Below are positions 1 through 64,000 of a DNA stretch of 64,000 nucleotides, in pieces (position 1 is the stretch's first letter; each line of letters starts with the position of its first letter). Below the pieces are notes generated by a model. It searched no databases. It worked only from the letters and a program-made list of their open reading frames with translations, and had not been told where the DNA came from. This DNA comes from Marchantia polymorpha subsp. ruderalis (Eukaryota; Streptophyta; Marchantiopsida; Marchantiales; Marchantiaceae), in assembly GCA_037833965.1 (NCBI GenBank), contig AP031351.1, positions 5,034,501 to 5,098,500 of the forward strand. The letters are read 5' to 3'. The translations under genes and the position numbers were made by a program.

Positions 1-1860
1 TACTTTTTTATTTCTCTTAATTTTTTGATTTTTGACTTAATAAATCAAAATCATGTTATATTTAATCAATATGAATTTTAGTATTACTATGATTATAATT
101 AAAATTTAAAGTAACTCGTCAAAAATTTCGAACATGGATAAAATCGTGAAATTAATAAAATACCTTTATTTTCTTATGTATTTTGTTGCAAAAATTATCG
201 AATATTAATAAAAATAATGAAATAATGTTGAAAATAGTACATATACATATATCTTAATTGAAATGTAGTTAGTTCATAACATTTATCTTTGTTGTGAAAT
301 AAAAAAATCATGTAAAATTTATTCAATATCAATAAATATATTATGTTTTATAACATCATTTTTTATTTTTTAAAATCAATCTTCAAAAGATTGATAGTTC
401 TAATACAAGTTAAAAAATCATGTTGTTAGTGGGTACATAAGAGCTTAAAGCTGAAATATATTTCAAAAAGTAAAATCACAAATTTTGAAATCTGAGATAT
501 AAATCAAACAACATTTTCTATCTATAAACAAACTTTTAATTCTAAATGAAATCAATTTAAGTTTTAATTTTAGTTTTGATTCCAAATTTGTCAATATATT
601 ATTTTTTAATAATGTACTTAAATTTTCTTTGAAAAAAAAAAGTTGTGATAAGACCAAATATAATTTTTCTTTCATATGTGTTATATATATAATTGCAACT
701 TTGATTATTGATAAATATGCAAATTATCATGTATTACTATCTGTGATGATTCAATTCAAAACAATGTATTAGAGACAAAAAAATAATTTATACAGATACA
801 GGGATTACGTATTCATATACTTATATATATATACATTCCAATTGATACCGTAAAGAGTAGAATAAATAGTGTACAATCTGATTTCCGAACGGACTTAAAA
901 TGCAACTTGATTAGTTTATGGGAGTTCAGTAATTTATAGTAAAAGACAACTCAAGCTCAGTTTGAAACACATATTGTTTTGTTTCTTTGAGGTTCATGTT
1001 TGGATATTAAGTCATGTACTTCATGGTACTTATGCCTACTCGTTTGAAGTGATGGCATTTTTAGCTTTCCTGATGTTTTACATAGTCTTTTATAACAAAA
1101 AATTGCAACAATTTTTGATATATTGATGTTAAAGTTCCCCAAATTATTTGTTGAAAATAGAATTATTTTATAAATGCTATTTAAAATGTGTATAAAAGCA
1201 TCATGTTCATTATTTGGATGAAATCTATAATTGATGAAAAAGAGAAATAAAACACATTTCACTAAGTGTCCGGTTTATCATTTGTAACGTAAACCCTAGT
1301 AATAATATTAGTGAAACATGTAAAACTTAATTGTTTGTTTTAATTTGTTTAATGTAATCATCCTTGAACAATGTGAACGATGAAACCTACGTCAATGTTT
1401 ACAACTGAACATACAAATATCTGATTAATAACATGTTTTCCGGTACAAAAGCTTATGCTTGAGAGCTACAGATATGTTTAGACAGTTTTCTTTCCTACTA
1501 CAGTTTTCATTTCTATCCATTGATGAACTCAATGCCTTTACGATTGAAGGGACCTGCTTAATCGTATTTTCTTTACGGGCAGAAAGCTCAATTCATATCA
1601 GATTTTTGTAAAGATTATACGTATTCCTTTAATTTGTTCTCTCAAGTTAGAGGCAACGAAAGTATAACACAAGGATATCTGTATTAAATCATACGAAATA
1701 TTCTCTTGTATATCATCTTGCGGTTATCATAAAATGTTGGGTTGTATTGGTTCCAAATTTTGTAATATCTTCATCCCAAGACTAGAAAGTGCTTGTCAAA
1801 ATATTTTCCCAATATATCGAATAAAGCAGGAAACGAAGATGTTATAACTGAAGTTAATAA
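1..1860. other. AT-rich intergenic DNA
   Basis: This tract is strongly AT-rich, with many homopolymer runs and TATA-like tracts. The only open frames are short and of low complexity, with no recognisable domain. I see no gene, RNA gene or repeat boundary in it. Confidence 0.6.
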
Positions 1861-2020
1861 CAGTCTTGGAGTGTGCACGAGGTTTCGCAATCCACACCCA
1901 GACTTAGAGGTGCTATAGTTATGGATAAAGGTGGTGCTACTTTGGCAGGGGCCGAGGTGAATGGGACGGACTTGGATTCCGAGTCTCGAGTTGAGGGGTC
2001 TCGTCGAGTATTTGGACCGA

Positions 2021-2030
2021 TTAGGGTTTA
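2021..2030 (+). promoter_or_regulatory. Telo-box in the RPL13 leader
   Basis: TTAGGGTTTA, the reverse complement of the plant telo-box AAACCCTAA, lies 95 bases before the RPL13 start codon. It is followed by a pyrimidine-rich stretch (CTTCCTCTTCGCCTTCG). Telo-boxes next to pyrimidine-rich leaders are typical of plant ribosomal protein promoters. The role here is inferred from that family knowledge. Confidence 0.6.
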
Positions 2031-2112
2031 CGCAGGTCTTCCTCTTCGCCTTCGTTCTTCTCGTTCGAACTCTTTCGAGAGCTGTGGGCTGCGTGAAACG
2101 CTCGAGTTTTGA

Positions 2113-3967
<1,855 letters not shown>

Positions 3968-5097
3968 ATGCGAAATTAGGAAGATGAGTACCGAAAACTC
4001 ATGTAGTACTTCGGTACGTATTCACCTGAGAGTAGAAGCGGCCAGCCTTTTGAAGGCTCAATTTTTTTCTCAAATTGCGCGAGTATTCTGTATGTCACTC
4101 ACGATATCTTTTAAGAGCTATTTTTCCCCCACGGAGATATTGATATGCGATCTTTCTCCTTACCTTGTTCAGGTACGTCACTGTCGTTTGACGTACCTGG
4201 GATGTTATCGTGTTATTTTTTTCAACAACAGTGCGATGAAACTGAATGACAGTAGCTTCACCAGGACTTGTTTTGTATCGCTATGACCGCGACCGAAGCT
4301 GGGAGGAAATACGCAAACACGGGATCTTTTTTGAAACAAAATATAGTTTATAATCTTGAGTCTGTTAAAGGCCAAAGTGAAAAGATTTGTAGTGCATTGG
4401 AGAAATGGGGCCCTCAATGGATGAAAAAACCGTGGGAAGCTACTATGGGTTCAGGAGAGAACCAAAGTGGATGGTGAACGTTTTGCACACGGTTTCAAAG
4501 GAGGTCATATTGAGTCCACATGCATACAGATGAAGAACGAAATTAGTATCTTCCTGCCGTCTATATCTCACGTGAGTACATATCGAGATATACCTGCGTT
4601 CAAAACATGTAACTTGTTCTTGTAAACGTTACAAGTAGGAGTATTATCTTTCACTCTAAAGGCTAAAATTGGAGTACAACAAATATTTTATTGTATCTAA
4701 TTCCAGTAATCATCAGCCATGAACTACAAACACCGAGACGCAAGCGGCGATAACAACACTTTGCATCCGATGCTGCATTTAGATCGAGCTTCGGATGTCT
4801 TCCTCCACCTTATAGCGGCTTTTCAGGTCCGAAAACCTTTACACACAGTCCGCTCCTGACTGTTAGTGATCCATGGAATGAGCAAAGGCAAGAGAAGTAA
4901 GTGACAATGCTTACACTACACCGACTTACGCTGTACTCTGAGTGTCTGACGAATTTAGCCCATCACCTACACATGAAGAAATTCTCAAAGCTAAACCAGA
5001 CTTCTAAATGGTGGTGATTTAAGCACGAAAACTGCAAGCAAACAACCAACACAAGATAGCACACACAAATGAGTATGTATTATATGTATATCCAGGT
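3968..5097. other. RPL13 3' flank and intergenic DNA
   Basis: This holds the RPL13 3' untranslated region and unremarkable flanking sequence. The only structure I see is the 11-bp hairpin at 4170-4199, listed separately. Confidence 0.5.
4170..4199. repeat. Short perfect hairpin downstream of RPL13
   Basis: CAGGTACGTCA (4170-4180) and its exact reverse complement TGACGTACCTG (4189-4199) are separated by 8 bases. It lies about 200 bases past the RPL13 stop and could be transcribed in a long 3' UTR. No function is known. Confidence 0.6.
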
Positions 5098-5933
5098 CGC
5101 CGATTGTGCAGGAATGGAACCCTCAACCCCCTCTCACACGCGACGGCCCCTTCTTCTGCTCAGACTCGGTGCACATCCAAAATCCACCTCCGGGGACGCT
5201 TTTGACGAACAAGCATCCCTGGAGCGACCACGACGATGGGGAAGGCCGATATCAAGAAGTCGCTACGTGTTGTACTCAGCCGAAGCGCGGCTCGGGCGTA
5301 TCTCCTTACCCGATAACATCTCGCAATCTGGACATCAGCGCAAACCGCGAAAACCTTCGAAAGCACTTATCTGCCGTTTGCTGGACAAAGCCAAATTCAA
5401 ACTCTGAGGTTGTTTTGATTTTGATTTGATTTTGAACTGTCGCTGTATGGTTACAGGCTCGGTGCACGGCGTTAGATCTCATATTTATATCCCGTTGAAA
5501 AACGTTCGAAATCATCCAAATGTTTGAAAAGTTTTCATCGAATTTGAATCGCATTATGTAAGCGTAGGGACTCTCTTTCAGCACGTCCTCCCATCCAACT
5601 ATCCCGCCCAAATTTGTATTATGAATCGTTTGTTCTTGGATTTTCTCGGCCAAACTCCAAGAAAATCTGTGCTTTATTATTTATTAATGTGATATTTAGT
5701 TGGTGTCAAATTGTAATAAACAGTTGCTTTCATTCGATGCAGTGTGGCGGATTCAAATGATGGACGAAGTACAAATTGAGATTCGCATCTGAGATATGAA
5801 TTTGGCTACTCAATTGTTTGGATACAAAATAACGATCACAGTTACGTGACTGTGAACCTGGAGAACTGCAAACTGAACGCTTTGACTGTGCTGACAGATG
5901 GTGATAAAATAAGTAGGTCCTCGCAGAAGTGAT
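5098..5933. repeat. Dispersed repeat, copy A
   Basis: About 0.84 kb that recurs in the same orientation at 24627-25502 with high identity, starting at TCGCCGATTGTGCAGGAATG and ending at CAGAAGTGAT. Copy A lacks about 40 bases that copy B has after GGGGAAGGC. Flanking sequences differ, so this is a repeated unit rather than part of a larger duplication. A minus-strand frame near 5306-5653, containing LGGIVGWEDVLKESPYAYIM, is preserved in both copies. Plus-strand frames are also open. I recognise no family. It may be a non-autonomous mobile element or a duplicated gene fragment. Confidence 0.75.
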
Positions 5934-5959
5934 AAATTGCTAATTCCCTGAGGCATCCA

Positions 5960-5985
5960 TCCATCCATTCAATCAATCAATCAAT
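5960..5985. repeat. CATC/CAAT microsatellite
   Basis: Short tandem runs of CATC followed by CAAT lie just outside the left arm of the inverted duplication. Confidence 0.5.
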
Positions 5986-6081
5986 CGGAGAGTTTGTCCC
6001 TCGCCCACGATCGTAGTGGTCGAATTCGACATTGCGAGATGCCCCTCAGAGCACGGTTCTGTCCAATCGACCGATGCAAGC

Positions 6082-6119
6082 AGCGCGATGAGATGAATTA
6101 GAATTCATCTCATCGCGCT
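6082..6119. repeat. Perfect 18-bp palindrome with 2-nt centre
   Basis: AGCGCGATGAGATGAATT (6082-6099) is followed after two bases by its exact reverse complement (6102-6119). It lies about 25 bases outside the last position of the left arm that can be compared with the right arm in this window. It resembles the foldbacks found at arm-to-arm differences. Confidence 0.85.
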
Positions 6120-6143
6120 TCGTTCTTGACACGAACGTCCTAA

Positions 6144-6990
6144 GAAACCGAAGTTTCTCAAAACCCAGTCAGTCCGTCGTGAGACTCGATGAGCTCTTCG
6201 GTAAAACGTCGTCTTTCTTCGCTCGGTCCGAGTCTTCAAGGGACGTAGATTCCAAACTTCTGGAATCCGCAATGTGGTGGATTTCGGCCTCAACCGGAGT
6301 GAAAGTGGAGGTAGTTCGATTCAATTTCATAGAGTGATTCAGATTTGCTTTCGGCTTCGTCCATAGCTGAAGGAGCAAAGCGTCATTCCGACCTTCGAGC
6401 GTTTCGGCGAGGTTGCGGTGCGCTACAGACCATCCCAGCGCCAACCAGAAGCGATAGCGAGACTCGACTTTAGACTCTAGCCGCTCTAGATTCAGCTCTC
6501 GTCGATCCTTCGTCCATCATCTTCCTTCCTTCACACACTCCAAAAAGCCACTCTCCCCGGGGCCGGGTCCCAAGCCGAGGGGAGTGTGAAACGACGAAAT
6601 TGCAGAACCTTCTCAAAAACCTTCTCGGATCGTAAACGTCAAATGGATGGAGGACAAACTCGATCGAGAGAGAGAGCCTGTATATTCTCAGAGATGCTTC
6701 CTCGATGATAGCGGCGGCGTCGTTGTTCCGCGTGCTGACAGGTCGAAGGCTTACGTACTCATTCCGGAGACAGAGATTCGACGTGAGCTGTAACGTGGCT
6801 AGCAAGCGACTCACGGTCGACATCTGGCTCGCAATTCGGAAGCCGACTGCAACGTGCGGGCCAATCGGAGTAGCGATTCCCACCCGCAACAACAGCGACA
6901 TCGACAGCGACGTCCGCCAGTCGCCTCGTTGATGGACTGTACTTGATTTGATAGCGAGGGTCATCACCAACCCACATCCGATTCGACCGA
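6144..6990. other. Shared block downstream of the ROCO gene, no recognised gene
   Basis: This segment matches 63135-64000 in inverted orientation. On the minus strand an open frame (6470-6970) starts MVMTLAIKSSTVHQRGDW. The matching frame in the right arm hits a stop after about 60 residues, so coding is not supported. A GC-rich stretch near 6553 (CCGGGGCCGGGTCCC) is conserved in both arms. It may be a leader or promoter of a neighbouring gene, but nothing identifies one. Confidence 0.45.
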
Positions 6991-7274
6991 GAACCTCTGA
7001 ACGGAGTACTCCCTCGCTCCATCACTTTCTGGAAAGTGTTTCTCGGAAGATGCTCCAGTACACAGCTGTGAACACCTGCAGCAGAGACGGATGAAGGTTG
7101 TTGCGGGCCCATGCCCACCAAGATGCAGCTCTCAGAGTAATCGTCTGCCAGAACTCCGACGAGGTACTTCGATTTTGACTCTAGATCCCGGACTGTGATT
7201 CTCTCTCCATTGCGCTCCCCCGACGATTGCTTTGCTCTGCTGAGATCGTCCGTTTGTCCTCGTCATGTCAAACG

Positions 7275-7608
7275 ATGGCGATCTTCTGTGGATTTGGCAG
7301 ATTCAAGCGCAGGGTGAGCGATGACGACCGGATGTGAGTTCTAGTTTCCTGATCCCTCGTGGTCGGCAAGCCCTTGGCTAGCTGTCCGACGTCGTCATAG
7401 CTTTTCGTTTTCTTAAAGGTTGGAGTTGCTTTTGGAGCACGATTCTCTCTACGAACGCGATTATTTAAAGAGTCCTCGATCGGGATCGGCTTGTCTTAGT
7501 GCAATCCAGCAGAAATCAAGTCATCTGCATGTGGAGGAAAACTCCGATCGGGCTCGATCTGCATGTGGAAGAAAACTCCGATCGGGCTCGATTTTGATTG
7601 TCTCATGA
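7275..7608 (+). CDS. Possible small two-exon gene, unknown product
   Basis: Exon 7275-7333 encodes MAIFCGFGRFKRRVSDDDR and ends at GAT/GTGAGT. A 3' site TTAAAG at 7418 allows splicing to 7419-7608, giving MLELLLEHDSLYERDY and a stop, 82 residues in all. The last third is encoded by two copies of a 34-bp tandem repeat (7523-7590), so the original end has probably been altered. I do not recognise the protein. It could be the surviving 5' end of a longer gene. There is no counterpart in the right arm. Confidence 0.3.
7523..7590 (+). repeat. 34-bp tandem duplication
   Basis: Two consecutive copies of a 34-bp unit starting ATCTGCATGTGGA, differing at one base (GGAGG against GGAAG), lie inside the small reading frame. 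Confidence 0.85.
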
Positions 7609-7874
7609 ATTATTCCCACCATCCACTTCTGATTAAAATTCTTCATAGATTACAGATGCAGCGCAACAAAGCTACCCAGCTGCAGTCACGTATCTAAGAA
7701 GTCATTCGAATGTTGACATCTTTACCCTCTTTTTTACAGACTCCGCAACATCCACAACGTAAAACTACGTTCACATGCAAATCATTTTACCCATGAGGTT
7801 TGCAAAGCAGTATTGGTCTCTTCAAAAGCCTGCCGCTTGAAGAGTGCACATCGAGTGTTACTAAAGCACATCTT

Positions 7875-7923
7875 GAACACTGCATGTGGTCGGAACATGC
7901 AGTTCCGACCACATGCAGTGTTC
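7875..7923. repeat. Perfect 22-bp foldback with 5-nt loop
   Basis: The arms at 7875-7896 and 7902-7923 are exact reverse complements and begin GAACACTGCATG. The loop is ATGCA. It lies inside the block found only in the left arm. Confidence 0.9.
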
Positions 7924-9694
7924 CAAATTGCACTCGTGTTTAAACAAGGCCACCAACTGTGTAAAAATAACATAATCTGATCTTTATTCCGTGTCCATTC
8001 TACAGTTGTTGTACCCTCATCATTCATAACAATCATTCTGGTATATGTATCCAAATTCAAGGCTGACAACCCAACGTTTAAGTGGAGTGATTTCATCATG
8101 GCGAGACTTGCAACAAGCCGCAATTAAAACTTTGTACTCAAAAATGTAATTTTGATAGATTAGCCAGAGACAATTTTTCAGAAACATACTCAAAAACATG
8201 ACTGCGCGATTGACATGATTGCAAACATTACGAAAGACTTTTACGATTCAAAACTCTAAGACAGATTTTGCAGAGGTTCATATTGCATGAGGGTCTAAAC
8301 ATATCCTTGTCAATTGCATAATGGCATTCTTACCTCCTTCAAATCCTAATCTGTCAAAATTCCACTACTAAGACCTTCATGCATGCACTCTTCGCACACC
8401 CATGCATGACCATCTAATTCTAGACTCACGTATTTCACCTGATACAACTTGAAGATTACCGAATAGCTATCTCGAAGCTGAGACGCAAGAGTTTGCTGAA
8501 TCCTCAGCCATGCTTCTTTGAGCTCCATGCTTTTCCCACCTTTTAGAACTGCCCTACGATCACGAGAGCTGATGTCATCTAGTTTAACTATATCAGATTT
8601 TAAATCCTCCCAGTCCGGAACCGTTTGGCCCAAATTGAGAGTTTTATCTAGTCCAGCCTTCACAGCATAATAGATGATTTTGTATGAAATTTCAATAGTT
8701 TTTCGAATCCACGTGCAATTCTCCCGATCCAAGCGTATTTTCAAACCTTCTTGATCTTGGACTTTGTGAAACCCAGTCACCGACTTACACATCAAGTGTA
8801 ATCGAACGGTTGTCCCAGCATGCAGAAGCGCACTTATCCTATAGAAAACGCCAACATCGTCCGTCACATAAGGTCTCTTAGGAGTTCTCGCCTGCTGAAG
8901 CGATTGAGTATACTCAATCTGCCTGTCTACTTTAAACATGAAGTCCATCAACCTTGTCTGGAATTCTTGATGGAAAGTTAGTATCTGTCCCAGCTTCATC
9001 TCCACTCTCTCTACCACACTCTCCACTGATCTCAACCTCTCATCCACTTCAACGAAGTTGGACCTATCATGTCGATCTGAATAACTCGAGTTGCCAATAC
9101 TGTTCTCACTTTTAGTGTAAGGTTGATCCAAATCATTGCTCCCACTTATGAAGGCTTGCCGAAATGATTCCAATTGTTGGACGCACTTCTGTCGGATCTC
9201 ATTCACAACCGCTTCCACATCGCTCTCCGGCAGCAAATCCCTAGCTCTTTCGGATTTTACCGATGTGTACCCTTTAATTGAGGGCCAAGAGTGCTCATAG
9301 TTGAACAACTCTTCCTCTTTCACCAACTGCAACTTCTCCCGCGAAATATTCTTAAGTTTGTCCTCGATGCTACGAATGAAGTTTGATTTGAGCTCCTCAA
9401 TCAGAATAGCTTCTCTGATATGACTCGGAATCAGCATCTTTACACAATGTGTTTGAATCACACCGAGCACTAACGTCACCCCGGGACAACCTTTTGGTGA
9501 TGCGCAAAATGATTTCAACTCCTCGACGATATGCTCAATCACGTATTGCAGAGCCTCCGACCTTGATTTCCGCTTCGAGCGTAACATCAAAACGTCCAAG
9601 TAATTGTGGGACGCTCCTTGCTCGACGTAGATTTCGTACCCATCAAGGAAAAGTTGCAGATAATGTCGAGAGCAGATCACATTCTTCTCAGAAA

Positions 9695-9722
9695 CATGCA
9701 ACTCTGAACATGCAACTCTGAA
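9695..9722. repeat. 14-bp tandem duplication in ROCO exon 3
   Basis: CATGCAACTCTGAA occurs twice in direct succession (9695-9708 and 9709-9722). The right copy has a single equivalent segment. Because 14 is not a multiple of three, the duplication puts the start of exon 3 out of frame with the rest. With one unit the reading frame runs through. Confidence 0.85.
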
Positions 9723-10222
9723 CTCTTGCGTCTCATGAACATCTGCAATAATACAAAATTTAACAAAATTGAGCTGCGCATTCCAGAAATTGAATTCATC
9801 TTATGAAAAGGGAATACTCTATTCATCAATCACAAGTTACAATTAGAACTTGACGAATTCAATCTTCTCACAAAATATATAAAATCACCTGGAAGCATGG
9901 AAAAAAAGCAGCGGTCAATGACATCGTTCTTCCATCTTGGCATTTAATCCGTATGCCGATAAACTGTGAAGTCTCATCCCTAGTTTCCCAAGCTAATTCT
10001 TGAGGCTTCGGTTCTTCCGTGCTTGCATGCTCAGGTATGAAGGAAGGAATGAAATACTGACAAGGATCTTCCACCTTGAAACACAAATCTAAATTGATAA
10101 GGATGTCTTCAAGCACTTTTTCGTCCACATCTCCCTGTCCATGTGGATGCTTTGCTAGAAACTCTTCTATCAATCTAGCAAAGACACCCTCACTCACAAA
10201 TCCGTCCTTGCTTGTGTATGAC

Positions 10223-12636
10223 TGTGGTAACTCACTTTTTGTTTTTTGTCGGAACTAAAACATTTTTGAATAGTAAGTACCGCGGCAGCAGCTGTAAATA
10301 GTTATCGGTACGCGAAACCAGAGTAAAAAGAGTATCGAGGACAGTCAAGGGGTTTTGGGCTTAGGCCACAGTGGGACGCTTAGGACGGAACGGGCGGTTC
10401 ATGCTGCAGGATCCGCTTCAAGCACCTTCGGCGGTAGATCACTCATAACTTTCTCAATTCGTAACGTCTTGAGTTGCTTCGGATCTTGTTGGAAAGAGCT
10501 CGCGACGCTCGTTCTAACGAGCCCAAGAACTTGTGAAACGGATGAGAGGTCACTGAGTTATGAGTGTCGGAAGTTACTGATGGGGGGGCCTTCGGCGGTA
10601 GAGCGACTTTGGCGGTACTCCTGCGGCGGAAGAACCGCCGGAAGATGCGCCTTGGGCGGTAGACGCCTTCGGTCAACGCCTTTGGCGATGCGGGAGAGTG
10701 CATTCGGCGGAAGAGTGAATCCCTCATAACTTTCTCAATTCGCAACGCCTTGACTTGATTAGGGTCTCGTTCGAAAGAGCTCGACGCGCTGATTCTAACG
10801 AGCCCAAGAACGCCACGAACGGAGGAGAATTCCGGGAGTTATGAAGGTCGCAAGATACTCAGCTTTCCACCTACGCACAGGCGAAGAAAGTTTTGTCCTA
10901 TGCGCGGACGAAGGAAGTTCGCCTGCGCACAGGCGTTCGCCTGTGCACAGGCGCTTCGGCGTCGGCGGGAAATCCGCCTTGGGCCCTAGAAATTGTACGG
11001 CGCCTTCTGCGCCAACGCAGCGCCGCGGACGGCCAGGTCAGCGCCGCGGACGGACTGTGGATAGATGAACGCCTTTGGCGGAAGAGTAAAACCGACATAA
11101 CTTTCTCAATTCTTAGCGGTTTGACTTGATTCGGGTCTCGTTGGAAAGAACTCGACGAGTTGGTTCGAACGAGCCCAAGATCTCTTGAAACAGATAAGGC
11201 GTCAATGAGTTATAAGCGTCGAAAGCGGCTGTCATGGTTAGGCGTGAGGCCTTCGGCGTTAATAGTTAGAGGGGCCTTAGGCCCAAGGCGGCCTGCGAGT
11301 AGGCGGCTTGCGTGTAGGACGCGTGGAACCCACAGTCCTCGGATTTTGGAGAAGGAATTTTGGCCTAGGTTCAGAGATCTTGCGGGGCCCATATCTTTGC
11401 GATGGACGGTCGGATGGATCTGAAGTTTTGTGGGGCCGTTGATCTCGGCCGGCCACGCATGCGTGCAAATTTTCAGCCTCAGATCTTGGATGGAGAGGCG
11501 CTGGCGGCTTTGTACAGTAGGCTTAGGATTAAGATTTAGGGTTAGGGTTAGATTTAGGTTGTAAGTTAGAGGGGAAGGAAGCCGCCGACTCCTCAGGTGT
11601 AGGATCTGTTGCGGCTCGCACCATGGCATTGCAGTGTAGTGTTAGGTAGGACTTAGAAGGTATAAAATAGTTCAAGGCGTTTTGCCTTGGGTTCTTTCCC
11701 AATTTCGGAAGTGCAGATCAGGAACCCATTTTCTCTGCGTGTTTGTGTACTTAAGTTCTGTCACCACGCACGAGGAGTTACAACTTAGCGTTCCGCATTT
11801 TGTAGCTGAAGGCCTTCGGCCGAATGTTCAGAGCTAGTACATTGGTTAGAGACTTGAGTAGTTCGGATCTACACTTGCGGGTGATTGTCGATGCTCAGAG
11901 CCAGTGACTAGTTAGATACTTGAACAGTTTCGCCCCTACACCTTCGAGTGTTCCTTTCTGATTGTACTCCCTTGGGATTTTTCCCCTGAATGCCAAAGTG
12001 AAGTTTTGCTACTTCGTGTAAGCCTTGGTTGTAAATTCAGGTTACGCTGCAGCAGGTGCCTTGAGGGTAATCCCTGTAGTATTTCTGGGAATGACAAGTG
12101 CCTGAGAATTCAAACTCTTCAATAGACTGTTGTTGTGTTACTGGAATGTTTCTCAGTGAGTCATTCAGTGCGGACCTGTGTTCTCTGCGCGTTTTGTGAG
12201 TTGAGAGTGTTGTTCACCGCGTATGAGTGACTTCGATCCGAAGTAGGCAGTCCAAACCGGGTTTCCTACGCTAGCAGCAAGCTAGCGGAAGTGTTGTAAA
12301 AGCCGGAGTTGGGAGTCACTACCCGCAGCTTCGCTGAGTGTACTCTCGAGAGACTTTTCCCCCCTGAAATCTTGAGTAGAGGTCCTAACGGATCTCTGGG
12401 TTGTGTTTCTGTAGTTTCAGCTGTGTGTGTGTGTGTGTTACGCTGCACTGTGCGACCTCCGAGTGCGCTCTGAGTGGACACTTGCAGTATTTCTGGGAGT
12501 GACAGTTGCCTGAGAATTCAAACTCCTCAATAATCTGTTAAAACGTGACACTTTGTACCCTGTGTGTTCCTCTGTCCCTGTGGGTTCGACCTTTCTACCA
12601 CTATATTGCAGTTTTAGCCTTTAGTGGGTTATTACA
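10223..12636. mobile_element. Solo LTR of an LTR retrotransposon, 2414 bp
   Basis: Fossil element inserted in ROCO exon 2. It is bounded by TGTGGTAACT and GGTTATTACA (TG...CA ends with short imperfect inverted repeats) and flanked by the 5-bp target duplication ATGAC (10218-10222 and 12637-12641). The right arm shows the uninterrupted site. A TATA-like box (TATAAAATAG, 11661-11670) and internal repeats fit a long LTR. No internal coding region is visible, so it is a lone LTR, probably left by recombination. Superfamily is not determinable. It inserted after the arm duplication, so it is relatively young. Confidence 0.85.
10447..11225. repeat. Three diverged copies of a ~130-bp unit inside the LTR
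   Basis: Units beginning AACTTTCTCAATTC recur near 10447, 10729 and 11098, each followed by a shared GGTCTCGTT- or GGATCTTGTT-like segment, GAAAGA, and AACGAGCCCAAGA about 50 bases on. A second internal duplication pairs about 12075-12130 with 12485-12540 (TGCCTGAGAATTCAAACTC). Confidence 0.75.
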
Positions 12637-14461
12637 ATGACTCACTTGACATCGTGTTCTCAAAAGACTTGGAGTCATCAGCTTGAAAGTGTTGACCCAG
12701 AGCTATCAACTCACCCAAGAAAGTATTGGTTAGCCAATTAGGATCCACAATGATGAAATCAAGGTTGGGGATGTGTATGATGGATCCAACGTCATTCAAG
12801 TAAGATATGACCGAGCTCATTATCCTTGAATGATCAACAGAGTGTGCAGAAGATGAAGGAATGAATTGATTCAAACTAAGAGCACAGAATTCATGAAACT
12901 TTTTGGATGGCCACAGAGGGCAACTTCTGTTTTTTTTGGTGTTTTTAACCAAGAGGGAGGTGAGTTGAAAACACAAATGGGGAACCTTTGGGGATCTTTC
13001 ACTCAACAACTCCTCAAAATTTTTAAAAATATGACTTTTGAGAGGGATAACTTGCTTGTTATTTCGAGCATCTACATGAAAAAACTCTTGGCAGAGATCC
13101 ACAAAATTTGCGAATCTTTTGGTCAGTTCTTCAACTATGGAGCGAGCCCAAGTCAAAGAGCGGGTTCTTGCTTTATCTTTGTGTGAAATCACAACAATAA
13201 CTTGAGGAAGATTATGTCCTATGACCTTGGTGCTGGATGTAATGAAATTCAACCACTCCTCCAATTCAGATCTAAAACAAGAGTCTGGTTTGTTCGAAGA
13301 TGTTTTTGTACAAAAGAGGCTATATACAAAAAGAAAAACACAGAAATTGTTGGTTTGAGGAAACAAAACATTTTGAAGAGTACGAAAAATCCATTGTCCT
13401 GCAAGATCCCAAACTGAAATTTGCATTTCTTCATTATTTTGCAAAAACTCCACTTCAATGCCTTTGGTTCTGAGTTTGTTCCATTTGCTCGCAAGCCGAC
13501 TGTTGCCTTGGATTACACTCATTAGCGTTCGACGCAACTGAGTTTTGCCTACAGATGAAAAAAAATAACGACAACAAATACAACTTGTTACTTTAGATGT
13601 TTTTTACGAATTATATAATAAGATATTCTGAGTTCCACCTTTAGAATTTCAAATTTAAATAGGAATTTATCTCTCGATTGATTTAATCTGTACTTCTAAT
13701 TTATTTTATTGAGTTTTGCACACAATTATGAAAACATCTAGATCAAAAAATAAACTTCGTAAATTCAAAATTAATCATTGAAAACTAACAAGTTAGATTA
13801 CTGCTTTGCAAACCTTGAGAAAAAAACTGAGAATTTACAGAGCACGTTACCTGCTCTAGGAGAGCCGCATAAGAAGAGTCGACCAGCTTTTGCAGCTCCA
13901 AATGTTAATTTGGCTTCTCGGAACACGGACATGTAGACGGCCCGCTTCCGGTTCTGCTTTAGGGCCTCTTGAATTTTCGCCGCCTTTCCGTCTGTTTGCC
14001 ACAAGGTTCCTGAGATATCGATTTCCTCCAGAGTCAAGTTGACTTGCAGTAGCCCCATGAGATCCCTGAACGCCTCTTCGTCAAAAACGAGTTCGCTTTG
14101 TAACACCGAGCGAGACAAATCCAAGTGAGTGAGACTTGTGTCCTCTCGCAAGCACCGAAGCAAGTCTTTCCATACTCCCTTCAAATCATCTTTGTTATTA
14201 ACAGATAATCTCAGTCTTTTCAGGACTGAAGTTTCTCCGGGTTTCCGATTCATCGACAGGATTCTTCCCATTCTATCTTGGTTGGTACCTGAAGTGCGAG
14301 GATCACTCGCCAGTATACTCAAAGATTTTAGAGATTTGATTTCACCGCGCAGAACCCTACCTAATAGATTCAATGATAACATCCATTCATCATGGTCATC
14401 CGAAACTACGAGTTGAAGCTCCATTTTGGGATCCTTGACATCGGAGCTAGCAGCCTGCGCA

Positions 14462-14496
14462 AGAGCTTCTATTGACTTCCAGTCAATAGAAGCTCT
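14462..14496. repeat. 16-bp hairpin within ROCO coding sequence
   Basis: AGAGCTTCTATTGACT (14462-14477) and its exact reverse complement (14481-14496) flank TCC. They encode part of RASIDWKSIEAL. The right copy lacks precisely the 38 bases containing this hairpin, near 59205. Confidence 0.9.
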
Positions 14497-16582
14497 AAAA
14501 GATAAAGAAACTTTTTTTATAGCACTGTCACGTATGACCTCGTCGAGCTGGTGCCATTTCTCAGGGCGCATTCGCAAGTCAGACAACCTCATTTTCTTCA
14601 ATGGGTTGGAAATTCGCAACTCAGACATCCTCACTTCCTTCAATGATGGGTTGGAAGTAAGGAGTTCCCTTATACAGTCTCCGAGTCTTTCCATACCGAG
14701 TGTATCCATTCCAAGAAGAAGACGTTCAATGGAACGGTTGCGATCATCTCCGGCCAAAGCCTTCAGCAACAAGGCCGCTCCCCAAGTCCCATCATCTAAT
14801 GTGATTTTCTTCAAAGACGAACTGTGGATCAAAGCCTGGGACACGATTCTAACGGTCTCTTCATCCATGTCGTACCTTGAGTGGCGTAAACTCAACGTTT
14901 CTAAAAGAGGAGCACTGTTGATCATGTCAGCCACACGCTTCACTGCACTCAAGTCCCCCCACGCGTTTTTGAGTCCTAAATACTTTAGATTAGAATCAGA
15001 GTTTCCTCGCAGTCCTGAGGAAAGATTCAGGAAACATCTCGCAGTCAAAGGGCAATCGTCTATTTCCAAACGCTTTACGGTAGAGGTACTCAGAATTCTC
15101 CCCAGCTGTAAACACAAGCTCTCCACTTCCGTATCTGAACTCCAACTCAAACCTCCAAAGCGTATCTCTCGTAGAATGGTGCTAGATCTGAATCCTCTCA
15201 TGACTACATCCCATTCGCTATCCGTCAAACTCCATGCCTCTCCGCCACATATAACTCCTACATCCAAATGATCAAGGGTGTTGCAGTTGCCGATTGCCTC
15301 CAGCAGTCGAAGGCGCAATTGGCTTCGCCACCCTATTTTCGCCGAGAGAGATGCATCCCCCGGAGAGAAACTCCCAAACCTATACAGACCTAAATCTCGG
15401 AGTCTCGTTATAGTTTCGCCTTTTCCTTCCAGACGCTGTATAAGGTCCTCGACCTTGCGGAGAAGCTTTGGATCCTCGTCTGAGTCCATTCCCCGTGTCG
15501 CAACTTCAGCGTCGACCTCGCGGGGAAGCTCCGGTTCCTCGTCTGCGGAGTCCATTCCTCGTCTGCGTGTGTCAAGTTCAGCAGCGATAGTGACGATGGA
15601 CGCACCTGCAACTTCCATTCTCTCCTCCAAATGTAATATAGCATACAAGAAACACCAATCCCAATTCAGAGTAATTTGTGAACTTCACATTGCAGTGTCA
15701 CAACTCGTGCACATGCACACGAGACTTGCTGGGCTTGTGCATGCTGGGCATGAGACTTCTTGCGCGGTGCAAGAGCAGCGACGCACAGATTACTCCAATC
15801 TCTGCAAATAAGCAAGCGGATCATGATCATGGTCAATCACCACTAACGCAGAGAGATTGTGCAAAGTGAAATCAGAATGCTGCTCTAACTCAGGTACAAG
15901 AAGCAATGTGAATCAAAATGAACGCAAAACACGATTCTGGTTCCAAGCAAATTCTTACATGGAAAGAGGAATTTCACAGAGAGGCGTTTTATGTTCGCTG
16001 TTAACCGAACTGGATGGACAAGCTCTCTGCAGGTGAATTTGAAATGAATCGAGGCAAGGAGGATGCGATGTGAATGCACAATGTCCTGGATAGCATGATA
16101 GGGAAGTACCCGAGTTGTGTAAGAACTCGATGTACAGTTGTAATGGGATACTGCGAATCTAGCTGCATCAAGACCCACAGGATGACAGCCCCTAAAATCA
16201 TACAGCATCTTCAATCAGATCTTGTCATTGACACGTGCGAGCGATCCGAGTAGATGTTGACTTTGTTGTGCAAGCGAACAGGATAAGTGGTGAGTCACAC
16301 AATGTGACTCACACTGATGCATTCAGTGTGTTGATACACTCAATGTAGTCACGCTGACAACAAACATATAAAATGTATCTTCATTGAATCATTTTCCTGG
16401 AATCTTTGACCTATTCAAGCGAGTGGAGCAAGTGGAAGTATTATAACCACTGAGTGGCACATGCGCTGTTAGCCTGGTTGACAAAGCCTATTGTGATTTT
16501 TTCTTTGCTTTGAATATAGGAACAGTAGTCTACCTCACTCTGCATAACTTGTAGGTTCAGAACAAACTTATAAGCTATTCGG

Positions 16583-16621
16583 GAGTTTACAAGACATAAT
16601 GTATCAATGTCTTGTAAACTC
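16583..16621. repeat. 15-bp foldback, left arm only
   Basis: GAGTTTACAAGACAT (16583-16597) and its exact reverse complement (16607-16621) surround 9 bases. The matching place in the right arm (before ATAGCTTATAAG at about 56840) lacks the structure. Confidence 0.85.
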
Positions 16622-16648
16622 GCGAATCCATACCTCCATCTGAATCTG

Positions 16649-16790
16649 ACCTCCATACTCTGGAACAAGAACTGTGCATGTGCTCACATGCTTGACACCT
16701 GAGCTATAAGAAAAATCATATCAGCAATCAAGACCCTAGAGTACTCTTCTACTCTAATCAAAGTTGTATGGACTCATAGAGTATGGAGGT
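16649..16790. repeat. 13-bp inverted repeats around a flipped segment
   Basis: ACCTCCATACTCT (16649-16661) and AGAGTATGGAGGT (16778-16790) are exact inverted copies. The sequence between them (about 16662-16765) has the same plus-strand orientation as 56697-56801 in the right arm, although everything around it is inverted between arms. One arm has therefore undergone a local inversion. Confidence 0.8.
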
Positions 16791-17775
16791 CTCTACGCCT
16801 CAAACATGAAATAGAAATCGAATTTTGTCCGTGCTACGTGCACTCTAGCTTGTTTATCTCGTCGTATAGAAGTGGATAGAACCAGCATGATACTTGACGT
16901 CAACGTCAAACTTCTCAAGAAGTTACATTTTTTGAACTTGCTTGCAAGTGAAGAGAAACTGTGATGCATACATTTCTTAAAAGATACTTCTGATGCTAAA
17001 TGCTAGATAATCGTGATTCGTGACTTCACATGAAGATCTGATGTAACTGTACAAGTAAACTCAAATATCTGATATATTTACTGAAATTAATCAAGCCATA
17101 CCATATCATCCAAGTCATGCCACTTTTGCATTCGTATGCTCATAACATAAATCCAAACATGTCTAATGAAAAAAATAAAGCACATGGCCTAATTGATAAA
17201 CTTCCAGTTTCCGTTTCAAATGGAAACTTGTTATTTCAAGCCTGTGTCTCTCGTTTGTTTAAAGCATATTCAAATGTACAGAATTTGAAATTGTGATCAA
17301 ACACCTTGTGGATGTGAAGTCTGATTTGCATCTTTATTTGATGATACGTCCGATCTCAATATGTTAAGTTTTAAACAAGCTAAAATGAATTGTTTCGAAG
17401 AAAAAACGATTCAATAAAAGGTACGGCATTACATGTCTCTTGGGTTTTCTTAACTGTTTTAAAAATTTTTTCTCTACACTTCTTCAGCTTTTCAATTGCT
17501 TTTCAATTGATTTTCACGTTTTATAAAAACTGTTTACATTTTTTGAGGAGTAAATTTAAATTTTCATTATAAAATTAGTTCTTTCATAAATATATTCAAA
17601 ATCGGCCCAAAAAAATTCACACTTAAACTTTTATATAAAATATTGAAACAAGCCTTTAATAATAAAATAATAATGATGAATGTGCGAATTTCTTTTCAAT
17701 ATAATATCAACAAGATTGATTTTTGGATGCAATAATTTTTTATATAATTTTTAGTTTCTAATCGACATGATTTAT

Positions 17776-20100
17776 GAAAATATGATTTATAAATTATAAT
17801 CCTATACTTATCACATGTATAAAATCAAATATTCTAAATTTTTGAGAAATGATAATAAATTATAAAGTAACAGCTTAGAAATAAATATAGATTTTATAGA
17901 AATTCTGTATTTAGTGAAGAAGAAATAAATTCTATCAAATAAATCATGAATTTGTAAAAATTTATTATTGCATAAATTAAATCTTTGGATACATAGTTCT
18001 TTGTAAAAAAAATTTCTTCTGAATATCAAAATCTTGTTCCACATTGGTTTAAAAAGTATCGGTATATTTACTATTATCATAACAGTGTTTTCTAAAGTTG
18101 ACAATGTGCACATAATTCTAACATATCTCTTCCATATTTGTCTTTCAATTTATCCATTATTAGACTTGAACTTTAATCTCAGATTCAAACTATATATATT
18201 TTTTTGTGATCCATGATAAACCATTCACATATCATTATTATTATTGTAGCGAATAAAAAATATAGGAAATACGTCTTCTTCTTTTGCTTTTAGTCATAAG
18301 TCAACAAGACTTTATAAGTTTATTCTAAAGAATAATTTTTTATCAAAATATTGTAATTAAAATGACCAATTAATAAATGAAGTAAATTCAATACGGCAAA
18401 CAAACTCTTTATAATATATGGATATTTCAGAGGGTTCAACATTATTTATCCAAACATCATATACATCAATCTGATCTGCCAACTTTCAAACATAATTTTA
18501 TTTAAAAAATCATCCACTTCCAGTATAAATACTACAGTTTTGACATTTTTTGTGATGAAAGAGATAGCTCAAAAGCATCGAACAACCATAGATATTGTTA
18601 TATATATCAACTCGCTTCAAACTAAAGTTTGCAATTATGATATGATTATATTCACAACTTGTTTTGGGAATTTTTCTAGTGTTAATTGTTGAAAATTATA
18701 ATTTCGGATTCGCAATCTTGTCCAAACTCAAAGCTTTCACCTTGTCTTTGACTTGATAATCTTGTAACAATAGTCATCACATTTTGTGTATTTTGTTATG
18801 TCAAACCTAGCTCTCCCACTCCCATTTTTCATGAAAACCATGTTGTTTAAGTTCATAATTAAGGTTGTACTGTTGTCGGAAAATTTGTTTCTTCTTACTC
18901 TTGTAAAATAGTAACTTGAAATTATCAAATTACATAAATAATGTTAATCATCATCAAACCACCTAATGCAACCACATTGCTAATGTACTTGAAAATACTT
19001 CACCTATTAGGTCTTAAATCCTACGGATGATTTGTTAATGTCTTTTTGTAATTCCTACTATGCTATTAATATAGCATATTAGAAGTGAAATCTGTAAACT
19101 AAACATATTACAAGGAGGTTGGAACGTAAATGACTCAATCTCTTATCTCTATTTATGCCACGATTTCGAGGATCCTATTGACTTTTCAAAACCAGATCTT
19201 CTTTGACTCTGCTTGTCTCAGACTCGCACGCTGTGCAAATTATTATTCGATGCGAATCCTTCAGTCGTAGAAAGACTCTGCAAATTTCACTATTCTATGT
19301 AATAGAGAAAGCAACGTCCTCGTCAATTATTCTTTACTGTTATTCCAGTCAATTTCGCGGTGGGAGAGAACAATATCAATCTCTTTATTATTCTTTGTCA
19401 AATTCCAATGTAATATGTATGTACGAACCTAGAAACAGAAACATGCACAATGTGGAGACGTGTGTCAGAAGAGTCTGCTGTAACAGTTGTTGATCAAGCT
19501 GTCTTCTGGCCAAGAGATTGGGAAGACGGGCTACTTCTGTTTCTACTGTATCTCAGATTAGTTTTCCTGGCTTTGGATAACCCCTTGATGAGTGTCAAAC
19601 CATACCCATCACATTTCAGGGCTTTTTCTGTCGAGGATGTGACAAGACCTTTTTCTTAGTTAGAGGAGATTGCTGTTAAGGAGTCATACTTGGCAGAACC
19701 TGAGTGAGATTATTTGTTCATCTTGCAATTGGTTATGGACCCGATATTCCAGCCATCAACTGTGGTTATAACAAAACTTTTGGTGTCCATTTGCCAGAAG
19801 GCAAATTTTGAGCAGATTCTGGTGACAGAGAACTGAACCTCTGGCGACGAAGGAATGTTGAATATTTGGAGTCCTTTACAGAGCTGCACAAATCTTGGAT
19901 CTTTTGTCGATGTATATGAGAGGTGAGGCTTCACATTGTTTGAAGGTGATATAATGCTTATCTACAACCATAAATTGGAGCCCACTCAGCTTTGAGCTAC
20001 ATATAGAGGCAAAATGACGTAAATTTCGAATTCTGACAGAGCGAATTTTGAAGGAATCTCGCATAGAGTTTTAGCCTTTGGTAGTAGTTGTTTTACACCT
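17776..20100. other. AT-rich intergenic DNA at the start of the spacer
   Basis: Very AT-rich to about 19100, then of mixed composition. Short open frames near 19203-19659 show no domain I recognise. No gene is supported. Confidence 0.5.
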
Positions 20101-20254
20101 CATATGGTAAGGATTAGAGGGTTTCACGTCCTTGGTATCCATTGAAGCGCCTGTGCTCATCCACTTTGAAGGACAATTACAAGCTGTCCATATCCTGGAT
20201 TTTGTAGCTATGAAGGCGACAACGAAGCTGGCCACTGAAGCCATGAGTTCCAGT

Positions 20255-20970
20255 CTACTTCCAGAACTCCTGAGTTCCTGAAGGCCATGAGGGCATGTAC
20301 CTCATTCTTCTGCTGCTCGCGCTTATCGAGGTCGGAGATGTTGGCCATTTCGACAAAAACCTCATGCTCCTGAGACTCAGATTCCTTAGCCAGCGATGAC
20401 TCCTATCCTTGAAAATATTGAATTTCTTCATGGAGTATTGCTGTGCCATTTTGCTGTCGAAACGGACATTGCAGCTCGTAACCTTGGTCACTTCAGGTAG
20501 TACAGACAATGAGAGCGATTAGGGTCGTAAGTCTAATTCTATAATAGACAAGAGCAGCAAGCGATTAGGGTCGTGATTTGTGGCGCTGGCCACTCCCCCC
20601 TGGCAGTCTTGGCAGTCAAGAGCTCACTGTTGCAATTACTGATCTCGAGGAGCAGTTTCACCACTTTGTTGTGCTGCGGTGTGAGACCCTCGGGGAATGG
20701 ATCGGGGAACACCCACGTCCATGGAGGCCAGATGGAGGGCTATGAATCCTTCGTGCGTCTTGGCGGTCTCGATCACAGCTAGCCTCAGAAAATCTCGCAC
20801 GCTGGTGATGATTTTACGCCCGAGATCTCTGTGTCGGATGTAAGATCGAAGAAGAATGGCGCACTGAAGCTCTCGCCATCTCGAGGTTCATCCAGAAGGT
20901 AGCTCTCCGCCTCTTTCAGCAGGCGAGTCACCTTGAGCCTGTCACCGATCAAAGGAGTCGAGTACATGGA
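20255..20970 (-). pseudogene. Possible degraded ankyrin-like gene fragment
   Basis: Minus-strand frames give MYSTPLIGDRLKVTRLL and, further on, GFIALHLASMD followed by HNKVVKLLLE, which resembles an ankyrin repeat (TALHLA...VVKLLLE). A later frame reads FVEMANISDLDKREQQK. The pieces lie in different frames with stops between them, and no clean splice sites explain this. A GCGATTAGGGTCGT motif is duplicated at about 20516 and 20562. I call it a relic only. The ankyrin assignment rests on a short match. Confidence 0.3.
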
Positions 20971-22004
20971 TAGCCCAGTCCTGAAGATAGTCCTCAGATA
21001 CTACGACGGCCACTGAACCGCAGTTTCCATTATGGCGAACTTGCACGATGGGGTCAGGCGCACTTCCGTCCTGATGCATGGAGCTTGTGAGGGGCTGTGG
21101 ATTGGGCCAGAATAAGCACATGATTAGCAGGACACAATACGAAAATTCGAGAATTCGCTGAAAGGTCGGTCGTTAGCTTCCGAATTCTTCTCGATTTCAA
21201 TATTCAGATACGAAATTCAGTCGTGCGTCAAAACTCGTAGCACAACACACACACTCGTCAGCACGCTCCCTTAAGGTCCACAGAGTCTCCGATTTTGCTT
21301 TCGAAGCGAGGACTACGTTGCGGGATGAGGCGGACTGCGACGTGGGTGGGAATAACAGTAGATCCAGTCATTCCGTCTTGAAAAATCTGGCAATCCCAAT
21401 ATGAACCTTTTACTTCATACTCTTGTTCATGATTTTGATGCAAGGCATCTAATCAGGCAGGCTCCTTGCAGCCAGAGCTGCCACACGAGGTCCAGCCCAC
21501 TCTGAAGAGTCGGCACCGGAGTGAATGCTGGCGTCTGTGCGCACAAACTGTAGAAAATTGGACGCTCGTTACAAACCGATCTCCAGCGCACAATTGCTCA
21601 GGGATGCCGAGCAGATCTTTGGGCTCTGGTACTCGGATTTGAACTGGTGAGCTGTTCGATTCGACCGCTAGCTCACCAGCTCGGGAAACTTATGTCTCTA
21701 CCGTGGCATCCACATGAGCTTCGGGTCCATTCCATGGCAGCGAAATTCTGAACGAATCTCAGAATCTGGTTTCTCGTTCAGCGGCAACGGAGCGTGAGAC
21801 AGTGAGACAACCCAGTGAGCGGAATGAAGAAAGTTGTCAGTCCCCGAGCCCATTTGGGTGGTGCATTCTGCAACACCATTCATATACCTTCAATCCTGAG
21901 GGCCATGTAATGTGATCGCGGAAAACGCTGTCTCACACGCTTCAGCTGAAAAGCTTTTTAAGTCCTACGAGCAAGATCCTCGGAGGATTTCGCAGATTTG
22001 ATCT
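20970..22004. other. No gene seen between the relic and the F-box gene
   Basis: Moderately GC-balanced sequence with only short frames. The last 300 bases probably include the promoter and leader of the F-box gene. Confidence 0.4.
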
Positions 22005-23175
22005 TTGGATGGTAACGGACTAGAACTGGTTGTCGAGGAAGGAGGGATGGAGGCAACTATGGAATCGGACAGCGATGAGAAGGCGCTTTCGTCCAAGCCA
22101 GCAGAACTGACATCAGATTCCTTGCGGAAGTCGTTACCGGCCGACGTTCTGTTGCATGTGCTGCACAATCTCCCGCTCCAAGAGCCTGAGGAGGTTCCGT
22201 TGCGTGTGCAGAGAGTGGAACGATCTGTTCGTGTCATGGGGATCCCCAATCTCGGTTTTGCTCAAACCTGGGGAGCTGGTTCCACTGTACATAGGGCATG
22301 GAGCTCTCAGTCTCTACGACACCGGCACTCGTTGCTGGTTGCCGTCTCGAATTTGGAGAAGATGATGATATGAGCTGGCCGCATCAGGTGGGGCCTGCTG
22401 GTCGTCTTGCCAATCGCCCACTGAACGACTACTGGCAAATGGAAATCCCAACATTCATCGTCTACAACCCTTGGACACGACAGTTCCACAGATTGCCGAG
22501 TTCGTTAGCCAGTGGCACACGTTCCCTCTACATTCCTGAGGTTGGACATATGTGATGTGGAATTGATGTTCATCTCAAAACAGGGTCCTACACTTTCTTA
22601 TTTCTCTATCCTCGTTGCTCGAATGACGAGGGGAAACTTACATCTACCACTCTCAATTTCGCTCATGGCGGATCAGTAGAAAATTGCCCTTCACCAACGC
22701 TTTCGGTCCACGCCTAGAAAGAAATGGGAATACCAATCCATCCACCTACAAGACTCAATGCGTGACGAAGGAGGGGAAGTCTTTCTGGATAATGAGTAAT
22801 CTTGGATCTGATCAGGTGAACATTCTGTGTATTTACAACGTGAAGCTCGACGCTTGGATTCAGTTGAGGCAACCCGCTAGCGAGGATATCATTTGGAGAT
22901 GTATGGAGCACAAAGGCGAAGTCCTGCTGCTTGGACTAGATAATCAAAATGGATCATCAGGTAATGAGCTTTGCTTCTACGAGACTGTGGAATACATGCC
23001 TGAAAATGTGCGTCCATGGCATTTCGACGGTGACTCGTACTTCCGAGAGAAGAAGGCGGTGCCCATGCCCTCGGTGGTTGATGTACTCGCTCCCTTGTAC
23101 GAAGACTCTACAAGTCGTACAACAAATGTACGCCTCAAGTCGTGCGTGGGAGCGGGGGACGAAGTAATCAAATAG
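22005..23175 (+). pseudogene. F-box protein gene with frameshifts
   Basis: F-box proteins bind SKP1 and select substrates for SCF ubiquitin ligases. The frame opens MDGNGLELVVEEGGM and enters an F-box at LPADVLLHVLHNLPLQ, but the second half (SLRRFRCVCREWNDLF) is one frame over, which fits a 1-base insertion near 22182. A third frame continues with IPTFIVYNPWTRQFHRLP, typical of plant F-box-associated repeats. GIDVHLKTGSYTF follows a stop, and the last segment (22684-23175) reads CVTKEGKSFWIMSN and NILCIYNVKLDAWIQL. At least three frame changes with no evident introns suggest a pseudogene. Assembly error is an alternative. Confidence 0.7.
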
Positions 23176-23206
23176 ACAAATAGATTTTCCCAGACATTAT
23201 TATGCG

Positions 23207-23352
23207 TTCAGATCGAGTTCCACCGATGCAGATCAGACATGTCTCGTCCGTTGAGAGATATGTCTCGTCATTAATATGAGTTCAGATCCAGTTCAGACCG
23301 ATGCAGATCAGACACGTCTCGTTCCGTTGAGAGATATGTCTCGTCCATTGTT
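23207..23352 (+). repeat. ~73-bp tandem duplication after the F-box gene
   Basis: Two adjacent, slightly diverged units share CCGATGCAGATCAGACA and GTTGAGAGATATGTCTCGTC. The second begins near 23280. Confidence 0.8.
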
Positions 23353-23479
23353 GCGCTACGATGCTGTCGAACATTCTTGGACGTGGGTGGGCAACTGGGC
23401 AACTGGGCGATTGTACAAGACGTTGATGACAGATTGAACCCTTGTCATATACGTCCAGTCTGGACTTTCCAACCCTCAC

Positions 23480-24626
23480 TCGTCAGCCCTGGGTCGATCG
23501 AGAGCTAGATCAAGCATCCACACATCCACTGACGAGGAGCTTGGGTTCTCGAAATCATAGAATGCATCAGAAGTAGTTTGCTCTTGAGAAAATTAACGTA
23601 TACTTCACTAGGTGATAAGGAGTCCATACCTAACTTTTCAGAATTCATCTGTGGCCATGGTAGCTCAGTTCAGTCTTCAGACGGAACGCACACTCTGAAT
23701 CTACAGGCTAACTTTGGGAAAAGAACACACTGCTTACTACAGTCAAACAGTATCTTCTTCAGCTGGAAAGGATAGATGAAGCATGAAACTGTCTCATTCG
23801 TAGTGTTTCAAAAGTGGTGTAGCATTGCTTTGGAATGCTTTGATGGTTTGCTTTGGCTGAAGAAACCTTGAAAGGAGATCCTAAAGCCGAATCTTCAGTG
23901 CTGGTGTGAGAAGCAGTGCTTCCCACAGCTATGACGATGGCCCCCGAATGGTGACGATGAATGTATCCACCAGCTGAGAGTGAACCACACTCGTTACCAT
24001 ATGCCTCAACTGAGAACGCGACCCATATGGCAGGCTCGATTCTTCATTCTCAACATATCAGCCAAGTGGTGGTACACTGGTGTCATATCGAGTATGGAAA
24101 TATCACCCTCAGCCGCTAATCAAGATCAGTCAAGATCGAAAATCTAGATATAAGCATTAAAGTTTCCACTGAGATACCAATGCTGATTTCACATTTGCAA
24201 CTCGCTGGCAAGATTCGCTACTTGTATCCTGGAATCGGCCTCTCGTTTCCGAACAGCACACTGACATTTTTGGATCCGAGTTATACTTCTTCCGGAATGA
24301 ACACCATGAAGCTGTTGCATCATATTCAGCCAGAGCCACAACATCTCCATCTAGAATGTAGGTCCCACATGCTCCTGATCGAGTCTAATGTGGAGAAGAT
24401 AAAGAAAATCAACAAAAATTCTACTCCACAGGCTTGTGGCTTGATGGCATTGATTCTCGACCATATCATTCTAGGCAAAAGATACAGGTCTCGAAATTAG
24501 CGAATTTATAGCATCAAGTGCAGTGCAGAGTAGCCAACACTTGTGGATGAACTGGAAAAGTTGTGAAATTGGGTAGATCACATCGCTCTGAATAGCATAG
24601 ATGCTTGCAGCTAATACTTAATGGGA
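23480..24626. other. No gene seen
   Basis: A frame at 24180-24500 is open for 106 residues, but I recognise no domain and see no splice context. No repeats were noticed. Confidence 0.45.
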
Positions 24627-25502
24627 TCGCCGATTGTGCAGGAATGGATCCCTCGACCCGCTCTCACACACGACGGCCCCTTCTTCTGCTCACACTCGGT
24701 GCAAATAAGAATCCACCTCCGGGAACGCTTTGGACGAACAAGCATCCCCGGAGCGACCACGACGATGGGGAAGGCGGAGCGCTTATGGACGCGGCATCCC
24801 CGACCTACAACGGGCCGATATCAAGAAGTCGCTACGTGCTGTACTCAGCCGAAGCGCGGCTCGGGCGTATCTCCGTACTCGATAACATCTCGCAATCTGG
24901 ACATCAGAGCAAACCGTGAAAACCTTCGCAAGCACTTGTCTGCCGTTTGCTGGACAAAGCCAAATTCAAACTTTGAGGTTGTTTTGATTTTGATTTGATT
25001 TTGAACGGTCGCTGTATGGTTACAGGCTCGGTGCACGGCGTTAGATCTCATATATATATCCCGTTGAAAAACGTTCGAAATCATCCAAATATTTGAAAAC
25101 TTTTCATCGAATTTGAATCGCATTATGTAAGCGTAGGGACTCTCTTTCAGCACGTCCTCCCATCCAACTATCCCGCCCAAATTTGTATTATGAATCGTTT
25201 GTTCTTGGATTTTCTCGGCCAAACTCCAAGAAAATCTGTGCTTTATTATTTATTAATGTGATATTTAGTTGGTGTCAAATTGTAATAAACAGTTGCTTTC
25301 ATTCGATGCAGTGTGGCGGGTTCAAATGATGGACGAGGTACGAATAGAGATTCACATCTGAGATATGAATTTGGCTAATCAATTGTTTGGATACAAAATA
25401 ACGATCACAGTTACGTGACTGTGAACCTGGAGAACTTTAAACTGAACGCTTTGACTGTGCTGACAGATGGTGATAAAATAAGTAGGTCCTTGCAGAAGTG
25501 AT
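24627..25502. repeat. Dispersed repeat, copy B
   Basis: Direct repeat of 5098-5933. It keeps the minus-strand frame with LGGIVGWEDVLKESPYAYIM, and carries about 40 extra bases (from GGAGCGCTTATGGACGC near 24776). GATC occurs at the left edge and near the right edge, but no convincing target duplication is visible. Confidence 0.75.
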
Positions 25503-27859
25503 CTACCGATGGATCAATGAAGGACCATCTGATCTCTTTGATTTTATCGAGTACGACGTGATGGGTTCTTCCCGTGGTTTCTACTATTTTCCTTTCTTCT
25601 GTTTAGCTCAATGGGAACCTCAAGAAAACCAGCTCAAGGAATGTACCTGCATATCTTAAAGATACAACGATAAATTTCAATACTCTCCAGAGGTCTCAAT
25701 GCTAACATAATCAAAGATTTATGGTTCCACTATATATCCCCAGCAGACCCGAGAGAAAAGGTTTATTATCTCAAATTCTATTCCAATACCTACTTATAGT
25801 GCGAACTCAATTCATGGTCAGCTGGTGAAAATTTAAGTATTATTTAGAAATGACAGAATTTCGTGGAAAAAGATTCAGGCAGCTGAATTCAAGGGAATTT
25901 TTTGAAAAAATGTTCAACGCGGGTAGCTCTGTCTTTCATGACTACAAAATGTGGGACGTAAAGTACTAGGCCAGACTAGTAGCGTGGTAAACTAGTACCA
26001 CCATCGACCATCTACTGTACATTTTGGATACAGCTGAGCTTATCTCTTCTGGATGTAGAACTGGTTCTTGGATCTACTTTTAGCATTGACCTTATTCTTA
26101 GAGTTTATAGCATGTATTCCAAACTCCCCCCTTCAGGTCTTTCATTGAAGAACCAAGCACTGGGATGGGAAGACCTCGTCAAATCTAACATGTATGAAAC
26201 TAATTGTTTACATGGGGCTCGTCCCCAATAGCATCACACCGGAAATATACATTAGACCATTCCATGTTCCAACCTATGTATGGATTGCGTTGTGTGATCA
26301 ATAGTAAATTAACACAGCAGTCATGTTTTAAATTGTTATTATGCAAACATTTTCAGATTAGTCATTATGCTATTATTATTAGATAATCAATATTTTAGGT
26401 TAATATGATTAATGGAAAATGAGAAAATGTTGTATGGTCTAAGTTTTATCAACTGGAAGTCTAAAGATGATGATAAGGCTTTAAAAAATAGTATCTACTA
26501 GCTTATGAAATATAAAGTTTGCATGGTAAGCAAAGAAAAAGAGTTGACTTTCAATTCGACTTGTTGACCAATAAGCTAATTTAATCGAAGTAGAGGTGAA
26601 GTGATACATATATACACGATGTAATGATTCTACAAGATTGTCGCTAGTTAGCCCACTGCTGTATGAATTATAGACACCTTTGCCCATAGTGCCTACAACT
26701 GTTTGAAAATTATCTTTTTACACCAAACGATTATATTTTCACACACAACTATACTTCTAATTAATTCCACACCTGATTGTATGTAGTCTTATTTATTGCA
26801 AATAATCTAAATATGAACTTGCCAATTGTGTAAATTTTTAGCATTTTGATTTGAAGCATCAGTCTAGCTTTTGTACATTAAGCTATAAAGATTTGCTGAT
26901 CATAAACAATAGCATGATAAGTTCAGAAGTACTTGAGAAGGTTTCACTCAACATAAATTTTATTAATTATCATGTGATTTCATATACAAGTTAATTTTAT
27001 CCTTGCTTCTCTTATTTTCACTCTGCAATGTCAAATTAAATAAATAGTACGAGATTGTAGAGAAATTGATCTGAAATTACATTTAAAAACTTCTGAGCAA
27101 AGATTGAACTGATTGAAATGAGGAATAGTTTGATCATTTGGATTGTAAAGATGCATGCAAGAACACTCAGTCCATGTTGCCGTACCAAGGCTTACCAAAG
27201 GCTTACTTGCCAAAGCTTACCAAAAAACTATGTACATTTACAGCAATTTCCACTAGGGTGTTCCCAACAATCGAGGGCCGGAGTCCATATCCAGCGTCTG
27301 ACTTTCTCAGCTGCTCCTACTTTTACCCAAGGACGGACACTAAAGAATCTGTGTATCTAAAGTCTCATCCCAATACCGGCCCACTGCAGAGGCGCTTCTA
27401 TGAGCACGATTACGTAAATGTGATCTACAATCCCTCCCAACTATCTGTTCAAACGAGGGTTGCAAGTGTATACTTCTCGACTACCGCACGGTATATAAAA
27501 TCTGTACAAGGGAAGCTGCTCATGGCATGACATTACAATGCCTTTCCTTCTTTGAGAATCAGGATTTTGGCGTGGGAGACATCTCTACTCCTCGATGATC
27601 TGGCCGAAGCTTCAAAGTCACTCGAAATTTCCACACGTGGACGACGCGTGACGAAAAAAGCGACCAGACTCGACAACTGCAAGTCTGAAGGCAAGCACTC
27701 TAGCTGGGACACCAGATCGGCTGGAAATCTATTGCGCCGATCTCGGTAAGAGGACCTCTCGCTCGCTCAATCGATCGACAGCGAGTAATACGCACGAGAA
27801 GCGATCGAGAGTGCGAGCGAGAGAGAGAGCAATGGCGTCTGAGGCTGGAGAAGAGTGGT
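25503..27859. other. Intergenic DNA, no gene seen
   Basis: AT-rich with scattered short frames. Two overlapping frames at 27118-27530 have no recognised content. The last few hundred bases are GC-richer and include the 3' flank of the C2 gene. Confidence 0.45.
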
Positions 27860-28693
27860 CTACTCGCCGCCCATGTCGCCCATGTCGCCGCCGTCGCCGC
27901 CCCCGTAGTCGCCGCAGTCGTTGTCCCCGAAGTCATTGAGCATATCGCCGACGAGGAGACCCCCGAGAGCGCCTCCCATCAAGCCCGTGCCGAAGCCCAT
28001 GCCGCCGCTGCGCCGTTGCCTCTGTTGGGGGTAGCCCCCGTATCCCCCACCGTAGCCGCCCATGCCCATGCCCATGTTCGAAGCGCCACCGTACATCATC
28101 TGGGGCTGCTGCATCATCGGGGGGTAGCCCATAGCGCCATACTGCTGGGGCTGGGGCGTGAACGGGGGCCGGTAGCTGGGGCCGGCGGCGGAGAAGCCCG
28201 CGGCGGGGTACTGGCCCTGCTGCAAGCCCATGCCTCCGAAGGGCATCTGCTGCTGGCTCTGGTAGCGCTGCACGGTGCGCACCTCGCCCAGGCGCACGGC
28301 CATGTTCAGCGTGCCCTTGGGCTTGCCCGACGGGCGCAGCACCTGGAACGCCATGACCTGGTCGCTGGCCTTCTGGCCGTCGCGCGCCAGCAGCTCGTGC
28401 AGCGGCACGGTCACGCTGCCCACCAGCTTGTTGCGCAGCGTGCCGTGGCTGTGGATCTCCACCGTCAGGAACGAGTCGCGCGAGCGCAGCAGCTGCTCGT
28501 CGCAGGTCAGCGCCAGCGTCGCGTTCCACACCGGATTCAGTCCGCCCGTCTGGTCCGCCTTCGTCGCCTTCTGCTGGTTGCGGTACACGAACGCCACCAC
28601 GTAGCAATGCTGCTCGCCCAGCGTCTTCACCTTCTTCAGATCCACCGCCGACACGATGTTCAGCTCCACCGTCCTCTCCTCGAAGGTCGATGA

Positions 28694-28696
<3 letters not shown>
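27860..28696 (-). CDS. SRC2-like C2-domain protein
   Basis: Single-exon gene of 278 residues. Residues about 8-140 form a C2 domain: VELNIVSAVDLKKVKTLG, then CYVVAFVYRNQQKA, LNPVWNATLALTC, LTVEIHSHGTLRNKLVGSV. The usual acidic calcium-binding loop residues are mostly replaced, so binding may be calcium-independent. A Pro/Gln/Tyr/Met-rich linker follows (YGAMGYPPMMQQPQMMYGG), then GMGFGTGLMGGALGGLLVG, the glycine-rich hydrophobic stretch seen in SRC2 proteins, and an acidic glycine tail. Plant SRC2 proteins are membrane-associated and cold- or stress-linked, and one regulates an NADPH oxidase; that is family knowledge. GC content is high, giving long false frames on the other strand. It looks intact. 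Confidence 0.9.

Positions 28697-28727
<31 letters not shown>
28697..28727 (-). repeat. (GA)n run directly before the C2 start codon
   Basis: About 15 GA dinucleotides on the coding strand abut the ATG. GA tracts are common in plant leaders and can recruit GAGA-binding BPC factors. A role here is inferred. Confidence 0.8.
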
Positions 28728-28731
<4 letters not shown>

Positions 28732-28736
28732 CTGTT

Positions 28737-29083
28737 ACACTTCGATCCTTTCTATTCCTTCCCTCGATCTCTCGAAGCCTTTCGACAACGCAAGGTCGAT
28801 TCGATTCGATCGACCCACTACGCTCGTCTCGTCCTCCTCGTAAAACCCTGCACTGCAATTTGATACCGGGAGCAAGATGTTGTACGATCGATGTCTGAAA
28901 GGCGGCTTTGGCCTCGAGCTACACTTCGATCCTTAGTGTTCCTTCCCTCGACCTTTCAAAGCTTTTCGACACGGTAAGGTCGATTCGATCGATCGATTGT
29001 CCTCCTCGTAAACCCTGCGTTATAATCTGACAGTGAGAGCAAAATGTGCGACGATCGATGTCTGAAAGAAGGCTTTGGTCTCG
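28737..29083. repeat. ~180-bp tandem duplication in the C2 gene leader/promoter
   Basis: Unit 1 (about 28737-28920) and unit 2 (28921-29083) both begin ACACTTCGATCCTT and share CCTCGTAAA(A)CCCTGC, ACGATCGATGTCTGAAAG and GGCTTTGG. They differ by small indels, so the duplication is not very recent. Confidence 0.85.
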
Positions 29084-30203
29084 GCCCGAAGCGCTGGTGC
29101 GTGATATTCATGAACCGAGAATCACTGCTCGACTGCTGCGGATGCCGAGGCTCCGCCGCCACGTCATCGGAACTGCCACTTGTCAACTCCCTTCCGTAGG
29201 AACGTCCACGTGCACTAAGCTCATCGAGGCCTTTCCACGCAACCGCTCCTTGGGGCGTGTCGCCAAAAGGAGAGGTGGCTCCAGCAGCCCCTACGAACCT
29301 GCGCTCCGCCGCCATTCTGGCTGTGCCCCGTCTCTCCGCGATAACGCGCTCTTGCCGCATTCTGCAACGAAATGCGGCACCGCATCTGCAGATCGATCCG
29401 ATCGGGAGGCGCCAGCGCACGCATGCTCTGGACAGGTCGACACTGCCCAATCATAGAATGCATATGGCAGGACAAGACAGGTTTTCATTTCAGAGTTAAA
29501 ACTCGCAACAGTGTGAGCAGACACATCTCATAAGAGGTGACACTCCGTACTCTCGTTAGTGACCTAAAATTCCAAAACCATTTATTTTTTACTTGTAAAT
29601 ATGTTCAATAATATCGGTTCGTTACTATTATCAATAATGATATGATATTATCCAATAATGATAATTTCAAATGTAATTTAGGAGTAAAAATTTTTCTCAT
29701 GATCACAATACATAGCTATGACATTTGAAAAATATAACATAAATTTATTGAAGGAAGCGGCTAGTTATACCTCATACTAATCTTATCTTTCCATTTTTAG
29801 CATTATTTCTCCCGTTTCACTAGTCCTCATAAACTATATTCGCCGGTTTGGTTTGTACTTGCATGGTATCGAGCAATCAAATTTATCTTCTTTGAGTGTG
29901 AGTGATAATTATTGTTAAATGAGGGATAACTAGCCCCTCCCTTATTTGAGCGTATATCTCAACAATTTACTCTATGTGGACGTAGTTAAAAAATATGCTG
30001 CTCATATTATTATCAAATGTTTCATTCGGAGTTTTTGTGTATCGATCTGAGATCAAACTTAATTATAATTTAAATTTTATTTATCGTGAACAATACAAAC
30101 CTGCAAATGAAGGCGATTTTGAAACCAAACAACACATTTATAGAATGTACTAGATGTGATGTAATGCACAATAAGAAATCTATGAGTTTTTTTTATATAT
30201 AAT
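29084..30203. other. C2 gene upstream flank, then AT-rich DNA
   Basis: Up to about 29500 the sequence is GC-balanced with overlapping frames on both strands, none recognisable. After that it becomes AT-rich with no coding signal. Confidence 0.45.
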
Positions 30204-30487
30204 TGACACCTCCCAATAATGACATCCAATTCTAACAACAATGTATGTTATTATTAGGAGGTAATATTAAAATTAATCACCTTCAAATAGTGACATCCAA
30301 TTCTAACAACAATGTATGTTATTATTAGGAGGTTATATTAAAATTAATCACCTCCGATTAATGACATCCAATTCTAACACTAATGTATGTTACTATTAGG
30401 AGGTTATACCCATTTTACTCTTGTGAGTGACACCTCACAATAATGACGTAAAACCCTAGTACCAATATATGCCACTATTGGGAGGTT
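30204..30487. repeat. Four-unit tandem array of ~71-bp foldback units
   Basis: Units start near 30204, 30275, 30347 and 30427. Each has an ACCTCCCAATAATGACA-like left part and a TGTTATTATTAGGAGGT-like right part, which are inverted copies, so each unit can fold on itself. The fourth is most diverged. CACAATAAGAAATC lies about 40 bases before the array and resembles the CACTACAAGAAA end of CACTA transposons, whose subterminal repeats have this style. That assignment is tentative. Confidence 0.65.
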
Positions 30488-30489
30488 TA

Positions 30490-33400
30490 ACTCTGTAGTC
30501 ATCATATTTTGCCTCGAAAAATGAGCTTACCTTTTTACTCTTCAGTGTCAAAATGATCGCTAAACTTGGTCGAGAACTTGGCATATCCAAGATATGAGTG
30601 TCCTGTAAGTGATTAATTTTGCCATCTATCTCCCGACGTTTGTTTTGATTTGATCTATGTGATAACGTTCCAGTTTTTATCACACTAACATGAATCAATT
30701 TTAAAAGAAAATTCGAATTATTATATTACATGACCATAACGCTACCATATTATGTATGCAAATTCAGTCTTTCAATTCATATTCACATCCGGTATGTGTA
30801 ATAAAAAGTTGGAGGATTCTGGCTATTAAATGATGGTGATTGTAGTGATTTAGTATTGACATTGTAGTGACATTCATAAATGATGTATGAATGTAGTGCT
30901 TAACAATACTTTAATTTGACTCCTTAAAAAATTGCACATAGATGGCATACAATGTATTACTTTTGGGTTTTAACTTACCTCTATTGTTTGGCCTCTAATT
31001 CAAGCTTGCATGTATCAAACATGAAAACCGATATCACTTCACATGTTTGTTAAAGATATACATCCAGATTTTACTCTTGTGTCAGAAATTTGAAATTGAG
31101 AAGTGATTGAGAAAGTAAAAATGATTTTTAAAATATATTTTACTTTACTATATATCACAAGTTAATAATTTTCCTTATAATTATATATGGTCTATTCACA
31201 ATACTTTTACAGCAGGTCACATAGGTTAAAATTAATATTTTTTAATATATTACATAAAATTTATTTACATCATTTTTTATGAATAAATATATATAGTTCA
31301 AAAATTCAGATGATTTTTCAGTAATTTCATGCATGATGTTTCTAACAATTTGTAATTTTTGGTACAACGTATGATCAAATAAAATTTTTAAAAGGCTCGG
31401 TTAATTTTTTAAAGAATAAATATCTCTTTCTCTACTTCTAAAATATATTTATTCACATAGTATTTTAACACTTTATATGTATAGGTTTTAAGGATTTATT
31501 AGATGAAATGTCATAAATTCATAAGTATAAATTTTATTATGAAGATAAGTTTAATGTTCACAAATTCATTGAGATATTACGTGAATTTTTATTCAAATAC
31601 AGAAAAATAAATAATACTTTTCAAATAATATTCTTATAATATGTATACAATGAACTTTTCTTGAATTGAACAATAGTTTTATACTCAATTTTTTATATTT
31701 TTGTACTTATAATGGCATTTTGCTACACACATATTAAATGACACTTTATTTATATTGATGATCTCTTGTGATAATGATCATTATTTTAGTTATACCCCAT
31801 CATATATTTTTGTAGTTTTATTCAAAAGATTAACTTTGATATCCCTTGTAATATTTTGAAACAAATTGGATACTTTCAAATAATTTTCTATAATTACTGA
31901 AATATGTATACATAGTACATGAAGTTATGATATTTTTAATGTAAGATTATTAAGTATAATAATTTTATGATAAAATAAAAAATCTAAAATTAAATATCAT
32001 TTAGACTAAGGTCTTGCATCTGCAATTTCAAAACTCTTTTGACATTTTAGTAATGGATTTGGTCATATGTTACTGTATTCTTTGAGCATACTCTTATGCA
32101 AGAAATGATGCATTCTTTTCATTCTTGTTTTAATAAAACATCATAATATTCAAATTTGCATCATCTATTACTTTTTTTGTCAATATATTTATGTATTGAC
32201 ATTCACTTATATGCAGGCCTTTCTAAATACGGCACATACGGAACTTGAAGGCCAAAGTGCCGTATTTCGTTTTCAGAAAGTTCCGTATTTACAACAAAAA
32301 ATATTTGTTGTCTAGGTGTCTTTACTAGAGAAACTAAGGGAGTCACTTAATTAAAACTTTGGATGACAATTTTTGCCAAATCTTTGTTGATATAGGTGAT
32401 TTTACTAGAGAAACTTACGTAAATATTCAGCTAAATCTTTGCCGTGATCGTTTGTGACAATTTCTTGGTTCATTACCGTTACTTTACTAGGATAATTAAC
32501 TGAGTACTTGACTAAAACTTTGAGTCAACACCTGATGAGTTCAACCAAGTTCTAGTATTTTGTTTCCTTGGTTACTCATTCACTTGTAGCTCTGAAAACA
32601 CAAAAAATTATTCAATTAGTTCTAAAATATCAAGATAGTTTCAAACTTTCTTGGAAACAAAAGTACATAGATAAAATAGTGAACCCAGAACATTACGAAG
32701 TCTATGTTCTAGGTGCACAAAAATCTGTTGACTGTAAAGGTCTGATTCCAGGTTTTAAGAATAGATTTCTTCAACTCATGGTCGGCTTGAGACAAATGAC
32801 CAACGGATGACTAGGGTTTAGGCAAGCAAATAATAGTGATTCCTCCTAAGTTGACCAAAGACTTCAATCGTCACAAGAGTGTCTGGAGAATTTGCACAGA
32901 CAAAGAAGTTTAGAAAAGTCAGAAACAGGAAATTCTCTGGATCTTTTATTGTTTGGACATCACCCTGAAACAATACACGCAGTTGTCCTTGATACCACTC
33001 GTCGCATACTATAATAGGGAGCAGCAGTGTGGAATGCCAGTACGATCGAACATGTCAAAATGGAAGCATTACAGCTGACAGTCACTCGTACAATGCTTTC
33101 AGCATAGTTCTAATAGGAGTAAGATCAGCATTAGACGGGAGTTTCTAATGTTTTCTCTTAAAGTACCTGGAATCTCCGAGCCTCTCTTAGCATGGGTAAT
33201 ATCAGAGAGACCTTCATTCTCTTGTAGTCGTCTTTCATTTACCATCTACGTCTATCCGTATTCTCTCTTCACTCAATTTTCATATAGAGCCAGGGCCCGA
33301 GTTCTCTTGTTTTCATAGTGAGAAACGGTTATTGCTTCTGGCACTCATACCAAATCAAGATGTAGAGGGCAGTCATGTAAAGTTTTCTTCTATATGTTTT

Positions 33401-33650
33401 TTGATCACGTTCGAACTTCGCCTTTTGGGGTCGTAGCTTTCACCATCACTGGGCATTTAAAAGCATTTTAGGACAGATATAAGAAGAAGACGCATCTCGG
33501 ACATCTCACTAAATGTGCTTTATAGCCTTCATTTAAACACATCTCATCGTTAAATGTTAGGAGATGAATGCCGGTTTCCTCCAATAGAAGATGATGTGTT
33601 GCCTGCCTCACTAACTATACCCCTTGTTAACTGATATACGATCGCAATTT
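30490..33650. other. Long AT-rich intergenic tract
   Basis: Strongly AT-rich with no supported gene. The only structure I noticed is a crossed pair of inverted repeats at 32225-32288. From about 32800 the composition becomes more balanced and may include upstream sequence of the TPR gene. Confidence 0.5.
32225..32288. repeat. Interleaved inverted repeats with pseudoknot-like order
   Basis: AAATACGGCAC (32225-32235) pairs with GTGCCGTATTT (32257-32267), and ATACGGAACTT (32236-32246) pairs with AAGTTCCGTAT (32278-32288). The order A-B-A'-B' is that of an H-type pseudoknot. A and B are also similar to each other. Confidence 0.6.
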
Positions 33651-34403
33651 TCTTCTTGTAGACCTGATATTTTGGTTCCAATTGGCGAAGAATCCATCGA
33701 TGGAGTAATGACATCTGTCAGCGAAGTGCGATATTTAATGGTGTGCATTATGTCTTGAAAAATACCCTTAGAGAGGTCGAAGCTTTGTTTCTCGGCATCA
33801 AAGGCCTTACCACGATGCTGACTGGATGAGAAATCTTGAGTTATTGAAAGCTAACCGCTTTCCCATGTACGTGGATAATGAGAGCGACGAGGGATGTTCC
33901 AAGCAGCAAAACATGATGCAGTCTAAAGTATCAACAGCAGAAAGGCTCAGCACTCCGAACATGCAAGTTCCAAGAGTAGCTGAGGTTCGCTCCTTTGCCT
34001 TTATTCATTCAACAACAGTTATGTGGTTGCCTACATGTTTCAGTAGTATGACTATGAATCAGCCAAGGTGTAGACGAAGTTTAAGTTTCCTGAATTTTTT
34101 GCTAATCTTTTTTCTTCATTCTTGTCTGCAAACTTACATCCTCTCACAGGTCTTTTGTAAGTTTTCCTTTTATTACCCGATCTAGTTTAAGGCATGAACA
34201 TCATAGTCGAGAGAGAATTGTTGAAGGTTCTTGATCCTGTGGTATAACCATGTGCCTTTCCCAACATGGTGTCAATTTTAGTTGCTTATGAGGGAGTGAA
34301 TTATCGGTCTTACTGGTATTCAAGAGTAACCCCTTCTTTGCGTTTGGTCTCTTGGACGCATGAACAGATTGGTGTATCTGAAGGCCTCGTTTTGTTGTTA
34401 TAG

Positions 34404-37400
34404 GAACTGAAGGTGCCATTGATTCGGAGTTTGCTCACCAAAGCACTTAAAGCTCAGCATGTCGAACGGTTCAAGGTAATTGCACCAGTCTCGTACTTGT
34501 CTAGGTTACTTGAAGTAGTTGGGAAAAATTTCCTTGTTAAATGAAAGATCAAGCTAACGGACACGCATCAGAAGAACGCTTGATGCTAGCTGGCTTTACC
34601 AAGGGCAGCCATCACTTTCTCGCGTATAATAGTTCTCATGTTTTCGTTTATTCAGCTTGCAGGAACCATTTTTCGGGAGGTGTTACAGGTGTTACCAAAG
34701 CAAAGAATTTGTCTTCGCGCTTTAGGTAGATTCTTCTTCTTGAAAATTTCCCCGTGTTTCTCCATTAGGTGTGATTCATATACATGCTCTTCCTAAAATC
34801 GCGTCACATATGCTGCAGAGGTTCTTAAATTTTGTTTCTGTCCACATCAGGGGCCATGGCTTTGGAAATCAATCATTATCCAGAAGCTGTCAATTGGTTA
34901 CAGGAAGGAGTTCGAGAATATCCAAATGACGCACTATTCCACACACGGTAGTGTTTACGTTGAACTCATGACTTTGCCTTGAAGTTCTTGGTTCAGCTAC
35001 CTGTGACGTTGAAGTGTCATATGAAAGAAAATAATATTCGAAATCAACACTTCGCTGTACATTATATACTGCGTCAATGCATAGCAACGAGAACCGAAGA
35101 CTGACAAAAGTACAGACTGGGTGATGCTTATTCTGGTCTTGGCAAGTATGAGGAGGCACTCGAGAAATATGATCGTGCACTTGGCCTAGTAGTGGACAAC
35201 CAGTCCCTAATTGCCATCAGCGACTTGGACAAAATGACCTTAGCAGATGAGACGATTTCGAATGTAGAAAAGAATCACACTGATGTGAAGTCAACTTTCA
35301 AGAGGGATCAAATTAAAGAACCAGACATCGATGATTTAAATGCTGGAGATCTACAGGGTGCCGTAACCTTGGACGGACTCAAGGTATGTCTCTATTACTT
35401 CAAATACTTGCAACAAAGTTGGTAAAGTTGACTGCTTGCTGAATATTTTCACCTCCGATAAATAAACATTTTGTTTTAACGTTAATAGATGAATCAACAG
35501 CATTTTATAAGTAATCTCACAGTACATTAATTTAGAGTATAAACATTAAATTGTAAATTGGATTAACTTTGAGATACAGAAAGTAAATAATTATTTGTTT
35601 GAGGTTTAGGGTTATATGGTTAATGTTGTCTTGGAAAGACTCTCTTGTTCCTTCTCTAAGTAGCTACCACTCTCACTTACCCTCAAGTATGCATCGAGAA
35701 GTAATATTTTGAGATTAGAGCACAGAGAAACTATTTAACTGTCAGACTTGATATAAACTCGAAAATCTGCGATAGCTTTAATTTCACTTTCATTCCACAT
35801 CAATTCAACACTGAAGAAAATATTTATCTTATTATATATTCTGAACTGTTAAATAAAGTAACGGTTCAGAATATATACAGGTTTCAGTTTGAGATCTGAG
35901 TTTGATACAAATTTGAAACGCTAAACTACTGAGGTTGACATCAATTTGAAACCCTAATCTGTTGTAGCTAATGACTCATCAGTCACCAAGGAAACTCTTA
36001 ACCTAAACTTAATCTTATTTACTGTGAGTTACTGTTACGCTTTATTTTGAGATTATATCACAACACATTGTTAAAGTTAACTATGTGGCTAAAGAATCAT
36101 CAGCCACTATGGTTAGGTATTTGTGTGTATAATCTCAAAATACAGTTGTATATATCGTTCGTTTGTAAGTCAAGTCGTCATCTTTGAAAGTTCATTTTGC
36201 TCGTGATAATTTCTTCAATTATCGGTCACATTTTTGAGATTTGGAACGTTGAGAACTGGAAGTGAAATTCTGAGTTGGTTTAAACATAGTAACGTTGAAT
36301 AATATCTAGAATCTGATATTATTGTTATTCTTACTATAAATACATAGTGAGAATCAAGTATGTGGACTCTTTGATCAAATAGTTTAGATTTCGTAGTTAC
36401 AGTACATATTTTTGAATGTGATGATACTTGTACTTAGCTAATCATCTGGTTCAACAATAGTTTTCTTATAGTGTTTTCTATGTTATCTGCTATGTTATTT
36501 CACATGGAATACATGAAAGTAGACTATAGTTTAATTTGTAGCTTGATGACAACAATCAGGATATAGTGTGATAAGTGACATGGTTAAACTTCATTCACAT
36601 TATATCGAAATAGGTTAATGAGGTCTGATAATTACTTCACATTTCAGGGTTGTATCAGTGGTAGAAATTTAAAGGGAGTTCATATGACCAGCTATGGTCG
36701 GAACATTATTACGTTGATTTCCAATAGGATATGCACCGAGATTTGGGTAAAAAAAATGATAGAATTCTTGTGACAGATGGGCAACCTGAAAGATGGAGAA
36801 ATAATCAGACCTTACTCACCTATATTAGTAAGACATAAATGAACTGCAAATGATCAAAAAAACCTATCACATGGTCATCATCACCATCAAGCGTCAAGAT
36901 AAACTCCGCTTTACGTTTAGGTGGGCTACAAAGTACAACACTCAAGTCATACTCTAGATAGCACTCCTAATTCTTAAAAAAACTCAACTGAAACTTCAAC
37001 TAGAGTTAACTCCACATTTACTTGTACATTATGAGGTACTAATAGCAACTAGTAACTAATGATATGATAAACCTGATTCCTTTACTAATAAAATAGCTAG
37101 TAAGAAAGTTCACCTTTCCAGTGATCATATAGTTCTTACACCTTTCAGTGCTGAACTGCCGAAAAGTGGAAATGGAATTGGCATTTAAAGTTTTGCAAAA
37201 ACTTAGTGAGCTTGATTGCGTGCTTAATTTCAAGTGACATTTCGTATTGAGGTTTATGGACAAACTAGCGGTATACATTGCAACGGAGTGAAGAAATTGT
37301 CCTTGATATTGGCAGATTGCTTGTGCAAAAGTTCTCAGCAAGATGGGTAATGGAAGTCTCGCCAACGCTATTCTCATGGTATAGAGAAACACCTTCTGCA

Positions 37401-40400
37401 TTTGGAAATTGCGTAGGCAGAATACCATGTGAACGATATGACTTGTTCAGAATATCAAATTTCTTATCTTGGAGTTGATATAGCAGGTCGAAGCTATCAC
37501 ATCAGATAGCCTGAAAGTTTATATGTTTAACTCAAAGCATCAGTGCATTGCAGGAAGTATTGAAGGACAGCCCTGGCAATATAGATGCTCTTTACGAGTA
37601 TGGTGGTCTCTTGCTTAGTCATGGTATTAGACAACTCATTCGCAAGCTCCCTCTAAACTCATTATTGTAACCTCTATAGCAGCATTTTTCTCAGCATTGT
37701 CAAATTAGTCCTTACAAAATCAACTTCGAGATCTTGCTTATCGAAAGTCAGTCGGCGACATTACTGACGGATTTACATTGATGGTTCGTGTACTCTCACC
37801 AGCTCTTGCGTGAATCCATGTTATCTCCAGGCCTTATCAAAGATGCAGTATCCGTCTTTCTCAAGCTTATGATAGCCAGACCCGGTAGGTGATCAGCATC
37901 ACATTTTCCAATGTCATCTTTTCAGTGTCTCGTTTCCTGGTATGAGTTATGAGACTCCTTTGGTAACTCAAAAATTTTCACTCCAAATGAAATAGAATAT
38001 CTAACTAAGGTTATATCTAACCAAAATCAAAATATAATAATTCTGTCTTTTGTTTTTCTTAATACATAAGTCGTAGTATTTTCAATTAGATCAGTTCACA
38101 AACTTTGCTAAAAATGTTGAGGAAATTGTGTACACGTGATTTTGTCTGGACACAGGTAGTAAGAAAATTCGGAGGAGCCTTTCAAAAGCTTTGAAGCGCC
38201 AGCAAGGTAATAATTCTATAATCTAAGATTAGATGTCATCAGTAGAAGACCTTTGCTCTCAAGACTTAAGCAGACGCCGTGCTTATAGTATCATGAAGAA
38301 ACTTTCTTGTTTCTTTGCCACAATCATGGATCCTACACTGTTCAAGGAAGCCGCTTCTTCTACTCTTTGGATGTCACTTTTGCAACTCATTAAAGCACTT
38401 GCCACATTGCAATGTAGGTTACGCAAGATAGTGCCAACTTGAATGCTGTGCATACACTTCACTCAATTCTGACTGGTCGTGGAGTTCTTATGTGGTCTCG
38501 TTCGTGTTTATCTTACCAAGTTGAGATACCTTGTGGGTGTAGGTTTGGAATCACTGAAGAACGAACTTGCTCCTGAGGCTATGGCAGCTCCTGCCCTTGC
38601 GTTTATTGCTTCTTGCGTCAAAGAGTACGGAGGTAAAGAACATGGTGTCAAGAAATAGCACATATTTGCATAGGTAACTATTCAGTTCGAATCTCCAACT
38701 AATATTTCTAACGAATAAGTCATTCACATTATACATGACAAAATCACTATGAGAGATTATCACCGTGCAGCTTTTCAGCTTGTCATATAGAAGTGTTTAA
38801 GCCTCATTGCGAAAACGTCAAAAACTTTCTGACTCTGATGTTCGCAGCTGGTTCTAACAGCAATCAGTGAGGCAGTAGAACTGTACGAAATGGCAAGCAC
38901 AATGTCACCCTCAACTCCTGGCTATTTTCTCAGTCTGATTCATTTGTATGAGGTTTTTTCGAACCTCCCAACTATTGTGTTCTTCATTTGTGGCCATCAC
39001 CCGAAATTTTGCCAAGATATATATTCTTAGTCTTTCTTTAGTTTAAGTTTGAGTTGAAGATATGATAGAGTTGTCGCTGTGTCTGTTAAACATATTATCT
39101 ATATTTAAACATCTGACATATTGGTTTGATTATCACTTAACCCTGCAAAATCGTCTATTTCGTAGGACAGATGAACATATCAACCAAAGTCGTATCTGAT
39201 GTCAAATCAACTGATTAGGAATCAAGACTGTAATCTGGGAATTTCTGTCACTAACGAGCTGCAAGCTGCAAAACTTTCATGACACACAGAATCCCTCTTG
39301 TTTCTTAAATGTGTAGGTGACGTATGAATATCACAAAGGTCTTGAGAAGGCAGTCACTTCCTTCCGCAATGCAAAATCTTCTATCAGAAATCTGTCGTAC
39401 AGGTGTCTAGCTCAACTTCTTCCCCGTTTGATTCTACAATCTAAGAAGTTTTGTTCAAGTGCAATAATTTGCTCACGTTGGACATTTGGATATATAAATT
39501 ACTGTCTTATGTATTCGCAGAAGTGCCATTCAATGCATTGATAACAACAAAGGGATCAGTCAAGACCAAGAATCAAATCCCTCAGAATCTCATGTAGGAG
39601 TAGAATATCCAAGATGGTGTATTTTGCCATCTAGGGACGTTGAGGTATTTTTCCCACTCTGGTAAATCTCCAAATGTAGTATATCAAGGAGCATGCAGTT
39701 TATTGTCAAACCATTTAGAAATACTTTTAAGTACTTGTTTCTTTTGTCTTGGTCACGATCTTTCTCGACATTGGAGCTACTTCATGCCCAAATTTGCAAA
39801 TCTCTGCAGTGAAGATTATATCGATATAGGTCGCGATGACATCTAGATCCAGCTAACTTGTTGCAAGGTGGAAATGTGGTTGACAGGCAGAACAAGAGAG
39901 ACATGTTTTGGTAAATAATAATCAAGAGAACGATGGCAGTGATAGAGGAACCTCGTGTAACTACGACGAAAACAACCTTGATAGTCTTGCGGTGGTCTTT
40001 ACTGCGACCAAAATCTTGGTTATTAGTGGATTTCTTGAACGTGCCAGTCGATGAGCAAGGATTGTAGAACCAGCTCGAGCAGCATCCGCCAAACCTCTAC
40101 ATCAAACCCTCGTACGCAACGAAGCTGCCTACTTCACTTGTTTGCATCAGGTTGGTCTTCGTTTACTGCAATTCGATTTTTAAATTTATGTTAGATGTCA
40201 GCCATTCATTTGTGAACGCTGTTTATGTGTCTCTGCCATGGTTGGACATGCCTGGCCCATTTATTCTCAGTATGTTTTAGGCTAGTTTAGTCCATTTTTG
40301 TTCAGTCCAGTTCAGTTTATTTACAATTTCTAGATTGACCAGAGAAAACTTGGGAAGCTGGAACAGGCTGCTGCTCATGACCTCGAGATGCTGTCCTCAT

Positions 40401-41490
40401 GATTGCTTAAGCAAATAATGAGAACATGGAAGTGTTTCATATCATCATGATTTTCTGTCATGTTTTGCAGATTCTTGAGGATTATCCAATACCTCTACCA
40501 CTCGGACCGATTGAAAAGTCCAATGCTCTCTTTTTGGCTGGGGATAGTCACTGCCTTTCAGCGGCATGGAGAAGGGTTTGTCCAAGGGGTAAAGATTGTG
40601 TACTTATACCTAAGTTAGTCACAGGTTTGAAAATCTGGCACCTGAGACCTGAAAGTGATTTTTATCCGAAAATTGCTTTCGAAAATACCATGAAAAGCAT
40701 TCCAGATGTGTCCAAAGTGGTCATGCTATACGGAGAAATTGACTGTCGAGATGGGATAATAGGAGCAGTTGAGAAGGGCAAATATCAGGTACGAACACTT
40801 GCTATCACCAAGTCATGATCTTTGTTGAGTAAATCCTCTTGTGGAATCATTTTCGGGTGCATCCTTGTTACCATCAGGAGGATGCACGAAACACATTGAA
40901 ACATCCACCCATCCAAATATGTAAAGATATATCCATGAATCATGGTGCATCGAATTCTTATATTTTCCTACAACTTCTCAATATCTTCTGATCTTACTTC
41001 TGAATTGTCCTTCGAAGAAACTAAGAGCTGTTTAAACGCCTTTCCAGGATATCGAGGAAGGAGTACAAGCCACTGTGGACTTGTATATAGATATTCTTCA
41101 AAAGCTTGTCACAGAGAGGAGGTTTGAGCTATTTGTGCATCCTATACCGCCAGTGCTTAATGAAACGAGGCCGTTAGTACAAACTTTTAATCGTATCCTT
41201 GAGCAAAGATTGCTCTTTTACAAGAAAGCTCATCCTGCAATTGGAGGCCGACTCCACTGGTTGGACTTCGTCGCGGATCTGCTTACTGTAGAAGGTTTAC
41301 CCGTACCCTTTCCCTTGTTTTGTTAAAATGGGATTGATTCCGGAGAGGAAATGTGAATCGATAGTGATATTCATCCATACATCTTGTCGTCCCTGCTGGT
41401 AGTATGAAGGAAGAGTTTCAATTGGATGGTACACATTTGAGCCCAAACTACTATCATCTGCTACGTCGTGAAATTGCGAAGGTCTGTTAA
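34404..41490 (+). CDS. TPR protein with C-terminal SGNH-hydrolase-like domain, many exons
   Basis: Well-supported exons: 34404-34475 (ELKVPLIRSLL), 34851-34947 (EINHYPEAVNWLQEGVREYP), 35116-35383 (LGDAYSGLGKYEEALEKYD), 37554-37623 (DALYEYGGLLLSHG), 37831-37884, 38156-38206, 38543-38632, 39317 on (VTYEYHKGLEKAVTSF), 40471-40788 and 41049-41294, then a last exon from about 41410 to TAA at 41488-41490. The first part has tetratricopeptide repeats, a protein-binding scaffold. The C-terminal part has GDS in LFLAGDSHCLSAAW, VVMLYGEIDCRD, and LDGTHLSPNY, matching SGNH blocks I, III and V (Ser and Asp/His). The substrate is unknown. The first exon is not fixed; 5' exons may begin near 33.6 kb. The 2.2-kb intron after 35383 is AT-rich. 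Not every junction was resolved. Confidence 0.75.
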
Positions 41491-44400
41491 GTTCACTTTA
41501 ATGTAAGTGGTAACATGGAAGTGGAAGTTAATAGTTAGTCCAAGTTATCGATCCAAGTACCCTTGACGCCACGATAAATATGATGTGGTCATTTTCTCCT
41601 TCAACCGGGGACTGCCCAACTTTCAAGAAATGTACATTTCACAGAGCTTAGACACCAGACTTTGGTGACGGCCTCACAAATTGCCATGAAACTGCCAGTC
41701 GATTATTCCATAATTATTACAGTATATATAGTTTTTGGGATGGACATACACTGACAGCTCTCCCTTTCCGTCCTCAATGTATAGTGGATGGTACCGAAAT
41801 ACATTTCGTTTGCTGGACTTGCTAGTTCTTGTTAGCATCTACATGAAACAACTCATGGACCTCGGCCACTGTGAGGATGTTTTTGCACTACCATCAGCCT
41901 TGAAGTTGAGCATTTACACAGAGCAAGATCCTCGAGTTAGTGGATGGATCACGAGAGCGGATCGAAGGGTATTAGTTGGCAGCTACTGACGTTGTTCATC
42001 GGTTGTCAACAAGGTTGAACTTGAAGCTCTCTACAGTTCATGATTTAGATCTCTGTGAATGTTCGTCCGCGAGAGTCGTGGATAACGTTGTAACAGCTCG
42101 CTTGGCCCAGCATGTCTTGATGCTTAGATGAAGACATGGCTAAAAACCCTCACTTTGACATAGTAATAGCTCTTTTCTGTAAATGACTCTTGATTGATTG
42201 TATCGATATCATATTTTCAATTCGATTTTTCCATGGTCATGGTATGAAACACGTTACACCATAAATACGTAACACCAATCAATTGTTGACTATCCTTCGA
42301 TCTTGTCTTTCGAATGCATTAGCATTGGATTTGATGATGTGCATGATAATGATGGAAGACAACGAATGCATGTGACGATGGTGTATGGCGATCTTCGTTA
42401 ACTTTTTATGTGAGATTCAAATGAAACATTATATAGCAGTTCTGAGGAAAAAAAATGGACACGAACATATCAATTGTTTGTGAAGAATAAATCAAGCATG
42501 AAGTTTTTTAGCCTAAACATTGAGAACTGTGCATACGAAAACATCAATAATGGAAATGGGACAAAATGAAGCACTCAATTTATTGAAATGTTTTTTTAAT
42601 ACTTTACAAGTAGGAGTTCAAGTTTTATCAGAAGGATACGATGTTCATGTTTTTAGTTTTATATATATTTAAAAATATGTAGTCTCATTTATTGTAACTT
42701 TAAATGAAAGTAAATGCAATATTTTTTACATATTTTTTATTTTTTACCTTTTTTCGTTTGGGAATATTTTTTCACATTTGTTTATATATATATGATGATA
42801 AATTATAATGTTTTTGTATATTTGATTACACGAATGATTGAAAAGCATACTATTTGCAATTATAAATTCTAATATCACACATAGCTTCACAGTTCTAACG
42901 ATCTCAAGATATACCAATGTTTTTCATTTGCAATATTTTGACAATCAAACATGATTGCCAACATTAAATTTTTCTTATTCATCGTCTCATAAAAAACGTC
43001 TTCTATATATAACAAGCCAGGTTGGATCTAGAATAAAATCTCACACTTCAAAACTTGTTGAAAAAATCCATGCAAAATTTTATTGCTGCAAAATATTTCA
43101 CAAGTACAAGTCAGATTAGTCTTATATAAAAATCTATGGCTTCTTAGAAAAATACTTTAAAGATATTCTTCTAGTACAATAATTTTGAACATGCATATGA
43201 GCTTGGTAAAATGATTAATCTATTAAAAAAATTAATGAAACTCTTACTCAATTTGAAGTTGAATTAAAAAAATTATAATTTACTCACTGGTTCCTGTTTG
43301 GCAAGTTTCACTTTGACGAGTCTATCAAGCCATCTTCCAAGGACCGTATAATAGGCGCTCGAAAGAGAAGGAATGTTTTGTTAAATTTGGATATTAAATT
43401 GAATCTAGTATTATAAGATTCACATCTAAAATATAAAATCATATATCCAAATGCAATGCTTGCATGTCAAGGATACACTTTATGAAATTATAACATCGAT
43501 AGATAAAAATTTAAAAAAACGTCAAGACGGGTAACATTGTTGCCCGTCGATATATAATTTACCGAAAAGATCAACATAAATGTATTTATTTGTCACACTT
43601 TCAATCTTACACTTTAAGATTTCTACTTGAATCATGTAAATACAAAACACTTAAATGACTGAAAACACTAAAGGCAAGATGTAAAGTGATTCACCCCCTT
43701 CGAATGGGCTACTTCCATCGAAAACATGCTGCACTTTACTTCTAGAAAATGTCCAGAAAAGACTCAATGAACAGTATGAAGGCCAATGTATTTATCCCTA
43801 GTCTAGACGATGATACTAGCTATAAATAGTTAGGATCTGATGTTACTCCTTAATTTGAGTTAACTTCAACAATCTTACTCTTAACTCATGTTAAGGAACA
43901 GTTACCTCTATAACATACATTATTATTCCGTGAGAAATTATGGACAGAAACCTAACACAAGTAACTTTCTTTACACAAGAGTTAACTAAAACCAAGTCGT
44001 ACAATAACATGATAGAGTAATAACATAAAGAGTTAACTAAAATTTTTCTAACATAGAGGCAACATAAATCTCATAATCTATAAAATTATTCCTCGGGAAA
44101 TTCTAGAATGTTACCTAGAATAAATATATAAAGAGACGATTGAAAATACTATGTTAGCAAATTTTACCTTTTCTTCCTATTCAGAATTTGCATAATAGCA
44201 TAATGTCGTCCGAATTTTTTGAAAGTATCAACTTTGGTCAACGCATTAGTGGGATTGATTTTATTATCAATCTTGACTACCGCAGAACTTACCTAAATTA
44301 ATACTGCCTAAATTAATAACTTGTGATAATTAATATGTGACGTCTAGTTTCAAGTCGGACTCCATACATTTATTAATAAACCTCCAAAAATTAATAATTA

Positions 44401-44765
44401 ATGAACTAGTAATAATTTGCCAAAGTGATTATCAATATAAAAAATATTCGAGACCGTCTCTAAAGTAGAAACAATAGAAATCGTTCCTTGACTTACAGAA
44501 ACGTTATGCGTTTTTTAAATCCCTTGATCAAGTCTGCTTGACTGAGCGATGAATTCTTCTTGTGGTTACAAAGAGGTATTAGAACCTCGTTGGTCATGTT
44601 CGTATTGGTGGATATCTTTGAAACTATTGTGTTGTGGTTTTGTTTGTGACTATAGTTGTGGTTGTGAATTGATCTTATCCCAGGTGAATGCCACGGGGTA
44701 AATATTACAAATGACAAAAAAAACGGAGAAATTTTTATTGATACTCTCTTCATTAATATGCTGTT
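41491..44765. other. AT-rich intergenic DNA
   Basis: A short frame at 41735-41989 has no recognised content. The rest is AT-rich and non-coding by eye, ending at a sharp composition edge where the GC-rich 4CL-like fragment begins. Confidence 0.5.
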
Positions 44766-45447
44766 TAATTAGGTGGCAGTCCAGGCTGTCCCTCTGGCTG
44801 ATGGACTCGACGACGTTCAGGTGTGTGAGCACCACGCCCTTGCTCGCGCCCGAGGAGTAGAGCAGCAGCGCGGTGTCAGACTCGCGGATGAAGGGCGGCG
44901 ACGCGCGGTCGGGGTCGGCCCGCAAAAGCTCAGACAGGCGGGCGACGGGGGCGGGGGCGCCCGCGACTTCGACTTGCGACGCGACGCCTAGAGCATCGAG
45001 GTCGTTCAGAATGGTCGGCAGGCCGAGCGGCGCGAGCTTGGCCGAGTGCTCGGGCACGGTGATGAGGAACGCGGCGCGACAGTCTTGCGCCTGGCGGCGC
45101 AGCTCGGGGATGCTGTTGACGGGGTTGGCCGTGGTGACCACGGCGCCGAGGAAGGACGAGGCGAAGAGCAGCACGGGCCAGTGGATGGAGTTGGGCATGC
45201 ACAGCATGACCACGTCGCCCTGCTTCACGCCCTTGCGCGCCAGGCCCGACGCCACCGCCCGAACCCTGCGCTGCAGCTGCGCGTAGCTCACGCTGGCGCC
45301 CGTGGGGCTGTCGACCAGCGCCGTCCGCTGCGGATGCGGCTGCTGGAACAGGATGTACGTCACCATGTCGACGTTGCGCGGCGTCGGAATCGGGCGCAAT
45401 AGGCTGTGGAAGATCCCGTCCCGGTACCCGCTCTTCTCGAACCCCAT
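44766..45447 (-). pseudogene. Truncated 4-coumarate:CoA-ligase-like (AMP-binding) gene
   Basis: The frame starts MGFEKSGYRDGIFHSL and continues with LVDSPTGASVSYAQL, VVMLCMPNSIHWPVLLF and LGAVVTTANPVN, as in plant 4CL and 4CL-like acyl-CoA ligases, which activate carboxylates through an acyl-AMP. It ends soon after the phosphate-binding motif, which reads SSGASKGVVLTH instead of SSGTTGTSKGVVLTH, a net loss of three residues. Normal proteins have about 540 residues, but recognisable sequence stops after about 225, at a sharp switch from GC-rich to AT-rich DNA with no good splice donor. It is very likely a non-functional 5' fragment. A distant downstream exon cannot be fully excluded. Confidence 0.8.
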
Positions 45448-47458
45448 GGCGCCGACTCCTCTCGACTCCTTGCGCCCCCACCTGCCGACTTCGCTCTCCT
45501 CGACTTCACCCTCGCGCTGCGCTCATGGTCTCTCCGGCCGCTCGTCCTTCCTCGAGCGCATTCGATCCGGTCCAGGCGCCGGCCTTGCGCTGCGCTGCGC
45601 TTCCGTGCCCCTCGAGCTGAGGCGGTTCTCGAGGGCGGCGCTAAGGTCTGTTGGTGCTCGCGCCCCCGGTGGGGAGGGAGAGAATGCGGCGAGGAGGGAG
45701 GGAGTGAGGAGCGCGAGGTAGACGGGAGAAGTTTGGCTCTCTCTCTCTCTCTCGACGTGCGCCAGGGATCGAGAAATGAGGAGGGAGGTCTTTCATAGGG
45801 GCATGGAGCTGGGACCCCATGGGGCCAGACAAACGAGAGCTGGGCCCAACCAGGAGAGATCGACGTTGCGGCATGAGCAAATTCCCATGAGCATGGGCCG
45901 TGAAGTTGTTGACAGGCTTTCTTCGCTGCGGCATGAGCAAATTCGCCCACCATTCTCATTTCCACACGTTCCTCACGTTTGCTGCGATTTCCCATTCGCT
46001 AATGTGTTGTTGGCTACCTCGCGATACTGGCCTGAGACTGGGCCGTTCCCGCCCGCCGACGTCCAATCGAATCTGCTGTGAACATCCTCTACCCGTAGCT
46101 GCCAGCGCTGAAGGCCCTGTTTCAACGAGTGCATAGTTTTCTTCTCCTGCCGAGACAGAAGATACTGCAACAAAAGTCTTCCACATCTTATCGCTCACAG
46201 CTTCCTGTACAACTTGTAGAAGGGACTAGAATCCTGATGCGTTTGGGAATGGTGAGGGTTCTGCTTGCACACGATTTCTCGTGGGTGAATTCCACGTTAG
46301 AATGTGTCTGAAGTGACGCCAACTGTGCATGTTCACAATTGCACATACTTCAGTAGCACCGGTCAGACTGGCTCAAAAGTTGAGTTGTGCTCAGCCAGAA
46401 AGCTTTGGAGCATTTGAGTAGCTCGCTAGCTATCTACGTCCCTTCTCCTTCCTCAAAACTGGCAGGCGAGAAGCACCTTGGATTATCTTACGGCGACTTA
46501 TTCTTATTTCCGAATCAGTGAGAAGAGCGGTGTTTGCATAAACTGTTTGCGGTGGAAAGTAGTTAGGATATGGCCATTTAGAGATGCCGCTGATGGCAAA
46601 CACGTGCAGAGTACCTTGGCTCACAGACAATCATCCTGTTGATGACGTACTGAAGTGTCACGATAATTGCAGGCCCTCCCCGGGCTTGGGGCCCGGGCGG
46701 GCAGAAAGCCCTCCCGGGCAGACATCGCGTTCCCCCGAAAGTGGGGAGCCCTTAGTGACGAGGGTGGGCAAGCTGGAGGACAGTAGTGTAGTGGGTCGAG
46801 ACAATCGATCGTCCTTTTCGCCATTAACTTCGCCCCCATATCCGCTGATGTTCGTCCACTAGCTTTACTTGGAATCTCCAGGACTCGATAAATGCCTGAC
46901 CGATGGACCAGTTCTTGAGTGACTTTCATAAAATATATATAGATTTAGATATAGATGTTCACGGTAATGAATATCTTTCGCATGTGTTGTGTTTTTAGCC
47001 AATGTGGAATGGCGATTTGTATTCCATGCGTCTCCATTTCCACTTTGAGTCAGCCAGACTTATGAAAAGACATAAATTCACGAGACTGAAATTGAAGTAC
47101 TTTGGAATTTGATTAAAAGTACAGTATTTGTAAAGTACACTTCGATCGCATGCATCCGTTCTAGATTCGGGTGATTGCGAAAGTACGTGGGAGGGTGAGA
47201 ACAGAGTGATCGAAGTCATCTAGCAGAGTCATCAGGTAGCTTTTTCCACTACTATCGTCCAGATCCCGAATTTCTCTGAGTCGTCCGATGAATAAATAGC
47301 TCGCAAGCTGATTCGCGCAGAAAGAATGTACAGGTCCTACTGACGACAGCCGAGGGCGGCTCGAGCACCCCTCAGATGAAAAGAAGTATCAAAGCAAAAC
47401 AAAACCCAAGGTGCAAAACTTTGTCCCACTGCGTGATCTAACTCATGGCTCTCGGTGG
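45448..47458. other. 4CL-like upstream flank and receptor kinase 3' flank
   Basis: A GC-rich zone to about 45760 with a short CT run at about 45738, then mixed sequence. GCATGAGCAAATTC occurs twice, about 60 bases apart near 45870 and 45931. A GC-rich imperfect hairpin (CCCGGGC elements) lies near 46680-46730. No gene is supported. Confidence 0.45.
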
Positions 47459-50400
47459 TCACCGAGGTTTCATGTCGCTGAGCTGGGTAGTCCGTAGTGC
47501 ACCGCCGGACGACGACGAGGAGTAAAGCAGAGAACGATCTTCCCTTTCTCGCAGATCGCTGAGGCTGCTGAGCGTGGACTCATCATCGACATCCTGCAGC
47601 CACATGCGCTGTTCCTTCAGCTCCTTGACGATGTCGAACGCCACCCCCGAGTTGCCCGTCAGCATGTTCACGACTTGTGACATGCTGGGCCGCTTGTTCG
47701 GATCCTCCTGAACGCAAGCCAACGCCGTCTTCAGCACGGAAGTGATTTCGTCTCCCGGACTCTGTGCGAGCAATCCGCTCTCCGCCACATTCAGAAGCTT
47801 GTCCTCCATGTACAACCTCAAAGCCTGCAGCAGTTTGCAATGACGCCAGGAATGTAAAGGCGGTCGTCGAGCGCATCGAATCAAACTACGGAACGCAATG
47901 TGCGCTATTCCTAACCCCCAACCCCCCATCTGAAAAAGCTGCACGGACGAGAAAAGGTGATAGTGTTGCACAGATTCAAGGGCCTACCACGGTTCGTAGA
48001 GAGACGTCGTGCTCAGGCAGAGAGAAATTGATGCATCTCCTTCCGGACACGATCTCGAGAAGCAAAACGCCATAGCTGTACACGTCGAGCTTTTCGGTGA
48101 ACATGCCGAGAGTCGCGTACTCCGGGGAGAAGTAACCCCTGCGTCATCACGCAGACGACAACCTGTTAGGCGCACTGGTGATGGAGACGAGTGCTTCACA
48201 TCATGGTGACGAAGGCCCTGCACAACGATGGCTGCACATCAGCAGCTCCGGAGGAGGAAGGAAACTTACAGCGTGCCTCCGATGTGAGTGGCCATCTGCG
48301 TGGCGTCTTCGTTCACAGGCCGAGCGAGTCCGAAATCGGCAATCTTCGCATTCCAGTCCTTGTCGAGAAGAATGTTCTGCGGTTTGATGTCTCTGTCGAG
48401 CCCATCCAGCGTCACATGTGTCAGAGAAACTCTTTCTCGGAGAAACTTTGGACGGCACTCGAAGGTGCGCCTCCTGATCAGGAAAACCATGAACATGCGT
48501 GCGTGTACCAGAAGCAGGAGGAAGGAGTTTCTGACCTGTGTATGATCTTCGGCTGCAGTTCTTCGTGTAGATAAGAAAGACCACGAGCAATGCCCACGGC
48601 GATGTTCAACCGCTGCGTCCAAGTCAGGACGAAGGCTTTGTCCTTGCCTGCATTCGGAGATGTCGAGCGTTGGTTAGAAGGTGAGACTCGAACTTCAGAC
48701 CTAGAAGTAGATGAGTGTCAAGACAATTCGAGATGGATTTGCAAAAAGAACAAGGTGCGGAGACTTTGGACATGATTTGTCCGAGGACCTTGAGGTGGAC
48801 CTAGTTTCTCCATATCCAAGCGACTCATGACTGTAGATTAGAACAATCTCCTCGGCAGCTTTCGGAACCTGTTGAGGAACATGAGAAACGCTCAATGGCC
48901 GGAGAAGAACGTACCCCACAAGGCCTCGGCCAGGTTATTGTTTTCTGCGTACTCGTATACCAACATCCGCTGCTTGTCTCTCACACAACATCCTTTGAGC
49001 TGAACGAGATGTCGGTGTTTGATTCCTGTGATGAGAACCATTTCCTTGAGAAAATCGGCCACGTTCTGCTCGGTTGCAAAAAGTCTCTTCACAGCAACGA
49101 TGCTCCCGTCCGCTAGCTTAGCCTGCATGCTCCCAAAATGGTGCGTCGAGTGCGAGATATGCCATCAGCAACGACCAATTAGTGCAGGGAAGCTGAGGGC
49201 GATCCCGTAGTAGTTGTTGCATCTCTTCATCATGATAAACAAGCTCCAGGCTGTGCCAGTAGAAGATCAACTGACATATTAGAAGATTCTGATCAACATG
49301 AACAATCTTTCAAGGCCATGCATACCTTGTACACAGCACCGAATGCACCTTTGCCCAGCTCATTGCGTTTTGAAAAATCTCCTGTAGCCGCTTTGAGCTC
49401 CTCGTACTTGAAAAATGGTGGCCTCACGTCGTCTTTAGCTAGTGCTGCCAGGATGCGAACAGTTCCACATGTTAGATCCTAGGCAGGAAAAGCCCCAAAC
49501 ATAAGCTACATGTATTCGATCTTCCAAAGCCCAATTGAGACAGTTGCTTGTCAAACTGCTGGAATGCTGCCCTGCACCAACCTTCTTGTATCTGGCGGAG
49601 ATCGAGCATCCGTTTCCACACTCTCCACATAAATACGAAAACTATGAAACCCATCAAGAGGACCAGAAGTCCACAGGCCACTCCGATAATTACAAGCGTT
49701 CTTGTACTCACACCATTCTTATCTGCAGCTGCACCAAACCATAACGCAATGCTGTGAATACAAATCGTATATCAGTTAGACCTCCATGAGTGCACTAAAC
49801 GGCTCTCAAACATAATCAAAGATGTTACTTTTGGAAATCCTCTCAGATAATGTTCAAGCTTAAGGTTTACTTCGTGCTCTTACTGTCAGGCATCCAGAAG
49901 TCTTCTCGTTCATCTTCTCGACAGAGATATCTTTGGACCAATGAGGCATTACTTCCAATTTGTTCGCACCAAGGAGTTCCTCCAAGTCTGTCCGAGCAAC
50001 AAAACAGTAAGTCCGGCAGATTTAGCTCATTCAGATTACGCACACACAATTCACGTCCATGTAAACGCTACACTCACTGGACATCGTTACAGCGCGCTTG
50101 TAACACGAGTGGTTGATGATATGCTAAGAGTATGATGTTCTTACAGAATGTGTCCTTGGTTTGGCAACATTTCCCACGATCGTCGATCTGAGTTATTCAA
50201 ATTAACATGTGAAGGCAATATGACGTTCCTGATTGTGTTTCGGACCAACGACACCCGTTGTTCAAATTCATAGAACCTCTGCGCTTGGCCCCATGTTGTC
50301 AGGTTTATCTCGGTGAACTTGTTGTCGTCGAGAGCCCTGAAAACGGAGACACAACTTGATTTCAGATCAATGACGAAAGTATTCGAAGGCATGTCTCAGA

Positions 50401-53400
50401 GTTGTGGAGAGAGCTATAGAATATCATTTGATCCACTCTAAAAAGATCCAACATCCTTTCCGCTGCCAAACTGAAAACATCTTAGGAACAGATATAGGAA
50501 TGACGAGTAGTTCATTCTTGAAGATAAAACCAGACCAAGTAGGATGTCTCGCTTCTGAATCACAGGTTCTGAGCACTTCCCTCACCAGCTTGGATAGGAC
50601 AACTGTTCGTAACATACACATAAATGATATCATGCTGATCGAGCCTCCCTAATCGCGTGTGTGAATGTACATATATATATAAAAAAAAAACCTTCAACTT
50701 GGATCTACAATGTGATGGAAAATGGACCGAAATGATCACAAAGCTAATTACAAAGCTCACAACTTCTGATGGCTACACTTACACTTCCACAGGTCTCGAC
50801 TCTTTCCACAGGTCGTCATGCACCATACCTTCTAGCGAATTATTCTTCAAATTCCTGTTCAAAAATGGAAGAATGAAGCAACTTTAAATGACATGAAAGA
50901 TCGGTGTTCATGAGACTCAAGAGAGTGTACGATTCACTGGCGAATGAAAATGAAACTGCTATTTCATTAACATAGTCTCGAAGCAGAAAATATGCAATTT
51001 TGCACTCACAAGGTGGTTAGCTTCGAGAGATTAAAAATCCCACTATCCAGCGTTCCAGAGAGTTGATTGTTAGACAAGTCCAAGCTTTTCAGATTCTTCA
51101 GGTTCGTTATCTCCATGGGTATGGCACCGCTGAAATTATTAAAGCTGAGGTCCCTGAAAATTGAATCAATACTTCTTGAGTCAGTTCCTTCGTAGTTCGA
51201 AATACATAACGTGATCCACGAACTATTGCTTTTGCCTTACGAAGCGAAAAAGCAATAGTGGAGACTGAGACTCGAGAAGGGGACATATACAAAACTGGGA
51301 TAGAGATCACAAAACAAGAGATGTTGTCCAAGGGTTCGTGGTTTAAAGTAGACAACTACAGTATGGCGTAACTTCAGATTTGTCGACAACTTCTGACTAC
51401 TGACTCGAGGCAAATCATGTTTTGTTGGACGCTCGTCACGTGTCGATACGCCTAGAGATGAAAGCAAATGCTGAATTTCCATAGCTCTGTCGAGATGGCA
51501 GATGTCACTTGAGGATAAACGAGTTCTTGTTGAGGACCGATGGTTTCGAACAAAAAATGAACAAGCAAGGACAAGGGAAGGGGAAGAAAGGGTTTGCCAG
51601 CAACATAAGGGGCGAATCCTGCAAAGTGTAGCAAACGTAGCAAGCGTTGAGTTGTTCAGCTGGTGGATCGCAAAGGCCTCTGCCTGAAGTTGGATCAGTC
51701 AAGATTCGACTAGGAATTTGAGGATTTCCGAAAGAATACTTGTGCCATTCTAGGTGCTAGAGTTTTCAGTGGAGAAATGACGGTCCCCGGAACATGGAAA
51801 GAAGTAGGAGAACACGACTTCAAACTTACATATCAGAGACTGGGGTATCGAGTGCGTTTACAAGATCCGACAAGCTGCCGCTGAATGCATTGGAGCGGAG
51901 TGTTCTGCAGATGTAAGTAACAAACAGGTCATGCTCTAAACGAGAGTAATATACAGCTGCATACAGAAGCTATGACGAGCCACGGGAAATAGAAAAAAAC
52001 TAATAAGAATAAGAATACTTCATTCAACTCAATGATTCGTCAATTTTACTCGGCCAAGTTCATGTTCACCGAGGAACTTGAACTTCCGTGATAAACGTTG
52101 GCCACTGACCGGGACTGATAGCCTGAAGTGACTCGGAGCATATACTCACACGGATTGCAGGTTTTTCAGCGATTTCGGTTTGAAGGCTGGCAGTTCACCG
52201 GACAGGGAGTTGTTTGCGACATCCCTACAGGACATGGGCTGAGCATCAGGAATTGGAATTCGGACGAGAGTCGAAGACAACGGCATATTCTCCGTCAGAA
52301 CTTGTGCAAGTCTCAAGGCAATACACATGAAACCATCTCAAACCTGGACAAATCCGATTACAGAATGGCAAGGGTACAGCCCCTTACAGTGCATTTAGAG
52401 TCACAAGCTGCGCCAGGGATTCTGGCAGGCTGCCATTGAATTGGTTATTTGAGAGATCCAAGACCGTGAGGCGGCTCAGGGTTCCTACTCTGGCGTTCAG
52501 TTCTCCAGCTACCACGTCACCCGTGAGGTTTCTGTCAACCGCAGAAGGACGAGGAGACCAAATTTGTCAGAAAATGCAAACTTCGGCGATTTTCAAAGCA
52601 CCTCACTTCGAAGGTCGAGAAGGGTACTTACATCTGTGTGATCCGGGGAGGAATCTCGATGCTACACATGAGCCAGTCCCACGGGACAGGCAAGCACGGA
52701 TCGCCGGCCGTATCGATGAGGTGTTCGAAGCGTTCGGAGAAATCTCTGATCGCCGAAGCTGAACATGTCGAATGGGGCACGAAATCATTAAGCCAACTTC
52801 CCGTGCATCGTCGTCTCAGTGGAAGACACCCAAATCACCCCCATCCCATCAATTCACATCACTGACATCCATCGTCGCTGCTCTCCCACACTCTAAATAA
52901 CGAATCTGATGTGTTTGATATCCCTTTCGAAACTATCGAATTCTACGCCAATTAGATTGAATGTGGGATTCATTATATTCTATACCAAAGTATTAATTGC
53001 ATCAGGGAAAGGATGGTATCAATGCTTTGCAAATGTGTGGAGGGATCACAGCAGTATCCAGCCGACCCCCCCGCAACGACAACGAGACGGACCTACTTAC
53101 CATCGACGGGTGCAGTCCTCTGATTCACGGCGTCGAATTCCCCGAGGAGCTCGGCGGAGTTGATCATGGCCGGGAGGCTGCTGTTGACATCGGCGGAGAC
53201 GGTGAACCTGGCCTCGTTGTGGAAGAAAAGCTGCTTGTAGTTGTACCATCGCGTGGTCAAGTTGTGCTGGACGGTGGTGCCCGAGATCCAGCGCACTGAG
53301 GACGCGCTTTCGGGACTGTAGTCGACCAGGTCCACGTACACCAGCCGAGGCTTGGGCGGGGCCCCGGCGTCGAGCTCAGGCCCCACGTCCAAGAACATCA

Positions 53401-55003
53401 TGGTAAGGAAGAAGGTGGGCAAGGGGCGCACGGCCTGCGCGCCCCTGATGTCGAACTCGAAGGTGATTTTGGACGCCATGCTTTCGCCCTCCCACGCCGT
53501 CTCCAGCACCTCGCCCGGCGTGTCGTTGTCGTCGCTCACCTCCACCTGCAGGATCTGCATCTTGCCCATCCTCCTCCTCGCTCCCACTTCGCCCAACGCC
53601 TGCTTGGACAGTCGCCCCGCCTGCCACAGCCGATCGTACGGATCGGATGGGTACCTGCACCGCCGGATCAGACTCGTCGTCTTGCCACGGGTCCACAAAT
53701 TCCATTGTTTCGATCCATTCGATTAATTCAGTTGATTCTATTCATTCGATCGATTCGAATAATTCGATTCATTCAATTCATTCTCTTCATTCGATAGATT
53801 CGAGTGGTTCGATTCATTCTATTCATTCGATCGATTCGAAGAATTCGATTCATTCGAAACATTCTATTCATTCGATCGATTCGAGCAATTCGATTAATTC
53901 GATTGATTCATGGGCCTTCGAGGGGCTGGCTCGAGTATACACGAGGATGAAGGGGCACCGTAGAAAAGGATTCGCTGCGAGGAGGAGTACCTGACGGAGG
54001 GCGAGGACTCATTGCCGCCGAAATTGAAGCGGGCGACGGTGACGAGGTAGCTCGACTGCATCTTGGTGGTGGTGCCGGTGTTGGACTTGGCGCTGCCGCG
54101 ATTGCTGTACAGGGTGCCATTGAGGGGACGCAGCTCGAGCGACGAGATGGCCGCCATGGACGAGCGATCCTCCAGAGGCACCAGGCACACCAACAGGTTC
54201 GTGTCGAGCGAGCTCACCACCATCTCCACGGTCGTCGCCTCCGAGGGGTCCAGGTCGATGGTGGACACGAAGGTCGAGTCGACGGTGAAGTAGAAGCGCG
54301 AGCCGTAGGCGTCCAGCGGCACATTGCCCTCGGCCGTCAGGGCCCGGCTGGGGAACATGGCGCGCACCAGGTAGTCCGTCGAGGTGGTCGCGTCGTGCGC
54401 CACGGTCAGATTGTAGCAGTACTTGGACTTGGCCCTCGCGCCCGGCACGAACACCATGGCCGTCTTCAGCTGCTCGGCGTTGTCCTGCGCCTCCGGCCTC
54501 GCGCTGTTGAGCCGAACTCGCGCCCGCACCGCGACCCTCTAGTTCACGAGCTGCCTCTCCGAGTCCAGAAAGCCGTCGTCGCTCACCCACTCCATCAGCG
54601 TCACGGGGTCCACGCCCCCGGTGCCCCCGCAGTCGATGCTCACGTACCCTGCGACGCCCACACTCTCGCGACTCAGCCTCCGACCTCACGACGATCGGCC
54701 CCCCGCTCACCCAAATTTCCACCGGACCCCAGATTTTGACCCTGCGACCCTCGAGCCCGAGCACGAGCCCCATGCCAATGCACATTGCGACCCGCGACCC
54801 GCGACCGGACTCGCGTCATGGCTAGCGAAAATTGCCGTGAGAATGCAAAGGAAGAGAAGCTGGAAGGGAAGGGACTCACCGGTTATGTCCTGAGCCACGA
54901 CCGGCTCCGCTACGCACGCCCACAAAAGAATCCCCACCGCGACGACGGGCCAGACTTGAAATCCGGGCTGTCGCCGTTCGACTGAACGGCGCGACCGTGT
55001 CAT
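47459..55003 (-). CDS. Malectin-like/LRR receptor kinase, 18 exons, one in-frame stop
   Basis: Exons: 55003-54880, 54648-53991, 53654-53101, 52758-52632, 52531-52388, 52224-52150, 51904-51830, 51153-51010, 50854-50783, 50336-50145, 49987-49884, 49728-49582, 49444-49326, 49122-48915, 48647-48536, 48392-48270, 48138-47988, 47824-47459. They total 3495 bases, exactly 1165 codons. Order: signal peptide (1-38), malectin-like ectodomain (42-445), GDPC motif ([16 protein letters not shown]), LRRs in 72-75-base exons or doublets (to ~658), membrane helix (~767-790), kinase with GKGAFG, VAVK, HRDIKPQN, DFG and SPEY. The catalytic residues look complete. The ectodomain resembles LRR-I/SYMRK-like receptors and the kinase LRR-VIII. 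TAG at 54541-54539 (codon 78) would end translation early. Ligand unknown. Confidence 0.88.
53703..53911. repeat. (GATTCATTC)-like satellite in a receptor kinase intron
   Basis: About 210 bases of irregular ATTCGATTCATTC repeats lie wholly within the intron between exons 2 and 3. The serine/histidine/isoleucine frames it opens are not coding. Confidence 0.85.
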
Positions 55004-57064
55004 TCTCTCGAAGGAATGGCCTTCGATTTTGCTCCGATTCGCCCTCCGCTGTCAGTAATCCGAATTTTCTCAGAGCTGGTTCTCAAATTGGCGATCAATC
55101 CCTCGTCAACCACGACCGTGTGGTGGCAGCGCTTCTGAAATCCGAGCTGCGCATGTCCGCGTCCTGGCGACGGCCGTGCACATTGCTCGTCCGCTGGTGA
55201 CGAAGAGATTTCAGGCTCGGATCTCTCGAGAAGCCGACTCCGAGGGGAACTCGAACCGGACCAGGTGTGCGGTGTACATTCCTCAGCAGCCGAGCTCGTC
55301 AGCAACTATGTCCTCTCTTCGATTGCAGCACTCGCCAGTCCGAGTCCGATTCTGTCACCACCCTACGGACCCAGTGACCACTCGCCGGTGATATCTGAAG
55401 TCTGCAGCTCGACCGACGAGAGCTCAAACCAGCAAATTCAGCTCCGATTTCACGTTCGTTGCATCAGAGCGTCGAAATCCAGCTCGATGAAACGGCATGC
55501 CTCCAGTCCAACCTCCCGAGGCATCGTTTGCGAAGCAGAACCGCGCTATGAGAAGTCCTCGTCCACCTCGCTCGCTGGCCAGCGGCAGCAGCGGCAGGCA
55601 GGCAGCCAATGTCGAGCGACGGAAGCACAGAGCTACAACAGGATCTCGTCGGGACTCGACTCGACGTGCAGCTTCGCCCTGGTCCTCTGTTCAATGATGA
55701 AATGATCAATAATCAGGTCAATTAGAAACTAAAAATTATATTAAAAAAATATTGCTTTCAAAAAGCAATCTTGTTGATATTATATTGAAAAGAAATTCGC
55801 ACATTCATCATTATTATTTTAATTATTAAAGGCTCGTTTCAATATTGTATATAAAAGATTGAGTGTGAAATTTTTTGGCCGACACTGAATATATTTTTGA
55901 AAGAACTAATTTTATAATGAAAATTTAAATTTACTTCTGAAAAAATGTAAACAGTTTTTAAAAAACGTGAAAAGCAATTGAAAAGCTGAAAATTTGTTGA
56001 GACAAAATTTTGAAAACAGTTAAGAAAACCTAAGAGACATGTAATGCCGTAACTTTTATTGAATCGTTTTTTCTTCGAAACAATTCATTTTAGCTTGTTT
56101 ATAACTTAACATATTGAGATCGGACGTATCATCAAATAAAGATGCAAATCAGACTTCACATACACAAGGTGTTTAATCACAATTTCAAATTCTGTACATT
56201 TGAATATCCTCTAAACAAAAGAGAGACACAGGCTTGAAATAACAAGTTTCCGTTTGAAACGGAAACTTGAAGTTTATCAATTAGGCCATGTGCTTTAATT
56301 TTTTCATTAGACATGTTTGGATTTACGTTATGAGCATACGAGTGCAAAAGTGGCATGACTTTGTATGATATAGTATGACTTGTTTCATTTCAGTAAATAT
56401 ATCAGATATTTGAGTTTACATGTACAGTTACATCAGATCTTCATGTGAAGTCACGAATCACGATTATCTAGCATTTAGCATCAGAAGTATGTTTTAAGAA
56501 ATGTATGCATCACAGTTTCTCTTCACGTGCAAGCAAGTTCAAAAAATGTAACTTCTTGAGAAGTTTGACGTTGACCTCAAGTATCATGCTGGTTCTATCC
56601 ACTTCTATACGACGAGATAAACAAGCTAGAGTGCACGTAGCACGGACGAAATTCGATTTCTATTTCATGTTTGAGGCGTAGAGACCTCCATACTCTGGAA
56701 CAAGAACTGTGCATGTGCTCACATGCTTGACAGCTGAGCTATAAGAAAAATCATATCAGCAATCGAGACCCTCGAGTACTCTTCTGCCCTGATCAAAGTT
56801 TTTCAACATTATGAAAAATGATATAAGTCTGCCCAAATAGCTTATAAGTTTGTTCTGAACCTACAAGTTATGCAGAGTCACGTACAGTAGACTACTGTTC
56901 CGATATTCAAAGCAAAGCAAAAATCACAATAGGCTTTGTCAACCAGGCTAACATCGCATGTGCCACTCAGTGGTCAAAATACTTCCACTTGCTTGAATAG
57001 GTCAAATATTCCAGGAAAATAATTCAATGAAGATAAACTTTATATTTTTTGTCAAAGTCAACAT

Positions 57065-57438
57065 TAGGCTTGGCCACGGTTCGGTTCACGGTTAACCGGT
57101 CCGGAAAAATGTGGACCGGTTAACCGGTCCAGGATTGGTCTGTACAGATTAGCAGTTAACCGATATTTTAACCGGTCCCGACGGTTAACCATCGGTCCGG
57201 ACCCCTACGGTGGCCCCAGTGGAATGGCGTTAAAACCCAAAAATTCTCGATGGCAGAGGGAAAGAGGTGGGCCGTCGTTCAAATGAATACACCGTTGGAC
57301 TTTAGAGACTCGAGCTGAGTTGTACCACTTCGTGAAAAACTTTTCTCGTGAATTTTTTCACACTGAATCATGAATTGGGTACCTCGCTGGTCTGATTTTT
57401 TCCGGAGAAATCTGGGACCGGTAAACAGGCCAACCCTA
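57065..57438. mobile_element. hAT-like non-autonomous DNA transposon (MITE), 374 bp
   Basis: Terminal inverted repeats TAGGCTTGGCC and GGCCAACCCTA (one mismatch) are flanked by the exact 8-bp target duplication GTCAACAT (57057-57064 and 57439-57446). Subterminal GGTTAACCGGTCC motifs recur in both orientations. The ends and 8-bp duplication are diagnostic of the hAT superfamily. It has no coding capacity. It is absent from the matching left-arm position near 16250, so it inserted after the arms formed, or was lost from the left with the neighbouring sequence. Confidence 0.9.
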
Positions 57439-58115
57439 GTCAACATCTACTCGATCGCTCGCACGTGTCAATGACAAGATCTGATAGAAGATGCTGTATG
57501 ATTTTAGGGGCTGTCATCCTGTGGGTCTTGATGCAGCTAGATTCGCAGTATCCCATTACAACTGTACATCGAGTTCTTACACAACTCGGGTACTTCCCTA
57601 TCATGCTATCCAGGACATTGTGCAATCACATCGCATCCTCTTTGCCTCGATCCATTTCAAATTCACCTGCAGAGAGCTTGTCCATTCAGTTAGGTTAACA
57701 GCGAACATAAAACGCCTCCCTAAGTTGGAGTTTGCAATAGTTTTGCGTTTACGAGAGATGTGAAGTTCCTCTTGCCATGTAAGAATTTGCTTGGAACCAG
57801 AATCTTGTTTTGCGTTCATTTTGATTCACATTGCTTGTTGTACCTGAGTCAGAGCAGCCTTCTGATTTCACTTTGCACAATCTATCTACTCTGATCATGA
57901 TCCGCTTGCTTATGTGCATAGATTGGAGTAATCTGTGAGTCGCTGCTGTTGCACCGCGCAAGAAGTCTCATGCCCAGCAAGCACAACTCGTGTGTGCATG
58001 TGACACTGCGACGTGAAGTTCACATTGAGATGGGGGTTTCTTGTATGCTAACTTTCATTTGGCCAACTCCTGCCAAGCTGCAAACGTTTCCTTATTTGTG
58101 AGAGTGGAGGAGAGA

Positions 58116-61100
58116 ATGGATGCGTCCATCGTCACTATCGCTGCTGAACTTGACACACGCAGACGAGGAATGGACTCCGCAGACGAGGAACCGGAGCTTC
58201 CCCGCGAGGTCGACGCTGAAGTTGCGACACGGGGAATGGACTCAGACGAGGATCCAAAGCTTCTCCGCAAGGTCGAGGACCTTATACAGCGTCTGGAAGG
58301 AAAAGGCGAAACTATAACGAGACTCCGAGATTTAGGTATGTATAGGTTTGGGAGTTTCTCTCCGGGGATGCATCTCTCTCGGCGAAAATAGGGTGGCGAA
58401 GCCAATTGCGCCTTCGACTGCTGGAGGCAATCGGCAACTGCAACACCCTTGATCATTTGGATGTAGGAGTTATATGTGGCGGAGAGGCATGGAGTTTGAC
58501 GGATAGCGAATGGGATGTAGTCATGAGAGGATTCAGATCTAGCACCATTCTACGAGAGATACGCTTTGGAGGTTTGAGTTGGAGTTCAGATACGGAAGTG
58601 GAGAGCTTGTGTTTACAGCTGGGGAGAATTCTGAGTACCTCTACCGTAAAGCGTTTGGAAATAGACGATTGCCCTTTGACTGCGAGATGTTTCCTGAATC
58701 TTTCCTCAGGACTGCGAGGAAACTCTGATTCTAATCTAAAGTATTTAGGACTCAATAACGCGTGGGGGGACTTGAGTGCAGTGAAGCGTGTGGCTGACAT
58801 GATCAACAGTGCTCCTCTTTTGGAAACGTTGAGTTTACGCCACTCAAGGTACGACATGGATGAAGAGACCGTTGGAATCGTGTCGCAGGCTTTGATCCAC
58901 AGTTCGTCTTTGAAGAAAATCACATTAGATGATGGGACTTGGGGAGCGGCCTTGTTGCTGAAAGCTTTGGCCGGAGATGATCGCAACCGTTCCATTGAAC
59001 GTCTTCTTCTTGGAATGGATACACTCGGTATGGAAAGACTCGGAGACTGTATAAGGGAACTCATTACTTCCAACCCATCATTGAAGGAAGTGAGGATGTC
59101 TGAGTTGCGAATTTCCAACCCATTGAAGAAAATCAGGTTGTCTGACTTGCGAATGCACATGGCACCAGGCGAGGTCATACGTGACAATGCTATAGAAATT
59201 TTTTCTTTATCTTGCGCGGGCTGCTAGCTCCAAAGTCAAGGACCCCAAACTGGAGCTTCAACTCGTAGTTTCGGATGACCATGATGGATGGATGTTATCA
59301 TTGAATCTATTAGGTAGGGTTCTGCGCGGTGAAATCAAATCTCTAAAATCTTTGAGTATACTGGCGAGTGATCCTCCCACTTCAGGTACCAACCAAGATA
59401 GAATGGGAAGAATACTGTCGATGAATCGGAAACCTGGAGAAACTTCAGTCCTGAAGAGACTGAGATTATCTGTTAATAACAAAGATGATTTGAAGGGAGT
59501 ATGGAAAGACTTGCTTCGGTGCTTGCGAGAGAACACAAGTCTCACTCACTTGAATTTGTCTCGCTCGATGTTAAAAAGCGAACTCGTTTTTGACGAAGAG
59601 GCGTTCCGAGATCTCATGGTTCTACTGCAAGTCAACTTGACTCTCGAGGAAATCGATGTCTCCGAACCTCTTGGGAAACATACGGAAAGGCGGCGAGGAT
59701 TCAAGAGGCTCTAAAGCAGAACCGAAAGCGGGCCGTCTACATGTTCCGAGAAGCCAAATTAACACTTGGAGCTGCAAAAGCTGGTCTACTCTTCTTATGC
59801 GGCTCTCCTAGAGCAGGTAATGTGCTCTGTAAATTCTCAGTTTTTTTCTCAAGGTTTGCAAACTAGTAATCTAACTTGTTATTTTTCAATGATTGATTTT
59901 GAATTTATGAAGTTAATTTTTTTGATCTAGATATTTTCATACTTGTGTGCAAAACTCAATAATATAGATTACACCTACAGATAAAATCAATCAAGAGATA
60001 AATTTCTATTAAATTTTGAAATTTTTAGTGTGGAAATCAAAATATTTTATTTTATAATTCAAAAAAAATATGTTAAGTAACAAGTTGTATATGTTGTCGT
60101 TATATGTTATGTTATGTATATGTTATGTTTTGTTTCATCTGTAGGCAAGACTCAATTGCGTCGAATGCTCATGAGTGTAATCCAAGGCAACAGTTGGCTT
60201 GCGAGCAAATGGAACAAACTTAGAACCAAAGGCATTGAAGTAGAGTTTTTGCAAAATAATGAAGAAATGCAACTCTCAGTTTGTGATCTTGCAGGACAAT
60301 TGATTTTTCTTACTCTTCAAAATGTTCTCTTCCCTTAAACCAACAATGTCTTTGTTTTTCTTTTTGTTTATAGTTCTTTCTGTAAGAAAACATCTTCGTA
60401 CAAACCAGATTCTTGTTTTAGAACTGAATTGGCGGAGTGGTTGGGTTTCATTACATCAAGCATCAAGGTCACAGGACATAATCTTCCCCAAGTTATTGTT
60501 GTGATTTCACACAAAGATAAAGCAAGATCTCGCTCTTTGACTTGGTCTTGCTCCATAGTTGAAGAATTGACCCAAAGGTTCGCAAATTTTGTGGATCTCT
60601 GCCAAGAGTTTTTTCACGTAGATGCTCGGGATAACAAGCAAGTTATTCCTCTCAAAAGTCATATTTTTAAAAATTTTGAGAAGTTGTTGAGTGACAAATT
60701 ACCACAAGTTCCCCATTTTTTAGGTTTTCAACTCACTTCTCTCTTGGTTAAAAAACAACAAGAAAAATAGAAGTTGTCCTTTGTGGCCATCCAAAAGGTT
60801 CCAAGAATTCTGTGCTCATAGCTTGACTCAATTCATTCCTTCATCTTCTCCACACTCTGGTGATAATTCAAGTATAATGAGCTCAATCATATCTTATTTG
60901 AATGACGTTGGATCCATCATATACATCCCTAACCTTGATTTCATCATTGTGGATCCCAACTGGTTAACCAATACTTTCTTGGGTGAGTTGATATCTCTGC
61001 GTCAACACTTTCAAGCTGAAAATTCCAAGTCTAGTGATAACACGATATCAAGTGAGTCATACACAAGCAAGGATGAATTTGTGAGTGAGAGTGTCTTTGT

Positions 61101-62936
61101 TGGATTGATAGAAGAGTTTCTGGCAAAACATCCACATAGATAGGGAGTTGTGGACGAAAAGGTGCTTGAAGATATACTTATCAATTTAGATTTGTGTTTC
61201 AAGGTGGAAGATCCTTCTCAGTATTTCATTCCTTCTTTCATCCCTGAGTATGCAAGCACAGAGTATGCAAGCACAGAAGAACAGAAGCTTCAAGAACTGG
61301 CTTGGGAAACTAGGGATGAAACTTCACAGTTTTTCGGCATCCGAATTCAATGCCAAGATGAAAGAACTATGTCATTGACTATTGCTTTTTTCCCATGCTT
61401 CCAGGTGATTTCATATACCTAGTGAGAAGATTAAATTCGTCAAGTTCTGATTGTAACTTGTGGTTGATGATTAGAGTGTTTCCATTTCATAAGATGAATT
61501 CAATTTTTGAAATGCATAGCTCAATTTTGTTAAATTTTGTATCATTGTAGATGTTCATGAGACGCAAGTTGATATACAAGTTGCATGTTTCCAAAAAGAA
61601 TGTGATCTGCTCTCGACATTATTTGCAACGTTTTCTTGATGGGTACAAAATCTACGTCGAGCAAGAAACGTAGCACAATTACTTGAACGTTATGATGTTA
61701 CGCTCGAAACGTAAATCAAGGTTGAAGGCTATGCAATACGTGATTGAGCATATCGTCGAGGAGTTGAAATCATTTTGCGCATCACCAAAAGTCTGTCCCG
61801 GGGTGACGTTAGTGCTAGGTGTGATCCAAACACATTGCGTAAAGATGCTGATTCCGAGTTATCTAAGAGTAGCCGTTCTAATCGAGGAGCTCAAATCAAA
61901 CTTCATTCGTAGCATCAAGGAAAAACTTAAGAATATTCCGCCGGAGAGGTTGCACTTGGTGAAAGAGTAAGAGTTGTTCAACTATGAGCACTCTTGGCCC
62001 TCGATTAAAGAGCACACATCGGTAAAATCCGAAAGAGCTAGGGATTTGCTACCGGAGAGCGATGTGGAAGCGGTTGTGAATGAGATCTGACAGAAGTGTA
62101 TTCAACAATTGGAATCATTTCGGCAAGCCTTCATAAGCAGGAGCAATGATTTGGATCAACCTTACACTGAAAGTGAGAATAGGGTTGGTAACTCAAGTTA
62201 TTCAGACCGTTCTGATAAGTCCAACTTCGTTAAGGTGGATGAGAGGTTGAGATCAGTGGAGAGCGTGGTCAAGAGAGTGGAGATGAAGCTGGGACAAATA
62301 CCCACTTTCCACCAAGAATTCCAGACAAGGGTGATGGACTTCATGTCTAAAGTTGACAAGCAGATTGAGTATAGTCAATCGCTTAAGCAGGCGAGAACTC
62401 TCAGGAGACCATACGTGACGGACGATGTTGGAGTTTTCTATAGGATAAGTGCGCTGCTGCATGCCGGGACAACCGTTCGATTACACTTGATGTGTGAGTC
62501 GGTGACTGGGTTTCACAAAGTCCAAGGTCAAGAAGGTTTGAAAATACGCTTGGATCGGCAGGATTGCGTGTGGATTTGAAAAACTATTAAAATTTCTTAC
62601 AAAATCATCTCTTATGCTGTGAAGGCTATACTAGATATAATTCTCAGTTTGGGCCAAGCGGTTCCTGGCTGGGAAGATTTAAAATCTGATATAGTTGAAC
62701 TAGATGACATTAGCTATCGTGATCGTAGGGCAGTTCGAAAAGGTGGGGAAAGCATGGAGCTCAAAGAAGCATGGCTGAGGATTCAGCAAACTCTTGCGCC
62801 TCAAGTTCGAGATAGCTATTCGGCAATCTTCAAGTTGTATCAGGTGAAATACGTGAGTCTAGAATTAGGTGTGCATGCATTGGTGTGCCAAGAGTGCATG
62901 CATAAAGGTCTTAGTAGTGGAATTTTGACAGATTAG
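58116..62936 (+). pseudogene. TORNADO1-like LRR-Roc-COR gene, right copy, multiply disabled
   Basis: Same exon plan as the left copy: 58116-59816, 60145-61404 and 61551-62936, starting MDASIVTIAAELDTRR. Lesions relative to the left copy: loss of one G in a G-run near 58368, a 38-base deletion near 59205 that removes a hairpin, a frameshift near 59665-59690, stops at 60336, 61141, 61671, 61968, about 62088 and 62577, and frame changes near 60410 and 60756. The P-loop parts are still visible (GSPRAG before and GKTQLRRM after the intron), as is DLAGQ. Unlike the left copy it has no LTR and no 14-bp duplication. It cannot encode a full protein; spliced transcripts could still be made. Confidence 0.92.
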
Positions 62937-63047
62937 GATTTGAAGGAGGTAAGAATGTCATTATGCAATTGACAAGGCTATGTTTAGACCCTCATGCAAT
63001 ATGAACCTCTGCAAAATCTGCCTTAGAGTTTTGAATCGTAAAAGTCT

Positions 63048-63130
63048 TCCGGAAGACTCTGAAAAAGATTACGGAAGTTACGTTCCGTATGAAAGTATGA
63101 AAGCTCGAATCTTTTTCAGAGTCTTCCGGA
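63048..63130. repeat. Perfect 23-bp foldback, right arm only
   Basis: The arms at 63048-63070 and 63108-63130 are exact reverse complements, beginning TCCGGAAGACTC. The 37-base centre contains a nested ACGGAA...TTCCGT pair, and the left edge is itself a palindrome (AGTCTTCCGGAAGACT, 63043-63058). It stands where the left arm has about 1.25 kb. Confidence 0.92.
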
Positions 63131-64000
63131 TTACTCGGTCGAATAGGATGTGGGTTGGTGATGACCCTCGCTATCAAATCAAGTACAGTCCATCAACGAG
63201 GTGACTGGCGGACGTCGCTGTCGATGTCTCTGTTGTTGCGGGTGGGAATCGCTACTCCGATTGGCCCGCACGTCGCAGTCGGCTTCCAGATTGTGAGCCA
63301 GATGTCGACCGCGAGTCGCTTGCTGGCCACGTTATAGCTCACGTCGAATCTCTGTCTCCGGAATGAGTCCGTAAGCCTTCGACCTGTCAGCACGCGGCAA
63401 CAACGACGCCGCCGCCATCATCGAGGAAGCATCTCTGAGAATATACAGGCGATCTCTCTCTCGATCGATCGAGTTTGTCCTCCATCCATTTGACATTTAC
63501 GATCCGAGAAGGTTTTTGAGAAGGTTCTACAATTTCGTCGTTTCACACTCCCCTCGGCTTGGGACCCGGCCCCGGGGAGAGTGGCTTTTTGGAGTGTGTG
63601 AAGGAAGGAAGATGATGGACGAAGGATCGACGAGAGCTGAATCTAGAGCGTCTAGAGTCTAAAGTCGAGTCTCACTATCGCTTCTGGTTGGCGCTGGGAT
63701 GGTCTGTAGCGCACCGCAACCTCGACGAAACGCTCGATTGAGGTATCGATCGAAGGTCGGAATGACACTTTGCTCCTTCAGCTGTGGACGAAGCCGAAAG
63801 CAAATCTGAATCACTCTATGAAACTGAATCGAACTGCCTCCACTTTCACTCCGAGTGAGGCTGAAATCCACCACATTGCGCATTCCAAAAGTTTGGAGTC
63901 TACGTCCCTTGAAGACTCGGACCGAGGGAAGAAAGACGACATTTTACCGAAGACCTCATCGAGTCTCACGATGCACTGGGTTTTGAGAAACTTCGGTTTC

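Follow-up and report, generated by a model that had tools for sequence, protein, structure and literature searches.

Short-range template switching as the probable origin of perfect foldbacks in two inverted arms of a Marchantia polymorpha locus

Introduction

Five perfect foldbacks, with arms of 15-23 bp, stand in two inverted and diverged arms of a locus in Marchantia polymorpha subsp. ruderalis, and the question they raise is how perfect pairing came to lie amid diverged sequence. The window analysed here is a stretch of 64,000 nucleotides (AP031351.1, positions 5,034,501-5,098,500), in which self-BLAST finds the two inverted arms about 38 kb apart. A preliminary description of this DNA proposed that differences between the arms coincide with the foldbacks, and that these were recently created by template switching or lost by slippage across hairpins. 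Comparison with the many related copies elsewhere in the genome allows the order of events to be read at several of the sites. We give a probability of roughly 0.85 to the reading that short-range template switching makes the foldbacks, with end-joining filler accounting for the one at 63048.

Results

The left arm (5931-17772, plus strand) and the right arm (55711-64000, minus strand, extending 213 bases beyond the window to 64213 in extended coordinates) align by self-BLAST in pieces of 87.6-93.8% identity on opposite strands, with homology breaks between the arms at left 6991/8228, right 63134/63054, and left 16583. Both comprise a degenerate gene region and its flanks (gene region at window positions 8346-15648, on the minus strand, and at 58100-62940), with Pfam matches to LRR, Roc and COR-A, every one of them under the curated cut-offs; on the left these lie on the minus strand. 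The gene region belongs to a dispersed family, as seen among the best 40 of 174 and the best 40 of 185 candidates, with all 40 of the 174 matched; many of its places, among the matches listed, are concentrated on contigs C9 and C5. One literature search found no related study of Roco genes in Marchantia. WRKY domains, a plant family, have 22 matches in this genome, some being separate pieces of a single gene, and none in 14 control genomes, as befits a plant. A direct repeat of about 877 bp (91.7% identity by self-BLAST) occupies 5097-5933 and 24627-25502, and its left copy stops where the left arm starts.

A scan for perfect arms of at least 15 bp with loops of 3-60, over the 73 kb made up of the window and 9 kb beyond it, returned five foldbacks, beginning at 6082, 7875, 14462, 16583 and 63048, and no other; all five had been placed correctly in the preliminary description. 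The same description held that a similar foldback density in unduplicated DNA, with no enrichment at indel edges, would speak against its reading. Control DNA of the same genome, 96.7 kb in total, contains no foldback whose arms reach 15 bp: none in the 52.7 kb of window and extension outside the arms, where the scan gave one AT-rich foldback with 14-bp arms and one of 12 bp, and none in six stretches at round-number genome places (44 kb), which gave one low-complexity foldback of 13 bp. First-order Markov sequences modelled on the family DNA yielded none with arms of at least 13 bp in three runs of 150 kb, and a mean of 1.0 with arms of at least 12 bp per 150 kb. By length share alone the placement of all five foldbacks inside the arms has p = 1.6e-4, which overstates the support because the arms were chosen on account of the foldbacks. 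Family DNA elsewhere, a 150-kb set that excludes ten loci belonging to the arms in the window and their surroundings, with parts at least 95% identical to an earlier locus masked, holds nine foldbacks with arms of at least 15 bp, one of them a TA run and two the inherited stem described below for 7875. The density of 5 in 20.3 kb of arm compared with 9 in 150 kb of other family DNA gives a Poisson p of 0.008, in a comparison biased by the arms having been picked for their foldbacks and the other loci by likeness to the foldback surroundings, and a locally raised rate is only suggestive.

The clearest history is that of the foldback at 14462-14496 (16-bp arms, loop of 3), which sits within a left-arm open frame of 616 codons that reads through the stem; its 3' arm is new in the outer portion. 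Against 27 distinct copies (right arm included; identical sequences are counted once in the mean identities here and at 7875 and 16583) the 5' arm has a mean identity of 94% and the 3' arm 41%, and the 5' arm is complete in 15 of the copies and the full 3' arm in none. Many paralogues carry a short stem, TGACT-TCC-AGTCA, at the matching place, and one copy (L013) has a longer one, TATTGACT-TCC-AGTCAATA. This comparison shows the stem to be derived in the left arm, where it would have grown from a shorter one.

The foldback at 7875-7923 (22-bp arms, loop of 5) would likewise be a derived enlargement, a 16-bp snap-back insertion extending an inherited 13-bp stem. Sixteen bases of the left arm are missing from all seven aligned paralogues, most of which have a 13-bp stem with a 7-nt loop and 0 or 1 mismatch (L008 has more); the extra bases take the stem from 13 bp to 22 bp. 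Mean identity to the seven copies is 85% for the 5' arm and 56% for the 3' arm, the low value being due to the 16-bp gap, and the paralogues thus show the foldback to be derived in the left arm, apparently from the shorter stem. The arms of the 13-bp stem are 96-100% conserved in six of the seven copies, at least equal to the flanks. Allowing up to three mismatches, the 13-bp stem with its 7-nt loop occurs at 28 genome sites, against 0 for a reversed-pattern control, and, among the matches listed, in 20 of the 24 copies spanning the place (24 of 41 match rows being taken as spanning it). This inherited stem-loop is located in the flank of the gene family, and may have a function there, close to the 3' end of the gene. 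The foldback had been called left-only; it is indeed missing on the right, owing to a 1.24-kb right-arm deletion around it, and its own 16-bp indel is visible only against the paralogues and not between left and right.

At 16583-16621 (15-bp arms, loop of 9) it is the whole 3' arm that is new. The 21 distinct copies available here (20 different sequences from 27 loci, together with the right arm) match the 5' arm at 76% and the 3' arm at 49%, and none has the full 3' arm; the donor arm falls short of its 5' flank in conservation (76% against 86%), and the 21 copies show no short ancestral stem with this pairing. Set against these copies the foldback is shown to be derived in the left arm, where an inherited arm appears to have been joined by its new reverse complement.

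Just past this foldback lies a local inversion of 118 bp in the left arm (16648-16765), which by self-BLAST matches right 56683-56800 directly instead of inverted. The 118-bp piece has the opposite orientation to its neighbour piece in 37 of the 37 other copies that carry both (among the matches listed, right arm included), and a 13-bp end of the inverted piece occurs in both orientations within the left arm. A reverse-complement scan of left against right gave three pieces, all of this inversion, compared with 0 reversed and 0 complemented; the same scan recovered none of the foldbacks, an outcome probably due to loss or alteration of the donors in the right arm. The right arm at the place matching 16583 (56820-56880) differs from the 20 aligned paralogues too, and carries there a separate short inverted repeat, TTTTTCA...TGAAAAA. 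From these alignments the spot may have been hit twice.

Loss by slippage, the other process put forward in the preliminary description, fits one case. The right arm lacks exactly 38 bases around the 14462 stem, as had been stated (junction at 59213-59214, minus strand; counterpart left 14461-14498), and the right-arm frame 58406-59227 stops just beyond the loss. In the left arm AAGA stands at the 5' edge of the stem (14461-14464) and again past its 3' end (14499-14502), 38 bases apart, and the right arm is without one AAGA and the bases up to the next, that is, left 14461-14498. Slippage between the AAGA repeats across the stem is a fair reading of these edges, resting on a single case in which nothing proves that the right arm ever carried the full stem.

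The foldback at 63048-63130 (23-bp arms, loop of 37) is of another kind. It stands as filler at the junction of the 1.24-kb right-arm deletion, as opposed to left 6992-8227, which by self-BLAST is without a right-arm counterpart; the claim that it is confined to the right arm in place of about 1.25 kb is borne out. In most rows of the best 40 of 185 candidates the paralogue homology ends at query position 149 or 150, the start of the foldback, the paralogues covering one side only and none the outer side, and among the same candidates the filler interior has no other match. The filler, of about 80 bases, is self-complementary in pieces and contains a palindrome (15 bp or longer) as well as repeated copies of its own segments, and no origin outside itself was found as a match longer than 11 bp in the 73 kb. 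A deletion with self-templated filler at its junction is expected of a polymerase-theta end-joining scar, and 63048 has both features.

The foldback at 6082-6119 (17-bp arms, loop of 4, left arm only) had been placed just outside the compared arm, and lies inside it, since the left arm begins at 5931. Only two copies were found in the genome. Counted by eye, left and right disagree in 11 of 39 columns, two in the 5' arm of the foldback, two in its loop and seven in its 3' arm, an asymmetry which, from this two-copy comparison, fits what the same template-switch process would leave.

How far do the foldbacks coincide with the edges of left/right indels? Those at 14462, 16583 and 63048 are 1-2 bp from the edge of an indel (5 bp or longer), and there the proposed coincidence stands; the nearest edges to 7875 and 6082 are 147 bp and 275 bp away, and for these two it falls. 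The enrichment check that had been proposed gives, for three of five near an edge, p = 0.006 within 5 bp, 0.02 within 10 bp and 0.06 within 20 bp, with cut-offs picked after the fact and an arm alignment forced across two non-homologous stretches (the 1.24-kb and inversion regions), which makes some edges arbitrary.

Transposons explain two further arm differences, together with a sixth foldback, to judge from their ends and target duplications. The left arm alone carries a solo-LTR-like insertion of 2,414 bp (10223-12636) with TG...CA ends and a 5-bp duplication, ATGAC, whose last 400 bp have 39 other full-length matches at 97-99% among the best 40 of 2,134 candidates. The right arm alone carries a MITE-like insertion of 374 bp (57065-57438), whose ends are inverted and whose target duplication is the 8-bp GTCAACAT; 73 matches, its own included, are listed from the best 40 candidates, and we take it to be of hAT type. 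The sixth foldback (57089-57126, 14-bp arms), absent from the preliminary description, lies within this insertion. Foldbacks as a general cause of arm differences are not supported, as these 2.4-kb and 374-bp insertions are ordinary and two of the five foldbacks are away from left/right edges.

The signature seen in the left arm, a stem missing from relatives that nonetheless have the donor arm, recurs in other family members. Among the matches listed, a 23-bp stem in L041 is absent from all 13 other copies and a 16-bp stem in L064 from all 14 others; a 16-bp stem in L003 is missing in 4 of 4 others. At least three other family copies therefore show what looks like the same template-switch signature. 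Foldbacks with too few relatives (those of L005/L007, L008, L015 and L043, and the one at 441-484 of L064) are excluded from the supporting cases; the L005 stem is common to L005 and L007 and is without an outgroup. Inverted duplication was considered as the cause of the foldbacks and is not supported, because the signature is found in family copies elsewhere.

We also searched private insertions for inverted templates within 80 bp. In 176 kb of family DNA there are 41 such insertions of 8-80 bp, filtered from 565 by dropping any with fewer than three spanning copies, or absent from fewer than 80% of these or from fewer than two. Templates of at least 12 bp were found for two of the 41 (7875 itself and L041), with 0 in the mirror and 0 in the complement control; at 9 bp and above there were four, against one and two in the mirror and complement controls, at 8 bp four against three and three, and at 7 bp eight against four and six. 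Direct-repeat templates are commoner among the insertions (six at 9 bp and above). The excess of inverted templates has the expected direction but is small, on small numbers. Long inverted templates are real, though most insertions lack them, and short ones cannot be told from chance.

Discussion

What unites 14462, 7875 and 16583 is that an exact reverse complement of an inherited arm replaces the old sequence or is inserted beside it, and that relatives without the stem yet with the donor arm are met at each, as they are for L041, L064 and L003. Under template switching the growing strand would pair with itself, at 14462 and 7875 through a short stem already present, copy some 11-16 bases backwards along its own arm and then return to its template. 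The 118-bp inversion could be part of the same event as 16583, or a further switch, copying the opposite strand. At 63048 a break would have been end-joined with repeated snap-back copying, of the sort that DNA polymerase theta carries out, and slippage between the AAGA repeats across the 14462 stem would have removed the 38 bases from the right arm. Creation by template switching, as first proposed, is backed by paralogue pre-states at three foldbacks; 63048 enters it in another form, as self-templated filler, and 6082, with two copies only, may belong to it by its similar asymmetry.

A related reading is that every one of the foldbacks is a break-repair scar, made by microhomology end joining with snap-back filler and not by switches in replication; it overlaps with ours and differs in the route. 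Plants form such scars, end-joining repair of this kind is treated in PMC5068794, PMC4912351 and PMC10923293 (in the parts of these papers available), and 63048 is just such a deletion with self-templated filler. But hardly any sequence, or none, was lost at the switch in 14462 and 7875; in both it falls at a stem already in the paralogues, and they resemble quasi-palindrome conversion. We consider break repair at every site somewhat unlikely.

That the foldbacks are instead ancestral functional stems, binding protein or acting in RNA, and lost from the other copies, is highly improbable. The 13-bp stem beneath 7875 is indeed inherited, and its arms are conserved at least as well as the flanks, but the parts that make the foldbacks perfect occur in no other copy (full 3' arm 0/27 at 14462 and 0/21 at 16583; 16-bp extension 0/7 at 7875), and a single gain is much more probable than disappearance from all the others. 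Artefacts of assembly or library preparation are to be thought of, as the foldbacks are known from assembled sequence alone, but the changes are short, two coincide with stems that paralogues also have, an inversion and the replacement of sequence are among them, and a similar-looking stem is common to two separate copies, L005 and L007; an artefact is very hard to credit. Scarcely credible is an origin of the five as separately inserted MITE-like mobile elements, a possibility the preliminary description raised against itself and which does suit the unlisted foldback at 57089-57126, lying as it does within the 374-bp repeat that has inverted ends and has duplicated 8 bp of its target, but which we reject for the five because one arm is inherited local sequence in three cases and no full derived stem is listed a second time (none among the best 38 of 38, 40 of 174, 40 of 178, 2 of 2, 40 of 185 and 40 of 56 candidates).

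Template switching with end-joining filler at 63048 remains the preferred explanation, and it raises the matter of rate. That the Marchantia nuclear genome, or this gene family, makes such foldbacks unusually often, with the same short ancestral stem hit repeatedly, is in our view doubtful. Were it true, template switching would genuinely contribute new stems and frame changes to a fast-evolving family of receptor-like genes. A large paralogue family provides natural before/after pairs in one genome, from which the switching rate, seed length and route could become measurable. There is also a warning here: a cluster of differences, or an indel, that separates duplicates may go back to a single event.

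Few polarised cases of foldbacks made by template switching appear to be on record for plants: titles and abstracts yielded no study of such events in the nuclear DNA of a plant, in a search made mainly among openly available papers, which is weak evidence of absence. The comparisons with other systems refer to the available parts of each source. Short-range template-switch mutations have been described in great apes under a four-point model (PMC7954356). As there, one local reverse-complement copy explains a cluster of changes, new perfect inverted repeats arise, and stems exist beforehand in a subset of cases; whereas that work is genome-wide and uses a pair-HMM, ours draws on many paralogues at few places in one plant genome. 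In yeast, arm homogenisation and spacer inversion occur at imperfect inverted repeats (PMC8604942), and the Marchantia events are like these in turning stems of 4-5 bp into perfect ones of 11-16 bp, in having a companion inversion and in falling within coding sequence. They are unlike the yeast events, in the part of that report available, in that some insert 12-23 bases and in that the inverted piece, at 118 bp, is much longer than spacers of a few bases.

Template switching also creates RNA hairpins (PMC8794818), where, as here, a stem is lengthened by an inserted reverse complement, although our stems are known as DNA sequence alone. The 59 definite microinversions of 17-33 nt reported between human and chimpanzee (PMC8755829) share with the Marchantia inversion its small size and precision and the inverted repeats at its ends, the piece here being 118 bp. 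The deletion at 63048, with filler from flanking or its own sequence, is like the products of polymerase-theta end joining, so far as PMC5068794 and PMC4912351 describe these in the parts available. The mechanism is already known from apes, yeast and bacteria, and the locus described here is a clear, well-polarised instance of it in a plant.
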